This document shows, one piece after another, positions 1 through 64,000 of a DNA stretch of 64,000 nt (its first letter is position 1; every line of letters starts with the position of its first letter). The notes under the pieces were generated by a model, which saw only the letters and a list, made by a program, of their open reading frames with translations, did not search any database and was not told the origin of the DNA. A program made the position numbers and the translations under genes. The stretch covers positions 62,001 through 126,000 of the forward strand of contig NZ_JAUYQD010000044.1 of NCBI RefSeq assembly GCF_030697375.1, written 5' to 3'. This DNA is from Rhodoferax sp. (GTDB lineage: Bacteria; Pseudomonadota; Gammaproteobacteria; Burkholderiales; Burkholderiaceae_C).

Positions 1-1029
1 TCTGGCTTCTTCGGGGGTCAGGCGGCGTTGGGTTAGGGTGCCGATTTGCATGCTGTCGAAATCACTGGCCAATGCCAGAATTCTGGCACCCACCGGAATA
101 CTGCTGGCAGACAGTTTTTCAGGAAAACCGGCGCCGTCGTATCGCTCAAATTGACCGCAGATGATTTCGGCCGCCCCTTTCAAGTCCTGCAAGGGCATCA
201 GCACCTGCTCCGCCTGCACAATGTGTTTGCGGTACAGATCCAACTGGGCAGGGGTCATCATGGCCACGGGGGTGCGCAGCAATTCGTCGGCAAAACCTAC
301 TTTTCCAATTTCGTGCAACAGGCCAGCGACAAACACTTCCTGGGCCACCTTTCCATCCAGCCCAAGTTTTTGAGCCAGTCTTCGGCAAAGGTCCGCGACA
401 CGGCGCGAATGCCCCGCCAAATTCCCGCCACGCATCTCAATGAGGGTGGAAAAAATCTTGATTGACGTAACGAAATTGGTTTTGAGCTTTTCGTTGGCAA
501 CACTGAGTTCCGCGGTCCGCGCCGCGACTTTGCTCTCCAAGCTGGCATTGAGTGTTTTTAACTCCTCATTCTGGCGAATGGCCAAGGTTTCCAGGCGCTT
601 CTTTTCTTCCTCCAGGGCTTTGCGCTCCAAAGCCTGCTTCACGATCAAGACAATATCGTTGTCGTCCCAGGGTTTGGAGATGTAGCGGTAAATTTCACCC
701 CGGTTGATGGCACCGATGATCGACGTAACCTCCGAATAACCGGTCAGCAGCAAGCGCACCGTTTCAGGCCAACGCTGGCGAACCTGCTGTAAAAATTCCG
801 CGCCATCCATCTCGGGCATACGCATATCGGATATGACCAGGTCCACGGTTTCGTTCTCTAGCAGTTCCAACCCCGCCGCACCGCCCACGGCGGTACGCAC
901 CTGAAACCCCGCACTACGAAAAAGCCGACGCAGTGCGGACAAAATATTGGGTTCATCGTCCACGCAGAGGATAGTCGCCGGTGTCGGCTCTGCATCGGGC
1001 TGCACTGCGCTATCGGTGTTCAGGTTCAT
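1..1029 (-). CDS. Response regulator with degenerate HD-GYP domain (3' end cut by window)
   Basis: Only the first 343 residues are inside the window; the gene runs off position 1. Residues about 19-135 form a REC receiver with phospho-acceptor Asp68 and the ISKPWDD segment typical of RpfG-like regulators. A coiled coil (about 136-185) follows, then an HD-GYP-like domain from about 187. HD-GYP proteins hydrolyse cyclic di-GMP, but key residues differ here: the HD pair reads His239-Glu240, the usual HHE motif reads Gln293-Phe294-Glu295, and GYP reads GFP (301-303). Loss of activity is inferred from these changes. The ATG overlaps the stop of the kinase upstream (ATGA), so the two are probably translationally coupled, and this protein is probably the kinase's output. 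Confidence 0.85.
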   Translation of the reverse strand, partial: MNLNTDSAVQPDAEPTPATILCVDDEPNILSALRRLFRSAGFQVRTAVGGAAGLELLENETVDLVISDMRMPEMDGAEFLQQVRQRWPETVRLLLTGYSEVTSIIGAINRGEIYRYISKPWDDNDIVLIVKQALERKALEEEKKRLETLAIRQNEELKTLNASLESKVAARTAELSVANEKLKTNFVTSIKIFSTLIEMRGGNLAGHSRRVADLCRRLAQKLGLDGKVAQEVFVAGLLHEIGKVGFADELLRTPVAMMTPAQLDLYRKHIVQAEQVLMPLQDLKGAAEIICGQFERYDGAGFPEKLSASSIPVGARILALASDFDSMQIGTLTQRRLTPEEAR

Positions 1030-2501
1030 GCTGGGCTTTCAGGGGTGCCATCGACGTTGGCCGGTTGGGTGACCGGAATTTTGACCACAAAGGTGGTGCC
1101 CTGGCCCATTTCTGTTTGCACATCAATGGTGCCGTGGTGCTTTTGAATAATGCCGTACGACAGGGACAGGCCCAGCCCCGTGCCTTTGCCCACCGGCTTG
1201 GTGGTGTAAAACGGATCAAAGATCCGGGGCAGCACGTCTTTGGGAATGCCTGTTCCCGTGTCGGTCACGGAAAACCAGGCCTGATCATGGTCAATGCCGG
1301 TGCGGATGGTGATTTTTCCGCGCTCCGGCCCAATGGCATGGGCAGCGTTGACCACCAAATTCATCACCACCTGGTTGATTTGCGAGGAACGGCACTGCAC
1401 ATCGGGCAGCTCACCGTACTCTTTCACCACATCGGCCTTGTATTTGATCTCGTTGTTGACCACGTTCAATGTGGAGTCGATACCCAGGTTCAGGTTGCTG
1501 AACTGCCAGTCCTGGGTGGCGTCCACGTGCGAAAAATCCTTCAGGTCCTGCACGATTTTGCGCACCCGCACAATGCCCTCTTTGGACTCGCCCATCAAGG
1601 AGGGGATGTCTTCCTTGAGGAACTCCAGTTCCAGACTGTGCTTGAGCGCCTTCACGCCGGCTGCCGTCGGGGCATCGCTGTAGCAACTTTCCGCTTTTTC
1701 GTAGGCGGCAAGCATCTGGAACAAATCCTCCAGGTATTTTTCCAGCGTGCCATAGTTGGAAAAAATATAGCCAATGGGGTTGTTGATTTCGTGGGCCACC
1801 CCGGCCGCCAGTTGGCCAATGGAGGCCAGCTTCTCCGACTGGATCAGGTGCTCCTGGGCCGAGGACAGCTTGGCGTTGAGGGCGTTCAGTTCGGCGTTGC
1901 GTTCTAGCAGGGCTTGCTCCGCCAGCTCCCGGCGGGTCACGTCTTCGCGCAGCGTTTGGTTCACCTCGGCCAACTGGGCCGTGCGTTGCTCGACGATTTT
2001 TTCGAGGCTATTTTTCTGGTCTTCCACCAGACAAAGGTCTCGGTACGCACGTAATTTGCTGTACAGCAGGGTACGCAATTTCTGCACAGTGAGCTCGGTT
2101 TTGTCCTTGTAATCGTCGATCTCGTAGTTGCGAATGACCTCGTCCTCGGGCGCTTGGCCCGACTGGCCCGTGCGCAGCACCAGACGGGTGAAGTGGTTAT
2201 TCAAGGTGTTGCGGACATAGTGGACCAACTCCAGCCCCGCATGCTCCGACTCCATGATCACGTCCACAATGGCCAAGGCAATGTCATGGCGCGATTGGAA
2301 GACCGCACGACCTTGCGCGCCAGAATGGGCACTGATGAGCTCCAAGCTCCGCTGCTCGAACTCAAACCCCCTGAGCGCCAGGCGCGTGACCGCGTGGACT
2401 TCCGTGTCGTCGTCCACCAACAGCACGCACCACGTTGCTTTCACCGGGGACTCGTCCAGGTCCGAGAGCACAAAGACGTCATCCATGGGCTGCATATTCA
2501 T
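1026..2501 (-). CDS. REC-histidine kinase (N-terminal receiver)
   Basis: A 491-residue cytoplasmic protein. A receiver domain occupies about residues 25-150 (acidic DDD near 30-32, phospho-acceptor Asp80). A coiled coil (about 160-225) follows, then a HisKA-type H-box GVAHEINNP with His237 and an HATPase domain with DTGTGIP and GKGTGLGLS boxes. No membrane segment or PAS domain is visible. An upstream in-frame start at 2588 exists, but the ATG at 2501 sits behind a G-rich Shine-Dalgarno stretch and begins the conserved receiver sooner. It lies between an HDOD gene (129 nt upstream) and the REC-HD-GYP gene it overlaps. It belongs to the same kinase class as the genes at 8037, 20525 and 44663. 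The input signal is unknown. Confidence 0.85.
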   Translation of the reverse strand: MNMQPMDDVFVLSDLDESPVKATWCVLLVDDDTEVHAVTRLALRGFEFEQRSLELISAHSGAQGRAVFQSRHDIALAIVDVIMESEHAGLELVHYVRNTLNNHFTRLVLRTGQSGQAPEDEVIRNYEIDDYKDKTELTVQKLRTLLYSKLRAYRDLCLVEDQKNSLEKIVEQRTAQLAEVNQTLREDVTRRELAEQALLERNAELNALNAKLSSAQEHLIQSEKLASIGQLAAGVAHEINNPIGYIFSNYGTLEKYLEDLFQMLAAYEKAESCYSDAPTAAGVKALKHSLELEFLKEDIPSLMGESKEGIVRVRKIVQDLKDFSHVDATQDWQFSNLNLGIDSTLNVVNNEIKYKADVVKEYGELPDVQCRSSQINQVVMNLVVNAAHAIGPERGKITIRTGIDHDQAWFSVTDTGTGIPKDVLPRIFDPFYTTKPVGKGTGLGLSLSYGIIQKHHGTIDVQTEMGQGTTFVVKIPVTQPANVDGTPESPA

Positions 2502-2630
2502 TCCCCCCCCAAATGCGGGCGCATGCCTTGTTGAGATGCGTGACCATATGCCCGGTAGTGATGGCAAAAGTAGGCACTGGACTGTCATCCATCCATTGGG
2601 TGTGGCTGATGTCAGACATATTGTTCTTGT

Positions 2631-3473
2631 TTAGGCGTCCAAAATAAGACTGGCTCGGGCGAATTGCACCTCCACCTTCGCGAACACCTGAAGCAAATCA
2701 CTGTCCAGAATAGCCAACTGCTCCCAAATGCCCCGGGGAAGGAGAGGGACGGCATCATTTTGCTCCATGGAAAAATCCAGTGCATGCGCGATGGCATCTG
2801 CGGCGATGACAACCACCTGCATGGGGGTGGGGGCTTCCCCCAATGGCGCGTGGTGGGTGGCCAAAGCTTGTTGTATGACTTCCGGGAATTTCCAATGTCG
2901 GGTCAGTGCATGGCCCACCACGGCATGGTCCAGCCCCAGCACGGTGCGCTCCGCGGTCAACAGGCTGCAATCGTGCTGCGCACAGTAGGCCATGGCGGCT
3001 TCGTAATGGGTCGGAAATTGGGTTGCCAACACCAGTCTTCCAATGTCGTGCAGCAGGCCGGTGGTGTACGCATGTTCGGGGTTCAGCTGGAGGTAGGGCG
3101 CAAGCTCGCGAGCACACACCGCGGTGGCAATGGCCTGGCGCCAAAAGGGAACCACATCAAAAGCGGTTTGTTTGCTGTTTGCAAAAAACCCGGTCAGTGC
3201 GGCGGCAGTCACTACACCGCGCACGCTTCTAAAACCCAAGGTCGTGATGGCCTCTTCAATGGTGGTGATTTGGCGCTGCATGCCGTAAAAAGACGAGTTG
3301 GCCAGACGCAGGGTCTTCGCGGTAAGCGCCTGGTCTTGCGTGATCTTGAAGGCCAAATCACCGATATTGGCGTCGTCCTGGTCAATGCTGGCCAACAACG
3401 CGATCACCACTGTCTGCAACGACGGGAGTGCGTGGATTTTTTTCAGCACCTCATCCAGAACAAGGGGGGTCAT
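2631..3473 (-). CDS. HDOD domain protein (second of two in the operon)
   Basis: A 280-residue protein that is essentially one HDOD domain. The N-terminus (about 10-60) has the family pattern of a helix with PSLQTV, then ITQDQALTAKTLRLANSSFY; the core has LHDIGRLVL near residue 135. HDOD proteins are HD-superfamily relatives without proven catalysis that act as adaptors in signalling and motility. Its ATG overlaps the stop of the 68-aa gene upstream (ATGA). It is a paralogue of the HDOD protein at 7190 (same length and layout). The gene is followed by 129 nt before the REC-kinase. A role as partner or effector in this operon is inferred from position only. Confidence 0.85.
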   Translation of the reverse strand: MTPLVLDEVLKKIHALPSLQTVVIALLASIDQDDANIGDLAFKITQDQALTAKTLRLANSSFYGMQRQITTIEEAITTLGFRSVRGVVTAAALTGFFANSKQTAFDVVPFWRQAIATAVCARELAPYLQLNPEHAYTTGLLHDIGRLVLATQFPTHYEAAMAYCAQHDCSLLTAERTVLGLDHAVVGHALTRHWKFPEVIQQALATHHAPLGEAPTPMQVVVIAADAIAHALDFSMEQNDAVPLLPRGIWEQLAILDSDLLQVFAKVEVQFARASLILDA

Positions 3474-3676
3474 GACTGTGTCTGCCTCCGGTAGCGGCGC
3501 ACCAGATCCAACAAATACGCCCCCTCTGGTTGGGTTCGAATATGGCGAAACAACTGTTCCAGGCGCTCTGGGGAGTGCCGCAGCAACGCCAGATCGTGTG
3601 CCACACGGTCTGGCGACGCAGCGGTATGGCCCTGCTCAGGCTGAGCCCGGGGCGAGCGAGGGGGAATTTCGCTCAT
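3470..3676 (-). CDS. Small hypothetical protein, translationally coupled on both sides
   Basis: A 68-residue ORF starting MSEIPPRSP. Its ATG overlaps the TGA of the EAL protein upstream (ATGA), and its own TGA overlaps the ATG of the HDOD gene downstream. This double overlap supports a real gene. The N-terminal third is rich in Pro, Arg and Ser; the C-terminal part (about 30-65) looks helical and charged, ending RRYRRQTQS. No known domain was recognised and no signal peptide is visible. It may be a small regulator or an interaction peptide for the HDOD or EAL proteins, but nothing in the sequence proves that. Confidence 0.6.
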   Translation of the reverse strand: MSEIPPRSPRAQPEQGHTAASPDRVAHDLALLRHSPERLEQLFRHIRTQPEGAYLLDLVRRYRRQTQS

Positions 3677-6600
3677 GACACTATTCCTGTGCGCGTCAGC
3701 ATGATCAGCTTGCCCTTGGAGCGTGAGTTGTTTCCCATGGTATTCCATTGCAGCAGGTAACGTTCCTGTGCAATGGAAATGGCACTGAACCCGCCTTCCT
3801 CCGTTTGGGCCAGTACGGCGGCCACGGTGGGAAGCGCATAGGCCAAGTCGCCTCCCAGCACGGGGCCATATTGCGACAATAACTTTTCTGCAGCGGCGTT
3901 CACGAAAGCGATCACCTCTTCATCGTCGATACCGATAACCGGCATGGGAATGAACTGCAAAGCCTCACGGGCAATCAACAGGCTGACCTCCTCCCGCTCA
4001 ATCTGTCGGCGGGTGCTGACAACGACCTCCCCCAGTTGCCGGTTGGCCGCCACCAATTCTTGGTTGGCCGTGCGAATTTTCAAGTCCAGCTGCAAGTTTT
4101 CTTCTTGCAGTTCGCGGTATTCAAAGGCTTTGCTGATTTGGTCCCGCAGTTGCACGTCATCCCACGGTTTGGTCAAAAATCGGTAGATCGCGCCTTCGTT
4201 GATGGCGTCGGTCACCGACTGCAGTTCGGTAAAGCCGGACAGCACAATACGGACGGTGTCGGGGTAACTTATTTTGGCCGCCCGCAAAAACTGGACGCCC
4301 GTCATGCCCGGCATGCGCTGGTCGGACATGATGACGTCCACCTTGTGTTGGGCGAGCACCTCCAGCCCCTCCGGGCCGCTGTTGGCGGTGATGATGGTGT
4401 AGCCATCGCGGCGGAACAGGCGCTTGAGTGCGGCCAATACATTGGGTTCATCGTCCACCAGCAGCAAGGTCCGCTGTGGCTTGCGAAAACGCAAGAGTTC
4501 CGTTGGCAACTGCCGGCCTTCGGCCAAAATCTCTTCGATGCTGAAGGCATCGATGGGTTTGGAAAAGAAATAGCCCTGGATCTCATCACACACGCTGGTG
4601 CGCATGATTTCGCACTGGGCCTGCGTTTCCACGCCCTCGGCAATCACTTTCAAGCCCAGGCCATGCGCCATGGAGACAATCACCTTGACGATCACATTGT
4701 CGCTTTGGCTGGTGGTGATGTCGCGTACAAAGGACTGGTCGATCTTGACTTTGTCAAACGGAAAGCGCTTGAGGTAGCTCAGGGACGAATACCCCGTGCC
4801 GAAGTCATCCAAGGCCAGCTTGATGCCCAGGTCCTTCAAACTTCGGAGCATGGTTTCACTGCGCACCACATCGTCCATCAAAGAACTTTCCGTCACCTCC
4901 AGATAGAGCAGGCTCGGATCAATCCGAAAGTCGGCCAGGGCCTGTTGGACCTGAACGATCAAATCGTCGTCATGGAACTGCATGGGAGAGACGTTCACGG
5001 CCACGTGGGGGACTTGCATGCCCTTGTCCAGCCAGGCACGAATGTCGCTGCAGGCTTGGCGCAGCACCCATTCCCCCAGCCCTTTGATCAGACCGGACTC
5101 TTCGGCCACGGGGATGAACTGAATGGGAGGAACCACACCCAGCTCGGGGTGGGTCCAACGCAGGAGTGCCTCCATGCCGCTGATGTGTCCGGTTTGCAAG
5201 TCCACCTGCGGCTGGTAGGCGACATGCAGTTGGCCCAGTGAAGCCGCATTGCGCAGGGCTTTGACCATCTGGTCGCGGGCCAGCACCTGCTGGTACATGG
5301 CTTCGCTGTAAAACTGAAAGGTATCGCGCCCCTGGGTCTGGGCACGGTGCATGGCGATCTCCACCGACTTGAGCAAGGTCTCAAAATCGCAGCCATTGTC
5401 CGGGTAGCTGGCAATGCCAATGGAGGCGGTCAGCGTCAGCTCATGCCCTTCCAGACTGAGGGGTTCGGCCAGTTTCCACAGCAGTTCAGTGGCCAAATGT
5501 GCCCCCCCCTCTCCCGAAGTTCCCGGCAGCACCAGCACAAACTCTTTTCCGCCCAAACGGGCCACCGTGTCTTGCTCGCGCACGGCATCGGAGATGCGGC
5601 GGGCCATTTCCACCAGCAAGCCATCTCCAATGTGGTGGCCCAGGCTGTCGTTCACGGAGCGCAGGTGGTCAATCCCGACCAACATCATGGTCATGGGTTC
5701 GTCCGCGCGCTGCGCCATGCTGATGCCTTGCTCGGTACGGTCCTTCAGCAGGGCCCGGTTGGGCAGGCCGGTCAGGGTGTCAAAGTGGGACAGGTGCTGA
5801 ATGCGGCCTTCCGCCGCCTTGGCGTCGCTCAAATCGCTGAAGCTGCCAATGTAGTGGGTGACCTCTTTTTTCCCATTGCGCATGGCCGCGATGGTCAACC
5901 ACTCCGGGTAAATCGTGCCGTCCTTGCGGCGGTTCCAGATTTCCCCCTCCCAATGGTCCTGGGCGCCAATGGATTCCCACATGGCAAGGAAGAAATCGCG
6001 GCTGTGCCGCCCCGAAGCCTGCAACCGGGGGTTTTTGCCCAGCACTTCGGCTTCGGTGTAACCGGTCATATCGGTAAACGCCTTGTTCACCATGATGATG
6101 TTGCATCGGGCATCGGTCACGGTGATGCCCTCGCGACTTTGCTGGAACACGGCCGCCGCCAGGCTCAGCTTGGCATCGGCCTCCTTTTGTGCCGTCAGGT
6201 CGGAGGTGGTGCCGCAGACCCGTACCGCCCGTCCCTGCGCGTCACGCACAATGTAGCCGCGCGTGAGCACATACACGTAATGGCCATCTTTGTGCCGCAT
6301 CCGCAGCTCCATGCTGTAGCGGTTCTGGTCCCCCGCCAAAAAGCCGCTCATCTGCTGGCTGGCACGCTCCAGGTCATCGGGATGCATCAACTCCTGCCAC
6401 TCCGCGCGATTGGACGCGATGCCCTGCGTTGTGTATCCCAAAATCTGGCACCAACTCAAGGAGCGCTCAATGGTGTCGTCAATGACGTTCCAGTCCCAGA
6501 TACCGTCGTTGGAACTCATGAGCACCAGGTCCAGTGTTTCCTTGGACTTTTTAAGCTCCCTATCTGCGGCTTTTTGGCTGCTGAGGTCGCGCTGCGCTGC

Positions 6601-7155
6601 CAAGGATTCCTGCATTGCACCGTGCTCGCGCGTGCGCCAAATCGGCTTGGCACCCCACCATACCAGCAGCAAAGGCGCAACCACCAGAACCCCCAGAAAA
6701 TCCCCCACCCACCAACGCAGCAGCAGACCCGGCGCAGCGCTCCAGGCAACCGATCCCAAGAGCCACAAGGCGCCTACGCCGACCAGGGCGGCGGCGGCGC
6801 TGCCCAGTGCACCACTCCACACCGCCAACTGCCGGTAGTCCCACAAACGCCCCAAGTGCGGGTCAAAATTGGCTTGCTTGCGCAGCAACCACGCGCCAAG
6901 CCATGGCCCCGCCACGCCGCCCAGGCTCAGGGCCACCGAACCCCATGACACACCCTGGGTCAGCGAGGTCTCCACCAAGGCCCCCGCCAGCACCGCCCAC
7001 CCCATGCGCAGCCCGCCCAAGACCATCAGTGCCAATGCCAGCCCCGCTGCCGGTCGCCACACATCCACCATGGGCTGCGGTCCGAGAAATAAATGGCCGC
7101 CCCAAGACACAAACGCATAAAGCAGCGCAGCGGCGAGCGATTTGGCAATCAGCAT
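3673..7155 (-). CDS. MASE1-PAS-PAS-GGKEF-EAL-REC-PAS cyclic di-GMP signalling protein
   Basis: A 1160-residue multidomain protein. The start at 7155 follows a GAAGGGAG Shine-Dalgarno. Order: MASE1-like membrane sensor (about 1-170, several hydrophobic helices), two PAS domains (about 210-330 and 345-465), a diguanylate cyclase-like domain (about 480-640), an EAL phosphodiesterase domain (about 655-900), a REC receiver with an LTKPWDD segment (about 915-1035), a coiled coil and a C-terminal PAS. The cyclase motif reads GGKEF instead of GGDEF, so synthesis is probably lost. The RxxD inhibitory-site pattern (REQD) is kept five residues before it. The EAL domain keeps EALLRW, DDFGTGYSSL and AEGVET and should hydrolyse cyclic di-GMP. 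A receiver placed after an EAL domain with a terminal PAS is unusual. The gene sits in the middle of the operon. Confidence 0.9.
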   Translation of the reverse strand: MLIAKSLAAALLYAFVSWGGHLFLGPQPMVDVWRPAAGLALALMVLGGLRMGWAVLAGALVETSLTQGVSWGSVALSLGGVAGPWLGAWLLRKQANFDPHLGRLWDYRQLAVWSGALGSAAAALVGVGALWLLGSVAWSAAPGLLLRWWVGDFLGVLVVAPLLLVWWGAKPIWRTREHGAMQESLAAQRDLSSQKAADRELKKSKETLDLVLMSSNDGIWDWNVIDDTIERSLSWCQILGYTTQGIASNRAEWQELMHPDDLERASQQMSGFLAGDQNRYSMELRMRHKDGHYVYVLTRGYIVRDAQGRAVRVCGTTSDLTAQKEADAKLSLAAAVFQQSREGITVTDARCNIIMVNKAFTDMTGYTEAEVLGKNPRLQASGRHSRDFFLAMWESIGAQDHWEGEIWNRRKDGTIYPEWLTIAAMRNGKKEVTHYIGSFSDLSDAKAAEGRIQHLSHFDTLTGLPNRALLKDRTEQGISMAQRADEPMTMMLVGIDHLRSVNDSLGHHIGDGLLVEMARRISDAVREQDTVARLGGKEFVLVLPGTSGEGGAHLATELLWKLAEPLSLEGHELTLTASIGIASYPDNGCDFETLLKSVEIAMHRAQTQGRDTFQFYSEAMYQQVLARDQMVKALRNAASLGQLHVAYQPQVDLQTGHISGMEALLRWTHPELGVVPPIQFIPVAEESGLIKGLGEWVLRQACSDIRAWLDKGMQVPHVAVNVSPMQFHDDDLIVQVQQALADFRIDPSLLYLEVTESSLMDDVVRSETMLRSLKDLGIKLALDDFGTGYSSLSYLKRFPFDKVKIDQSFVRDITTSQSDNVIVKVIVSMAHGLGLKVIAEGVETQAQCEIMRTSVCDEIQGYFFSKPIDAFSIEEILAEGRQLPTELLRFRKPQRTLLLVDDEPNVLAALKRLFRRDGYTIITANSGPEGLEVLAQHKVDVIMSDQRMPGMTGVQFLRAAKISYPDTVRIVLSGFTELQSVTDAINEGAIYRFLTKPWDDVQLRDQISKAFEYRELQEENLQLDLKIRTANQELVAANRQLGEVVVSTRRQIEREEVSLLIAREALQFIPMPVIGIDDEEVIAFVNAAAEKLLSQYGPVLGGDLAYALPTVAAVLAQTEEGGFSAISIAQERYLLQWNTMGNNSRSKGKLIMLTRTGIVS

Positions 7156-7189
7156 GGCTCTCCCTTCAGGATGGGGGTGTACATAGGCC

Positions 7190-8032
7190 TTATATCTTTG
7201 AAAACATCTTAGCTTCATCAAATACCGGTGCCAAGTCACCCAAAGAAACAATCACCTGGTCCAGGGTCCCGCCAAGGCGCTTGGCGACCGTGGGCGGCAA
7301 CTCCTCCACACATGGATTGCCACCAAAACCAAACTTCAGCTTTTTGCTGATCTGGTTGGCGGCAAAAACACAGGCCATCATCGGCGTGTCGTTGATTTCC
7401 GGGCTGTGCTGGTGGCGGATGACTTCCACCAAGTCAGCGGAAAACCGCCAGCGCTCCACCAGCATGGCGCCCACAAAGGCATGGTCCGCACCAATAATCT
7501 CGCGCAAAGCCAAGTGCAGCGGGGTTTCATTCCATTGGCTGGTTTCCAGTGCCAGGCGAAACTCCTTGGGCATGGACTGGGCCAGCACCACCTTACCAAA
7601 ATCGTGCAGCAGGCCAACGATAAAACACTCCAGCGGGTCGGCACCTCCCACCCGCGAGGCCAACTGTTTGGCGATGCTGGCCGTGGTCAGGGAGTGGATC
7701 AGGTACTGCGGGCCGTCGAATCCTGCCGCGTTGTCCGTGGGCAAGATGCCAATGGCCGCAATGCTCAGCGCCAGATTTTTAATGGTGTTGAAGCCCAGGT
7801 ACACCACGGCGTGGTTGATGGAGGTGACTTGCTTGGCCAGGCTGTAGTAGGCTGAGTTGACCACGCGCAGCACTTTCACCGTCACGACCGGGTCTTTGTC
7901 AATCACCTGCACCAGATCTTTGGGCGAGCAGCTGACATCCCGGGTCAGTTCCAGTATTTTTTGGACACTTTTGGGAAAGGCGGGCATACCATCCACCGCC
8001 GCCGCCAGTTTTTGCGAAAGTTCAGGGGTCAT
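7190..8032 (-). CDS. HDOD domain protein (first of two in the operon)
   Basis: A 280-residue HDOD protein. The N-terminus carries GMPAFPKSVQKILEL, and VIDKDPVVTVKVLRVVNSAYY follows, the typical first half of the family. LLHDFGKVVLA near residue 140 is the HD-like core. No other domain is present and the protein should be cytoplasmic. It lies 4 nt after the stop of the histidine kinase at 8037 and 34 nt before the MASE1/EAL gene, so one transcript is likely. It is a paralogue of the HDOD protein at 2631; each HDOD gene sits next to a kinase gene of the same class. Confidence 0.87.
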   Translation of the reverse strand: MTPELSQKLAAAVDGMPAFPKSVQKILELTRDVSCSPKDLVQVIDKDPVVTVKVLRVVNSAYYSLAKQVTSINHAVVYLGFNTIKNLALSIAAIGILPTDNAAGFDGPQYLIHSLTTASIAKQLASRVGGADPLECFIVGLLHDFGKVVLAQSMPKEFRLALETSQWNETPLHLALREIIGADHAFVGAMLVERWRFSADLVEVIRHQHSPEINDTPMMACVFAANQISKKLKFGFGGNPCVEELPPTVAKRLGGTLDQVIVSLGDLAPVFDEAKMFSKI

Positions 8033-8036
8033 AGAC

Positions 8037-9077
8037 TCAAGGGGCCGGTTGCCGTACCGGCAGCGTCACACGAAAACAAGCGCCCTTGCCTGGCTCGCTG
8101 GACACCGTGATTTGCCCATGGTGTTTTTGCACCATGCCATACGACAGGGACAAGCCCAGCCCGGTCCCTTTGCCAATGGGTTTGGTGGTGAAGAAGGGGT
8201 CAAAAATCTTGCCCATATTTTCTGGTGGGATGCCGCAACCGTCGTCCGCCACCTCGACCCAAACGCACTCGTTGTTGCTCATGCCGCTGCGAACAAAAAT
8301 GGTGCCGCGCCGCGCATCACCCATTGCATGGGCCGCATTGACCAGCAAGTTCATGAACACCTGGTTGAGCTGCGACTGGATGCACTCCACCTCGGGAATG
8401 GGGCCGTATTGCGTGACGACATCGGCTTTGTAGCGGATTTCGTTGGCCGCAATGTTCAGGGTGGAGTCAATGCCCTGGTGGAGATTGGCGAAGGAAAATT
8501 TGCCGTCGTCGGCGTGGGAGAAGTCCTTCAAATCCTGGACGATTTTCTTCACCCGGCCAATGCCCTCCTTGGTTTCGGCCAATATATCCTGGATATCCGT
8601 CTTCAGGTACTCCACATCCAGCCGTTTGCGGCTGGCCGCCACGGTGCCGCGCGCCTCTGGGGAAAGTTCGGCCTCGGCCTGTTCGTAGATGCCCACCATC
8701 TCCAGCAGGTCATTGGCATACTTCTCCAGGGTGGACAGGTTCGATTTAACGTAGCCGATGGGGTTGTTGATTTCGTGCGCCACACCCGCCGCCAGTTGCC
8801 CGATGGACGCCATTTTCTCGGACTGCAGCAGCTGGTTGTGGGCTTGCTCCAGCCTGGCAATCAGGACCGCCTGCTCGTCTTTCTCGCGGGACAGGGACGC
8901 ATTGCGCTGGTTGAGCTCCTCGGACATGATGTCCAGCGAGCGCTCCACCATCGCCTTGTCACTGTCGGCCTTGAGGTAGGCCTCATCGACCGCTGCCACA
9001 AATACACGCCAATTTTCCGGAACCTGCTCGATGGAACCGAAGTTGCGCCGAATTTGCCGCTCAAGGAGACGATGCAT
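8037..9077 (-). CDS. Soluble histidine kinase, first gene of the signalling operon
   Basis: A 346-residue kinase without membrane segments. The ATG at 9077 is preferred over an upstream TTG because MHRLLERQIRRNFG followed by a helical region ending in LERSL/SEEL is the common start of this kinase class. A coiled coil (about 45-90) leads to the H-box GVAHEINNP with His101 and an HATPase domain with DDGCGIP and GKGTGLGLS. The input part is only about 45 residues, so it may sense through partners. It heads a minus-strand run of seven genes with short gaps or overlaps. The REC domains further down the operon are the obvious candidate phospho-acceptors (inference). Confidence 0.85.
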   Translation of the reverse strand: MHRLLERQIRRNFGSIEQVPENWRVFVAAVDEAYLKADSDKAMVERSLDIMSEELNQRNASLSREKDEQAVLIARLEQAHNQLLQSEKMASIGQLAAGVAHEINNPIGYVKSNLSTLEKYANDLLEMVGIYEQAEAELSPEARGTVAASRKRLDVEYLKTDIQDILAETKEGIGRVKKIVQDLKDFSHADDGKFSFANLHQGIDSTLNIAANEIRYKADVVTQYGPIPEVECIQSQLNQVFMNLLVNAAHAMGDARRGTIFVRSGMSNNECVWVEVADDGCGIPPENMGKIFDPFFTTKPIGKGTGLGLSLSYGMVQKHHGQITVSSEPGKGACFRVTLPVRQPAP

Positions 9078-9191
9078 GTATGACTCAAAAAAACTGTAGC
9101 CCAATGGGAAGGGAAAGTCGAGTCAAGATCATCCCATATTTCGTGCGCATTGCAATGCCTTGCCCAGGCAACTCACAGCGCCGGCAACAGG

Positions 9192-9650
9192 CTAGCGCAG
9201 GCGGTGTCCAGACCAATGGACGTTGGCACCCAGAGGGGCTCTGGTTTTGAGGATGGGAGTGGCTTCGGCCCCCGTGGGCCAAAAAAAGGAAACGTCTTGT
9301 CCGTCGCAGACAGTGGACGGGTCAACCCGCTGCGCCGCTTTTTTGCGCTGGCGGCATTCCTTGGCAATGAGGGCCTTGGATTTTTTCCTGCGCGCCACGT
9401 CTTTGCCCGGGCCAAACTTGAAGATGCGCAGGCTCTCGCGCCCGGTGGCGTCTTTTTCCCAGGCGCCGATATGCACCACGCCTTCCTTGCGCAGGGCACG
9501 CATGTACTCGTGCACGGTATTGGCGCTCAAACCGCTCAGGCCCATCAGTTCCGGGACGCTGCAGGGCCCCTCCAACAAGGCGCTGATCACCTTGGCCATG
9601 CTGAGCGCACCCAGGCGGACTGGTTTTTTCAAATTGTCGGCGGCTTGCAT
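9192..9650 (-). CDS. Small winged-helix DNA-binding protein
   Basis: A 152-residue protein with a helix-turn-helix core at about 15-75: SMAKVISALLEGPCSVPEL, then LSANTVHEYMRALRKEGVVHIG, the layout of a MarR-like winged helix whose second helix contacts DNA. It continues with RESLRIFKFGPGKD (the wing) and a Lys/Arg-rich stretch (RRKKSKALIAKECRQRKK, about 96-115) that may add non-specific DNA contact. The start at 9650 is chosen because upstream codons look non-coding; no strong ribosome site is visible. It lies 114 nt upstream of the signalling operon on the same strand, and its start is 138 nt from the phosphatidyltransferase on the other strand, so it could regulate either. The exact family was not recognised. 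Confidence 0.6.
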   Translation of the reverse strand: MQAADNLKKPVRLGALSMAKVISALLEGPCSVPELMGLSGLSANTVHEYMRALRKEGVVHIGAWEKDATGRESLRIFKFGPGKDVARRKKSKALIAKECRQRKKAAQRVDPSTVCDGQDVSFFWPTGAEATPILKTRAPLGANVHWSGHRLR

Positions 9651-9787
9651 GGCATAGGTCTTTGGGGGGCTGAAAACAAGGCATCGCTGGCCCCCTGGTG
9701 GGGGCGAACACCGATGCATCTCCCCTTCTTTTTCGACCAACGCGGCTTTTCCTTGAGTGCCAGGCGCAAATTTTTGCCTGAGATAGG

Positions 9788-10432
9788 ATGCAAAACACGC
9801 CACCCCCACCCCGCCCCTCATTTTCCATGCTTGACCGCTTCGCCCTCGCCCTCCTGCGCGCACCCATGACAGCCACCGCCCAGGTACTGGTGCGGGCAGG
9901 CGTGGGCGCCAACACTGTCACCCTGGTGGCTTTTGCACTGGGCATGCTTGCTGCAATTTTGATAGCTGGCCACGCTTATCTGGCGGGTGCTACAGCCCTG
10001 ATTGCCTCAAGAATCTGCGATGGGCTGGACGGTGCCGTGGCCCGGCAAACCCAGCCCACCGACGCCGGGGGCTTTCTGGACATTGCGCTGGACTTCCTGT
10101 TTTACGCCAGCATTCCGCTGGCCTTTGCCTTGGCCGACCCGGCGCGCAACGCGCTGGCCGGCGCCCTGCTGCTGGCCGCCTTCATTGGCACGGGCACCAG
10201 CTGTCTGGCCTTTGCCGCCCTGGCGGCCAAGCGGGGCCTGACCAACCTGGCCTACCCCGACAAGTCCTTCTATTTTTTGGGCGGACTGACCGAGGCGACA
10301 GAAACCATCGCCTTTTTTACCGCCATGTGCCTGTGGCCGCAGCACTTTGCGGCCCTGGCCACCGTGTTCGCCGGCCTGTGCGCCATCACCACCGCCACCC
10401 GTTTGTGGTGGGGTTGGAAGGCTTTTTCGTGA
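9788..10432 (+). CDS. CDP-alcohol phosphatidyltransferase family membrane protein
   Basis: A 214-residue integral membrane enzyme of the family that moves a phosphatidyl or phospho-alcohol group from a CDP-linked donor to an alcohol. The full signature is present at about residues 79-101: D-x2-DG-x2-AR-x8-G-x3-D-x3-D, read as DGLDGAVAR followed by GFLDIALD. About five or six hydrophobic helices surround it. The acceptor alcohol cannot be told from sequence. The hydrophobic segment just before the active site (about 54-74) coincides with a copy of repeat I. Its TGA overlaps the GTG start of the next gene, so the two are coupled. An operon with the VTT-reductase fusion, DUF3047 and NDH-2-like genes is likely. 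Confidence 0.85.
   Translation: MQNTPPPPRPSFSMLDRFALALLRAPMTATAQVLVRAGVGANTVTLVAFALGMLAAILIAGHAYLAGATALIASRICDGLDGAVARQTQPTDAGGFLDIALDFLFYASIPLAFALADPARNALAGALLLAAFIGTGTSCLAFAALAAKRGLTNLAYPDKSFYFLGGLTEATETIAFFTAMCLWPQHFAALATVFAGLCAITTATRLWWGWKAFS
9947..10008 (+). repeat. Repeat I copy 1 (inside phosphatidyltransferase gene)
   Basis: A diverged copy: a TAGCTGGCCACGC core, then a TGGCGGGTGCTACAGCC end, matching the order of blocks in the better copies at 12694 and 50112. It is in frame and reads AAILIAGHAYLAGATALIA, a membrane helix next to the catalytic signature. Confidence 0.6.
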
Positions 10433-12636
10433 AACGCTCCCAAATATGGCTGGCCACCGGCTTTGCCGGCACGGTGCTGCTGTTTTTTGCGCTGGACCTG
10501 GGGCGTTTTTTGCGCCTGGACTACCTCCAGCGCAGCCAGGCCCAGTTGGCCCAGTGGTACGCCCAGTCGCCCTGGAGCCTGCGGGGGGCGTATTTTGCGG
10601 TGTATGTGGCGGTAGCCTCCCTGTCCCTGCCCGGAGCCGCCATCTTGACGCTGGCCGGCGGCGGGGTGTTTGGCCTGGGCTGGGGGCTGCTGCTGGTGTC
10701 GTTTGCCTCCAGCATAGGCGCGACCTTGTCCTTTTGGATGGCGCGTTTTGTCCTGCGCAGCAGCGTGCAGGCCCGCTTTGGCCCGCGCCTGGCCGACATC
10801 AACCGGGGTGTGGAGCGCGAAGGCGCGCTGTACCTGTTCAGCCTGCGGCTGGTGCCCCTGGTGCCGTTTTTTGTGATCAACCTGGCCATGGGCCTGACTG
10901 CCATGCGCACGCGCACCTTTTACGGGGTCAGCCAGCTGGGCATGCTGGCCGGCACGGTGGTGTATGTGAACGCGGGCACCCAGCTGGCCCACATCCACAG
11001 CCTGAAGGACGTGCTCAGCCCCGGGCTGCTGGGCTCTCTGGTGCTGCTGGGCATTTTTCCCCTGCTGGCGCGCAAGGTCCTGGACGCGGTCCAAAAGCGC
11101 CGGGTCTACGCCCGCTGGCGCGCCGTCAAACCCAAGACCTTTGACCGCAACCTGGTCGTCATAGGCGGGGGCGCGGGCGGGCTGGTGTCGGCCTACATCG
11201 CCGCCGTGGTCAAGGCCAAAGTCACGCTGGTGGAGGCGCACAAAATGGGCGGCGACTGCCTGAACTACGGCTGCGTGCCCAGCAAAGCGCTGATCCAAAG
11301 CGCCAAACTGGCGCACCAGATGCGGCTTGCGGAGCGCTATGGTTTCAATAGCTGCTCACACAATGAGGACGGGGGCCAGCGCCCTATTTCCTTCAAAAGA
11401 ATAATGCAACGCGTGCAGGCGGTGGTAACCGCCATTGCGCCGCACGACAGCGTGGAGCGCTACACCGCCCTGGGCGTGGAGGTGCTGGCCGGCTACGCCA
11501 CCATCGTCAACCCCTGGACCGTGGAGATCGCGCTCACGGGCGGCGGCACGCAGCGGCTCACCACCCGCAGCATCGTGATCGCCGCCGGTGCCCGGCCCCT
11601 GGTGCCGCCCCTGCCCGGGCTGGAGGAGGTGGGTTATGTGACCAGCGACACCCTGTGGGACCGCTTTGCCCAACTCGACGAGATCCCGAAGCGCCTGGTG
11701 GTGCTGGGCGGCGGCCCCATTGGCTGCGAGCTGGCGCAAAGTTTTGCCCGCCTGGGCGCGCAGGTGACGCAGGTGGAAATGGCGCCGCGCCTCCTGCTGC
11801 GCGAAGACGCGGAGGTCTCGGCCCTGGCCTGCGCCGCCTTGCAGGCCGACGGCGTGCGTGTGCTCACCAGCCACCAGGCGCTGCGCTGCGAGAAGTCCAG
11901 CGGCGCGCCAGGCGAGGTCAAGACCCTGGTCGTAGGCCACGCCGGCGCCGAGCTACGCATCGAATTCGACCAGTTGCTGTGCGCCGTGGGCCGTGCGGCC
12001 CGGCTCAGCGGCTACGGGCTGGAGGAGCTGGGCATCCCCACCGACAAGACGGTGCAGACCAATGAGTACCTGCAAACCATCTACCCCAACATCTATGCGG
12101 CGGGCGACGTGGCCGGGCCCTTCCAGTTCACCCACACGGCCGCGCACCAGGCCTGGTACGCGGCGGTGAACGCGCTGTTTGGCGACTTCAAGTCCTTCAA
12201 GGCGGACTACTCCGTCGTCCCCTGGGCCACCTTCATCGACCCCGAGGTGGCGCGCGTGGGCCTGAACGAACAGGAAGCGCGGGAACAAGGCGTGGCCTTT
12301 GAGGTGACGAAGTACCACATCGACGAGCTGGACCGCCAGATCTGCGACGCGGGAGCCGACCACCCCAGCCACGGCTTTGTGAAGGTGCTGACCGTGCCCG
12401 GCAAGGACCGCATTTTGGGCGTCACCATCGTCGGCACCCACGCCGCCGACCTGCTGGCCGAATACGTGCTGGCCATGCGCCATGGCCTGGGGCTGAACCA
12501 AATTCTGGGCACCATCCACACCTACCCCACCCTCTCGGAGGCCAACAAATACGCCGCCGGTGCATGGAAACGCGCCCACCAGCCCCTGGCCCTGCTGGAA
12601 TGGGTACGCCGCTTCCACGACTGGCGCCGGGGCTGA
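10429..12636 (+). CDS. VTT (TVP38/TMEM64-like) membrane domain fused to FAD disulfide oxidoreductase
   Basis: A 735-residue fusion starting at a GTG that overlaps the previous stop. Residues about 1-225 are a TVP38/TMEM64 (SNARE-associated/DedA-like) membrane domain with several helices and LSLPGAAILTLAGG and FGLGWG patterns. Residues about 235-735 are a class I pyridine-nucleotide disulfide oxidoreductase: FAD-binding VVIGGGAGGLVSA, redox pair in GGDCLNYGCVPSK (Cys277, Cys282), an NAD(P) site VVLGGGPIGCELA, AAGDVAG, and a C-terminal IHTYPTLSE with the His/Glu dyad. Similar two-part proteins are known in other bacteria, but the substrate is not. Mercuric reductase is unlikely because no HMA domain or C-terminal Cys pair is present. 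A repeat I copy forms residues about 303-323. Confidence 0.85.
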   Translation: MKRSQIWLATGFAGTVLLFFALDLGRFLRLDYLQRSQAQLAQWYAQSPWSLRGAYFAVYVAVASLSLPGAAILTLAGGGVFGLGWGLLLVSFASSIGATLSFWMARFVLRSSVQARFGPRLADINRGVEREGALYLFSLRLVPLVPFFVINLAMGLTAMRTRTFYGVSQLGMLAGTVVYVNAGTQLAHIHSLKDVLSPGLLGSLVLLGIFPLLARKVLDAVQKRRVYARWRAVKPKTFDRNLVVIGGGAGGLVSAYIAAVVKAKVTLVEAHKMGGDCLNYGCVPSKALIQSAKLAHQMRLAERYGFNSCSHNEDGGQRPISFKRIMQRVQAVVTAIAPHDSVERYTALGVEVLAGYATIVNPWTVEIALTGGGTQRLTTRSIVIAAGARPLVPPLPGLEEVGYVTSDTLWDRFAQLDEIPKRLVVLGGGPIGCELAQSFARLGAQVTQVEMAPRLLLREDAEVSALACAALQADGVRVLTSHQALRCEKSSGAPGEVKTLVVGHAGAELRIEFDQLLCAVGRAARLSGYGLEELGIPTDKTVQTNEYLQTIYPNIYAAGDVAGPFQFTHTAAHQAWYAAVNALFGDFKSFKADYSVVPWATFIDPEVARVGLNEQEAREQGVAFEVTKYHIDELDRQICDAGADHPSHGFVKVLTVPGKDRILGVTIVGTHAADLLAEYVLAMRHGLGLNQILGTIHTYPTLSEANKYAAGAWKRAHQPLALLEWVRRFHDWRRG
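11336..11398 (+). repeat. Repeat I copy 2 (inside VTT-reductase fusion)
   Basis: It reads TTTCAATAGCTGCTC, then GACGGGGGCCAGCGCCCTATTTC, a diverged version of the repeat. It is in frame and encodes about 20 residues (FNSCSHNEDGGQRPIS) in the flavoprotein part, shortly after the redox-active cysteines. Confidence 0.65.
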
Positions 12637-12639
12637 GCC

Positions 12640-13467
12640 ATGGCCCTCTTCCCACCCAGGCAGGCGCATGGAGAGCCCCCCAAAAACACCACTTTTGCTA
12701 TGCTTTTGATAGCTGCTTGCGCACTATTAACGGGGGCTACAGCCCTATTTCTCTTAAGCTCCCCCTCGGTTTCCAGGGCGCAAGAGCGGCCCGCCACGGG
12801 GGAGATGCTGGCGCCATTTTCCAGCGCACCGCTGGGCGCGCCCCCGCCGCCCTGGCGTGCGGTGGGCCTGCCCGCCCGCCACCATGTGCCACTGACGTCC
12901 ATGGACGTGGTGGCACTGGACGGGCCAGCGGTGTTGCGCCTGCGCACCGACCGGTCCTACGGCACCCTCAGCCATGCGCTGCCCGCAGCCACCCGCGCCG
13001 GCACCCTGCGCTGGCGCTGGCGGCTGGACCAGCCCCTGCCCGACGCCAACCTGCTGCGCAAGGACGGCGACGACGCACCGCTCAAGGTTTGCGCCCTGTT
13101 TGACCTGCCGCTGGACAAAATCCCCTTTGTCGAGCGCAGCCTGCTGCGCCTGGCCCGCGGCGTCAGCGGCGAATACCTGCCCGGGGCCACCCTGTGCTAC
13201 GTGTGGGACCACAGCCTGCCCCTAGGCACCGCGCTGGCCAACGTCTACAGCCGTCGGCTGCGATGGCTGGTGCTGGATGCGGGCCCCGCCCAGCTGGGCC
13301 AATGGGTGGCCCACCGCCGGGACCTGCAGGCCGACTTCTTGCGCAGCTTTGGCGCGGAGAGCGACACCGTGCCACCGCTGCTGGCCATCGTGGTGGGGGC
13401 CGATGCCGACAACACCGGCGGCACCAGCCTGGGCTATGTGGGCGATCTGTCGCTCATGAAACAATAG
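12640..13467 (+). CDS. DUF3047 family exported protein
   Basis: A 275-residue protein of the DUF3047 family, whose function is not known. The N-terminus is a signal peptide: a short leader, hydrophobic MLLIAACALLTGATALFLL (about 21-39) and a likely signal peptidase I site after SRA. That hydrophobic core is encoded by a copy of repeat I. The mature part has family-like features LRWRWRLDQPLP, a central DDAPLKVCALFDLP, YLPGATLCYVW and NTGGTSLGYVGDLSL near the end. The gene starts 3 nt after the VTT-reductase stop and ends 5 nt before the next start, so it belongs to the same operon. A periplasmic location is inferred from the signal peptide. Confidence 0.82.
   Translation: MALFPPRQAHGEPPKNTTFAMLLIAACALLTGATALFLLSSPSVSRAQERPATGEMLAPFSSAPLGAPPPPWRAVGLPARHHVPLTSMDVVALDGPAVLRLRTDRSYGTLSHALPAATRAGTLRWRWRLDQPLPDANLLRKDGDDAPLKVCALFDLPLDKIPFVERSLLRLARGVSGEYLPGATLCYVWDHSLPLGTALANVYSRRLRWLVLDAGPAQLGQWVAHRRDLQADFLRSFGAESDTVPPLLAIVVGADADNTGGTSLGYVGDLSLMKQ
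12694..12752 (+). repeat. Repeat I copy 3 (encodes signal peptide core of DUF3047 protein)
   Basis: A well-preserved copy: TTTGCTATG...TTTGATAGCTGCTTGCGCACTA, then ACGGGGGCTACAGCCCTATTTC. In frame it encodes LLIAACALLTGATALF, nearly the same peptide as in gspD at 50112. Confidence 0.9.
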
Positions 13468-13472
13468 GTGGC

Positions 13473-14654
13473 ATGACCGCCCCCGACGCCTCCCCTTCCA
13501 CCTATCCACCAGAGCCTGAACAGGCGATGGCAGGCCCCGGCTACCAGCCCCGCACCCTGGTGCTGCTGGGGGCGGGCCACGCCCATGTGCAGGTGCTGGC
13601 CACGCTGGCAGGCCATCCCCTCATTGGTGTGAACATTGTTCTGGTGGCGCCCTACCCGCGCCAGATGTACTCCGGCATGGTGCCGGGCTTGGTGGCGGGC
13701 CACTACACGCTGGACGACTGCGTCATCCCGCTGGAGCCCCTGGTGCGCCGGGCCGGTGTGCGCTGGCTGCAGCGCAGCGTGAAGGGACTGGACGCCCAGA
13801 CCCAGACCGTGCAACTCGACGACGGCAGCACCCTGCAGTACGACTGGCTGTCGGTCAACACCGGGCCCACCCAAAACCGCGAGCTGCTGGACCGCAGCAT
13901 GCCCGGCGCACGGGAACACGGCCTCTTTGTGCGCCCCATCGAAGCCTTTGGCGCCCTGTGGCCCAAGGTCAGCGCCCTGGGCGACGCGCGCCCCCTGCGC
14001 ATGGCGGTCATCGGCGGCGGTGCGGGCGGCATCGAGCTGGCATTTGCGGTGCGCCACCGCCTGCCCAGCGCTGCCGTCACCTTGGTCTGCGGCAGCACAC
14101 CGCCCGGCGCCAACTACCCCGCCCGGGTGCAAGAGCGCCTGCTCGCCGCGCTCAAGCAGCGCCGGATCACGGTGCTGCAAGACACGGCCATCGGCATCCG
14201 CGCGGGGGAAGTACGCCTGGCCTGTGGTGCCGGCCTGGCCTGCGACGTGCCCCTGATCGCCACCGGCGCACAGCCGCCCCTGTGGCTGGCCGCCAGCGGC
14301 CTGGCGCTGGACGCGCAGGGCTTTTTGGCGGTGGACGCCTGCCAGCGCTCCACCAGCCACCCCCAGGTGTTTGCGGCGGGTGATGTGTGCACCCGCACAG
14401 ACCAGCCCCTGGCCCGCAGCGGCGTCTACGCGGTGCGCGCCGGCCCGGCCCTGGCCCACAACCTGGCGGCCGCCACCTCGGGCCAGCCGCTCCAGCCCCA
14501 CCTGCCACCCAAGGCGACGCTCAACCTGCTGTCCTGCGGCGACCGCTACGCCATTGCCACCTGGGGCAGCTTCAGTGCACAGGGGCGCTGGGTCTGGTGG
14601 CTGAAAAACTGGATTGACCGGCGGTTTTTGGCACGCTACAAGCGGGGGATGTGA
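13473..14654 (+). CDS. NDH-2-like FAD oxidoreductase of the type often fused to SelD
   Basis: A 393-residue flavoprotein. It has an N-terminal FAD-binding LVLLGAGHAHVQVLATL (about 27-43), YSGMVPGLVAGHY, a second dinucleotide site MAVIGGGAGGIELAFAVRHRL (about 177) and AAGDVCT near 307. In many bacteria this protein is the N-terminal half of a fusion with selenide water dikinase (the 'Nterm_to_SelD' family); here it is a separate gene, but selD is its convergent neighbour 29 nt away. The reaction is unproven; delivering or reducing selenium for SelD is a common guess. It starts 5 nt after the DUF3047 gene in the same operon. Confidence 0.85.
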   Translation: MTAPDASPSTYPPEPEQAMAGPGYQPRTLVLLGAGHAHVQVLATLAGHPLIGVNIVLVAPYPRQMYSGMVPGLVAGHYTLDDCVIPLEPLVRRAGVRWLQRSVKGLDAQTQTVQLDDGSTLQYDWLSVNTGPTQNRELLDRSMPGAREHGLFVRPIEAFGALWPKVSALGDARPLRMAVIGGGAGGIELAFAVRHRLPSAAVTLVCGSTPPGANYPARVQERLLAALKQRRITVLQDTAIGIRAGEVRLACGAGLACDVPLIATGAQPPLWLAASGLALDAQGFLAVDACQRSTSHPQVFAAGDVCTRTDQPLARSGVYAVRAGPALAHNLAAATSGQPLQPHLPPKATLNLLSCGDRYAIATWGSFSAQGRWVWWLKNWIDRRFLARYKRGM

Positions 14655-14683
14655 ACCCTGGGGGGCTCAGGCCATCCACGCCC

Positions 14684-15748
14684 TCACACCACGCGCATTT
14701 TGGGACTGCTGTCTTGCGGCCCGGCCGCCTGCACCGTGCCGATCTCGGCCGCCGCGCCAAAACCATGGCGGGCGAAGATGGCCAGCACTGCCTCCACCGC
14801 CTCCGGTGCACAGCTCACCAGGAGGCCGCCGCTGGTTTGCGGGTCGCTCAGCAAGGCGCGGTCGGCGTCGGCAAATTCCGCGGGCAAGGCCACCTGCGCG
14901 CCATAGGCCGCCCAGTTGCGGCCCGACGCACCGGTGACCACGCCTTGGTCGGCGAAGGCCCGTACACCGTCGATGAGGGGCACCTTGGCCCAGTCAATTT
15001 CCACCGTGCAGTGCGCGCCACGGGCGATTTCCAGCCCATGGCCGGCCAGACCAAAACCTGTGATGTCGGTCAGGGCGTGCACGCCGTCCAGCGCGGCCAG
15101 GTCCGGGCCGGGGGTGTTGAGCTGGGTGGTCACCGCAATCATCTGCGCGTAGCCGGCTGCGTCCAGTTTTTCTTTTTTCAGTGCGGCCGACAAAATGCCC
15201 ACGCCCAGCGGTTTGCCCAGAATCAGCCGATCCCCCACTTGCGCATCCGCATTGCGCTTCACGCGTTTGGGATGCACCAGGCCCAGCGCCACCAGGCCGT
15301 AAATCGGCTCCACCGAATCGATGGTGTGGCCGCCCGCAATGGGAATGCCCGCCGCCTTGCACACCGCCGCGCCACCGGCCAGGATCAGGCCAATGGTCTC
15401 GGTGGACAGCACGTTGATGGGCATGCCCACCAGCGCCAGCGCCATGATGGGCGTGCCGCCCATGGCGTACACGTCGGAGATGGCGTTGGTGGCGGCAATG
15501 CGGCCAAAGTCGAACGGGTCGTCCACGATGGGCATGAAAAAGTCGGTGGTGGCGATCAGCGCCTGTTCGGCGTTGAGCTGGTAGACCGCCGCATCGTCCG
15601 CGGTTTCAATGCCCACCAGCAGTTCGGGCGGCAGCGGCATGGCCGTGGTGGTCTTGAGAATTTCGGACAGCACGCCGGGCGCGATCTTGCAGCCGCAGCC
15701 ACCGCCATGGGAGAGGGACGTCAAACGGGGTTGTGTGGGAGCGGTCAT
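14684..15748 (-). CDS. selD: Selenide, water dikinase
   Basis: A 354-residue SelD, which makes selenophosphate from selenide and ATP for selenoproteins or selenouridine tRNA. The glycine-rich N-terminus holds GGGCGCK with Cys18 at the position that is Cys or Sec in the family, so no recoding is needed. Other family features are TTDFFMPIVDDP, GGTPIMALALVGMP, GGHTIDS, LTDITGFGLAGH and a C-terminal SDPQTSGGLLVSC. The start at 15748 follows GGAAGAA, so the five extra upstream codons are not used. It faces the SelD-associated oxidoreductase. Downstream users (selA, mnmH) are not in the window. Confidence 0.95.
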   Translation of the reverse strand: MTAPTQPRLTSLSHGGGCGCKIAPGVLSEILKTTTAMPLPPELLVGIETADDAAVYQLNAEQALIATTDFFMPIVDDPFDFGRIAATNAISDVYAMGGTPIMALALVGMPINVLSTETIGLILAGGAAVCKAAGIPIAGGHTIDSVEPIYGLVALGLVHPKRVKRNADAQVGDRLILGKPLGVGILSAALKKEKLDAAGYAQMIAVTTQLNTPGPDLAALDGVHALTDITGFGLAGHGLEIARGAHCTVEIDWAKVPLIDGVRAFADQGVVTGASGRNWAAYGAQVALPAEFADADRALLSDPQTSGGLLVSCAPEAVEAVLAIFARHGFGAAAEIGTVQAAGPQDSSPKMRVV

Positions 15749-15790
15749 GTGCGGTTCTTCCAAGGTTAAGACCGGCCAAGTATCCCAAAT

Positions 15791-17065
15791 TCAGTTGAAG
15801 CGGCTGTCGATGCCCTTGCTCTTCATCTTTTTTTCCAGCTCCTGGTCTTCCAGCTCGCGTTTGCGCTGCTGCTGTTTTTGCATCTCGGCATCGCGTTCGG
15901 CCTTGAGTTCTTCCGCCGTGGGCTCTTTGTCAAAGGTCAGGGCGGGGCCGGCAGCCGTCTCGGGCTCGCCGCGCTTGCTCTTGAGTTTCATGGCCAGGCG
16001 CAGCTCATTGGCGGAGTCGGCGTTGCGCAAGGCTTCTTCGTAGGCAATGTGGCCGTCGTTGTACAGCTCGAACAGGGCCCAGTCGAAGGTGCGCATGCCC
16101 AGCTCGCGGGATTTCTCCATGATGGCCTTGATGTCGCCAAACGCGCCCTTGAAAATGCGCTCGGCAATGGTCGGCGTGTTGAGCAAAATTTCGATGGCGG
16201 CCTTGCGGCCCTTGCCGTCTTCGGTGCGCACCAGGCGCTGCGACACGATGGAGCGCAGGTTGGCCGACAGGTCCATGAGCAACTGGTTGCGCCGGTCCTC
16301 GGGAAAGAAATTGATGATGCGGTCGATCGCCTGGTTGGCGCTGTTGGCGTGCAGGGTGCCCAGGCACAAATGGCCGGTTTCGGCAAAGGCAATGGCGTGC
16401 TCCATGGTCTCGGGGTCGCGAATTTCCCCAATCAAAATCACGTCCGGCGCCTGGCGCAGGGTGTTTTTCAGGGCATGGTGCCAGGAATGGGTGTCCACCC
16501 CCACCTCGCGGTGGCTGATCAGCGATTTTTTGGACACATGCACGTACTCCACCGGGTCTTCCACGGTGATGATGTGGCCCGCCGAGGTGCTGTTGCGGTA
16601 GTCGATCAACGCCGCCAGCGTGGTGGACTTGCCCGAGCCCGTACCGCCGACCACCAGCACCAGGCCGCGCTTGTTCATGATCACGTCTTTGAGCACCGGT
16701 GGCAGCTCCAGCTTCTCGAAGTTGGGAATTTCCGAGGCAATGGTGCGCACCACCATGGAGACGTTTTGCTGCTGCACATACACATTCACCCGAAAACGCG
16801 AAATGCCGGGGATGGAGATGGCAAAGTTGCACTCCATCTCCTTGGCAAACTCTTCGCGCTGGCGCTCGTTCATCAGCGCGTGGGCCAGCACGCGGGTCAC
16901 GTCGCCGGTGAGCTTTTGGCCAGTGAGCGCCTGCATGCTGCCGTTGGCCTTCATGCTGGGCGGAAAGTCGTGGGCAATAAACAAATCAGACCCGCCCGCC
17001 TGGCTCATGGCGGCGAGGAGTTTGTGCATGTAGGCGCGGGCCTGGTCTTCGGTCAAGGTGCTCAT
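15791..17065 (-). CDS. pilU: PilT/PilU-family type IV pilus retraction ATPase
   Basis: A 424-residue hexameric ATPase of the GspE/PilT superfamily. Walker A is GGTGSGKSTT, the Walker B region is LIGEIRDPETM, and the His box is HLCLGTLHANSANQAIDR. PilT/PilU drives pilus retraction from the inner face of the membrane. The length and the highly charged C-terminal tail (about 375-424, a probable coiled coil rich in Glu, Lys and Gln) fit PilU better than PilT. No pilT, pilin or other pilus gene is beside it: selD lies downstream and a binding protein upstream. The symbol is therefore tentative between PilT-like and PilU. Confidence 0.85.
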   Translation of the reverse strand: MSTLTEDQARAYMHKLLAAMSQAGGSDLFIAHDFPPSMKANGSMQALTGQKLTGDVTRVLAHALMNERQREEFAKEMECNFAISIPGISRFRVNVYVQQQNVSMVVRTIASEIPNFEKLELPPVLKDVIMNKRGLVLVVGGTGSGKSTTLAALIDYRNSTSAGHIITVEDPVEYVHVSKKSLISHREVGVDTHSWHHALKNTLRQAPDVILIGEIRDPETMEHAIAFAETGHLCLGTLHANSANQAIDRIINFFPEDRRNQLLMDLSANLRSIVSQRLVRTEDGKGRKAAIEILLNTPTIAERIFKGAFGDIKAIMEKSRELGMRTFDWALFELYNDGHIAYEEALRNADSANELRLAMKLKSKRGEPETAAGPALTFDKEPTAEELKAERDAEMQKQQQRKRELEDQELEKKMKSKGIDSRFN

Positions 17066-17103
17066 GGGTCAGTAGGTAGGCAGCAGGGCGGCGGGGATGC
17101 CGC

Positions 17104-17865
17104 TTATTTCAATCCGTATTTTGCAAGGATAGCCTTCCAGGCGGGGTCCGTCGGCATCGCCGTGGCAAGGGCCGAGAGTTCCTGCAGCAAGGCCGTATTG
17201 CTGTTGGCGACAAACAGGAATCGGTCAAACTTCAGGTGCGGTGTGGCCGACACATGGAGTTTGCCGTCCAGGCCTTCGGACGCGCCATTCACCTTGAGCA
17301 GGTAGTTGTACATGGAGCCGGCCATCACGGTCACATCGGCCCGGTCGTTGGCGATGATTTTGAGCACCTGCAGCTCGGCGTTGACGTCCGCGCGTTTGAT
17401 GTCCTTGCCAAAGCGTTCCTCCAGCCCGGCGTATTTGTTGCCCCGGATGCCCTGGAACGTCAAGCCTTTCAAGGAATCCGGCCCGCTGTACTCCACCTTC
17501 TTGCCCATGTTGGAAATCACCTGGTTGCCATCCTGCATGAAGGCTGGCGTCCAGGCATATTTCTTCTTGTCCGCATCACCAACGAAGGCGGGGTTCAGGA
17601 ACAGCACCACCCCTTTGAAGTCCGGGTTGTTGATGACCTCCTGGTTCAGGCGCTCCCGGGGCATGGTTTGGAGCTCAAACACCTGCTTGCCTTTGAGCTT
17701 GGCATTGAGGTAGGCCACCAGATCGGCGGCCATTCCGCTCTTGGCATCCAGCACAAAGGGAACCGCCTGGTAGGTGTTGTAGGCCGGAAGCACCGCCTGC
17801 GCCATCGCGCTGGCGCCGGTGAGCGCCAGTCCCAGCGCGAGACATTTTCGAAGCCATGGTGTCAT
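17104..17865 (-). CDS. Periplasmic solute-binding protein (SBP_bac_3-like)
   Basis: A 253-residue protein with a Sec signal peptide (cleavage likely after AMA, near residue 23). The fold signs fit a family 3 extracellular solute-binding protein: AVLPAYNTYQAVPFVLD at the mature start, an internal FQGIRGNKYAGLEERFGKDI and a C-terminal DPAWKAILAKYGLK. No ABC permease or ATPase gene is next to it, so it may be an orphan receptor or a quorum- or nutrient-sensing partner. An AGGAGACC ribosome site lies before the ATG. It is distantly similar in type to the protein at 53615. The ligand is not predictable. Confidence 0.75.
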   Translation of the reverse strand: MTPWLRKCLALGLALTGASAMAQAVLPAYNTYQAVPFVLDAKSGMAADLVAYLNAKLKGKQVFELQTMPRERLNQEVINNPDFKGVVLFLNPAFVGDADKKKYAWTPAFMQDGNQVISNMGKKVEYSGPDSLKGLTFQGIRGNKYAGLEERFGKDIKRADVNAELQVLKIIANDRADVTVMAGSMYNYLLKVNGASEGLDGKLHVSATPHLKFDRFLFVANSNTALLQELSALATAMPTDPAWKAILAKYGLK

Positions 17866-18058
17866 TGGAGGTCTCCTGGTCGATCATGTGCCGTCATTCT
17901 CCGGCCTGTGAGAGCGGTGCAAAAGAGCCGCCGCGAAGGAATGCTAGCCAAGTTGCCGCCTGTTGCCAAGTGCATGGAGTCCGACACCAAGCGCGTCTTG
18001 GAAAACCGTACTTGCGTATTGCCCAAAAAGCCAGCCTGCAAAGAACTACCATTGACCC

Positions 18059-18859
18059 ATGCCCACACGCCCACACCCTTTCCTGGACACTGGTGCCTGG
18101 GGCCGTGCGCTGCAGGCGCGGGCGGCCAGTGGGTGGTATCTGATGCACTTTGCCGCCATCGTGCTGGTCATGGCCTTGTCCCCTTCCACCTACAGCCGGG
18201 CCTACCGCGCCACCACCGCCAAGGACATTTACACCAGCACCTGGCAGGTGCTGCCCTGGTTTACGGTGGTGGCCTCTTTGTTCAGCCTGGTGCTGATCCG
18301 CATTGTGGTGGTGACCGCCTTGAGCTACGGCCTGTCGCAATACGCGCTGCAAATGGTGGTGCGCGTCTTGGTGCTGGAGCTGATTCCCTTGTCTGCCGCC
18401 TTGTTTGTGGCCCTGCGTTCGGGCCTGGTGTTCACTGGCCAGCCTCCCGCTGGCAGCCCGCCGTCCCCCACCGACCCGGCACAGCACCTGAGCATGGTGC
18501 AATTGCGCCAGACGGTGGTGCCGCATGTGGTGGCAGAAGCCTTCGCGGTCATCACGCTGGCGATGGTCAGCAGTGTGGTTGCGCTGGTGCTGGCCTATTT
18601 GACGGTGTACGGCTTCTCGCTGTGGGGCGTGCCCGGCTACACCCGCACGGTCGGCCATGTGTTTGATATCCCCGTCACCCTGGGTTTTGCGCTCAAAACA
18701 CTGCTCTTCAGTCTGGCCGTGGCCATCGTGCCCACCGCCAGCCGTCTGGAAGCCGCCCGCCAAAGCCGCACAGCCGACGCGGTACAACCCGGCGCCGTGC
18801 GGCTGTTTTTGGTACTGTTGCTGGTCGAGGCCACCTCCCTGGTGGTCAAATACGTTTAA
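18059..18859 (+). CDS. MlaE-type lipid ABC permease
   Basis: A 266-residue membrane protein with five or six hydrophobic segments. The central VLVLELIPLSAALFVALRSG matches the conserved MlaE/YrbE motif (ELxP...ALxxAGR), with the Arg kept. The N-terminal amphipathic part and LRQTVVPHVVAEAFAVITLAMVS fit the permease of MCE transporters, which move phospholipids or other lipids between inner and outer membrane. The next gene encodes the MCE protein and the third an outer-membrane-type lipoprotein, the usual Mla/Pqi-like set. The ATPase gene that normally accompanies this permease is missing here. Confidence 0.85.
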   Translation: MPTRPHPFLDTGAWGRALQARAASGWYLMHFAAIVLVMALSPSTYSRAYRATTAKDIYTSTWQVLPWFTVVASLFSLVLIRIVVVTALSYGLSQYALQMVVRVLVLELIPLSAALFVALRSGLVFTGQPPAGSPPSPTDPAQHLSMVQLRQTVVPHVVAEAFAVITLAMVSSVVALVLAYLTVYGFSLWGVPGYTRTVGHVFDIPVTLGFALKTLLFSLAVAIVPTASRLEAARQSRTADAVQPGAVRLFLVLLLVEATSLVVKYV

Positions 18860-18869
18860 CGGAAAATCC

Positions 18870-19817
18870 ATGCCCGACAGCGCCAACACCCCAGCCCCTT
18901 CGCCCACGGAAATCGCCCGTGTCGAACGCCGGGCGGTGGCCTTGCTGGTCCTGGTCACGGCCTTGGTGCTGGGTTTTTTGCTCTACGTGATGGTTGCGCG
19001 CGGTGTGTTTGAGAGCACGCAGCAACTGGTGCTGGTGGCGGACGACTCCGAGGGCGTTATCGTCGGCATGGACTTGACCTTCTCGGGCTTCCCCATCGGG
19101 CGGGTTCGGCGCATTGAACTCAACCCGCAGGGCAAGGCCCGTATGGTGATTGACGTGCCGCGCAAAGATGCCCACTGGCTGCGCACCTCCAGCATTTTCA
19201 CCATGGAGCGCGGCATGGTCGGCGAGACCCGGCTGCGCGCCTTCTCCGGCATATTGGAAGACCCGCCCCTGCCCGAAAACGCAGAGCGCCCCGTGCTGCG
19301 CGGCGACACCAACGCCGAGATTCCACGCATCGTGGCGTCGGCCCGCACCCTCTTGGAAAATCTAGAGGCCATGACCGCTTCCGAATCCAGCCTCAACACC
19401 AGCCTGGAAAACCTGCGCACGGTCACCGGCCGCCTGGGCGGGCGTTACGGCCTGCTGACGGCGGCCTTGGGCAGCGAAGAGCAAGCCCAAAAAATCATCA
19501 CCACCCTGGACCACACCAATGCCCTGCTGAAAAAAACCGACCAGCGCGTGTTTGGTGCCAACGGCGTGGTGGACGAAACCCAGGCCGCCGTGGCCCAGCT
19601 CACCGCCATGCTGAAAGACGTGCGCGCCAGTTTGCTGAAGGTCGATGCCGTGCTGGTGGAGGCGCAGGCCGTAGGCGCCAATGCACGGGTGGCCAGCACC
19701 GACTTGGGCGCGCTGCGCGCCGAGGTGGAACTGAGCCTGCGCAAAGTCGGCCAACTGGTGGACGAGGTCAACCGCAAGTGGCCGTTTGCCCGCGACACCC
19801 AACTCCAACTGCCATGA
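18870..19817 (+). CDS. MCE (MlaD-type) substrate-binding protein
   Basis: A 315-residue protein with one N-terminal membrane anchor (about 22-43, VALLVLVTALVLGFLLYVMV) and one MCE domain (about 52-130: LVLVADDSEGVIVGMDLTFSGFPIGRVRRIEL, the hallmark 'G..V.G..V...G..VG.V' pattern). A long helical tail (about 160-300) can form the hexameric tube or coiled coil of this family. It is held in the inner membrane and faces the periplasm. The gene is 10 nt behind the permease, and its stop overlaps the lipoprotein start (ATGA), so coordinated translation is likely. Confidence 0.88.
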   Translation: MPDSANTPAPSPTEIARVERRAVALLVLVTALVLGFLLYVMVARGVFESTQQLVLVADDSEGVIVGMDLTFSGFPIGRVRRIELNPQGKARMVIDVPRKDAHWLRTSSIFTMERGMVGETRLRAFSGILEDPPLPENAERPVLRGDTNAEIPRIVASARTLLENLEAMTASESSLNTSLENLRTVTGRLGGRYGLLTAALGSEEQAQKIITTLDHTNALLKKTDQRVFGANGVVDETQAAVAQLTAMLKDVRASLLKVDAVLVEAQAVGANARVASTDLGALRAEVELSLRKVGQLVDEVNRKWPFARDTQLQLP

Positions 19818-20506
19818 TCCTCCGTTTAACCCCATGGCTTGCGGCATTGCTGCTGGGCGCTTGCGCCAGTGCGCCTCCCCCGCCCGACTGGCAAGCCAAC
19901 GCGTATTCGGCGCTCAAAAGCTATTCAAACGCCTATTTAAGTGGCAATAGCCGCCTGGCCAACGTCGAGCTGGACCGCGCCAAAGCGGCGGTCGCCAGCA
20001 CCGGGCGCCCGGACTGGATGGCCCGTACCGAGCTGACGCGTTGCGCGATCCGTGTGGCCAGCCTGGAGTTTGACGATTGTGCGGGTTATGCGCCCCTGGC
20101 GCAGGACGCCCCGCCCAGTGAACAAACCTATGCCGCCTACCTGACGGGCCGCTGGACTGGCATCAACCCTGCCCTGCTGCCCGAACACCACCGCGCCCTA
20201 GTGACCGAAAGGGCTGGCGCGCCAGGCCAAGGCGGTTCGACGCCGACGTCTGGCGTGTTGGCTGCCATGAAAGATCCCTTGGCACGTCTGGTGGCCGCGG
20301 GCGCCCTGTTACAAACCGGGCATTTAAGCCCGCCGGATATTGCCGTCGCCGTGGACACCGCCTCGGCCCAGGGCTGGCGCCGCCCTTTGCTGGCTTGGCT
20401 AGGGGTGCAGCACCAGCGGGCCCGCGACGCGGGAGAGCATGCGGCGGCAGCGCGCATCCAGCGCCGGATTGACCTGGTCTTGCAATCAGGCAGCCACGTT
20501 CCGTGA
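19814..20506 (+). CDS. MCE-operon lipoprotein (hypothetical)
   Basis: A 230-residue lipoprotein. The N-terminus MILRLTPWLAALLLGAC has a lipobox LGAC with Cys17, so the mature protein should be anchored by lipid, probably in the outer membrane. The mature part is Ala-rich and probably mostly helical, with no catalytic motif. Its ATG overlaps the MCE stop. By position it should be the outer-membrane partner of the permease/MCE pair, as PqiC-like or MlaA-like proteins are elsewhere, though the sequence family was not recognised. Only 18 nt separate its end from the end of the convergent kinase gene. Confidence 0.75.
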   Translation: MILRLTPWLAALLLGACASAPPPPDWQANAYSALKSYSNAYLSGNSRLANVELDRAKAAVASTGRPDWMARTELTRCAIRVASLEFDDCAGYAPLAQDAPPSEQTYAAYLTGRWTGINPALLPEHHRALVTERAGAPGQGGSTPTSGVLAAMKDPLARLVAAGALLQTGHLSPPDIAVAVDTASAQGWRRPLLAWLGVQHQRARDAGEHAAAARIQRRIDLVLQSGSHVP

Positions 20507-20524
20507 AAATGGCGCAGGGCCTGG

Positions 20525-22024
20525 CTAGGCCTGTTGGCGTGGCAAACACACGCGAAAGCTGGAGCCAAGGCCCGGCGTGCTATTCACCTCGATGCGCCCG
20601 CCATGGTCGGCGACGATGCCAAAACACATCGACAAACCCATGCCAGTGCCCTTGCCAATCGGGCGGGTGGTAAAAAACGGCTCGAAAATGCGCGGCAAAT
20701 GTTCGGCCGCAATGCCGCAGCCGGTGTCGCTCACCTCCACCCACAGCTCGGTGCTGTCGGTCTCTCCGCTGCGCACGGTGATGCAGCCGGGCTGTTCACC
20801 CATCGCCTGGGCCGCATTGGCCAGCAAGGCGAGGAAAACCTGGTTCAACTGCAAGGGCTTGCAACGCAAGGCGTCCAGCGCCGAGAATTGGCGTTTCAAT
20901 TCGACCGTTTTGGGCAGGCCACCCTGCATCAGGTTGATGGCACTTTCCAGGCAGCTGTGGACATCGGCCTCGCTCCAGTCGGTATCCCCTTCACGCGAGA
21001 ACTCGCGCAAATCGGCCACGATTTTGCGCACCCGCTCCAGGCCGTTGCGGCATTCTTCCAGCAGCACCGGGGCGTCTTCGCGCAAGTAGTCCAGGTCGGC
21101 ATGCTGCTTTTGCAGCTGTAGTGCGGCCAGAGCGGGCGTGGCGCTGCAAGCCGCTTCTAGGGCGCTGTAGTGTTCGATGAGGGTGAGCAGCGTACCGAGG
21201 TAGTGGCCCAGGGTTTCGACGTTGGAGCGCACAAAGCTCAGCGGGTTGTTGATCTCGTGCGCGACGCCTGCCGCGAGCTGGCCAATGGACGCCAGACGCT
21301 CCGATTGCTGCAGCCGTTCTTCAATGCGCCGGGTCGCGCTGATGTCGGCGGCAATGCCGTAGTAGCCGATGAACGCGCCACTGTCGTCATAACGGGGGGC
21401 GCCGCTCACGCGAAACCAGACCATGCGCCCGTCGGGGCGGCGGCTCGGGTATTCGAAATTGCGGATCGGCTGGTGCGCGAACATCATCTGTATATGCGCC
21501 TCCCAGTCGATATGGCCGAGCCGCTCCTTGCCCAAACCGTCCCAGCGTGTGCGCCCCAGAGCGGCGGAACTGGGAAGACCGGTGATTTCCTCGAACTCGC
21601 GCGAAAAATAGGTAAAGCGGTGCTGCACATCCATCTCCCAGTACCAGTCGGAGGTGATCTCGGTGTAGTCGCGGTAGCGTTGTGCCGCCTCCTCCAGGGC
21701 CTTGAAAGCGCTGGCCTCGGTGAGCACGGCGCTGTAGTGCAGCGCATCGGCGTCGATTTGCACCGTGCCGACACGCAATTTGAACCAGCGCCAGCTGGCG
21801 TCACTGGCGCGCAGGCGGACCAGTTGGTGTGCGCCCTCCTGCGGCGGCGACACAAAGGCGGCGCGCTCGCTCGGATGAATCGCCGCGCCCAAGGCGCTGG
21901 CGGGCGCTGAGGTGTCACCCAAGACCGCCAGCAGGCCGCCCTCGACCTGCACAAACTCCAGCGCGCCCTGGCGGACACAGGCCGAAAAGGCAATCAGCGG
22001 CAATGCGCTCAACTCGAATGTCAT
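20525..22024 (-). CDS. PAS histidine kinase
   Basis: A 499-residue soluble kinase. A variable N-terminal domain (about 1-110, possibly a degenerate PAS) is followed by a clear PAS/PAC (about 118-232, ITSDWYWEMDVQHRFTYFS ... FIGYYGIAADIS). The H-box GVAHEINNP has His256, and the HATPase domain has DTGCGI and GKGTGMGLS. It is the same kinase class as those at 1026, 8037 and 44663. No response regulator gene lies beside it, so its target is elsewhere. The start at 22024 is chosen because longer in-frame versions run into the groES regulatory region. It is divergent from groESL. Confidence 0.85.
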   Translation of the reverse strand: MTFELSALPLIAFSACVRQGALEFVQVEGGLLAVLGDTSAPASALGAAIHPSERAAFVSPPQEGAHQLVRLRASDASWRWFKLRVGTVQIDADALHYSAVLTEASAFKALEEAAQRYRDYTEITSDWYWEMDVQHRFTYFSREFEEITGLPSSAALGRTRWDGLGKERLGHIDWEAHIQMMFAHQPIRNFEYPSRRPDGRMVWFRVSGAPRYDDSGAFIGYYGIAADISATRRIEERLQQSERLASIGQLAAGVAHEINNPLSFVRSNVETLGHYLGTLLTLIEHYSALEAACSATPALAALQLQKQHADLDYLREDAPVLLEECRNGLERVRKIVADLREFSREGDTDWSEADVHSCLESAINLMQGGLPKTVELKRQFSALDALRCKPLQLNQVFLALLANAAQAMGEQPGCITVRSGETDSTELWVEVSDTGCGIAAEHLPRIFEPFFTTRPIGKGTGMGLSMCFGIVADHGGRIEVNSTPGLGSSFRVCLPRQQA

Positions 22025-22152
22025 ACCTATGCAATCTCCCGGACAGGAATTAACCGTACAACAGGCGAAGTATTGCACTTGGGGCTGATTAAAGGAATAG
22101 ACACACCCCCTTGAATGGGCTGTGTCGTTGCGCATCTGTTTACCCCTCCACC

Positions 22153-22180
22153 TTGAAAGTTCAGAAAATGCCCTTATCAT
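22153..22180 (+). promoter_or_regulatory. groESL sigma-70-type promoter
   Basis: A -35 box TTGAAA (22153-22158) and a -10 box TATCAT (22175-22180) are spaced by 16 nt. The -10 box touches the first base of the CIRCE operator, which explains repression. Confidence 0.8.
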
Positions 22181-22206
22181 TAGCACTCATAAGAGCTGAG
22201 TGCTAA
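22180..22206 (+). promoter_or_regulatory. CIRCE operator (HrcA site) of groESL
   Basis: A perfect CIRCE element: TTAGCACTC, nine bases, GAGTGCTAA. HrcA binds this inverted repeat and represses chaperonin genes until heat shock. It lies about 105 nt before the groES start. Confidence 0.97.
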
Positions 22207-22309
22207 CAGGTTTTCACCTTTTCTGAACCCTCTCTTAAGGTTAGTAGACGCCAACTTCTAGAAGTGGCGCCTATTTGCAACTGTTTCCAACCCATCAAGG
22301 AGATCCTTT

Positions 22310-22600
22310 ATGAAACTGCGTCCTTTGGCAGACCGCGTGATTGTTAAACGCGTCGAGAACGAAACCAAAACTGCCTCTGGCATCGTGATTCCTGACAGCG
22401 CTGCTGAAAAACCTGACCAAGGTGAAGTGCTGGCCGTGGGTCCTGGCAAGAAAAACGACAAGGGCGAATTGATCGCCATGAACGTCAAGGTCGGTGACCG
22501 CGTTCTGTTCGGCAAGTACAGCGGCCAGACCGTCAAGGTCTCTGGCGACGAACTCCTCGTGATGAAAGAGGATGATTTGTTCGCTGTGGTGGAAGCCTAA
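22310..22600 (+). CDS. groES: Co-chaperonin GroES
   Basis: A 96-residue GroES, full length for the family. It starts [15 protein letters not shown] and contains the mobile loop region ([18 protein letters not shown], about 17-34) and [17 protein letters not shown]. The protein caps the GroEL chamber in the cytoplasm. An AAGGAG site precedes the ATG. It is the first gene of the CIRCE-controlled operon, followed by groEL after 80 nt that contain a decayed repeat I copy. Confidence 0.98.
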
Positions 22601-22602
22601 GT

Positions 22603-22657
22603 CACTATCAATTTAATAGCTAGCCACGCATATTCCTTGCGGGCTTGCGGTTTATTT
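22603..22657 (+). repeat. Repeat I copy 4 (degenerate, groES-groEL gap)
   Basis: It reads CTATCAATTTAATAGCTAGCCACGCATATTCC, then GCGGGCTTGCGG, keeping the 5' half of the repeat but a poor 3' half. It is non-coding and sits between groES and groEL. Confidence 0.5.
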
Positions 22658-22671
22658 CACTTCAATTTTAG

Positions 22672-24336
<1,665 letters not shown>

Positions 24337-24351
24337 TCTCTGCTCCTTGCC

Positions 24352-24431
24352 TGAGGGCGCAGGGCGGCGTTGCAATCGCTTGCCGTACCAGAGGTACTGT
24401 CAGCGCGCTTGCGCCTTGCCCTGCACCCTCA
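24352..24431. repeat. Long imperfect hairpin downstream of groEL
   Basis: The arms TGAGGGCGCAGGGC (24352-24365) and GCCCTGCACCCTCA (24418-24431) pair with one mismatch. The inside is partly complementary and ends in GTACC/GGTAC around a 3-nt tip. It may be an intergenic repeat unit or an mRNA-stabilising hairpin. Confidence 0.6.
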
Positions 24432-24465
24432 TGCTGCGTCGAGATGCGTCACTGCTCTCGACAGA

Positions 24466-24509
24466 ACAAAAAAACCCCGCACGGTGCGAGCCTTGCGGGG
24501 TTTTTTGTT
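24466..24509 (+). terminator. Rho-independent terminator of groESL
   Basis: The left arm (24466-24481) and right arm (24494-24509) include CCCCGCA/TGCGGGG flanked by A and T runs, giving a strong stem with a U-tract. The A-run on the other side could make it work in both directions. Confidence 0.95.
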
Positions 24510-24515
24510 GTGGAC

Positions 24516-24574
24516 TTTTGCTATTGTTTAGATAGCTGCTTACGCAGTATCTACGGGGGCTACAGCCATATTCG
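24516..24574 (+). repeat. Repeat I copy 5 (intergenic)
   Basis: TTTTGCTATTGTTTAGATAG, then CTGCTTACGCAGTATC, then TACGGGGGCTACAGCCATATTC. It is a full-length copy outside genes, directly after the groEL terminator. Confidence 0.85.
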
Positions 24575-24703
24575 TGCATATATTTCAGAAGGCGGAAGAA
24601 ACCTGTGTGTCGGCCCCCACCTGCCCCATACAGGCCGCATTACGGCTGAATTACGAGGGTTTTCCCGAGTTTTCCAAAAACGTTTTCTGCTCACAATCGG
24701 CGC

Positions 24704-24729
24704 TTCATTGATTAATTTTAATTAATGAA
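24704..24729. promoter_or_regulatory. AT-rich 26-bp palindrome upstream of glucoamylase gene
   Basis: TTCATTGATTAA (24704-24715), TT, TTAATTAATGAA (24718-24729): two 12-nt arms with one mismatch, 35 nt before the ATG at 24765. A candidate operator; the regulator is unknown. Confidence 0.5.
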
Positions 24730-24764
24730 TTGTGAATAACACACATCCCCATTGGAGCGCTCAC

Positions 24765-27332
24765 ATGCAGTTTCCCCGTTCGAAAACGAGTCTGGCCATC
24801 GCAGCACTGCTGCTGTTCGGCCTGTCAGTCCCCTTCAGTCTGGCGGCCCCGGCACCGGGCGCGCCCGGAAGCCCCTCGGTCTGGTCGAACTCGGCCAAGT
24901 CCATGCTGGGCACCTCGGCAAGCGACACCTCCCGCGTGTATTTCACCGGCTACCGGGGCATTGTTTCCGAGGTGTTCTACCCCGTGGTGGACACCGTGAA
25001 CACGGTGGACCTGCAGTTTTTGGTGGGCGATGCCGCCAAAACCTTTGTGGACGAGGAGAAGCTGCAAAATTACACCATCACCCGGCCGGACAGCAAGGCC
25101 CTGCTGTTCCAGGCGGTGACCACCAACACCGGCCACAACTGGAAAATCACCAAGCGCATCTTCACCGACCCAGGCCGCAACAGCCTGGTGCAAAGGGTGA
25201 CGTTCACCGCGCTGAACGGCAAGCAGGTCAAGGACTTCAATCTGTACGTGCTGCACAACCCCGCCATGGACAACACCGGCGCGGGTGACAGCTCCAAAAC
25301 GCTCACGTCTTCGGGCCGCACCATGATGGTGGCTTCGCAAAACAGCCGGGCCTCTGCGCTGGCCATCACACGCCCCTGGACGCTCAACGGCAGCACACCC
25401 ATGGTGTCGCACGGCTTTGTGGGCAGCAGCGACGGTTACACCGACTTGCTGGGCGGCACCTCCGACAAGACCATGAACTGGACCTACGACACCGCCACCG
25501 CCGGCAACGTGGCCCAAATGGGTCTGGTCGATTTTGCCGGCAGCACCGCCACCAGCATCAGTTTTGACATGGCTTTGGGCTTTGGCGACACCGAAGCCAA
25601 CGCCATGGCCAGCACCGTGGGCACGCTGGGCGCCAACCTCGACACCATGGAGGCGAGCTACAAGGCCGAGTGGAACACCTACGCCAATGCCCTGTCCACC
25701 CAAGGCGGGCTGGCCGATGCGCAGTACTACCTGGCCGCCATGTCCCTGAAGGCCATTCAGGACAAAACCAATGGCGCCATGGTGGCCGGCCTGGGCACGC
25801 CCTGGGGCGAGACCAATGGCGACGCCAACCCAGTGGGCTACCACCTGGTGTGGGCGCGCGATTTGTTCAAGTTTGCCAATGCACTGGTCACCGCCGGGGA
25901 CACCACCACGGCCAACAAGACGGTGAACTACCTGTTCAACGTGCAAATGCAGACCACGAATTGCGGCACCGCCGAATACAACGCCGCGGGCTGCGCCCAG
26001 GGGTATTCCCGCGTGGGTCGTTTCCCGCAGAATTCCTGGGTTTCGGGTTTCCAGTACTGGCAAGGCACCCAAATGGACCAGACCGCCATGCCCATCATCC
26101 TGGCGGAGCGCCTGAACCGCAATGACCTGTGGCCCAAGATCAAGCTGGCCGCCGACTACCTGGCGGCCACCGGCCCCTACACCCAGCAGGAGCGTTGGGA
26201 AGAAAACAGCGGCTACTCACCCTCCACCATCGCTGCGGAAATTGGCGGCCTGGTGGCTGCGGCCAAAATCGCCCGCGCCAACAACGACCTGGCCAGCGCC
26301 AAAAGCTACCTGGCCAAGGCCGACCTGTGGCAGCAAAACATTGCGGCCTGGACCTTCACCACCACCGGGCAGCATGGCAACGGCAGGTACTACCTGCGCA
26401 TCAACGACAACCAGAACCCCAACGACGGTGCGCAACTGGGGGTGAAAAACGGCGGCGGCAACCACGACGAGCGTTATATCGTGGACGGCGGCTTTCTGGA
26501 ACTGGTGCGCCTGGGTGTCAAGGACCCCAACGACGGCGGCATTCTGGACACCCTGCCCGAATACGACAGCATCCTCAAGCAAACCATTGCAGGCAAAGGC
26601 GACGCCTGGTTCCGCTACAACTATGACGGTTATGGCGAGAAAAACGACGGCAGCAACTTCGACGGACTGGGGCGCGGGCGCCTGTGGCCCATCTTCACCG
26701 CCGAACGGGGCATGTACGAGATCGCCAAAGCGGGCAATGTGGGCAGCCAGGGCAGCGCGTATCTGAGCACCCTGCGGGCCTTGTCCACCCCCGAGGGCAT
26801 GGTGCCCGAGCAGGTGTGGAACAACACGGCCAGCATCACCGGCTGGCAAACCACCACACCGGCGCCCTATGTGCCGGGCACCCCGTCCAAGTCCATCGCC
26901 CCGCTGTCCTGGGCCATGGGCGAATACATCAACCTGACGGCATCCATTGCCAACAACAAAATTGCCGACGTACCGCAGGTGGTGTGCGCGCGTTACTCCA
27001 ACTGCGTGGTGGCGCCTGGCGCCAACCAGTCCAGCGTCAAGTTCAACGCTACGGCGACCACCTCACCAGGACAGTATGTGTACGTGGTGGGCAACACGGC
27101 GGAGTTGGGCAACTGGGACACCGGCCTGGCCGTGCCGGTGGACCCGCGCAACTACCCGGTGTGGTTCAACAGCCTGAACATGGCAGCGGGCGCTGCAGTG
27201 CAGTACAAGTATGTGCGCAAGAATTCGGACGGCAGCTTCAGCTGGGAAAACTACCCCGGCGGCGGCAACCGCACGCTGACCATGCCAGCCGCTGGCGGCA
27301 GCGTGGTCAAGAATGACACCGTAGCCTGGTAA
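24765..27332 (+). CDS. Secreted glucoamylase (GH15) with C-terminal starch-binding CBM20
   Basis: An 855-residue exported enzyme that releases glucose from starch ends. Signal peptide about 1-26; an N-terminal beta-sandwich domain as in bacterial glucoamylases/glucodextranases (about 30-275); the (alpha/alpha)6 GH15 barrel (about 290-720); and a CBM20 starch-binding domain (about 755-855, YVYVVGNTAELGNWDTG). The likely general acid lies in ERWEENSGYSPST (Glu479/480) and the general base in FTAERGMYEIA (Glu647). The ATG at 24765 follows TTGGAG; a GTG at 24732 is possible but adds non-signal residues. A terminator follows. Whether it leaves by type II secretion is open; the gsp genes are 14 kb away. 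Confidence 0.93.
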   Translation: MQFPRSKTSLAIAALLLFGLSVPFSLAAPAPGAPGSPSVWSNSAKSMLGTSASDTSRVYFTGYRGIVSEVFYPVVDTVNTVDLQFLVGDAAKTFVDEEKLQNYTITRPDSKALLFQAVTTNTGHNWKITKRIFTDPGRNSLVQRVTFTALNGKQVKDFNLYVLHNPAMDNTGAGDSSKTLTSSGRTMMVASQNSRASALAITRPWTLNGSTPMVSHGFVGSSDGYTDLLGGTSDKTMNWTYDTATAGNVAQMGLVDFAGSTATSISFDMALGFGDTEANAMASTVGTLGANLDTMEASYKAEWNTYANALSTQGGLADAQYYLAAMSLKAIQDKTNGAMVAGLGTPWGETNGDANPVGYHLVWARDLFKFANALVTAGDTTTANKTVNYLFNVQMQTTNCGTAEYNAAGCAQGYSRVGRFPQNSWVSGFQYWQGTQMDQTAMPIILAERLNRNDLWPKIKLAADYLAATGPYTQQERWEENSGYSPSTIAAEIGGLVAAAKIARANNDLASAKSYLAKADLWQQNIAAWTFTTTGQHGNGRYYLRINDNQNPNDGAQLGVKNGGGNHDERYIVDGGFLELVRLGVKDPNDGGILDTLPEYDSILKQTIAGKGDAWFRYNYDGYGEKNDGSNFDGLGRGRLWPIFTAERGMYEIAKAGNVGSQGSAYLSTLRALSTPEGMVPEQVWNNTASITGWQTTTPAPYVPGTPSKSIAPLSWAMGEYINLTASIANNKIADVPQVVCARYSNCVVAPGANQSSVKFNATATTSPGQYVYVVGNTAELGNWDTGLAVPVDPRNYPVWFNSLNMAAGAAVQYKYVRKNSDGSFSWENYPGGGNRTLTMPAAGGSVVKNDTVAW

Positions 27333-27349
27333 GCGTCCACTTGAGACCC

Positions 27350-27378
27350 ATGGCCTTCACCACGAAGGCCATTTTTTT
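27350..27378 (+). terminator. Terminator after glucoamylase gene
   Basis: ATGGCCTTC (27350-27358), a 5-nt loop, GAAGGCCAT (27364-27372), then a run of T: a perfect 9-bp stem with a U-tract. Confidence 0.93.
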
Positions 27379-27384
27379 GCCTGT

Positions 27385-28020
27385 TCAGCAGGGCAGGCCC
27401 CCGACAAAAGCGCCCAGTTGCGAGCGCAGCTGTGGCACAGATGCAAAGTGGATGCCAGCCCAGCCCAACGCCTGGGCGGCGGTGACATTGCTTTTCAGGT
27501 CGTCGATGAACACCGTGTGCGCAGGCTCCAGCACGTAGCGGGTTTGCAGCAGCTGGTAGATGGCGGGCTCGGGTTTGATGTGCTGCACGTCACCGGAAAA
27601 AATGCCGCCATCGAACCACTGCAAAAACGGGTGAAGACGCTCCAGCGTGCGTGCATAGGGCACGGGCATGTTGGACAGGTAGTACAAGCGCAAGGCCGAG
27701 TCACTCTGGCGGCGCAACGCATGCAGCTGTGTCAGCAGCGCCACGGACGCGTCCATGGGCAAGAGCTGCTCCCCAATGCCCTCCACCAATTCCGACAGCA
27801 CGCCATGGTCCAGGCCCAGGCGCTGTGCGGTGCGCGCGATCACCTCCTCCATGGCCAGGGTGCCCCGGTCAAAGTTGTGCCAGTCAGCGTGGCCAAACAC
27901 GGCATGGGCCAACTGCGCCGCCTGCTGGGGAGTTGAGGCCACTGCGGGAAAACTCCGGGCCAACAGTTCCGCCGGCCGCCAGGTGAACAACACAGCGCCG
28001 AAGTCAAAAACGATATTCAT
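27385..28020 (-). CDS. HAD-family phosphatase, YihX-like
   Basis: A 211-residue cytoplasmic HAD hydrolase. Motif I is VFDFGAVLF at the very N-terminus (Asp6), motif II is LYYLSNMP, the motif III region is GDVQHIKPEPAIYQLL, and motif IV is FIDDLKSNV. This pattern (DFG in motif I, a small helical cap) resembles E. coli YihX, an alpha-glucose-1-phosphatase; the substrate here is inferred. The start at 28020 overlaps the stop of the YcaQ-like gene (ATGA). It stands convergent to the glucoamylase, separated by its terminator, and upstream of it on the same strand lie pgi and tal, so a sugar-phosphate role fits the context. Confidence 0.82.
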   Translation of the reverse strand: MNIVFDFGAVLFTWRPAELLARSFPAVASTPQQAAQLAHAVFGHADWHNFDRGTLAMEEVIARTAQRLGLDHGVLSELVEGIGEQLLPMDASVALLTQLHALRRQSDSALRLYYLSNMPVPYARTLERLHPFLQWFDGGIFSGDVQHIKPEPAIYQLLQTRYVLEPAHTVFIDDLKSNVTAAQALGWAGIHFASVPQLRSQLGAFVGGLPC

Positions 28021-29267
28021 GGGATGGGGTGGTTTGCGTGGATGTGTTTGATGGCGCGGCGCAAGGATGCTGCCAGCTTGGCGGGTTGGGTGCGGGTGAT
28101 ACGCACCGTGGGTGTTGCGTGCCAGGCCGCGCAGCGCGCAATGGCACCGGCCATGTCGGCCACCATGGCCTCGTCCCACACGCAGTCCGGCTGGGCATAC
28201 AGCGCCTTGACCTCGAACACACCGTCCGCCCGGTGGGCCTTGGCATCCAGCCGCCCCACCAAAGCGCCCCGGCACAACAGGGGCAGCACAAAATAGCCGT
28301 ACACCCGTTTTTCCTCGGGCGTGTAGCACTCCAGCCGGTAGTCAAATCCAAACAGCACCGACGCACGCTCACGGTCCCACACCACGGGGTCGAAGGGGGA
28401 CAACACGGCGCAATGGCTGGGCGCCAGTTGGCCCGCCAGGGCGTGCTCCAGCAAGGCGGCATGGCGGGAGTGCACATAGGCCGGGGCGTCCCAGCCCTGC
28501 ACCGCCACGCGGTGGACCACGCCCGCCGCCACCAGAGGGTCGAGGTCGGCGTCTTTCAGCCGGGGCTTCATGCGAAAGTAGTCATGGACCCAGCGTGCCT
28601 GCGCAATGCCCAAAGCGGCGATGGATTTTTCGATGAACTGCGCGTGAACGTCCTCCGCCGAGAGGGCTGCACCCGGGGGCAGCTCGGCCAGCTGGGGCGC
28701 CACGCGTTCGCTCAGGTCGTACACCCGGTGAAAATTCTCACGCCGCGCCACCATCAGCTCGCCCGAGGCAAACAGGGCTTCCAGCCAGCGTTTTTCATCC
28801 TTCCAGCCCCACCAGGCGGCGCTCTGGCCCGCGGGGCGCTCAAAGTCGGACGACTTCACCGGTCCCTTGGCCCGGACATGCTGCAGCAATTGGTCCAACT
28901 GCGGGCGCGCTTCAGCGTGGCTGCGCCGGGCGCTGGCCAGACCCCAGTGCAGCCGCGCACCGGCGTTGTAGGCCCGGTGTAAAAGCAAATCTCCGGCGGG
29001 CGCAAAACAGGCCTCATGCGCCCAGGTTTCGAACACCTGCCCGCCGGACAACGCCTCCTCCAGCCAGTGCATGGGGTAGTGCCCCAGCCGCGAGAACAGC
29101 ACCAGGTAGGGACTGCGCGCCACCACATGGATGGTGTCGATTTGCAGCAAGCCCATGCGTTCAATGGTCGCATGCAGGTCCTGGGGTTGTGCCGCCTTTT
29201 CAGGCGCATGCAGCAGGCCCTGCGCCGCCAAATGCAATGCGCATGCCTGCGGCAATGACAGGTGCAC
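28017..29267 (-). CDS. YcaQ-family winged-helix DNA glycosylase-like protein
   Basis: A protein of about 416 residues of the HTH_42/YcaQ family, some members of which unhook DNA interstrand crosslinks. Typical features are LQIDTIHVVARSPYLVLFSRLGHY, WAHEACFAP, PAGQSAAWWGWKDEKRWLEALFASGELMVARR (a winged-helix region), LSPFDPVVWDRERASVLFGFDYRLECYTP and VLPLLCRGALVGRLDAKAHR. The LSPFD..VWDR block is the family hallmark. Start choice is uncertain: GTG 29267 begins where homology seems to begin, while a TTG at 29381 would add 38 residues of poor composition. Its stop overlaps the start of the HAD gene. Confidence 0.85.
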   Translation of the reverse strand: MHLSLPQACALHLAAQGLLHAPEKAAQPQDLHATIERMGLLQIDTIHVVARSPYLVLFSRLGHYPMHWLEEALSGGQVFETWAHEACFAPAGDLLLHRAYNAGARLHWGLASARRSHAEARPQLDQLLQHVRAKGPVKSSDFERPAGQSAAWWGWKDEKRWLEALFASGELMVARRENFHRVYDLSERVAPQLAELPPGAALSAEDVHAQFIEKSIAALGIAQARWVHDYFRMKPRLKDADLDPLVAAGVVHRVAVQGWDAPAYVHSRHAALLEHALAGQLAPSHCAVLSPFDPVVWDRERASVLFGFDYRLECYTPEEKRVYGYFVLPLLCRGALVGRLDAKAHRADGVFEVKALYAQPDCVWDEAMVADMAGAIARCAAWHATPTVRITRTQPAKLAASLRRAIKHIHANHPIP

Positions 29268-29393
29268 GGACGGTTGGGTCAATTGAAATGGCGCTCCGGG
29301 TGGGTTGGCAGCAGCGGGCCGGGGTATTGCGGCGGGCTCATACTGCCAAACGCGCAGAAATCGCCCGCCACAATACCCCAACCCACTGCCAAG

Positions 29394-31055
29394 TTACGTG
29401 CTGGTCCGCAAGCGCGCCAACAGCCCTGCTGTCGAACCGTCCAGCCCCGTGGTGTCACCACTGGCTAGACGCGGCTCAATATCCTTGGCCAGCACCTTGC
29501 CCAGCTCTACGCCCCACTGGTCAAAGCTGTTGATGCCCCACAGCGAGCCGCTCACAAACACGCGGTGTTCCTGCAGGGCGATCAAGGCGCCCAGGGATGC
29601 CGGAGTCAGGTCGTCCAGCAGCAAAAAGGTGCTGGGCCGGTTGCCGGGAAAGTGCTTGTGCCCGCCTCCATCGGGATTTTTGCCCCCACGCACGCTCACT
29701 GCGTGTGGCGCACTGCCCCCCAAGGGGGCTGCGTCGCTTTGGGGCGGCCCGGCAGCGTCGCGCTTGCCCACCATCAGGGCCTGCGCCTGCGCCAGCACAT
29801 TGGCCAACAGCATAGGGTGGTGGCCTGCCAGGGCGTGGCGCGGCGTTTTGACGGCCACAAACTCCACCGGCACCACATCCGTGCCCTGGTGCAGCATCTG
29901 GAAATAGGCATGCTGGCCGTTGGTGCCCGGCTCGCCCCACAGCACGGGGGAGGTGCCAAAGGGTAGCGCCTCGCCCGAGGCATCCACGCGCTTGCCGTTG
30001 CTCTCCATCTCCAGCTGCTGCAAATAGGCGGGCCAACGGCGCAGGGCGCTGTGGTAGGGCGCAATGCTGCGGCTGGTGAAACCGTGGAAGTTGCGGTACC
30101 AGACGTCCAGCAGCCCCAGGCGCACCGGCAGATTGCTCTCCAGCGGGGCGGTGCGGAAGTGTTCGTCCATGGCGTGGGCGCCGGCCAAAAACTCCCGGAA
30201 CCCCTCCGCACCAATGGCAACCGCCAACGGCAGCCCAATGGCCGACCACAGGGAATAACGCCCGCCCACCCAGTCCCAAAACCCAAAGGTGGTGGTGATG
30301 CCAAAGACATTGGCCGCCGCCACATTGGTGGTCAGTGCGGCAAAGTGGCGCGCAATGTCCGTCCCACCTTGCGACTCAAACCAATGTTTGGCGGACGCCG
30401 CATTGGTCATGGTCTCGATGGTGGTGAAGGTCTTGCTGGCAATCAGAAACACCGTGCTCTCAGGCCGCAGCTGTGGCAGTTTGGCGGCCAGCTCGTGCCC
30501 GTCCACATTGCTCACAAAGTGCAGGCGTTTGCCCGTGGTGGCAAAAGCATCCAGCGCCAGCACCGCCATCTGCGGCCCCAGGTCGGAGCCGCCAATGCCG
30601 ATGTTCACCACGTCGGTAATAGCGCTGTCCGCCCGCAGCGTCTCGGCATAGGCCAGCATGGCATCCAGGGTGGCGTGTACCTTGGCCTGTTCTATTGCTA
30701 TGAATTCAGGAGCTTCTTGCGCACTGTTGACGGGGGCTAGAGCCGGATTTCGCAACAAAACATGCCACACCTCACGCTGTTCGGTGGCGTTGATCTTGGC
30801 TCCGGCAAACATGGCGTCGCGGTGCGCTTCCACCCCACTCTGGCGCGCAAGGTCCAGCAACAAAGTTTCCGTCGCGGCATCGATCCGGTTTTTGGACAGA
30901 TCGGCAAACACATACGGCGCTTCCTGGCTGAACCGCGCAAAACGCGCCGGGTCTTGCGCAAAGGCCTCGCGGGTATCGAAGCGCTGGCCGGTGGCCTGGT
31001 AGGCGGTTTGCAATTGCGCCCAGGCGGGCGTGCTGTCACATCGGGTGCGGGTCAT
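29394..31055 (-). CDS. pgi: Glucose-6-phosphate isomerase carrying two repeat insertions
   Basis: A 553-residue PGI, interconverting glucose-6-P and fructose-6-P. Hallmarks: NIGIGGSDLGPQM, the VSNVDGHELA region, IASKTFTTIET, GGRYSLWSAIGL, SNGKRVD, GTNGQHAYFQMLHQG and FDQWGVELGK. Two stretches look inserted: residues about 102-122 come from repeat I (reverse orientation), and about 433-458 come from repeat II (a Gly/Pro/Ala-rich loop before FPGNRPS). The frame is intact and the catalytic motifs are untouched, so the enzyme is probably active. The start at 31055 has a GAGG site and is 17 nt behind tal; a longer in-frame start lies inside tal. Confidence 0.95.
   Translation of the reverse strand: MTRTRCDSTPAWAQLQTAYQATGQRFDTREAFAQDPARFARFSQEAPYVFADLSKNRIDAATETLLLDLARQSGVEAHRDAMFAGAKINATEQREVWHVLLRNPALAPVNSAQEAPEFIAIEQAKVHATLDAMLAYAETLRADSAITDVVNIGIGGSDLGPQMAVLALDAFATTGKRLHFVSNVDGHELAAKLPQLRPESTVFLIASKTFTTIETMTNAASAKHWFESQGGTDIARHFAALTTNVAAANVFGITTTFGFWDWVGGRYSLWSAIGLPLAVAIGAEGFREFLAGAHAMDEHFRTAPLESNLPVRLGLLDVWYRNFHGFTSRSIAPYHSALRRWPAYLQQLEMESNGKRVDASGEALPFGTSPVLWGEPGTNGQHAYFQMLHQGTDVVPVEFVAVKTPRHALAGHHPMLLANVLAQAQALMVGKRDAAGPPQSDAAPLGGSAPHAVSVRGGKNPDGGGHKHFPGNRPSTFLLLDDLTPASLGALIALQEHRVFVSGSLWGINSFDQWGVELGKVLAKDIEPRLASGDTTGLDGSTAGLLARLRTST
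29681..29761 (+). repeat. Repeat II copy 1 (inside pgi)
   Basis: It opens TGCCCCCACG, then CTGCCCCCCAAGGGGGC, then arm GCGTCGCT, the constant 15-nt loop TTGGGGCGGCCCGGC (29739-29753) and arm AGCGTCGC. The arms pair at 7 of 8 positions. It is read in the opposite direction by pgi without a stop. Confidence 0.88.
30691..30752 (+). repeat. Repeat I copy 6 (inside pgi, antisense to the gene)
   Basis: TATTGCTATG...AGGAGCTTCTTGCGCACTG, then GACGGGGGCTAGAGCCGGATTTCG. Read by pgi on the other strand it encodes about 20 residues around APVNSAQEAPEFIAIE. Confidence 0.85.
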
Positions 31056-31072
31056 GGGGTGCCTCGCAGTGA

Positions 31073-32020
31073 CTAAGCCGCCAACATCAGTTGTTCCAGC
31101 TTGACCGCGTCCACGCAGAACGCGCGTATGCCTTCGGCCAGCTTCTCGGTGGCCATGGCGTCTTCGTTCAGCGCCAGGCGGAATCCCGCTTCGTCGAAGC
31201 TCACATGCTCCACAGCGCTGTCTTTCGCCGTCGAAACGTCCAAGGCGCGTGCCAGCGGCGCGTCGGTGGCCGCCAATATGGCCAACAGGTCGGGGCTGAT
31301 GGTCAGCAAATCGCAGCCCGCCAGGGCGGTGATCTGCCCCACGTTGCGGAAACTCGCGCCCATCACCTCGGTGGCAATGCCGAACTTCTTGTAGTAGTTG
31401 TAGATGTGTTTGACGGATTGCACACCGGGGTCGTTGGCCTCGGCCTTGTCCGCTTCCACCCACTGGGCACCTGCCGACTTTTTGTACCAGTCGTAAATGC
31501 GGCCGACAAAGGGCGAGATCAGTTGCACCTTGGCCTGTCCGCAGGCCACCGCCTGGCAGAAGGAAAACAGCAATGTCAGGTTGGTGTGGATGCCCTTGCG
31601 CTCCAGCTGTTCCGCCGCCTGGATGCCCTCCCAGGTGGCGGCCACCTTGATCAGCACACGGTCGATGTGCACACCCTGCGCCTGGTACAGCTCAATCAGC
31701 CGCTCACCCCGCGCCACGGTGGCACTGGTGTCAAAACTCAGGCGGGCGTCCACTTCGGTGGACACACGCCCCGGGATGATGCTCAAAATCTCGCAGCCGA
31801 AACGCACCAGCAGGCGGTCCATCACCTCGTCCAGCGCACGGCCCCGAAACTGCTGCACTGTGTCGTTCAACAAAGGTGCATAGTCGGGCTTTTGCACCGC
31901 CTTGAGAATCAGCGAGGGATTGGTCGTGGCATCGGTGGGCTGAAAAACACCAAGCTGTTTGAAGTCGCCGGTGTCAGCCACCACGGTGGTGAATTGTTTG
32001 AGTGCGTCGAGTTGGTTCAT
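31073..32020 (-). CDS. tal: Transaldolase
   Basis: A 315-residue class I transaldolase of the TalB type, normal length. It moves a dihydroxyacetone unit between sugar phosphates in the non-oxidative pentose phosphate pathway. The Schiff-base lysine lies in [13 protein letters not shown] (about Lys132). Other blocks are [47 protein letters not shown] and [11 protein letters not shown]. It is the first gene of a tal-pgi operon and is divergent from zwf over a 91-nt gap that holds a candidate operator. Confidence 0.97.
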
Positions 32021-32073
32021 GGGAGCGCAAAGAGGAGTGCGTGAAAGAAGTCTTGAATTATGAGTGAAACAAA

Positions 32074-32103
32074 GTTACATTACAACGTCATTATTTATGT
32101 AAC
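32074..32103. promoter_or_regulatory. Candidate HexR-type operator between tal and zwf
   Basis: A perfect inverted repeat GTTACAT (32074-32080) ... ATGTAAC (32097-32103) in AT-rich DNA. HexR sites in other proteobacteria are TGTAAT-type palindromes beside zwf, and an RpiR-family regulator is encoded just after zwf. The assignment is inferred. It ends 8 nt before the zwf ATG. Confidence 0.55.
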
Positions 32104-32111
32104 CGAAAATC

Positions 32112-33578
32112 ATGAGCTTTGATCTTGTCTTGTTTGGCGGCACCGGTGATTTGGCATGGCGCAAGCTGATGCCCGCTTTGTTTCAGGCCTTTCGCCACGG
32201 CACCTTGCCTGAAGGCGGACGCATCATCGGCGTGGGCCGTGACGACCTGAGCGACGCGCAATACCGCAAGCTCATCCAGTCCCGTTTTGACAAAGTAGAG
32301 CTGGCCAAGCGCCCCAGCGCCGAAGAGTTTGCACGCTTCGCCGCCCTGCTCGAATTCGTTCGCGTGGACCTGTCCAAGCCCGAAGATTACGCCCAGCTGG
32401 CGACCAGCCTGCAAAACCGCAATGCCGACACCGTGGTAATGTACGTGGCCACCGCCCCAAGCCTGTTCACCACCGTGTGTGAGCAGTTGGCGGCCTCAGG
32501 ATTGAACACCCCCAAAACCCGCGTGGTGTTGGAAAAACCCCTGGGCCACGACCTGGCCTCCAACCGCGCCATCAACCACACGGTGCGCCGGTTTTTCGAA
32601 GAAAACCAGGTGTTCCGCATCGACCACTACCTGGGCAAGCCCGCCGTGCAAAACCTGTTTGCCCTGCGGTTTGGCAACGCCCTGTTCGAGCCCCTGTGGC
32701 GCCGTGAACACATCGCCAACATCCAGATCACCATCGCCGAAGACCTGGGCGTGGAAAGCCGGGGCGCGTTTTACGAAACCACCGGCGCCCTGCGCGACAT
32801 GGTGCAAAACCACGCCCTGCAACTGCTGTGCGCCATCGGCATGGAGCCCCCCATCAACTCCCACGCCGACGCCATCCGCGATGAAAAGCTCAAGGTGCTG
32901 CGTTCGCTCAAGCCCTGGACCCAGGAGTCGCTCGCGCAGGACGTGATCCGGGGGCAATACGCGAATGGCACCAGCGGCGGCACCAAGGTGCCGGGTTACC
33001 GGGAAGAAACCGGTGTGGACGCCCGAAGCAATACCGAGACCTTTGTGGCACTGCGCACCGAAATCTCCAACTGGCGCTGGGCCGGAGTGCCCTTCTACAT
33101 CCGCACCGGCAAGCGCTTGGCAGGGCGCGACGCACGCATTGTGGTGAACTTCCGCCCCACGCCGCACGCCATTTTCAACTCCCACATCGGCATGGCCAAC
33201 CGCCTGGTGATCAACCTGCAGCCCAAAGATGGCCTGGAATTGCACCTGCTGGCGCAAGGACAGGACAACCGGCAGTCGCGCCATGCCGCCGCACAGGCAC
33301 TGGCCCCGGTGCAGCTCGATCTGGACTTCGACAAGCGTTTTGGCTCCGAGCGCGTAGGTGCCTACGAACGCCTTCTGCTGGACGTGATTGACGGCCGCTT
33401 GAACCTGTTTGTGCGCAGTGACGAACAAGAAGAGGCCTGGCGCTGGGTCGAGCCCATGCTGGAGTTCTGGGCCAACGACTCCCAAGGCCCAAGGCTGTAC
33501 AGCTCCGGCACCTGGGGCCCCAGTGCGTCCAGTGCCATGATCGCCCGCGACGGATTTTGCTGGAGCGAAGAAAGCTGA
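32112..33578 (+). CDS. zwf: Glucose-6-phosphate 1-dehydrogenase
   Basis: A 488-residue G6PDH, the entry enzyme of the oxidative pentose phosphate and Entner-Doudoroff routes. Hallmarks: the N-terminal dinucleotide site FDLVLFGGTGDLAWRKLMPAL, LEKPLGHD, the active-site FRIDHYLGKPAVQN, NHALQLLCAIGMEPP, FYIRTGKRL and FANDSQGP-like WANDSQGPRLYSSGTWGP near the end. No clear Shine-Dalgarno sequence precedes the ATG, which lies only 8 nt after the operator, so the transcript may have a very short leader. Downstream come repeat II and hexR. Confidence 0.97.
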   Translation: MSFDLVLFGGTGDLAWRKLMPALFQAFRHGTLPEGGRIIGVGRDDLSDAQYRKLIQSRFDKVELAKRPSAEEFARFAALLEFVRVDLSKPEDYAQLATSLQNRNADTVVMYVATAPSLFTTVCEQLAASGLNTPKTRVVLEKPLGHDLASNRAINHTVRRFFEENQVFRIDHYLGKPAVQNLFALRFGNALFEPLWRREHIANIQITIAEDLGVESRGAFYETTGALRDMVQNHALQLLCAIGMEPPINSHADAIRDEKLKVLRSLKPWTQESLAQDVIRGQYANGTSGGTKVPGYREETGVDARSNTETFVALRTEISNWRWAGVPFYIRTGKRLAGRDARIVVNFRPTPHAIFNSHIGMANRLVINLQPKDGLELHLLAQGQDNRQSRHAAAQALAPVQLDLDFDKRFGSERVGAYERLLLDVIDGRLNLFVRSDEQEEAWRWVEPMLEFWANDSQGPRLYSSGTWGPSASSAMIARDGFCWSEES

Positions 33579-33592
33579 TGTGCCAGTGCCCG

Positions 33593-33672
33593 CGCCCCAC
33601 GCTTGTCGCTTCGCGTACCGTACTGGCCCTTTGGGGGACAGTGCCTTGCTTGGGGCGGCCCGACGCGGCGGC
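33593..33672 (+). repeat. Repeat II copy 2 (zwf-hexR gap)
   Basis: CGCCCCACGCTTGTCGCTTC, then the loop variant TTGGGGCGGCCCGAC (33650-33664). The arms are decayed (four pairs including G-U). It extends to within 11 nt of the hexR ribosome site and is non-coding. Confidence 0.8.
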
Positions 33673-33692
33673 TCTCTTACCTAGGAGTTCCT

Positions 33693-34541
33693 ATGCTTGA
33701 ACGTATCAAAGCCTCTTTGCCTTCGCTGGCCCCCGCCGAACAACGGGTGGGCAAGCTGTGCCTGGCCGATCCGCGCGTTTTTGCAAAATTGCCGGTGAGT
33801 GAATTGGCGGATCGGGCCCATGTGAGCAAGCCCACCGTGGTGCGGTTTTGCCGCAGCGTGGGCTACGACGGCCTGTCCGACTTCAAACTCAAGCTGGCGG
33901 GTACCGTCAACGAGGGCGTGCCCTTCATCCACCGCAGCGTGGATGCCGACGACAAGGTCAGCGATGTCACGGTCAAAGTCATCGACAACACGGTGGCGGC
34001 TTTCCTGAAATACCGCAACGATGCGTCCACCGTGGCCATCGAAAAAGCGGTCATTGCCCTGGTAGATGCTTACAAAGCAGGGCGTCAAATCCAGTTCTTT
34101 GGCGTGGGCAACTCCGGCATCGTGGCACAGGATGCCCAGCACAAGTTTTTCCGCCTGGGCATCAACACCACCGCCTACAGCGACGGCCACATGCAGGTCA
34201 TGAGCGCCTCCATTCTGGGCGCTGGCGACTGCGTGGTGGTCATCAGCAACTCGGGGCGCACCCGTGATTTGATGGACGCCTGCGACATAGCACGCAAAAA
34301 CGGCGCCACCACCATCGTCATCACCGCCAGCGGCTCCCCCTTAGCCAGCGCCGGCCACATTCACCTGTGCGCCGACCACCCGGAGGGTTTCGACAAATAC
34401 AGCCCCATGGTCTCGCGCCTGCTGCACCTGATGATCGTGGACATTCTCGCCACCTGCGTGGCCCTGCGCATTGGCGGCGGCAAGCTGCAACCCTTGCTGC
34501 GGGAGATGAAGCACAATTTGCGGAACAAGCGGTACGCGTAG
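33693..34541 (+). CDS. hexR: HexR-like transcriptional regulator (RpiR family)
   Basis: A 282-residue regulator. An N-terminal helix-turn-helix (about 1-77; LPVSELADRAHVSKPTVVRFCRSVGYDGLSDFKLKL) is followed by a SIS sugar-phosphate-binding domain (about 115-250; FFGVGNSGIVAQDAQHKFFRLG, VVVISNSGRTRDLMDACDIAR, TASGSPLA). RpiR/HexR proteins sense keto-deoxy-phosphogluconate or related sugar phosphates and control zwf and other glucose genes. The start at 33693 has a TAGGAG site; an upstream in-frame extension from 33603 is repeat II sequence and is rejected. Direct linkage to zwf supports the symbol. Confidence 0.88.
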   Translation: MLERIKASLPSLAPAEQRVGKLCLADPRVFAKLPVSELADRAHVSKPTVVRFCRSVGYDGLSDFKLKLAGTVNEGVPFIHRSVDADDKVSDVTVKVIDNTVAAFLKYRNDASTVAIEKAVIALVDAYKAGRQIQFFGVGNSGIVAQDAQHKFFRLGINTTAYSDGHMQVMSASILGAGDCVVVISNSGRTRDLMDACDIARKNGATTIVITASGSPLASAGHIHLCADHPEGFDKYSPMVSRLLHLMIVDILATCVALRIGGGKLQPLLREMKHNLRNKRYA

Positions 34542-34578
34542 CGCGCAAGAGTGAGCGCCACTCTAGAATTGCGCTCTT

Positions 34579-34998
34579 ATGCACTCGAACCCCGCCCTCC
34601 TTGCAGCCGACGGACCGCTGGTGGCTTCACTACGCGCTCAGTTTCCAAATGCCATAGCGGTGTACGCTTTCGGTAGCCAGATACAAGGCACCGCCGGGCC
34701 ACAGAGCGATCTGGACCTTGCCGTGCTGGTGGCAGGTTATGCAGATCCGCTCGCACTGTGGGAGCTGGCCGACAAGCTGGCAGATATGGCTGGGTGCCCG
34801 GTGGATCTGCTGGACCTGCGGGCCGCCTCCACGGTCATGCAGTACCAAATCATCACGACCGGCCAGCGTCTGTGGTCTGCGGGCTTGCAGGCCGGACTTT
34901 TTGAGTGCTTTGTACTGAGCGAAAAAACCGCCCTGGACACCGCACGCGCCCCCTTGATGGCCGACATCCAGGCCAGCGGAACCATTTATGCCCGATGA
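34579..34998 (+). CDS. mntA: MntA-type nucleotidyltransferase antitoxin
   Basis: A 139-residue minimal nucleotidyltransferase. The motif GS-x10-DxD is exact (Gly32-Ser33 ... Asp44-x-Asp46), as in MntA, which blocks the HepT toxin by adding AMP to it. DLLDLRAASTVMQYQI gives the later part of the fold. It overlaps hepT by 11 nt, the usual antitoxin-first order. It stands 37 nt after hexR on the same strand. Confidence 0.88.
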   Translation: MHSNPALLAADGPLVASLRAQFPNAIAVYAFGSQIQGTAGPQSDLDLAVLVAGYADPLALWELADKLADMAGCPVDLLDLRAASTVMQYQIITTGQRLWSAGLQAGLFECFVLSEKTALDTARAPLMADIQASGTIYAR

Positions 34999-35401
34999 TG
35001 TCATCCTCAACAAGGCGGCCACCATAGAGCGCTGCGTGGCACGCGCCCGGGAAGAGTTTGAGCGCGATCCCCTGACCTTTGCCACGGATTTCACGCGACA
35101 AGACGCTGCCGTTTTGAACGTGCAGCGTGCGTGCGAGGCCGCGCTGGACATGGGACAGCACATTGTGCGCCGTGAACGACTGGGCGTACCGCAAAGTGCG
35201 CGTGATGTTTTCGAGTTGCTTGCCCAAGCGCAGTGGATCGACGCCCCACTGGCCAACAGCCTTAAGCGCATGGTGGCATTTCGCAATATTGCGGTACATG
35301 ACTACCAAAGCCTGCTGCTGCCCATCCTTGTGAATGTGATCACTCAGCATTTGGACGAATTTCTGCAATTGACCAAGGCCGTATTGCAACGTGATGGGTA
35401 A
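34988..35401 (+). CDS. hepT: HepT-type toxin (HEPN ribonuclease, DUF86)
   Basis: A 137-residue HEPN-domain protein. The R-x4-H-x-Y active motif is complete: Arg99, His104, Tyr106 in RNIAVHDYQ. HepT proteins cut or impair RNA unless the MntA partner modifies the Tyr. Helical content and length fit the family. It overlaps mntA and is followed by a terminator shared with the convergent porin gene. An intact catalytic motif in both genes suggests a working module. Confidence 0.9.
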   Translation: MPDDVILNKAATIERCVARAREEFERDPLTFATDFTRQDAAVLNVQRACEAALDMGQHIVRRERLGVPQSARDVFELLAQAQWIDAPLANSLKRMVAFRNIAVHDYQSLLLPILVNVITQHLDEFLQLTKAVLQRDG

Positions 35402-35435
35402 CTGCACAAGCCCCTTCATTCAAAGCCAAAAATGA

Positions 35436-35468
35436 AAAAGCCGCCAGATACTGGATCGGGCGGCTTTT
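35436..35468. terminator. Bidirectional terminator between hepT and porin gene
   Basis: AAAAGCCGCC (35436-35445) ... GGCGGCTTTT (35459-35468): a perfect 10-bp stem with A and T flanks on both sides, serving the plus-strand hepT and the minus-strand porin. Confidence 0.92.
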
Positions 35469-35518
35469 AGAACGTTAACACCATGCCTTGACTACACAAG
35501 GCTTAGTTTCCAACGAAA

Positions 35519-36706
35519 TTAAAATGAGTGAGAGAGCAAGATGCTGGTTTCGTTGGCATTGGCCGAGTAACCAAACTGATTCAGGTTGGCAACGGCAGAA
35601 CCACCTGCGGCGACGGCAGCACCCCACGCCTCAAACTGCTCATACCCGCTACGGGTCCAGGTGGCGTATTTCACAGTCAAATTAGTGCGCTTGCTCAGGT
35701 CATACTTAGCGCCGACACTCAAGCTATTAGCGGTTCCATCAGCCAGTTGCATGGCGGTTTTAAACAGGGGAGCTGCTGCCCCACCTGGAAATGCAGTAGC
35801 AGCCGCATCGGAAACACCAGAAGTCGTGGCGCGCCCCAAAGTCATACCCAATGTCAAAGCGCCCATGGGAACAGACACACCCAGCAGCATATCGGTCACT
35901 TTAGGACCAACTGAGGCGGTTGTGTTGTTCACACCAAAGCCAACTTTTGCCACGCCGAAGTTGTAACCAACCTGGACGGCAAACACATTATCTTTGGTGA
36001 GTCCCTCAAGCGTGGCGATCGTTGTGGAATTGCGGTTGTCATAAGCGCGATATGCTCCAACCAAATCCAGAGGGCCTTTGCTGTAGACAACCACAAAATC
36101 GCTGGTCCGCTGGCCAACCGTCACTCCAGAGGCACCACTGGTGCCCTTGCCAAGCCCTAGGCCTTTGCTGGCTTCTGAGAGCTTGTATAAAAAAACGACA
36201 GGCCCAACAGGTGCTGCATAGCTGATGAAATCGCTGTCAGAACGCAGTTGAAACAGCTTGCCATCCATGTTGATCACGGGGGCGTCAGCGGAGGGAATGC
36301 CACTATGGATCGCCGAGTCCCTCGTCGCCCCCATTTGGACGCGACCGAAAGAATTATTGGTATAGGTCAATGTTGCATCACGGCCCGTTAAAGCGCCTGG
36401 CGTGGTGGAGTTGGATTCACCACTACGGTCCGCCCCAGCCAATGCCAATGTGGCCTCAATTTTCTGCCCACCGCCCAGGTCTTCGGTCGCAGCGAAGCCA
36501 ATCTCGGAAGTGTCCGCTCCAAATCCGGAAGCATCTGCCCCCGAAGTAGCAACAGCAGCGAGACCCAAACCAGGGATGCTAATCGCATTGGTGCCTACAG
36601 AAGTAGTTTGCCCGTAGCCCATGGCCAAGGTGCCCGTGATAGTCACCTGGGCGAACGAAGCGCCAGATGCAGCCAACACGGCCAGCGCAATCAAAGTTTT
36701 TTTCAT
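35519..36706 (-). CDS. Outer-membrane porin (Omp32-like), copy 1
   Basis: A 395-residue trimeric general porin of the betaproteobacterial Gram-negative porin family. The Sec signal peptide MKKTLIALAVLAASGASFA is followed by mature QVTITGTLAMGYG, beta-strand alternation throughout, and a C-terminal SILLSHSF with terminal Phe, the outer-membrane insertion signal. The start at 36706 is the ATG of the signal peptide; an 11-codon upstream extension is rejected. It is paired with the porin at 36981: the first 28 residues are almost the same, but the codons differ, so the duplication is old. Small-molecule uptake is the expected role. Confidence 0.92.
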   Translation of the reverse strand: MKKTLIALAVLAASGASFAQVTITGTLAMGYGQTTSVGTNAISIPGLGLAAVATSGADASGFGADTSEIGFAATEDLGGGQKIEATLALAGADRSGESNSTTPGALTGRDATLTYTNNSFGRVQMGATRDSAIHSGIPSADAPVINMDGKLFQLRSDSDFISYAAPVGPVVFLYKLSEASKGLGLGKGTSGASGVTVGQRTSDFVVVYSKGPLDLVGAYRAYDNRNSTTIATLEGLTKDNVFAVQVGYNFGVAKVGFGVNNTTASVGPKVTDMLLGVSVPMGALTLGMTLGRATTSGVSDAAATAFPGGAAAPLFKTAMQLADGTANSLSVGAKYDLSKRTNLTVKYATWTRSGYEQFEAWGAAVAAGGSAVANLNQFGYSANANETSILLSHSF

Positions 36707-36910
36707 GTGTGTGTCCTGAATAGTCATCATTGTCGTCATCGTGTTTTAAGAACGATTTCGTCTCCTCAGCCACCCTTTCAGGAAGCTGACACTATTGGAC
36801 CAAAAGTCACAAACATTACAAAGAACTTTCTATTATCAATATCAATATTAATGTTGTACGGCACTGAAATGTTGCACCCATCCCACACAGCTTTGGAATG
36901 CCCCCATTGA

Positions 36911-36948
36911 AAAAGCCCCACGGCATTTCTGCCGTGGGGCTTTGGTTT
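36911..36948 (-). terminator. Terminator of porin copy 2
   Basis: AAAAGCCCCACGGC (36911-36924), loop ATTTCT, GCCGTGGGGC (36931-36940) and T-rich flank. On the minus strand the stem is followed by CTTTTT, right after the porin stop. Confidence 0.92.
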
Positions 36949-36980
36949 TAAATACGCAGCTAGCTTACGCTAGCCAGTAT

Positions 36981-37958
36981 TTAGAACGAGTGGGACAACA
37001 AAATGTTGGTTTCGGTGTTAGCCGTAGACTGGCCAGTCATATCCCAACGAGCGTAGTTACCGATAACGCTGGTGCGTTTGCTCAGAGCGTAAGTAACTGC
37101 CAAAGCAGTACCATTATTGCTTCCATCAGCAGCAGTACTGAAACCTTCAGTTTTACGCTGACCCCACTGAGCGCCCACAGTCAAAGCACCAGCAGGAACA
37201 GACACGCCGATCAACGCATCTTTTCTAATTCCGCCAGCCGAGTAGTTAGCTTGGGAATAACCCAGACCCAACTTGGCTACGCTGAAGTCGTAGGAACCAG
37301 ACGCACGTGTCACGTAGTCAGCAGTTGTGTTAGCGCTAGGATTGCTACGGTTGTCGTACGACAGGTACTGGCCGTTTGCAGTCAAAGGACCTGCTGCGTA
37401 AGTCACGCCAACGACATTCAGCCGTTGGAAGCTGCTACCAGCAGCACCAGTACCAAGGGCCATAGTGCCAGAAGCACCAGTTGCTTGGTCATTCTCTTGA
37501 TGCACCAAGCTGACAGTCACAGGACCCACAGGCACTACATAAGCAACAGCGTCAGCCGTGCGGCGAGCGGAGAAAATTTTGCCACCAAAACCAACACCAG
37601 CCACGCCAGAAACGCCACCGGTCAGGTAGTCAGCAGAGCGGTTTGCGCTCAAGATGAATGCGCCAGCGCCAGTTGTCAAAGTCAATGAGGCATCACGGCC
37701 AGCCACGGCGCCAGTACCGGACTCACCGCTGCGGTCAGCACCAGCCAGCGCCATTTTGGCTGCCATTTTCCAGCCGCCGCCGAGGTCTTCGGTCGCTGCG
37801 AAGTCGATTTGAGAGGTATCAACACCGAAACCGCTTGCATCGACTGCAGCGGTAGTCGACAATTTGTAACCCATAGCCAAGTTACCAGTGATGGTCACTT
37901 GAGCAAAAGAAGCGCCGGAAGCAGCCAGAACGGCCAAAGCGATAAGTGTCTTTTTCAT
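36981..37958 (-). CDS. Outer-membrane porin (Omp32-like), copy 2
   Basis: A 325-residue porin with the same signal peptide as copy 1 and mature QVTITGNLAMGYK. It ends TNILLSHSF with terminal Phe. It is 70 residues shorter than copy 1, mostly through shorter surface loops. DLGGGWKMAAKMALAGADRSGESG matches a block in copy 1, confirming paralogy. It has its own terminator and a 238-nt upstream region, so the two porins can be expressed independently, for example under different osmotic or nutrient conditions (inference). Confidence 0.93.
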   Translation of the reverse strand: MKKTLIALAVLAASGASFAQVTITGNLAMGYKLSTTAAVDASGFGVDTSQIDFAATEDLGGGWKMAAKMALAGADRSGESGTGAVAGRDASLTLTTGAGAFILSANRSADYLTGGVSGVAGVGFGGKIFSARRTADAVAYVVPVGPVTVSLVHQENDQATGASGTMALGTGAAGSSFQRLNVVGVTYAAGPLTANGQYLSYDNRSNPSANTTADYVTRASGSYDFSVAKLGLGYSQANYSAGGIRKDALIGVSVPAGALTVGAQWGQRKTEGFSTAADGSNNGTALAVTYALSKRTSVIGNYARWDMTGQSTANTETNILLSHSF

Positions 37959-38196
37959 TTAAAAATACTCCAAGGTTAAACAAAGGGCTCCGGACCGATT
38001 GTGTCGGAACCCCGGGCCAACCTCCTAGTTCAGGAAGTTGTGTGTATTCCACCAGACGAACGGGGGTTTGGCAAAGAATTGCCCCCGAAATAAGGGTAAA
38101 GACCTAGTTTCCGTTGCAAGCTTGCAACAACTTGTAGTGACTACCCCTTGGCGGCATCCGGGCTAGACTTCCGCACTACCCCGCCGAAAGATACCC

Positions 38197-38814
38197 ATGG
38201 ACACCCTGCTCACCACCTTCGACACTGCGCTGCGCACCTTGTTTGCAAAACCCCACGCGTCGCAGGTCTGCCCGACCCTGCCTGAGCAGGCCACCGCGCT
38301 GACCGAGGAGGAAAAGCGCCGCTCTGCCGGGCTGATGCGGGTCAACCATGTGGGCGAGGTATGTGCCCAGGCCTTGTATACAGCGCAGGCTTTTTCCACC
38401 CAGAACCCTGCGCTTCGCGCACATTTCACGCGGGCCTGTGTGGAAGAGACCGACCATTTGGCATGGACCGCGCAGCGGTTGGAAGAACTGGGGTCGCGCC
38501 CTTCACTGCTCAATCCGCTGTGGTACGCGGGGGCGTTTGGATTGGGTCTGCTGGCGGGGCGGCTGGGCGACTCCGTGAGTCTGGGCTTTGTCGAGGAGAC
38601 CGAAATTCAGGTCGGGGCCCATTTGCAAAGCCATCTAGACTCTCTGCCCGCAGGCGACCATACCTCACGCGCCATCGTGGCGCAGATGCGCGACGATGAA
38701 CTGCGCCACGCCCAGGACGCCCAATCCGCCGGGGCCATGGAGTTGCCCACGCCCGTGAAAGAACTTATGCGCGCGGCCGCCAAAGTGATGACGACCGTGG
38801 CACAGCGCATTTAA
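38197..38814 (+). CDS. coq7: Demethoxyubiquinone hydroxylase Coq7
   Basis: A 205-residue di-iron monooxygenase for the last hydroxylation of ubiquinone biosynthesis. Metal-ligand motifs are in order: [16 protein letters not shown] (Glu, His), [16 protein letters not shown] (Glu, Glu-x-x-His), [13 protein letters not shown] (Glu) and [12 protein letters not shown] (Glu-x-x-His). The length fits the bacterial Coq7 family. It is a peripheral membrane protein at the inner membrane. It stands alone, convergent with the OsmC-like gene 32 nt away. Confidence 0.95.
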
Positions 38815-38846
38815 GCCGCGCCGTTACGCGCCAAAGCTCTCGGTTT

Positions 38847-39296
38847 TCAGGCCTCGATCAACTCAAAACTGGTGGTGATTTCCGCCGTTTTGGCCAGCAT
38901 GATGCTGGCCGAGCAGTATTTGTCGTGGCTCATGGCAATGGCGCGCTCCACCGCCGCGGCAGGAATGCCTTTGCCCGTCACGGTGAAATGCATGTTGATG
39001 CGGGTGAACACCTTGGGGTCGGTCTCGGCACGCTCGGCACTCAGTTTGACGGTGCAGCCCTGCACTGCGTGGCGGCCACGCTTCAAGATCAACACTACGT
39101 CGTAAGCGGTGCAGCCGCCGGTGCCGGCCAACACCATCTCCAGTGGGCGTGGCGCCAAGTTGAGACCTCCGTTTTCAGGCTTGTCGGCATCCGGTGCGCC
39201 ATCCATCATCAGCGTGTGGCCGCTCCCGGTTTCTGCCACAAAACCCATGCCAGAGCGGGTGTTCAACCCTCCGGTCCAGCTGACTGTGCATTCCAT
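38847..39296 (-). CDS. OsmC/YhfA-family protein
   Basis: A 149-residue OsmC-fold protein. The two conserved cysteines are in LAGTGGCTAYDVVLILKR and SHDKYCSASIMLAKTA. The family comprises thiol peroxidases of the OsmC/Ohr type and the YhfA branch of unknown role; the GGC-T-x-D pattern and length point to YhfA. It is cytoplasmic. It is divergent from ilvA, with a GC-rich palindrome and a -10 box in the 74-nt gap. Confidence 0.88.
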   Translation of the reverse strand: MECTVSWTGGLNTRSGMGFVAETGSGHTLMMDGAPDADKPENGGLNLAPRPLEMVLAGTGGCTAYDVVLILKRGRHAVQGCTVKLSAERAETDPKVFTRINMHFTVTGKGIPAAAVERAIAMSHDKYCSASIMLAKTAEITTSFELIEA

Positions 39297-39313
39297 ATTT
39301 TAACCTTTCAAAG

Positions 39314-39349
39314 TGCCCCGCGCGGGGCAAAAAATATTCTACCTATAAT
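39314..39349 (+). promoter_or_regulatory. Palindrome and -10 box upstream of ilvA
   Basis: A perfect 16-bp palindrome TGCCCCGCGCGGGGCA (39314-39329) is followed by TATAAT (39344-39349). The palindrome covers the usual -35 position, so a bound regulator could block or help the polymerase. An AGGAG site follows at 39356. Confidence 0.5.
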
Positions 39350-39370
39350 GGACACAGGAGTTTAACCACC

Positions 39371-40975
39371 ATGCCCACACAGAACCTATCCCCCGCCGAT
39401 TACCTGAAGAAAATTCTCACCGCCCGTGTCTACGACGTAGCAGTAGAGACAGCGCTGGAGCCTGCTCGCGCCTTGAGCCGCCGTCTGCACAACACCGTGT
39501 TACTCAAGCGTGAAGACCAGCAGCCCGTGCGCAGCTTCAAGCTGCGCGGTGCGTACAACAAGATGGCGCACCTCAGCACCGAGCAACTGCAAAAAGGCGT
39601 CATTTGCGCCTCTGCGGGCAACCATGCCCAGGGCGTGGCTTTAAGCGCCAGCAAGCTCGGCACCCGCGCCGTGATTGTGATGCCCACTACCACGCCACAG
39701 GTGAAGGTAGACGCCGTGCGCGGCTTTGGCGGTGAGGTGGTGCTGTTTGGCGAAAGCTACTCCGATGCTTATGCCCATTCTCTGGAACTGCAAAAGCAGC
39801 AGGGACTGACCTTTGTGCACCCGTTTGACGACCCCGATGTGATCGCAGGCCAAGGCACCATCGCCATGGAAATGCTGCGCCAGGTGCAGACCCTGGGCGC
39901 AGACAAAGCCGCCAAGTCGGGGCAAAAATCGCGCGGAAAGAACGGCCCCGGCGTGGATGCGGTGTTTGTGGCCATTGGCGGCGGCGGGCTGGTGTCGGGC
40001 GTGGCCAACTACATCAAGGCGGTGGACCCGCGCATCAAGGTGATTGGTGTGCAAATGAACGACTCCGACGCAATGATCCAGTCCGTGTCTGCCCAAAAGC
40101 GCGTCACGCTGGCGGATGTGGGACTGTTTTCGGACGGCACCGCCGTGAAACTGGTGGGTGAAGAAACCTTCCGCGTGGCGCGGGGTCTGGTGGACGAGTT
40201 CATGACGGTGGACACCGACGCCGTGTGCGCCGCCATCAAGGATATTTTTGTGGACACCCGCTCCATCGTGGAGCCGGCCGGTGCGCTGGCCGTGGCCGCC
40301 ATCAAGCAGTACGTGGCCCTGCACAAAACCAAGGGCGAGACCTACGCCGCCATTTTGTGCGGTGCCAACATGAATTTCGACCGCCTGCGCTTTGTCGCCG
40401 AGCGCGCCGAGGTGGGCGAGGAGCGCGAAGCCCTGTTTGCGGTGACGATTCCCGAAGAACGCGGCAGTTTCAAGCGTTTTTGCGAACTGATTGGCGAGCT
40501 GCCCGGTGGTCCGCGCAATGTGACCGAGTTCAACTACCGCATCAGCAATGCGGAAAAAGCCCATGTGTTTGTGGGCATCACCACGCAGGGAAAAGGGGAA
40601 TCCGCCAAGATTGCGGCCAACTTCACCAAGCACCAATTCGCCACGCTGGACCTGACCCACGACGAACTGGCCAAGGAGCACATCCGCCATATGGTGGGCG
40701 GCCTGTCCACCCTGGCGCAGGACGAGCGGCTGCTGCGTTTTGTATTCCCCGAGCGCCCCGGCGCATTGATGAAATTTTTGAGCCTGATGCGCCCGGGCTG
40801 GAACATCAGCCTGTTCCACTACCGCAACCAAGGCGCGGACTATGGGCGCATTCTGGTGGGCTTGCAGGTGCCCAAGGCCGACAACAAAGCCTTTGCCAAG
40901 TTCCTGCAAACGCTGGACTACCCCTACGTGGAAGAGACCGAGAACCCGGTGTACCGCATGTTTTTGCAGCAGTAG
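39371..40975 (+). CDS. ilvA: Threonine ammonia-lyase, biosynthetic
   Basis: A 534-residue PLP enzyme turning threonine into 2-oxobutanoate for isoleucine synthesis. The PLP lysine lies in PVRSFKLRGAYNK (about Lys56). SAGNHAQGVA and VAIGGGGLVSG bind the cofactor. The C-terminal third (about 345-534) has two ACT-like regulatory domains (ERGSFKRFCELIG and ERPGALMKFLSLM), so isoleucine feedback is expected. A short Lys/Gly-rich insert (about 177-196) precedes VDAVFVAIGGGG. A sharp -10 box and AGGAG site precede it. A repeat I copy begins 19 nt after its stop. Confidence 0.95.
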   Translation: MPTQNLSPADYLKKILTARVYDVAVETALEPARALSRRLHNTVLLKREDQQPVRSFKLRGAYNKMAHLSTEQLQKGVICASAGNHAQGVALSASKLGTRAVIVMPTTTPQVKVDAVRGFGGEVVLFGESYSDAYAHSLELQKQQGLTFVHPFDDPDVIAGQGTIAMEMLRQVQTLGADKAAKSGQKSRGKNGPGVDAVFVAIGGGGLVSGVANYIKAVDPRIKVIGVQMNDSDAMIQSVSAQKRVTLADVGLFSDGTAVKLVGEETFRVARGLVDEFMTVDTDAVCAAIKDIFVDTRSIVEPAGALAVAAIKQYVALHKTKGETYAAILCGANMNFDRLRFVAERAEVGEEREALFAVTIPEERGSFKRFCELIGELPGGPRNVTEFNYRISNAEKAHVFVGITTQGKGESAKIAANFTKHQFATLDLTHDELAKEHIRHMVGGLSTLAQDERLLRFVFPERPGALMKFLSLMRPGWNISLFHYRNQGADYGRILVGLQVPKADNKAFAKFLQTLDYPYVEETENPVYRMFLQQ

Positions 40976-40993
40976 AACTGCCGAAAAACCAAT

Positions 40994-41053
40994 ATATTTG
41001 CTATCTATTTAATAGCTGTCTACGCACTATTTACGGGGGCTGGAGGCCGTTTT
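40994..41053 (+). repeat. Repeat I copy 7 (supplies gspC 3' end)
   Basis: ATTTGCTATCTATTTAATAG, then CTGTCTACGCACTATT, then TACGGGGGCTGGAGGCCGTTTT. On the minus strand its start encodes the last seven residues of the GspC-like protein and the TAA stop (41031-41033). Confidence 0.85.
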
Positions 41054-41549
41054 TACCATTCAATAGAGACGGCAGCGGCATCTCCAGCACCAGTTCGGCG
41101 CCACCTGTTGCGGGCGGCTGCCCGGTGGCGTCCAAGTGCACTAGCACAGCGCGCCGGGGCTGCACCGATCGCAACACCCATTCATCCCCCACCCGGGAGC
41201 CCACCACATAAGGCTTGGGCGGCTTGCCGTCGACCGCAATGAGTGAAGCGCCGTGCTGGCTTTGCCCCGCGATCACACCGGTCAACACAAAGCGGCTGGA
41301 CGCCAGCACCGGACTGGCCACAGAGACGCTGGCGGAGGCGGCGCCCCCCAAAGCGCGCACCACAGCGGCAGTGTCTGTCAGCACAGGGGGCTGCAGATCT
41401 ACCGCTGGCAAGGCGGCACTTCCTGCGGGGGCCGACAGGTGCAGCGCCCAAAACACAGCGCTGCCAGCGACCAGCGCCGCCAGGACGAAGGTGGAAAGGC
41501 GTGGCAACCAGACAGTTGGGGGAGAGGCATGCATACGGCGCATTATCAT
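41031..41549 (-). CDS. gspC: Type II secretion protein C (short form)
   Basis: A protein of about 172 residues: a short cytoplasmic part, one membrane helix (LSTFVLAALVAGSAVFWALHL, about 17-37), a Pro/Ala linker and a periplasmic homology-region domain (SRFVLTGVIAGQSQHGASLIAVDGKPPKPYVVGSRVGDEWVLRSVQPRRAVL), as in GspC/XcpP, which links the inner-membrane platform to the secretin. No PDZ domain or coiled coil follows. The final residues and stop come from repeat I, which may mark a lost C-terminal part. Start codons at 41549, 41543 and 41534 are all possible. It is divergent from gspG. Confidence 0.8.
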   Translation of the reverse strand: MIMRRMHASPPTVWLPRLSTFVLAALVAGSAVFWALHLSAPAGSAALPAVDLQPPVLTDTAAVVRALGGAASASVSVASPVLASSRFVLTGVIAGQSQHGASLIAVDGKPPKPYVVGSRVGDEWVLRSVQPRRAVLVHLDATGQPPATGGAELVLEMPLPSLLNGKNGLQPP

Positions 41550-41601
41550 GGAAGGTCGTACTATCTTGCACCCTCCCATTACAGGCTCCGCCTTAATCTC
41601 C

Positions 41602-42042
41602 ATGCATCACACCCGCCGCCCGCTACGCCACCGTTTTGGTTCTGGTTTTACCCTGATAGAACTCATGGTGGTACTGGTCATCATTGGGGTGCTGGCCGCT
41701 CTGATCGTGCCCAATGTGCTGGACCGCGCCGATGACGCCCGCGTCACCGCCGCCAAAACGGACATTGCCAACCTGACCCAGGCGCTCAAACTCTACAAGC
41801 TGGACAACCAACGCTACCCCAATGGCGAGCAGGGCTTGCAGGCGCTGGTGGCCAAACCCAGCAGCGGGCCCGCCCCTACCAACTGGCGCCCCTACCTGGA
41901 CAAGCTGCCCAACGACCCCTGGGCCCGCCCCTACCTGTACATGAACCCCGGCGTCAAGGGCGAAATTGACGTGCTGTCCTTCGGTGCCGATGGACAGGCC
42001 GGAGGTGAAGGCAAGAATGCGGATATTGGCAGCTGGCAGTGA
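41602..42042 (+). CDS. gspG: Major pseudopilin GspG
   Basis: A 146-residue pseudopilin. The prepilin site GFTLIELMVVLVIIGVLAALIVPN has Gly before the cleavage and Glu5 after it. The C-terminal part has the GspG hallmarks YKLDNQRYPNGEQGLQALV, WRPYLDKLPNDPWARPY and DVLSFGADGQAGGEGKNADIGSW (calcium site). It forms the main shaft of the secretion pseudopilus. It is the first gene of the GHIJK run, and its stop overlaps the GTG proposed for gspH. Confidence 0.97.
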   Translation: MHHTRRPLRHRFGSGFTLIELMVVLVIIGVLAALIVPNVLDRADDARVTAAKTDIANLTQALKLYKLDNQRYPNGEQGLQALVAKPSSGPAPTNWRPYLDKLPNDPWARPYLYMNPGVKGEIDVLSFGADGQAGGEGKNADIGSWQ

Positions 42043-42536
42043 AATGGCCCCCACGCTTATTCGCTTCGCGTAATGCGCTGCCCCCCGAGGGGGCTAATTT
42101 CCCTTGGGGCGGCCCGGCGGGAAATTGCCGTTTCCCCGGCGGGTTCACCCTGCTGGAGTTGCTGCTGGTCATTGCCATTGTGGCCACGGCCTCGGTGGGG
42201 GTGACACTGGCCATGCGCGACTCGGGGCAAGCCCAGCTGGAGACCGAGGCACAGGCCCTGGCGGCCGTGCTGGAGTCGGCCCGTGCACAGTCCCGCGCCA
42301 GTGGCTTGCCGGTGCGATGGCGTGCCACGGCCGCCGGATTTGCCATCGATGACAAACAGCAGGGCTGGACGTCCAGTGGCATCGCCGCCAGCTCCGAGCA
42401 GCCCCTGCTGCTGGGCCCCGAACCCATCATTGCGCCGCAAAGCGTGCGGCTGTGGCTTATAGAACAACCCAGTAAAAGCGTGCGCGTCACCACCGATGGG
42501 GTGCGCCCCTTTGCCGTGCAAAACGTCAACCCATGA
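42039..42536 (+). CDS. gspH: Minor pseudopilin GspH with repeat-encoded leader
   Basis: A 165-residue minor pseudopilin. The prepilin site is GGFTLLELLLVIAIVATASVGVTLAM, with a globular domain after it (LALEGGQ-like blocks are replaced by EAQALAAVLESARAQSRASGLPVRW). The leader before the cleavage site is about 34 residues, far longer than the usual 6-15, and is encoded almost wholly by repeat II (MKWPPRLFASRNALPPEG...). The only in-frame start found is the GTG at 42039, overlapping the gspG stop. It overlaps gspI by 4 nt. Confidence 0.88.
   Translation: MKWPPRLFASRNALPPEGANFPWGGPAGNCRFPGGFTLLELLLVIAIVATASVGVTLAMRDSGQAQLETEAQALAAVLESARAQSRASGLPVRWRATAAGFAIDDKQQGWTSSGIAASSEQPLLLGPEPIIAPQSVRLWLIEQPSKSVRVTTDGVRPFAVQNVNP
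42047..42126 (+). repeat. Repeat II copy 3 (encodes GspH leader)
   Basis: CCCCCACGCTTATTCGCTTC, then CTGCCCCCCGAGGGGGC, then arm AATTTCCC (42096-42103), loop TTGGGGCGGCCCGGC (42104-42118) and arm GGGAAATT (42119-42126). The arms are perfectly complementary over 8 bp. Confidence 0.92.
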
Positions 42537-42913
42537 CGCGACTGCCATCGCGCCGGCGCGCCCTGCCCTGCGGCTTCACCCTGATTGAGGTGTTGGTGGC
42601 CTTGGCCATTGTGGCCACCGCCCTGATTGCCGGCTTGCAGGCCACCGCCGCCATCACCCGCAATGCGGAACGCCAGACGAACCGGATGCTGGCCCAGCTG
42701 TGTGCCGAAAATGCGCTGGCCGCCGTACGATTGGCGCGCCAGTTGCCGGACGTGGGCGACACCAGCGCGTCTTGCGACCAGGCAGGCCGCACATTGGAGT
42801 TGCGTCTGGTGGTGCAGCCCACCCCCAACCCCAACTTCCGGCGCGTCGACGCCCGGCTGTACCAAGACACGCAGCCACTGCTGCAACTCAGCACCGTGGT
42901 AGGACGCTACTAA
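42533..42913 (+). CDS. gspI: Minor pseudopilin GspI
   Basis: A 126-residue pseudopilin, typical length. It has prepilin site CGFTLIEVLVALAIVATALIAGLQ with a 13-residue leader. The rest (AERQTNRMLAQLCAENALAAVRL) carries the WxAENxL-like helix of GspI, here CAENAL. It builds the pseudopilus tip with GspJ and GspK. It overlaps gspH by ATGA and gspJ by a shared base (TAATG), so the run is translated together. Confidence 0.94.
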   Translation: MTRLPSRRRALPCGFTLIEVLVALAIVATALIAGLQATAAITRNAERQTNRMLAQLCAENALAAVRLARQLPDVGDTSASCDQAGRTLELRLVVQPTPNPNFRRVDARLYQDTQPLLQLSTVVGRY

Positions 42914-43605
42914 TGACCCGGGGCTGTCCCAACAACCGCCGACGTTCACTGCAGGGCTTTACCCTCATCGAATTACTGGTTGCCATCAGCATCATGGCGC
43001 TGATGGCGGTGATGGGCTGGCGCGCACTGGCGGGCATGCAACAGGCGACGGCACAAACCCGGCAGCACACCGACGCCGTGCTGACGCTGGAAGCAGGGTT
43101 GGCGCAGTGGGGTACCGATTTGGATGCCCTCGCCGAGCTGCCGTTCACCACCGCCGTGGACTGGGATGGCCGCGCCCTGCGCATCACCCGCAGCCACAGC
43201 GCGGGTCCCCATGAGGGGGTGTTGGTGGTGGCCTGGACGCGTGACAGCCGGGACGACGTCGCCCAGTGGCTGCGCTGGCAGTCCGCCCCCGTGCGCAGCC
43301 GCCAAGAATGGCAACAGGCATGGGCCGCTGCGGCGGCCTGGGCACAAAGCCCCAGCGACGCCGCCAAACAAAGGGAAGTCGCCATTGCACCGCTGGCCCA
43401 ATGGCAGATTTATTACTACCGGGGCGGCGCCTGGAGCAACCCGCTGTCCAGCAGTGGCGCGCCGAACACCAACAAGGGCACACCCGCCCCGGCCACCACG
43501 CCCGACGGCGTGCGCCTGGTGCTGAGCCTGCCCAGCCCGCACCCGTTGGCCGGCACACTCAGCCGCGACTGGGCCCGCCCCACCACCGGGAGCGCAACGC
43601 CATGA
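42913..43605 (+). CDS. gspJ: Minor pseudopilin GspJ
   Basis: A 230-residue pseudopilin with prepilin site QGFTLIELLVAISIMALMAVMGWRAL and the GspJ blocks LAQWGTDLDAL, DGRALRITRS, VAWTRDSRDDVAQWLRW and YYYRGGAWSNPLS. It forms the tip complex with GspI and GspK. A Pro/Thr-rich insert near residues 190-200 (NTNKGTPAPATTPDG) is a probable surface loop. It overlaps its neighbours on both sides. Confidence 0.93.
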   Translation: MTRGCPNNRRRSLQGFTLIELLVAISIMALMAVMGWRALAGMQQATAQTRQHTDAVLTLEAGLAQWGTDLDALAELPFTTAVDWDGRALRITRSHSAGPHEGVLVVAWTRDSRDDVAQWLRWQSAPVRSRQEWQQAWAAAAAWAQSPSDAAKQREVAIAPLAQWQIYYYRGGAWSNPLSSSGAPNTNKGTPAPATTPDGVRLVLSLPSPHPLAGTLSRDWARPTTGSATP

Positions 43606-44552
43606 CAGGCCTTGCCAGACCGCGCGCCCAACGGGGGGCCGCTATTCTGACCGCCATGTTGTTGGTGACCTTGGTGGCGTCCCTGAGCGCGGCTGCTTTG
43701 TGGCAACAGTGGCGCGGCATTGAAATCGAAACCGCTGAACGCGCACGGCTGCAGTCCACCTGGATTTTGCGGGGCGCGCTGGACTGGGCACGGTTGATTT
43801 TGCGTGAAGACGCCCGTGCAGGCAGCACGGACTACCTGGCAGAACCCTGGGCCGTGGCGCTGCAAGAGGCGCGGCTGTCCTCTTTTCTCGCCACAGGCCA
43901 AGGCCATGGCGACACCACAGAGGACATGCCGGACGCCTTTCTATCGGGGCAGATTTCCGACCTGCAAGCGCGCCTGAATGTCATGAATCTGGTGCAAGAC
44001 GGTGTGCTGCATGCCCCGTCCGCACGGGCCTTTAGCCGCCTGTTCGACGCCTTGCACCTGCCCGATGGGGAGCTGCTGGCTCTGACCCAAAATTTGCAGC
44101 TGGCATTGAGCGACAACGCCGCCACCAATGCGGGGAAAAACACCTATGCGCCTTTGCAACCGCAATCGGTAGACCAGTTGGTCTGGCTGGGCCTCTCTGC
44201 CACCAGTATCGCAGTCCTCAAACCCTATATCACCGTACTGCCGGAGCACACCGCCGTCAACGTGAACACCGCTTCGGCGCTGGTGCTGCACGCCTGCATC
44301 GGCACACTCAAAATGGCCGACGCCCAACGTTTGTTGGTGGCGCGCGCCCAAACCCACTTTCGCACGCTGGCCGATGTCACGCAAGCCCTAGGGGGCGCGG
44401 ATGTGCCCCTGGTCGAAGGCCAGCACAGCGTAAACTCGCGCTTCTTTGAAATACACGGACAGCTGCGCATGGGGGAGCGGGTGGTGCAAGAGCGCTCGGT
44501 GGTGCAGCGTGACGGGCTGGTGGTGAAAGTACTGCGACGGGAACGCACCTGA
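43602..44552 (+). CDS. gspK: Minor pseudopilin GspK
   Basis: A 316-residue GspK, the large tip pseudopilin. The N-terminus RGAAILTAMLLVTLVASLSAAAL has the GspK-type site without Glu5. Later blocks are DLQARLNVMNLV, DQLVWLGLSATSIAVLKPYITVLPEHTAVNVNTASALVL (the helical SAM-like region) and VNSRFFEIHGQLRMG. The last gene of the GHIJK run; the expected gspL does not follow directly, because a histidine kinase, a methyltransferase and a TetR gene come first. Confidence 0.95.
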   Translation: MTGLARPRAQRGAAILTAMLLVTLVASLSAAALWQQWRGIEIETAERARLQSTWILRGALDWARLILREDARAGSTDYLAEPWAVALQEARLSSFLATGQGHGDTTEDMPDAFLSGQISDLQARLNVMNLVQDGVLHAPSARAFSRLFDALHLPDGELLALTQNLQLALSDNAATNAGKNTYAPLQPQSVDQLVWLGLSATSIAVLKPYITVLPEHTAVNVNTASALVLHACIGTLKMADAQRLLVARAQTHFRTLADVTQALGGADVPLVEGQHSVNSRFFEIHGQLRMGERVVQERSVVQRDGLVVKVLRRERT

Positions 44553-44662
44553 GAAAAACACCCACGCCCACTTGGGTAAATTCATTTTAGGCAACCTGAC
44601 CTAAATGAAGGCAGAATGCAACTTAGCCAACGCAAAGACCACAGCCCTTTGGAGAGCCCACG

Positions 44663-46261
<1,599 letters not shown>

Positions 46262-46291
46262 CGCCCTGGCACCAGCTTGCTTGGCAAAACG

Positions 46292-46735
46292 TCAACACCA
46301 CCGCCGGGTGCTGGCCGCGTAGGCATCAAAGGCGGCTCCAAACTTGTGGCGCATGGCACGCTCCTCGTAGGCGATATACCAGCGGTCCGTGATCAGTGCA
46401 AACACTGCGGACAAGAGCAGCGCCGAAAGCGAACCCAGCATGACCGCGCCCCCCAGCAACGCCATGGTGAAGCCCAGGTACATGGGATTGCGGCTCAGGG
46501 CAAAGACACCTCCCGTTTGCAGGCTTCCAGGCTCTGAAAAAGTGTAAATATTGGTCTTGGCGCGGGCGAATTGAAGCCTTGCCAGCAGGGTCAGAAGGAT
46601 GCCCAACACCAGCAGCACAGCGCCGCCTGGTTGGTAGGGTGGTGCAATAATTTGCAGCACCGGACAGAAGTGGTCTACCAAAAGCATCAGCACCGCGACC
46701 AGCGCGGCCAACACGGGGGGAAGGATTTTGTTCAT
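46292..46735 (-). CDS. Isoprenylcysteine methyltransferase-family membrane protein
   Basis: A 147-residue membrane protein with four or five hydrophobic helices. FSEPGSLQTGGVFALSRNPMYLGF and the following helix match the ICMT/PEMT-like family (the RNPMYLG motif binds S-adenosylmethionine), and YEERAMRHKFGAAFDAYAASTRRW is the usual C-terminal block. Bacterial members have mostly unknown methyl acceptors. It is divergent from the TetR gene with 31 nt between starts, which suggests that regulator controls it. Confidence 0.85.
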   Translation of the reverse strand: MNKILPPVLAALVAVLMLLVDHFCPVLQIIAPPYQPGGAVLLVLGILLTLLARLQFARAKTNIYTFSEPGSLQTGGVFALSRNPMYLGFTMALLGGAVMLGSLSALLLSAVFALITDRWYIAYEERAMRHKFGAAFDAYAASTRRWC

Positions 46736-46766
46736 AGCGAATCATTCAAAAAGTAAGAGGGCGCAA

Positions 46767-47456
46767 GTGACTTTAGCCACGCCCCTGGATGCCCACAACT
46801 CGCATCCCGTGGACACCGAACGACGCCCCCATCCCCCGCGAAAGACACCGCGCCAGACGCGTTCCAAACATCTGGTGGAGGCCATTTTGGAGGCTGCGGC
46901 TCGTGTTTTCGACCAACATGGGTTCGAGCGCGGCACCACCAACCGCATCGCAGAACTGGCTGGCGTGAGTGTGGGCTCGCTGTACCAGTACTTTCCCAAC
47001 AAAAAAGCCCTGGTCACGGCCCTGCATGCGCGCCATATGCAGGAAGTGGGGCAGCTTATCGGCCAGGATCTGCGTGACGGCGCAACGCAACCCTTGGCGG
47101 CAAGCATTGACCACCTGGTGTTCTCGCTGCTGCAAATCCACCACCAAAACGCCCGCTTGCAACGGGTGCTGCACATGGAAATGCCGTTCTACCGACCCGA
47201 CCCCGTGGGAGAGCCTTTGGCGTCCACCCCTGCCCAGGATCTGATGGCGGTGCTGCAGGCACACCGCGCGGAGTTGGCCACGCCCGACCTGGACCAAGCC
47301 GCCGCAATGGTGCTGCACATGGGAGAAGCGCTGGTCCATGCCGCCGTGCTGAACCCACCCCCCGGGCTGGGACTGCCCGCGTTGGCCGAAGGGATTTCCC
47401 AAGCGCTCCAGGGCTATTTGCTGCGTCCGCGCGTGGACGCTGGCGCAAGGGGATAG
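46767..47456 (+). CDS. TetR-family transcriptional regulator
   Basis: A 229-residue regulator. The helix-turn-helix lies at about 45-85 (AARVFDQHGFERGTTNRIAELAGVSVGSLYQYFPNKKAL), a textbook TetR N-terminus after a basic leader (RKTPRQTRSKHLVEAIL). The C-terminal ligand domain is variable. The start GTG 46767 has an AAGAGG site 6 nt upstream; an in-frame TTG at 46728 overlaps the divergent gene and is less likely. It probably controls the methyltransferase gene next to it. Confidence 0.9.
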   Translation: MTLATPLDAHNSHPVDTERRPHPPRKTPRQTRSKHLVEAILEAAARVFDQHGFERGTTNRIAELAGVSVGSLYQYFPNKKALVTALHARHMQEVGQLIGQDLRDGATQPLAASIDHLVFSLLQIHHQNARLQRVLHMEMPFYRPDPVGEPLASTPAQDLMAVLQAHRAELATPDLDQAAAMVLHMGEALVHAAVLNPPPGLGLPALAEGISQALQGYLLRPRVDAGARG

Positions 47457-47556
47457 CGCTTGCTGCACCCCGGCGCTCCCGCCGCCAAGCTCAAGTTGGG
47501 CCCCAATTGACAATCCCCATGGCACAGGCCATGGAGCGGCGCGTGGCCTCCGTACA

Positions 47557-48747
47557 ATGGGCCCCGTGAATTCACGCATGCCCCTCTCACTGACCCCCAT
47601 GGATCTTGGTGCCGAAACGGTGGCGCTGGTCCCTGCCCGCGCCCTGTCATGGCACCGGGTGCAATTGCCCGCTGGCACGCTGGCCCGTGGTCTCTTTGCC
47701 GAACGCAGTGCACCGCGCCTGCGTGCGGTGCTGGAAGGCATGCTGGAAGACCAGTTGCTGGACGAGCCCGCACAACTGCACTTTGCCTTGCAACCCGATG
47801 CCCGCGACGATGCCCCGGTGTGGGTGGCGGTGTGCCACCGGCAATGGCTGCAAGACGCGCTGAACGCGCTGCAGCAAGCCGGACACACACCGCAGCGCGT
47901 GGTGCCTGAATGGGCGCCCGACACTGCAGCCCAAGCAGAGAACGCCCCCCCTGCCCCCCGGTGGGTCACGGGGGACGCGGATGCCCCCCAACTGGTGTGG
48001 GCGGACCACCAGGGCGTGCACACCTGGCCCCTGCCGGCCCACCAGGGCGAGGCAGGGGTGACGCAAAACAACCTGCACAGCCTGTTGCCCGCCGATGCGG
48101 AGCTGCTGGCCGAGCCCGCCGTGGCCGAACTGGCCGAACACCTGCTGCACCGCACGGCCCGCGTGGTCAGCCCGGCGCAACGCCTGCAAGACGCCGCGCA
48201 GTCCGCTTGGGATCTGGCGCAATTTGACCTGGCGCGGCGCAACCCCTGGCTGGCGCGGCTGGGTGGTGCAGTCAACACGGTGGCGCGTGCGCCGCAGTGG
48301 CGCCCCGCCCGCTGGGCCGCCATCGGACTGGTGGCGGTGCAGGTGCTGGGCCTCAACGCCTTTGCCTGGCGCGCACAGGCGCAGTTGGAACAACAACGCG
48401 TCGCCATCCGCAACACACTCACCACAACCTTCCCGGACATCACCGTGGTGGTGGACGCCCCCCTGCAGATGGAGCGTGCGGTGGGCGCCCTGCGCCAGAG
48501 CAGCGGCAACGCATCCAGCCGGGACCTGGAGGCCCTGCTCAGCGCCTTGGGCTCTTCCCCAGCCCAAACCCTCGCCAGCGCGCCCCCCACCGCGATGGAC
48601 TTTGCCGCAGGCGAGCTGCGGCTGACCGGTGGCAACTACAGCCCGGAAAACGTCGGTGCATTGGATGCCATCCTGCAAACCCAAGGCTTGACCAGCAGCT
48701 ACGACGGCGGTGCCCTGGTGCTCAAAGTCCGAAATTCCGCCCCATGA
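47557..48747 (+). CDS. gspL: Type II secretion protein L
   Basis: An inner-membrane platform protein of up to 396 residues. An N-terminal actin-like cytoplasmic domain (about 1-235), which docks the ATPase GspE, precedes one membrane helix (RWAAIGLVAVQVLGLNAFAW, about 249-268) and a ferredoxin-like periplasmic domain that pairs with GspM. Recognition rests on this layout and on gspM, gspN, gspD and gspE following. Later in-frame ATGs at 47578 and 47599 are possible starts; no ribosome site decides. It overlaps gspM by ATGA. Confidence 0.85.
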   Translation: MGPVNSRMPLSLTPMDLGAETVALVPARALSWHRVQLPAGTLARGLFAERSAPRLRAVLEGMLEDQLLDEPAQLHFALQPDARDDAPVWVAVCHRQWLQDALNALQQAGHTPQRVVPEWAPDTAAQAENAPPAPRWVTGDADAPQLVWADHQGVHTWPLPAHQGEAGVTQNNLHSLLPADAELLAEPAVAELAEHLLHRTARVVSPAQRLQDAAQSAWDLAQFDLARRNPWLARLGGAVNTVARAPQWRPARWAAIGLVAVQVLGLNAFAWRAQAQLEQQRVAIRNTLTTTFPDITVVVDAPLQMERAVGALRQSSGNASSRDLEALLSALGSSPAQTLASAPPTAMDFAAGELRLTGGNYSPENVGALDAILQTQGLTSSYDGGALVLKVRNSAP

Positions 48748-49220
48748 ACAGCACACAAATCCAAGCCTGGTGGGCGCAACGGGCTCCACGTGAAAAAACC
48801 ATACTGCAATTCGCCGCCCTGCTGGTGGCAGCGGCCCTGCTGTGGTCGGTCGCATTGGCCCCGGCCCTGCGCACTCTGCGCACCTTTGACGACAAACACC
48901 GATCCCAGGAAGCCCAGCTGCAGGCCATGCTGCGCTTGCAAGCCCAAGCCCAGTCCCTGCAATCGCAGCCACGCCTGTCGCAGGCCGCCGCCCTGCAGGC
49001 ACTGCAAACCTCGGTACAACAGGTTCTGGGCCCCAAGGCCGACTTCTCCAACAACGCAGGCAATGCCACCGTGACCTTGCGCGGCGTCAGTGCCGAGGCC
49101 TTGGCCCAGTGGCTGGCCAGCGCCCGCACCGAAGCACACGCCAGCCCGGTGCAAGCGCGCCTGTCCCGCACCGGCAACACCTGGAGCGGCACCCTGCAAA
49201 TGGGCCTGTCTGCGCCCTGA
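48744..49220 (+). CDS. gspM: Type II secretion protein M
   Basis: A 158-residue bitopic protein. A short cytoplasmic start (WWAQRAPREKTIL, typical of GspM) leads to one membrane helix (about 21-41) and a periplasmic region with a helix (LRTFDDKHRSQEAQLQAMLRLQAQAQSLQ) and a small ferredoxin-like domain. It stabilises GspL in the assembly platform. It overlaps gspL; gspN starts 19 nt later. Confidence 0.9.
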   Translation: MNSTQIQAWWAQRAPREKTILQFAALLVAAALLWSVALAPALRTLRTFDDKHRSQEAQLQAMLRLQAQAQSLQSQPRLSQAAALQALQTSVQQVLGPKADFSNNAGNATVTLRGVSAEALAQWLASARTEAHASPVQARLSRTGNTWSGTLQMGLSAP

Positions 49221-49239
49221 CCGATTGGTTTGACCCTCC

Positions 49240-50058
49240 ATGCGCGCCCACCCCCAACATGCCACCACGCCGCGCCATCCGGCAGCGCCTTGGCGCTGGG
49301 CGGCTGCAGGCGCCCTGCTGGGCGCCCTGCTGAGCACCGTGGTGTACGCCCCTGCGCGCTGGCTGGCACAGGGCCTGGCCCAGGCCAGCGATGCGCGGGT
49401 GCAATTGCGGCAAGCCCAGGGCACGGTGTGGCAAGGCTCAGCCCAACTGGTGCTGGGCGCCGGCAGTGGCAGCCAAGCCCACACCGCACTGCCCGGCCGC
49501 GTGCAATGGCAGCTGCGCCCCAGTCTGCGGGGCCTGCAACTGGCGCTGCAAGCCCCCTGCTGCCTCAAACAAGATTGGGTGTGGACCGCCACGCCCGGCT
49601 TCACGGGTGTGCAGTTGGTCTTGTCGGACCAGCCCGCAGCACAGCCTTCGGTATGGCCCAGCGCGCTGCTGGCGGGCTTGGGCACGCCCTGGAACACCTT
49701 GCAACTGCAGGGTGCGCTGGCACTCTCTACCCAACAATTGACGCTGCTGTGGCACTCGGGCGACTGGTCCCTGGCCGGACGGGCCCAGTTGGACGCCACC
49801 GGCCTGTCCAGCAGCCTGTCCACCCTCAAGCCCATGGGCAGCTACCGCTTGGGTCTGACGGGCGGGCCCTCCCCCACGCTGGATCTGTCCACGCTTGAAG
49901 GCAGCCTGCGCTTGAGTGGCTCCGGCCGCTGGGTCGGTGGGCAGCTGCGCTTTGAGGGCGAGGCCAGCGCCGCGCCTGAACGCGCCGACGCCTTGGGCAA
50001 TCTTCTCAACATCATTGGTCGGCGCGAGGGCGCACGCTCCATCATTAAAGTGGGCTAA
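49240..50058 (+). CDS. gspN: Type II secretion protein N
   Basis: A 272-residue GspN. One N-terminal membrane helix (WRWAAAGALLGALLSTVVYAPARWLAQGL, about 18-46) is followed by a periplasmic region with family blocks QLRQAQGTVWQGSAQLVLG, VQWQLRP and, near the end, LNIIGRREGARSIIKVG. GspN is an optional subunit of the apparatus whose exact role is poorly known. It sits in the standard Burkholderiales order M-N-D, and gspD starts 6 nt later. Confidence 0.9.
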   Translation: MRAHPQHATTPRHPAAPWRWAAAGALLGALLSTVVYAPARWLAQGLAQASDARVQLRQAQGTVWQGSAQLVLGAGSGSQAHTALPGRVQWQLRPSLRGLQLALQAPCCLKQDWVWTATPGFTGVQLVLSDQPAAQPSVWPSALLAGLGTPWNTLQLQGALALSTQQLTLLWHSGDWSLAGRAQLDATGLSSSLSTLKPMGSYRLGLTGGPSPTLDLSTLEGSLRLSGSGRWVGGQLRFEGEASAAPERADALGNLLNIIGRREGARSIIKVG

Positions 50059-50064
50059 AACCGC

Positions 50065-52203
50065 ATGCAACTACGAACACCCCCTTCTGCCAAGCCGATG
50101 CAACGCACTGCTTTCGCTACTTTTTTAATAGCTGCTTGCGCACTATTGACGGGGGCTACAGCCATATTTCCCTTCAACGCACGGGCGCAAACCGCGCTCA
50201 GCGCCCCCAAGCGCGGCGAACCCATTACGCTGAACTTCAACAGCGCCGAGATCGAAGCCGTGGCCCGTACCATGGCCACCGTGACCGGGCGCAATGTGGT
50301 GGTGGACCCGCGCGTCAAAGGCACCATCACCCTCACCACCGACACGCCCGTCACTCCGGCCGTGGCCTACAACCAGTTTCTGGCTACGTTGCGCATGCAG
50401 GGTTACACCGTAGTACAGACGGAAGGCCTGGACAAGGTGGTGCCCGAGGCCGATGCCAAGCTGCAAGGCGGCTCGGTCATGGTGCTGGATGCCGACAGTC
50501 CCGGCAAGGCCGGTGCGGCAGGCAACCAGTTGATGACGCAGATCATTCGCCTGCAATACGAAAGCGCCAACAACCTGGTGGCCGTGCTGCGCCCGCTGAT
50601 CAGCCCCAACAACCCGATCAACGTCAACCCCGGCAACAATTCGCTGGTGATTACCGACTACGCCGACAACCTGCGCCGGCTGGCGCGCATCGTGGCCGCA
50701 CTGGACATTCCCAATGCCACCAATGTGGAAATCATTGCGCTCCAAAACGCCATTGCGTCCGATTTGGCACCCTTGGTCTTGCGGCTGCTGGAAAGCTCGG
50801 GCGGTGCGGCCCCCTCAGGCCAGGGCGACAGCAGCTTCAAAACCACCATCGTGGCCGAACCGCGCTCCAACACCCTGATTCTGCGGGCCGCCAACCAGGC
50901 CCGGCTGGCCCTGGCCAAGTCGCTGATCGACAAGCTGGACCAGCCCTCGGGCAATACCAGCAACGGGGCGGCCGGCAATATTTACGTGGTGTACCTGAAA
51001 AACGCCAACGCCACCCAGTTGGCCACCACCTTGCGCGCTGCGCTCAGCGGTGAGGCGCGTGCCACGCCTTCGGCGGGCGGTACAAGCGCCAGCACACCGG
51101 GCGCAGCGGTCGCCAGCGCGGCGGCCAACAGCGGGTCCTCCACCGGTGGCCAGATCCAGGCGGACCCCACCACCAATGCCCTGATCATCACCGCCAGCGA
51201 ACCCCAGTACCGCCAGTTACGCGCCGTCATCGACAAGCTTGACGCCCGCCGCGCCCAGGTGTTTGTGGAAAGCCTGATTGCCGAGGTCAGCGCCGACAAG
51301 GCGGCCGAATTCGGCATCCAGTGGCAAGGCGCCCTGGGCAAGGCGGGAGACGCCACCATCGGGCTGCTGGGCACCAACTTTGGCGACAAAGGCAAAAACA
51401 TCATCACGCTGGCCACGCAGGGTGCCACCGGCACCGTGGCACCCGGGCGGGGTATCAACCTGGGCGCTGCCACCCAGACCAATGGCGTCTATATGCTGGG
51501 CTTTTTGGCCCGCTTTTTGGAGACCAGCGGCAGCGGCAACGTGTTGTCCACGCCCAATTTGCTAACCCTGGACAACGAGGAGGCCAAAATCACCATCGGC
51601 CAAAACGTCCCTTTTGTCACCGGCCAGTTCACCAACACCGGGTCTTCCGGCGGTTCGGTCAATCCGTTCCAGACCGTGGAGCGCAAAGACGTGGGCCTGA
51701 CGCTGAAGGTCAAGCCGCAGATCAGTGAAAACGGCACGGTCAAACTGACGGTGTTTCAAGAAATCTCCAGCGTGCTGGCCTCCACCGCCAACGCCGTCAA
51801 CGGCCCCACCACCAGCAAGCGCACCTTCGAAACCAATGTGCTGGTGGACGACGGGGCGGTGGTGGTGCTGGGCGGCCTGTTGTCGGACGAATACGCGGGC
51901 GACCAGGAAAAAGTGCCCGGCCTGGGCGACCTGCCCTTCTTTGGCAACTTGTTCAAGAGCGAAGCCCGCTCCCGCAAGAAAACCAATTTGATGGTGTTTT
52001 TGCGCCCGGTGGTGGTGCGTGATGCCGCGGCCTCCGACCGCCTGTCGCTGGACCGCTACGAACAGATGCGCTCCGGCCAAAAAGAGGCCCAGCCCGAACC
52101 CAGCAGCCTGGTGCCCATCAACGAAGCACCGATGATGTTGCAATTCCAACGTTCGCCACCGGTGATCACCCCCTTGATGGCACCCAGCACCGCGACCCCC
52201 TGA
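50065..52203 (+). CDS. gspD: Type II secretion secretin GspD with repeat-encoded signal peptide
   Basis: A 712-residue outer-membrane secretin. The signal peptide core (about residues 16-35, FATFLIAACALLTGATAIF) is encoded by repeat I; cleavage probably follows ARA (near 41). Mature GspD starts with the N0 domain (ITLNFNSAEIEAVARTMATVTGRNVVVDPRVKG), then N1-N3 repeats (YESANNLVAVLRPLI, EIIALQNAIASDLAPLV, YLKNANATQLATTLRAAL), a Gly/Ala/Ser-rich linker and the secretin domain (VPFVTGQ, VGLTLKVKPQI, VVLGGLLSDE, VPGLGDLPFFGNLFKS). The gene follows gspN by 6 nt and precedes gspE by 4 nt. Confidence 0.97.
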   Translation: MQLRTPPSAKPMQRTAFATFLIAACALLTGATAIFPFNARAQTALSAPKRGEPITLNFNSAEIEAVARTMATVTGRNVVVDPRVKGTITLTTDTPVTPAVAYNQFLATLRMQGYTVVQTEGLDKVVPEADAKLQGGSVMVLDADSPGKAGAAGNQLMTQIIRLQYESANNLVAVLRPLISPNNPINVNPGNNSLVITDYADNLRRLARIVAALDIPNATNVEIIALQNAIASDLAPLVLRLLESSGGAAPSGQGDSSFKTTIVAEPRSNTLILRAANQARLALAKSLIDKLDQPSGNTSNGAAGNIYVVYLKNANATQLATTLRAALSGEARATPSAGGTSASTPGAAVASAAANSGSSTGGQIQADPTTNALIITASEPQYRQLRAVIDKLDARRAQVFVESLIAEVSADKAAEFGIQWQGALGKAGDATIGLLGTNFGDKGKNIITLATQGATGTVAPGRGINLGAATQTNGVYMLGFLARFLETSGSGNVLSTPNLLTLDNEEAKITIGQNVPFVTGQFTNTGSSGGSVNPFQTVERKDVGLTLKVKPQISENGTVKLTVFQEISSVLASTANAVNGPTTSKRTFETNVLVDDGAVVVLGGLLSDEYAGDQEKVPGLGDLPFFGNLFKSEARSRKKTNLMVFLRPVVVRDAAASDRLSLDRYEQMRSGQKEAQPEPSSLVPINEAPMMLQFQRSPPVITPLMAPSTATP
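50112..50170 (+). repeat. Repeat I copy 8 (encodes GspD signal peptide core)
   Basis: TTTCGCTACTTTTTTAATAG, then CTGCTTGCGCACTATTG, then ACGGGGGCTACAGCCATATTTC. It is almost identical to the copy at 12694 in the central block and is in the same reading frame. Confidence 0.92.
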
Positions 52204-52207
52204 GCCC

Positions 52208-53596
52208 ATGAGCTACCCCCTGCCCTACGCCTTTGCCCGCACCCAGCAACTGCTGCTGGAGGACCAGACGGGCACGCTTACGCTGTGGGTACATGCGGCC
52301 ACCCCGGCCTCGGCCCTGGGCGAGGTGCTGCGCAAGTACGACCCGCAGCACATCGAGACCCTGGACGCCCCTACGCTCACCCAGCGCATCAGCGTGGCTT
52401 ACGCCCAGGGCGAGTCCAGCGCCGCTACCGTGATGAGCGAGGTGCAGGGCGACGCCGATTTTTCCCGCATGATGCAGGAGCTGCCCGCCGTGGAAGACCT
52501 GCTGGAAACGGCCGACGACGCGCCCATCATCCGCATGCTCAATGCGCTCTTGACCCAGGCCGCGCGCGACGGTGCCAGCGACATCCACATCGAACCCTAC
52601 GAGCGCCACTCGGTGGTGCGCTTTCGGGTGGATGGCACCCTGCGCGAAGTGGTGCAGTCGCACCGGGCCTTGCATGCGGCGCTGATCTCGCGCCTGAAGA
52701 TCATGGCGGACCTGGATATTTCCGAAAAACGCCTGCCGCAAGACGGCCGCATCAGTCTGCGCATCGGCACCCGTGCGGTGGACGTGCGGGTCAGCACCCT
52801 GCCCAGCGCGCACGGCGAGCGCGCCGTGCTGCGCCTCTTGGACAAGAGCCAGGACCAGTTGAGCCTGGAAGCGGTGGGCATGCAAGGCGAGGTGCTGAAC
52901 CGCTTTGAAGGGCTGATCGCCCAGCCCCACGGCATCATCCTGGTGACCGGCCCCACCGGTTCGGGCAAAACCACCACGCTGTATGCCTCGCTGGGCCGGC
53001 TGGACGCCTCACGGCAAAACATCATGACGGTGGAAGATCCGATTGAGTACGAACTGCCCGGCGTCGGCCAGACCCAGGTCAACCCCAAGATCGACCTGAC
53101 TTTTGCCAAGGCCCTGCGCGCCATCTTGCGCCAGGACCCGGACGTGATCATGATCGGCGAAATCCGTGACTTCGAGACCGCACAAATCGCCATCCAGGCC
53201 TCGCTCACCGGCCACCTGGTACTGGCCACGCTGCACACCAACGACGCCGCCAGCGCCGTGACCCGGCTGACCGACATGGGCGTGGAGCCCTTCTTGCTGA
53301 GTTCGTCCCTGCGCGGCGTGCTGGCGCAGCGCCTGGTGCGCAAGCTGTGCACCGCCTGCAGTGGTGCGGGCTGTGCCCGCTGCGGCCACACCGGCTACCA
53401 GGGCCGCACCGGGGTGTTTGAGCTCTTACGGGTGGACGAAGCGATTGCCGCACAAATCCACCACCAGGCCCCGGAAGCCGAGATCCGCACCGCCGCCCTG
53501 CAAGGCGGCATGGTGCTGATGCGCGAAGACGGCGAACGCCTGGTGCAAAACGGCCTGACCAGCCGCGAGGAATTGCTGCGGGTGGTGCGGGACTAG
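52208..53596 (+). CDS. gspE: Type II secretion ATPase GspE
   Basis: A 462-residue ATPase driving pseudopilus assembly. It has N-terminal N1E/N2E-type parts (about 1-130), Walker A GPTGSGKTTT (about residue 246), an Asp box, the Walker B region MIGEIRDFETAQIA and the His box TGHLVLATLHTNDA. The metal-binding cysteines are in LCTACSGAGCARCG, so the two CxxC pairs are only four residues apart; most GspE proteins have over 20 between them. A minus-strand block follows, and gspF, normally next, is 5.4 kb downstream. Confidence 0.95.
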   Translation: MSYPLPYAFARTQQLLLEDQTGTLTLWVHAATPASALGEVLRKYDPQHIETLDAPTLTQRISVAYAQGESSAATVMSEVQGDADFSRMMQELPAVEDLLETADDAPIIRMLNALLTQAARDGASDIHIEPYERHSVVRFRVDGTLREVVQSHRALHAALISRLKIMADLDISEKRLPQDGRISLRIGTRAVDVRVSTLPSAHGERAVLRLLDKSQDQLSLEAVGMQGEVLNRFEGLIAQPHGIILVTGPTGSGKTTTLYASLGRLDASRQNIMTVEDPIEYELPGVGQTQVNPKIDLTFAKALRAILRQDPDVIMIGEIRDFETAQIAIQASLTGHLVLATLHTNDAASAVTRLTDMGVEPFLLSSSLRGVLAQRLVRKLCTACSGAGCARCGHTGYQGRTGVFELLRVDEAIAAQIHHQAPEAEIRTAALQGGMVLMREDGERLVQNGLTSREELLRVVRD

Positions 53597-53614
53597 CCGG
53601 GTGCGTTGATCCGC

Positions 53615-54382
53615 CTACTCCGTGTATTTCTTGAGCAACTTGTCGTAGGTACCGTTTTGTTTGAGCGTACCCATCGCTTTGTCAAATTCGTCCCGTAGCG
53701 CCGTGTGGTTGCGCTTTTTTGAGAAGCCAAGGTAAGCGGGGATTTCCTGGATCGGCAGTTTCAACTCCCTCACCTCGGCCAACTTCCCCAACCGCTTGAA
53801 TTCATGGATCGCGCCATACCGGTTGCTGACCCAAATATCGAAGCGCCCAGCCAGCAGCTTGTCGATGCAGTTTTCAATCGTGTTGGCTGTGTCGGTGCGC
53901 ACAAGCCCCTCCTTGACCGCCGTATCAAACCGCTCGCCGTAGCTGGTTTTATTGACGACACCGATGGAATACGGCTTGAGCTTCGCGAAGTCACCATCGA
54001 ATTCAATCTTGGAGTCTTTCCGCACCCAAAAGGTAATGGGCTGGGTGACCACGGTCTCTTTTCCAAACAAGGTGATGGCTTCCCGCGCCGGGGTCTTGAA
54101 AAACGTAAAAATGCCATCTACGTCGCCATCCTCAAACATGCTTTGGGATCGCGCCCACGGGAAGAATTCAATCCCGACCTGGTGGTTCATCAATTTGAAA
54201 GCTTCCCGTATCACCTCCACCGCCAGCCCCTTTGCCTGGCCGTTTTCGGTGTATTCGTACGGTGGGTATTCCAGTGTCACAAGCTTGTACGAGCCCGCAA
54301 CAGCGGCGACGGGCAAAACCATGGCGGCGGCCAAGGCCAAGAATACGCGGGAAAGAAATCGGGGGGATACAAACCACATCAT
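53615..54382 (-). CDS. Periplasmic solute-binding protein (SBP_bac_3)
   Basis: A 255-residue exported protein. The signal peptide ends near AVAG (about 30). The mature part starts SYKLVTLEYPPYEYTENGQAKGLAVEVIREAF, the classic family 3 opening, and continues IFTFFKTPAREAITLFGKETVV, NCIDKLLAGRFDIWVSNRYGA and a C-terminal LKQNGTYDKLLKKY. It may bind amino acids or feed signalling; no transporter genes are adjacent. ATGs at 54382 and 54379 are both possible behind a GGAG site. It lies downstream of the lipase/foldase genes on the same strand, within the stretch that separates gspE from gspF. Confidence 0.85.
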   Translation of the reverse strand: MMWFVSPRFLSRVFLALAAAMVLPVAAVAGSYKLVTLEYPPYEYTENGQAKGLAVEVIREAFKLMNHQVGIEFFPWARSQSMFEDGDVDGIFTFFKTPAREAITLFGKETVVTQPITFWVRKDSKIEFDGDFAKLKPYSIGVVNKTSYGERFDTAVKEGLVRTDTANTIENCIDKLLAGRFDIWVSNRYGAIHEFKRLGKLAEVRELKLPIQEIPAYLGFSKKRNHTALRDEFDKAMGTLKQNGTYDKLLKKYTE

Positions 54383-54459
54383 GCTTCTCCAAGGGTGAAG
54401 GAAACTGGTCTCGCAGATCACTCTACACCCAAGCCCACCCCGCCACAAGCCGAACTTAC

Positions 54460-54510
54460 CCCCGCTTGCCCTCCCGGCCGCCCCAATCCGGCTGCAAGCC
54501 CCCCTGGCTG
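54460..54510 (-). repeat. Probable decayed repeat II copy
   Basis: On the minus strand, TTGGGGCGGCCGGGA matches 12 of 15 bases of the repeat II loop and is flanked by GCTTGC and GCAAGC. Downstream of the lipase foldase gene, in a gap of 140 nt. Confidence 0.4.
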
Positions 54511-54522
54511 ACCTACACGGCC

Positions 54523-55491
54523 TTACTGCTCGTAGGCCGCCAGACGGCGGCGCTCCTCTTCAGAAAATTGCGATTGCTGCAACTGGTTCAAGGCGGTTTG
54601 GCGCTCGGACTCGGGCGCATCGGCCTGGGATTTAAGCACTTTGCTGCGTTCACCCAAATACACCGCAATGCGGTCTTGCCAGGCCTTTTCTTCGCGGTCC
54701 ACTTCGGCCAGCCGCACTGCCGCTTGGGGGTCCAGCGCTTTGGCGCGCATGCGGTAGATGTCATCGTCGCTGGCGCCATTGGCCCGCATGGTTTGGGCGG
54801 TTTGCTCCACCTGGATCACCACACGGGGCGCCTCACGGTCGGCGCGCAGGGCGGCCGGCATATTGGCATCCAGCACGGCGATCTGGTCGCGTTTCTGGCT
54901 GGCACTCAAGGCGGTGTTCTGGTGAATCTCCAGCCGGGCCAGGGCGTCCATATCGTTGGCGTCTTCAAAACCAAACATGCCCTGCTCTTCTTCCACGCTG
55001 AAGATGCGGGCGCGCAAATCCTGCATGGCGATGAAGCGCTGGCGGATGGCTGCCACACCGGTGCCTTCGAGCTTCGGATCTTTTTCCAAATCGACCAAGG
55101 CGCGCTTGAACTCCAGGTAACGGCCCAACAAACGCTTGGCACCCAGCACCTGGTTCTGTGGCACGTTCTGGTCGATGGCGCGCTGGATCTCTTGGGTGAT
55201 CGACTCGATGCTCTGCTCACCCACTGCGCTGAGGTAATAGTCAAACATGCGCCGCAGTTCGCCATAGGCGAGCGCGCCGCTGCTTTGCCCAGGTGTTTGC
55301 CCCGACAGTGCGCGCACATCGCCATCGGGCACGGTGCCCTGCATGGAGGGTGCAAAGGTGGCACTGGCGGGCAACGCCAATGGGGCTGAAGGCGCTTCGG
55401 TGGCAGCGCTGCCTTGCCACAGCACCAGCCCTGCACTGAGCAGGGCCAGGCTGAGCAAGCCTAAACCGACATGGGTTCGGGTCAGCTTCAT
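54523..55491 (-). CDS. lifO: Lipase-specific foldase (lipase chaperone)
   Basis: A 322-residue membrane-anchored steric chaperone. One N-terminal helix (about 8-28) anchors it in the inner membrane; an Ala/Pro-rich variable linker (about 29-75) follows, then the folding domain with the signature RRMFDYYLSAVGE (about 80-92) and long helical repeats. The Rx1x2FDY(F/C)L motif is diagnostic for family I lipase foldases. It lies 7 nt after the nearest of three tandem lipase genes, so it may serve all three. Confidence 0.95.
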   Translation of the reverse strand: MKLTRTHVGLGLLSLALLSAGLVLWQGSAATEAPSAPLALPASATFAPSMQGTVPDGDVRALSGQTPGQSSGALAYGELRRMFDYYLSAVGEQSIESITQEIQRAIDQNVPQNQVLGAKRLLGRYLEFKRALVDLEKDPKLEGTGVAAIRQRFIAMQDLRARIFSVEEEQGMFGFEDANDMDALARLEIHQNTALSASQKRDQIAVLDANMPAALRADREAPRVVIQVEQTAQTMRANGASDDDIYRMRAKALDPQAAVRLAEVDREEKAWQDRIAVYLGERSKVLKSQADAPESERQTALNQLQQSQFSEEERRRLAAYEQ

Positions 55492-55498
55492 CGCCGTT

Positions 55499-56425
55499 TT
55501 ACAGACCTGCGTTTTTCAATCGGTTGGCCTGGGCACGGAACACGGTGACCGGGTTGGTCTCAAACAGATTGACGATGCCGATGGTCTGGTTGACCACGTC
55601 CATGTGGTTCATCGCATAGTCCGCACGAATCACTTTGCCCAAACGCTGGCTGCAGGTGGACACCAGGCCATCGTTTGGGGCACCGCCAAAGGCCAGCGAG
55701 GTCAGCGCCATGAAGGGGTCCAAAATATCCAGCACATTGGTGTAGGGCTTGGCCCCGCCCCATGAGTAATAGGCCACACCCCGCGCCGTATAAGCGCCTT
55801 CACCGCAGGCCGTCGTGGGCACACCCTCAGGATGCGCCAGATTGAACTTGGCAGTGCCTGCTGTGCTCAGGGAGGTAGCTGCCGCCAATGCATTTTGTGA
55901 CAAACCCGATCCGCCGGACAGAAAGTTAACAATGGAACTGAAGCCGTTGGCCACCGTGACCAGCGCCGCGTTCGAGACGGTTCCCGGAGGCGCCACATGC
56001 AAGACCACATCGGCCACAGCCGAGCCCTTGTTCACGCCATCGACCGAGGTGACCGATGCGATCAAATCGGGGCGCACCGACGCGACATACCGGGAGGTGG
56101 GGCTGCCTTGGCTGTGCCCCATCAGATTCACTTTGGACGCACCACTGGCCGCCAGAATTTGCTTCACCTGGGTCAGCAGCTGTTCACCACGCACTTCATG
56201 GCTGTTGGCGGCGGACACCTGCACCAGATACACCCGGGCACCGTCGGCACGCAATGCCGAAGGAATGCCGTAGAAATACTCCACCGGACCGATGTTGTCG
56301 AATCCGAAAATACCGTGCACCAGCACGATGGGGTACTTGGTTTGGGTGTAAGTCCCCGCAGTCGCGGGAATAGCGGCCAAGGCCAACACGCAGGCGCTCA
56401 GCCCAATCATCAACGTTTTTTTCAA
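55499..56425 (-). CDS. Secreted triacylglycerol lipase, tandem copy 1 (GHSQG)
   Basis: A 308-residue family I lipase. The signal peptide ends near ATAG (about 24). The mature part starts [20 protein letters not shown] (oxyanion region HGIFG). The nucleophile Ser105 is in GHSQG, the Asp is in NDGLVSTC and the His is in NHMDVVN. Cysteines in TTACGEGAY and GLVSTCS should form the family disulfide. The start is a TTG at 56425, six bases after GGAG and aligned with the ATG starts of the two sister genes. It ends 7 nt before the foldase gene. A type II secretion substrate by family knowledge. Confidence 0.93.
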   Translation of the reverse strand: MKKTLMIGLSACVLALAAIPATAGTYTQTKYPIVLVHGIFGFDNIGPVEYFYGIPSALRADGARVYLVQVSAANSHEVRGEQLLTQVKQILAASGASKVNLMGHSQGSPTSRYVASVRPDLIASVTSVDGVNKGSAVADVVLHVAPPGTVSNAALVTVANGFSSIVNFLSGGSGLSQNALAAATSLSTAGTAKFNLAHPEGVPTTACGEGAYTARGVAYYSWGGAKPYTNVLDILDPFMALTSLAFGGAPNDGLVSTCSQRLGKVIRADYAMNHMDVVNQTIGIVNLFETNPVTVFRAQANRLKNAGL

Positions 56426-56564
56426 AATAAGCTCCAGAAAAACCGCAAGGTCTAAAAGATTGAAAGGAATCCGTCCGAATAGCTGGTGCGACCTCTGGGG
56501 TGGGGGCGGTGTCGCTTGACGACCCAAGTCCCGCGGATTGTGTCTGCGGACAGAGGCCATTTGT

Positions 56565-56576
56565 GTACAGTTGTAC
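56565..56576. repeat. Conserved 12-bp palindrome behind lipase copy 2
   Basis: GTACAGTTGTAC, 75 nt downstream of the lipase 2 stop. The same 12 bases occur 72 nt downstream of lipase 3 at 57813-57824. They mark the duplicated 3' flank and may form part of a terminator or binding site. Confidence 0.5.
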
Positions 56577-56651
56577 CGCTTACAAAAGTGTATTTTTATG
56601 TCTCACCGTGGGCCACTGGGAGAAACCCGGTGGCGGGCCAAACCGCCGCCT

Positions 56652-57575
<924 letters not shown>

Positions 57576-57812
57576 TCAAAAGTCTCCAGTGGAACCGCGA
57601 GGTTCAGAGGGTTGAAAAGGATTCGTCCGTATCGCCAAGGCGGCACCGTCGGACAGATTCATTGTGCGAATCCGTGCTGCCGCCGTTGTTGCCAATTCTC
57701 AAACGTGAAGTCGATTTGGGCTGGCAACGGCAGGCTTGAGGCGCAGGGGCAAAACGCTGGCGCGTAGCGACCCACGGCCCGCAGCTTTCGTCAGTGGGCA
57801 CCGGCATATTGT

Positions 57813-57850
57813 GTACAGTTGTACCCGTTGAAAAACCGCGTTTTTCAACG
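57813..57850. repeat. Palindrome pair behind lipase copy 3
   Basis: GTACAGTTGTAC (57813-57824) is followed by a perfect inverted repeat CGTTGAAAAA / TTTTTCAACG (57826-57835, 57841-57850) with a 5-nt loop. In the minus direction it lies about 47-84 nt after the lipase 3 stop and could end its transcript. The rest of the 321-nt gap 57576-57896 shows no gene. Confidence 0.55.
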
Positions 57851-57896
57851 CACTCGGGGTTCCACCGAGAGGCTCCCGGTGGCGGACGCCCAGCCC

Positions 57897-58862
<966 letters not shown>

Positions 58863-59051
58863 TCATCAGTCCGAATAACCAGTGCGACCTCTTTGGTGGG
58901 GGCGGTGTCGCTGGATGACCCGCTACCGGCACGAGGTATCGGCCGGCTGGGGTCAAAATAGAACGGTTGTGCTATTTTCGAAATTGTAATTTTTAGTTCG
59001 TTTTGTGTCATCGGGGAAAACCCGAGCCCACCGCCCCGCTACCATTGCACC

Positions 59052-60290
59052 ATGCCCGCCTATTCGTATGAAGCCCTTGACGCCCTCGGAAAAACCCGCA
59101 AGGGTGTGCTGGAAGCGGACACCGCCCGGGCCGCACGCGGCCTGCTGCGCGCCCAGGCGCTGGTCCCCCTGAATGTGGAAGCCCTGTCCGGCGGCGGCAC
59201 CAGCGCAGCCGCTTCTGGCGCAGCGGGATCGGGACAGGCACTGTGGAGCCGCCGGGTGTTCAGCGACACCGAGTTGGCGGTGTGGACCCGCCAAATCGCC
59301 GGGCTGGTGAGTTGCGGTTTGCCGCTGGAGCGCGCTTTAAGCTCGCTCTCGGAAGAAGCCCCCAACGACAAACAACGCAACCTGGTGGCCACCTTGCGGG
59401 CCGAGGTCAACGCCGGCTCCACCTTTGCCAAGGCGCTGGGCCAGCACCCCAAAGAGTTCTCCGCCATCTTCGTGGCCGTGATTGGTGCGGGCGAACACAG
59501 CGGCCAACTCGGGCTGGTGCTGGAGCGTCTGGCGGATGAGTTGGAAGAACAGCAAAACCTGGCGGCCAAACTGCTGGGGGCCGCGTTGTACCCCGCCATC
59601 GTGAGTGTGGTGGCCCTGGCCATCGTGCTGTTTTTGCTGGCCTATGTGGTGCCACAGGTGGCCAGCGTGTTTGCCGGCTCCAAACGCGCCCTGCCCCTGC
59701 TCACGCAGATGATGCTGGCGGTCAGTGGCCTGGTACGCAACTACGGATGGGTGCTGCTGATTGCTATTGTTTTAGGAGCTGCTTGCGCACGCTTGGCATG
59801 GGCTAGAGCCTCTTTTCGTGAAAATTTTGATGCCGCCTGGCTGCGTCTGCCGGTGCTGGGCCGGCTGGCGCGCGGCTACAACGCTGCCCGCTTTGCCAGC
59901 ACCCTGGCCATGCTGGGCGCGGCAGGGGTGCCCATTTTGAAGGCCCTGCAAGCCGCTGCCGACACCCTGTCCAACCGCGCCATGCGCGCCGACGCCTTGC
60001 AGGCCCTGGCCTTGGTACGCGAAGGTGCGCCCCTGGCCAGCGCCTTGGCGCACAAGCAGCGCTTTCCCCCCTTGCTGGGTATGTTTGCGCGCCTGGGTGA
60101 GCAGACCGGACAGCTTCCCGTGATGCTGGACCGCGCCGCCAACCAGTTGCGCGCCGAAGTGCAGCGCCGCGCCATGCAACTGGCCACCCTGCTGGAGCCG
60201 CTGCTGATTGTGGCCATGGGCATGGTGGTGATGCTGATTGTGCTGGCCGTGCTGCTGCCCATCATCCAGCTCAACCAACTCGTGAAGTAA
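59052..60290 (+). CDS. gspF: Type II secretion inner-membrane protein GspF, separated from gspE
   Basis: A 412-residue polytopic platform protein. It has two homologous GspF domains: WTRQIAGLVSCGLPLERALSSLSEEA (about 80-105) and FASTLAMLGAAGVPILKALQAAADTL (about 280-305), each ended by membrane helices; the N-terminus PAYSYEALDALGKTRKGVLEAD is typical. The segment before the second domain (about 235-256, LLIAIVLGAACARLAWARASF) coincides with repeat I and overlaps a membrane helix. The gene lies 5.4 kb from gspE, across the lipase block. Confidence 0.96.
   Translation: MPAYSYEALDALGKTRKGVLEADTARAARGLLRAQALVPLNVEALSGGGTSAAASGAAGSGQALWSRRVFSDTELAVWTRQIAGLVSCGLPLERALSSLSEEAPNDKQRNLVATLRAEVNAGSTFAKALGQHPKEFSAIFVAVIGAGEHSGQLGLVLERLADELEEQQNLAAKLLGAALYPAIVSVVALAIVLFLLAYVVPQVASVFAGSKRALPLLTQMMLAVSGLVRNYGWVLLIAIVLGAACARLAWARASFRENFDAAWLRLPVLGRLARGYNAARFASTLAMLGAAGVPILKALQAAADTLSNRAMRADALQALALVREGAPLASALAHKQRFPPLLGMFARLGEQTGQLPVMLDRAANQLRAEVQRRAMQLATLLEPLLIVAMGMVVMLIVLAVLLPIIQLNQLVK
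59756..59818 (+). repeat. Repeat I copy 9 (inside gspF)
   Basis: ATTGCTATTGTTTTAGGAGC, then TGCTTGCGCACGC, then GGGCTAGAGCCTCTTTTCG. It is in frame with gspF and encodes part of a membrane helix. Confidence 0.82.
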
Positions 60291-60369
60291 TGCCCCCACG
60301 CTCCGCACTTCGTGTCGTCGCTGCCCCCCAAGGGGGCGCATTTCCGCTTGGGGCGGCCCGGCGCGGAAA
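60291..60369 (+). repeat. Repeat II copy 4 (gspF to nucleotidase gap)
   Basis: TGCCCCCACGCTCCGCACTT, then CTGCCCCCCAAGGGGGC, then arm TTTCCGC (60341-60347), loop TTGGGGCGGCCCGGC (60348-60362) and arm GCGGAAA (60363-60369). The arms pair perfectly over 7 bp. Confidence 0.92.
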
Positions 60370-60399
60370 CGGTTGCTCTCACCCGATTAAAGGACCTGT

Positions 60400-61293
60400 A
60401 TGGCAATGACATTGGACGGCAAGCTGGTGGTGGCGATTTCCAGCCGCGCGCTGTTTGACTTTGAAGAAGAAAACCAGGTTTTTGAGCAAAGTGACGACCG
60501 CGCCTATATGCGCTTGCAGCTGGAGCGGCTGGACATCCCGGCCAAGCCCGGTGTGGCGTTTTCGCTGGTGCAAAAACTGCTGGCCTTCAACGAAACGCCC
60601 TCGCAGCGGGTGGAGGTGGTCATCCTCTCGCGCAACGACCCGGTCAGCGGCCTGCGGGTGATGAAATCGGCCGCGCACTACGCTCTGCCCATCATCCGCT
60701 GTTCCTTCACCCGGGGTGAAGCGCCCTGGCGCTACCTCAAACCCTTGCACGCCAACCTGTTTTTAAGCACGCACTTAAGCGACGTGCGCGCCGCGCTGGC
60801 CGCGGGAGTTCCGGCAGCCCAGGTCTACCCCAGCTCGGCCCATGCCAGCGACGCCCACCCGGGCGAAGTGCGCATTGCCTTTGACGGCGACGCCGTGTTG
60901 TTCAGCGACGAGGCCGAGCAGGTGTACCAGGCCCAAGGCCTCACGGCCTTTCAAAAACACGAGATGGACAAGGTGGCGCTGCCCTTGCCCGACGGCCCGT
61001 TCAAGCCCCTGCTGGTGGCGCTGCACCGCATGCAGCAGGCCGACATCCCGCACATGAAGATCCGCACCGCGCTGGTCACTGCCCGCAGCGCCCCGGCGCA
61101 CGAGCGTGCCATCCGCACGTTGATGAACTGGAACATCGAGGTGGACGAAGCCATGTTCCTGGGCGGACTGGACAAGGGCGAATTCCTGCGGGAATTTGAG
61201 CCCGACTTTTTCTTTGACGACCAAACCGGCCACATCGAATCCGCCGCCCGACATGTGCCCTCGGGCCATGTGGCCAGCGGCGTGCGCAACTGA
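60400..61293 (+). CDS. Cytosolic 5'-nucleotidase-like protein
   Basis: A 297-residue protein of the 5'-nucleotidase family PF06189 (NT5C1-like). Family blocks: LVVAISSRALFDFEEENQVFE at the start, RVEVVILSRNDPVSGLRVMKSA, FTRGEAPWRYLKPLHANLFLSTH, IAFDGDAVLFSDEAE (the HAD-like DxD) and EFEPDFFFDDQTGHIESAA near the end. It should remove phosphate from nucleoside monophosphates in the cytoplasm. An AAAGGA site lies 5 nt before the ATG. It follows repeat II and precedes the ABC exporter by 8 nt. Confidence 0.9.
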   Translation: MAMTLDGKLVVAISSRALFDFEEENQVFEQSDDRAYMRLQLERLDIPAKPGVAFSLVQKLLAFNETPSQRVEVVILSRNDPVSGLRVMKSAAHYALPIIRCSFTRGEAPWRYLKPLHANLFLSTHLSDVRAALAAGVPAAQVYPSSAHASDAHPGEVRIAFDGDAVLFSDEAEQVYQAQGLTAFQKHEMDKVALPLPDGPFKPLLVALHRMQQADIPHMKIRTALVTARSAPAHERAIRTLMNWNIEVDEAMFLGGLDKGEFLREFEPDFFFDDQTGHIESAARHVPSGHVASGVRN

Positions 61294-61301
61294 ACCTCGC
61301 C

Positions 61302-63071
61302 ATGCAAACCACCCAAAAACTCCGCGCCTTTAAAACCTTTGCCGCCCAGGCCTGGGCGCTGTCCAAGCCCTACTTTGCCTCCGAACAAAAGTGGAAGGCC
61401 CGTGGCCTGCTGCTGGCCATCGTGGCCCTGAACCTGGGCCTGGTTTACATGTCGGTGCTGTTCAACGACTGGAACAAGCTGTTTTACGACGCCTTGCAGG
61501 ACAAGAACGCCGCCGTGTTCTGGGAGCAGCTGGGGCGTTTCACCTACCTGGCGTTTGCCTTCATCGTCATCGCGGTCTACAAGTTTTACCTGACGCAGCT
61601 GCTGGAGATGCGCTGGCGCGCCTGGATGACCGGCCACTACCTGCAGCGCTGGCTGGCCAACCACGCGTTTTACCGGCTGGAGCTGGCGCGTTTTGCCCAG
61701 CAGCCCAACGCCGACCACAACCCGGACAACCCGGACCAGCGGATTCAGGAGGACATCAACCAGTTCACCACCTACACCGTCTCGCTGACCATGGGCCTGC
61801 TCAACGCGGTGGTCACGCTGGCGAGTTTTGTCGGCATCCTGTGGGGGCTGTCGGGCGGTTTTGCGTTCACGTTTTCGGGTACGCAATACAACATTCCGGG
61901 CTTCATGGTGTGGATGGCGGTGCTGTACTGCGCAGCGGGCAGCATCCTCACCCACTACATAGGCAGACCCCAGATTAAACTGAATTTCGAGCAGCAGCGC
62001 CTGGAGGCCGATTTTCGCCACCACATGGTGCGGGTGCGCGAATACAGCGAATCCATCGCGCTGGACCGGGGGGAAGCGGTGGAGCGTCAACAATTGGACC
62101 TGCGTTTTGGCCACGTGCTGGGCAACTACCTGGCGCTCATCAAGGCGCAGAAGAACCTGATCTGGTTCACCAGCTTTTTTGGCCAGGCCGCCGTGGTCTT
62201 CCCTTTTGTGGTGGCAGCGCCGCGTTTTTTCAGCGGTGCCATCCAACTGGGCGAACTCATGCAGATCTCCAGCGCCTTTGGCCAGGTGCAGGGGGCACTG
62301 AGCTGGTTTGTGGACAGCTACAGCAGCCTGGCAAGCTGGCGCGCCACCACCGACCGCTTGACCAGTTTTGAAGCATCATTTAGGGCTCTAGCCAGCGTAG
62401 AACCTGCGCAAGCAGCTATCGATTCAATAGCACTTGACAGCCCGGACTTGACGGTGGCCCTGCCCAATGGCGCGGTCTTGCTGGCCCATGCCAAGCTGCA
62501 CGCCGCCCCCGGCGACAGCGTGCTGCTGCAAGGGCCCTCGGGCAGCGGCAAATCCACCCTGTTTCGCACCTTTGCCGGCATCTGGCCCTTTTCACACGGT
62601 GCCGTGGGCCGCCCTGCCCAGGCCATGTTCATCCCGCAACGGCCCTACTTCCCGAACGGCCTGCTGCGCGACGCGCTGGCCTATCCCGAAAGCCCCACCC
62701 TGTACACCGACGCGCAGCTGCGCCAGGCCCTGGTGGATGCGCTGCTGCCCGGCCTGGTCGATCAGCTGGACCTGGCCGATGCCTGGAGCCAGAAACTCTC
62801 GGGGGGCGAGCAGCAGCGCTTGGCCATTGCCCGCGTCTTGCTGAAAAAGCCCCAGTGGGTGTTTGCCGACGAGGCCACCAGCGCACTCGACGAAGCCAGC
62901 GAAACCTTGGTGTACCAACGGCTTCTGGCCCTTGTCCACACTGCGCAAGGCGCTCTTATTTCGATAGCACACCGACCCAGTGTGGCGGCGTTTCACGACC
63001 ACCGCTGGGTGTTGACGAAAGCGCCCGAGGGCGCTCCCGCGCTTTACACGCTGGAAGAAAAGCGCGCGTAA
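61302..63071 (+). CDS. SbmA/YddA-type ABC transporter (membrane and ATPase domains fused)
   Basis: A 589-residue half-transporter. The membrane part (about 1-345; [38 protein letters not shown]) is of the ABC_membrane_2 type shared by SbmA/BacA, YddA and peroxisomal ABCD proteins, which move peptides, cobalamin or acyl-CoA. The ATPase part (about 385-589) has Walker [10 protein letters not shown], signature LSGGEQQRL, Walker [14 protein letters not shown] and the H-loop SIAHRP. The linker (about 360-377) is a reversed copy of repeat I. The last 28 nt overlap the end of queC on the other strand. The substrate is unknown. Confidence 0.92.
62380..62433 (-). repeat. Repeat I copy 10 (linker of ABC transporter, reverse orientation)
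   Basis: On the minus strand TGCTATTGAATCGATAGCTG, then CTTGCGCAGGTTCTACG, then GGCTAGAGCCCTAAA. The gene reads it as [18 protein letters not shown], joining the membrane and ATPase domains. Confidence 0.8.
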
Positions 63072-63766
63072 CCGCGCGCGCGCAACTCACACGCCGGGCA
63101 GCTGCCGCAGCCATAGCCCCAAGGGTGGCGGTGCTCCCGGTCACCCAGGTAGCAGGTGTGGGTGTGTTCGATGATCAGGTCCACCAGCGCATCACCGCCT
63201 TGGGGTACGCCCGATGCTTCACCGAGGTCGTGCGCCAGCTTCCAGGTGTCCGCTTTGTCGATCCACATCAAGGGGGTTTCGATCAGGTAGCGTTTGTCCA
63301 TGCCCAGGGAAAGCGCCAGTTGCATGGCCTTCATGGTGTCGTCGCGGCAGTCGGGGTAGCCGGAAAAGTCGGTCTCGCACACACCGGTGACGATCACCTG
63401 CAGGTCGCGGCGGTAGGCCACGGCAGCGGCCAGGGTCAAAAACAAGAGGTTGCGCCCGGGCACAAAGGTGTTGGGTAAACCGCTGGCTTCCATTTTGAAA
63501 GCGGTGTCGCGGGTCAGGGAGGTTTCGCTGACCGCGCCCAGCACCGCCAGGTCCAGCAGGTGGTCTTCGCCCAGTTTGGACGCCCATTGGGGAAACTGCT
63601 GGCGCAGCGCACCCAGCACGTTCAGGCGGGCGTCCAGCTCCACGCTGTGGCGTTGGCGGTAATCAAAAGCGATGGTTTCCACCCGCTCGTAACGTGCGAG
63701 GGCATGGGCCAGACAGGTGGTGGAGTCTTGGCCACCCGAGAAAAGTACAAGTGCGGAAGTGTGCAT
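63044..63766 (-). CDS. queC: 7-cyano-7-deazaguanine synthase
   Basis: A 240-residue QueC, making preQ0 in the queuosine pathway from carboxy-deazaguanine, ammonia and ATP. The PP-loop [13 protein letters not shown] is at the N-terminus, followed by [18 protein letters not shown] and [16 protein letters not shown]. The zinc cysteines are in [30 protein letters not shown]. The ATG at 63766 puts the PP-loop at the usual position; one at 63775 is also possible. No preQ1 riboswitch was seen upstream. Its 3' end overlaps the ABC transporter gene. Confidence 0.95.
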
Positions 63767-63832
63767 GGCCGCCATGGTAAAACACCCGGCGCCTGCTGTC
63801 CCCCCAACCATCCCGATACGGGCTATAGGGAT

Positions 63833-64000
63833 TCAGATATTTTCGGTCTTGTTGATCTTGCTAGGCTTGTAGATCAGCGACTGTTTGGCCAGTTGCCCCG
63901 GTGCTTCACTGGGCGTGGGCGCGGTCGGCGTGGTCAGTTGGTTTTGCACCTGCTCCAGTTGCACCGCGCTGGCGCTGGCCGTCCACATGGAGCGGATGTG
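63833..64000 (-). CDS. C-terminal fragment of unknown protein (cut by window end)
   Basis: An open frame enters from the right edge and ends at a TGA (63833-63835), giving 55 residues: VQLEQVQNQLTTPTAPTPSEAP in the middle and KQSLIYKPSKINKTENI at the end. It reads like a Pro/Thr-rich tail. No family was recognised from so short a piece; it has the same orientation as queC, which starts 67 nt downstream of it. Confidence 0.45.
   Translation of the reverse strand, partial: HIRSMWTASASAVQLEQVQNQLTTPTAPTPSEAPGQLAKQSLIYKPSKINKTENI

Follow-up and report, generated by a model that had tools for sequence, protein, structure and literature searches.

A repeat of about 70 bp in the genome of a Rhodoferax species (assembly GCF_030697375.1, the own genome in what follows) is abundant, occupies fixed positions between species, is constrained at synonymous positions, has changed in concert between lineages and, at several sites, is laid over coding sequence. 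We tentatively favour the reading that it is a double-stranded recognition motif kept by a trans-acting factor, most likely through biased uptake of self-DNA. If a recognition factor does maintain the motif, a family of common environmental bacteria would bear a genome-wide mark, so far undescribed, that takes precedence over synonymous codon choice. The mark would even shape proteins, as at the signal peptide of gspD, where 41 of 81 loci carry it. Sequence-biased uptake, known from two families, would then extend to a third, or else the motif would be a new chromosome-organising site.

Copies in the window and across the genome

The window, i.e. the whole stretch of 64,000 nucleotides that was analysed (contig NZ_JAUYQD010000044.1, positions 62,001 to 126,000), had been predicted to hold ten copies of an interspersed element. 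A profile derived from copies of this genome recovered all ten (E 1e-7 to 9e-15), and an eleventh, absent from that prediction, was found at 62917-62969 on the minus strand (E 9e-8). The 16-base core, with up to three mismatches, gave 9 matches in the window vs 0.90 expected. Based on ORFs and Pfam domains, eight of the eleven copies are inside ORFs, one is at the 3' end of an ORF and two are intergenic, in agreement with the placement first proposed.

Copy 1 (9948-10004, plus strand; profile E 6e-8) is in a CDP-alcohol phosphatidyltransferase ORF (9788-10432; Pfam CDP-OH_P_transf, 1.5e-8), copy 2 (11336-11390, plus; E 5e-10) in an ORF with VTT and FAD-oxidoreductase Pfam assignments (10327-12636), and copy 3 (12695-12750, plus; E 1e-14) in the N-terminal part of a DUF3047 ORF (12640-13467) whose Pfam domain starts at residue 72. 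Copy 3 would code for a signal-peptide-like hydrophobic stretch provided that this ORF begins at 12640; our gene caller puts its start at 12862, and the signal peptide is therefore uncertain. Copy 4 (22605-22659, plus; E 1e-7) occupies the spacer between groES and groEL (Cpn10 and Cpn60), and copy 5 (24518-24572, plus; E 3e-14) is intergenic, 3' of groEL. Copy 6 (30695-30752, plus; E 1e-13) lies antisense in PGI (ORF 29394-31463, minus; Pfam PGI), and copy 7 (40998-41053, plus; E 6e-14) at the 3' end of a T2SSC-like ORF (41031-41603, minus), the Pfam match of which is below the cut-off. Copy 8 (50116-50170, plus; E 9e-15) forms the hydrophobic core of the signal peptide encoded by gspD (50065-50180), and copy 9 (59761-59818, plus; E 4e-11) coincides with the central hydrophobic segment of gspF. 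The last two copies are antisense in a single ABC-transporter gene identified with Pfam, copy 10 (62376-62432, minus; E 3e-13) in the linker between the membrane and ATPase domains and copy 11 in the ATPase domain.

That the host genes are unrelated, that copies occur in both orientations and that the reading frames stay open was borne out. A sample of 800 kb of the own genome was drawn from contigs C13 (320 of 349 kb), C78 (260 of 310 kb) and C31 (220 of 309 kb). The sample contains 95 copies at E<0.01, i.e. approximately 1 per 8.4 kb, with 53 on the plus and 42 on the minus strand. None were found in the reversed sequence, and copies are thus more numerous than chance. If the rest of the genome is alike, about 690 copies would be present in its 5.78 Mb. 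Over the whole genome, a 36-base pattern with at most three mismatches yielded 86 matches (reversed control, 0), and the profile search yielded at least 150 matches, the weakest of those at E 1.3e-11.

The conserved stretch of about 70 bp has sharp edges on either side, AT-rich wings and a GC-rich core, and its GC content is 46% vs 61% in the surroundings. The profile spans 59-68 positions and holds approximately 56 bits of information (0.946 x 59). Spacing is random (CV 0.96 vs 0.97 for random positions), the smallest distance in the sample is 240 bp, and there are no tandem arrays; we looked for even spacing along the chromosome in the sample and saw none. None of 85 left half-sites lay isolated outside elements. 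With the lowest threshold, the right half gave 429 matches outside elements vs 353 in the reversed control, which does not constitute a signal.

By place, the 95 copies comprise 37 wholly within genes (21 sense, 16 antisense), 11 across a gene end and 47 intergenic. Genes make up 88% of the sequence, and copies are thus depleted in them (binomial p 1e-29), as judged with a purpose-written gene caller that missed the CDP-alcohol ORF and made some starts too short. The proposed reading-frame compatibility was upheld in part. The frame is indeed restricted, with one codon phase in 19 of the 21 sense and 13 of the 16 antisense copies, but both other sense frames contain stops, and this bias is therefore expected from stops alone. 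In the preferred sense frame the consensus reads as a hydrophobic stretch, e.g. FAI.LIAACA..TGA. One copy of the own genome (G000, contig C47, 107432-107494) lies inside its comEC match at 107009-107815.

Shared sites and the question of insertion

Mobility was originally expected to show as gain or loss at orthologous sites, and such events proved rare. In L273, whose syntenic blocks are 84.5-91.3% identical to the own sequence, five of five copies are at the same sites, with conservation scarcely above that of their flanks (0.84-0.95 vs 0.66-0.93). In comparison with genome G007, whose flanks are 71-83% identical, positions could be assigned to 21 of 36 own copies; at 18 of these 21, the same interval of G007 contains a copy in matching orientation. 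Reverse mapping placed 20 of 42 G007 copies; 17 of these are present in the own genome, although one of the 17 reaches no better than E 0.08. The distance between the flanks agrees within 5 nt in seven shared cases; it is 86/85 nt at copy 1, 78/78 at copy 2 and 79/79 at copy 6. Copy 4, between groES and groEL, is also common to both genomes.

Codon usage at gspD illustrates the synonymous constraint. Of 81 loci, 41 have the motif precisely at the signal peptide, always in a single frame. When loci were chosen by peptide alone, 47 of 81 qualified, and Ile is encoded by ATA in 46 of these 47, vs 67 of 2867 Ile codons (2.3%) elsewhere in gspD. Similarly, Phe is TTT in 43 of 44 cases.

The idea that the repeat inserts into genes without breaking them, as in Rickettsia, found no support where it could be tested best: in alanine racemase, gspF and the ABC-transporter ATPase domain (ABC site 2). 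At all three, alignment of the host proteins with orthologues revealed the same residues at the site, which is the outcome that contradicts insertion. In alanine racemase (copy on C78), the five solved racemases shown align ungapped through the motif segment. The same is true of 30 of 30 relatives, 12 of which have a recognisable motif. The second Ile of the KIIA sequence is encoded by ATA in 13 of 14 element-rich and in none of 13 element-poor genomes (Fisher 7e-7). For gspF, 59 of 61 rows are ungapped and 14 of 61 match the motif at E<0.01; intermediates are present, and they may represent decay as well as growth. At ABC site 2, 23 of 25 rows are ungapped and 3 of 25 match. Element-poor relatives encode the same protein segment with other codons in all three genes. 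Judging from these alignments, in the genes examined most closely the motif seems to have been laid over existing coding sequence, not inserted. Repeats that occur in genes are not necessarily insertions, and a DNA motif can be mistaken for a mobile element or for protein conservation.

Length does differ at other sites. All 11 PGI rows that match the motif have 5 extra residues, as do 2 of the 18 that do not match; of those 18, 15 are shorter by 5 residues and one by 13. Two further genes are approximately 10-12 residues longer with the element, and the region of the ABC linker (copy 10) varies in length among relatives. The sites that the own genome and G007 do not share differ by 113-439 nt or more, and four of five are longer by 113-439 nt on the copy-bearing side. 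Together with the sharp edges of the ~70-bp stretch against unrelated flanks and the small number of partial sites, the length changes at PGI and the two other genes and at these unshared sites could point to a short non-autonomous mobile element (REP-, MITE- or RPE-like) that inserted long ago and is now fixed, the host proteins having been trimmed later. We consider this explanation improbable in view of the ungapped alignments of alanine racemase, gspF and ABC site 2. Furthermore, among 1939 flank comparisons, which share sites and hence are not independent, 1006 have no match, and 500 of these differ by 0-9 nt in length. This equal-length class is the commonest without a match in every identity band that has misses. 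Single positions of the motif also change in concert while local variants persist, as detailed below, which speaks against an old insertion.

The search for a mover gave a similar picture. On contig C65 of the own genome (locus L343), two copies flank a Y1-transposase-like gene, as might be expected of a mobile element. Nevertheless, whether or not the motif is present, 39 of 41 genomes have Y1-transposase PF01797; the element-rich genome G030 lacks it, and copies adjoin Y1-transposase genes in the loci of only 3 of 9 element-rich genomes. A RAYT or Y1 transposase was rejected as the mover, since its presence does not track the motif.

Mobile DNA was searched in two ways. By blastn with one consensus, which sees the own dialect only, 2 of 72,556 plasmid records matched; with the same single consensus and thus for the same dialect, no phage record did. 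Profile searches of two large plasmids gave no strong and one weak partial match in the 257-kb plasmid NC_007901 of Rhodoferax ferrireducens, and one strong and two weak matches in AP026971, a 305-kb Comamonadaceae plasmid. A 32-kb linear Rhodoferax antarcticus record labelled plasmid (NZ_CP019241.1, L442) has 9 matches, a higher density than on the own chromosome. The copies in this one plasmid record would suit a mobile element. The record carries pabB and may be chromosomal; otherwise, it argues against exclusion of the motif from plasmids.

Dialects, distribution and presumed recognition of the motif

The consensus differs between lineages. At position 41, 89% of the 94 own copies have G, vs C in 90% of 41 G007 copies, and positions 24 and 35 both change from T in the own genome to C in G007. 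Fourteen of 18 orthologous pairs have G vs C at position 41. Site-specific variants persist nonetheless, such as CAGGAGC, found in three orthologous pairs. Each of ten other genomes has a consensus of its own; their local densities lie between 1 per 2.0 and 1 per 11.4 kb. Loss was observed as well. L244 is nested in an element-bearing clade (support 100/97), and it has no copies in 14.6 kb; its gspD, gspF and ABC-gene sites are of equal or similar length and lack the motif. L221 and G033, which are identical in GspE, were counted twice.

Gene conversion over short tracts, the donor being another copy or a free single-stranded one that can also convert partly similar coding sequence, would fit the concerted change, the writing in place and the missing half-sites. 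It appears a rather remote candidate, as site variants such as CAGGAGC survive in the three orthologous pairs while position 41 has switched. Orthologous copies of the two genomes are also closer to each other (mean identity 0.715, including pair 124917, which was mispaired with a neighbour's copy and left out of the 18-pair counts) than other cross-genome pairs (0.578).

The prediction that many copies would be found both across the genome and in relatives is consistent with the 95 copies per 800 kb of the own genome and with a family survey at E<=1e-4, in which 103 of 299 genomes and 52 of 126 genera have matches. Copies in other genera were sought with a model of the own genome, and distant dialects are therefore under-counted. 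In a genus survey of 37 genomes including the own, at least 84 matches were recorded in 16, 22 in one and 0-3 in the remaining 20. The profile search found no matches in 24 genomes of other families. Around gspD, the named relatives are mostly Rhodoferax, Polaromonas, Curvibacter and Comamonadaceae. We considered ComEC as a tracker of a role in uptake. A match is present in 291 of the 299 genomes, with or without the motif, which makes it uninformative; G102 and G357 have the motif and no ComEC match.

The cross-genus core is roughly palindromic, with dyad symmetry, and it differs on both sides between genera. A consensus that thus holds a stem while changing on both sides might indicate an RNA-level hairpin or terminator. 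We regard this as very improbable. Base-pair compensation was sought in 241 copies in 12 sets, and the paired fraction equals that of independence at all nine pairs tested. No structural covariation was detected in 88 own copies, for which the consensus fold is empty, and Rfam gave no match at the gathering threshold. Copies are moreover found in either orientation, within and between genes. As pairing within copies is at the level of chance, recognition would be of DNA base by base and not of a fold, which suggests that the motif is recognised as double-stranded DNA.

A proposed trans-acting factor and comparisons with known systems

The simplest common cause of these features would be a trans-acting factor, probably a protein, that recognises the ~70-bp motif. 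In natural transformation, fragments with better motif matches would be taken up and recombined more often. The motif would build up by point changes wherever the protein tolerates them, all sites would drift to a new dialect when the preference of the factor shifts, and they would decay in place when the factor is lost. The presence or absence of the motif by genome, its in-place sites, its dialects, its depletion in genes and its near-absence on two large plasmids all speak for a trans-acting factor. Among such factors we favour biased self-DNA uptake because USS and DUS display the same set of behaviours, as far as the consulted parts of PMC7811141 and PMC3630211 describe them.

Several observations count against uptake. 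Approximately 56 bits is far above the known uptake motifs and 1 copy per 8.4 kb far below their density. There are no lone left half-sites, whereas a motif written step by step should leave partial ones. Genomes have ComEC with or without the motif, and two motif genomes have no ComEC match. Conservation of single copies does not exceed that of their flanks, some sites have changed length, and NZ_CP019241 has 9 matches in 32 kb.

The main rival is that the motif is a site, or sites, for one or more chromosome-organising or segregation proteins, selected directly site by site with no drive. It explains nearly as much as uptake: the fixed sites, both orientations, the synonymous constraint, the dyad symmetry without folding, dialects that shift with the protein, genome-wide loss and the scarcity on the two large plasmids. 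The random spacing (CV 0.96 vs 0.97) is compatible with it too, although the distribution is not even. We nevertheless judge it unlikely, as selection must hold and switch hundreds of sites, some of them inside enzymes, and as 56 bits is long for one protein.

Genomes that hold 1465 USS cores or 1892 DUS are about 2 Mb in size. In the portions of PMC7811141 and PMC3630211 consulted, these are the numbers per genome; USS and DUS have 9-12 bp cores, with AT-rich flanks for USS, are dispersed on both strands and depleted in coding and acquired DNA, evolve by point mutation and form lineage dialects. On that description, the present motif is like the Haemophilus USS and the Neisseria DUS in its occurrence on both strands, its depletion in genes, its dialects and its GC core, and like USS in its AT-rich flanks. 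It is unlike them in its length of ~70 bp, its 56 bits, its frequency of 1 per 8.4 kb, its few partial sites and its bacterial family. Over-representation on both chromosome strands was found (53 plus, 42 minus, control 0), as were dialects that change in concert (positions 24, 35 and 41, and the ten other genomes). A short motif with many near-matches was not found, given a profile of 59-68 positions and no lone left half-sites. Point changes in place were seen at alanine racemase, gspF and ABC site 2, and length changes at PGI and others. With regard to scarcity in coding and acquired DNA, 37 of 95 copies are in genes vs 88% of the sequence and the two plasmids have 0 and 1 strong match, but the 32-kb record has 9. 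Comamonadaceae and relatives may possess a third, independent self-DNA uptake-signal system in bacteria, and we put this forward as a doubtful possibility. Genes, including the parts that encode secretion signal peptides or segments of enzymes, would be rewritten in place by its dyad-symmetric, ~70-bp composite motif, which would shift in concert between lineages.

The Rickettsia palindromic elements (RPE) are short, palindrome-like sequences found in unrelated genes that they leave open, and they are insertions in the host protein. The motif shares the first features and, unlike RPE, shows no insertion at its best sites: an in-frame insert absent from orthologues was not found at alanine racemase, gspF or ABC site 2, whereas PGI and two other genes differ in length. 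MITEs have terminal inverted repeats and a target-site duplication. REPs, as described in the part of PMC2817692 consulted, have a GTAG tetranucleotide by a stem-like core and are roughly 21-37 nt long. In comparison with this account of REP/BIME and RAYT, the motif is likewise in many copies and has an [AG][TG]AG tetranucleotide beside a stem-like core that resembles GTAG, but it is ~70 bp long, is in genes too, and has a stem that is not maintained within copies. A cognate RAYT present together with the repeats and flanked by them was not found, the transposase being in 39 of 41 genomes and adjoined by copies in the loci of 3 of 9; RAYT does not track the motif.

The nearest named repeat appears to be the BRE of Bordetella, described in the consulted part of PMC3110155 as ~90 bp long, with a mean GC content of 69.0%, often in tandem and in at most 29 copies per genome; it is also reported there from Rhodoferax, Polaromonas, Acidovorax and Delftia, with some copies within coding sequences. 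Both are repeats of betaproteobacteria including Rhodoferax that are partly inside coding sequence. Set against that published description, the motif is distinguished by its length (~70 bp), its GC content (46%), its lack of tandem arrays and its 95 copies in 800 kb.

No earlier description of the motif was found in the open-access literature, which leaves many journals uncovered, and neither was any on DNA uptake sequences together with Comamonadaceae. Papers containing the core string ATAGCTGCT or six short core strings were, among the matches listed, unrelated by title. No function is described in the literature searched, as the original prediction had it.

The window harbours a few other features. 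A second, GC-rich repeat of the CCCC..AAGGGGGC..TTGGGGCGGCCCGGC type was found at 29682-29753, 42047-42118 and 60325-60368, with six copies in the 800 kb and none in the reversed control. In PGI it adds about 25-29 residues in the own genome and G031, and in none of the other relatives compared there. At 35519-37958, on the minus strand, two adjacent porin genes (Porin_4) share a 123-nt stretch repeated at 73%. Lastly, three tandem alpha/beta-hydrolase paralogues, possibly secreted lipases, are encoded on the minus strand between gspE and gspF (55499-58820), where they split the secretion cluster.
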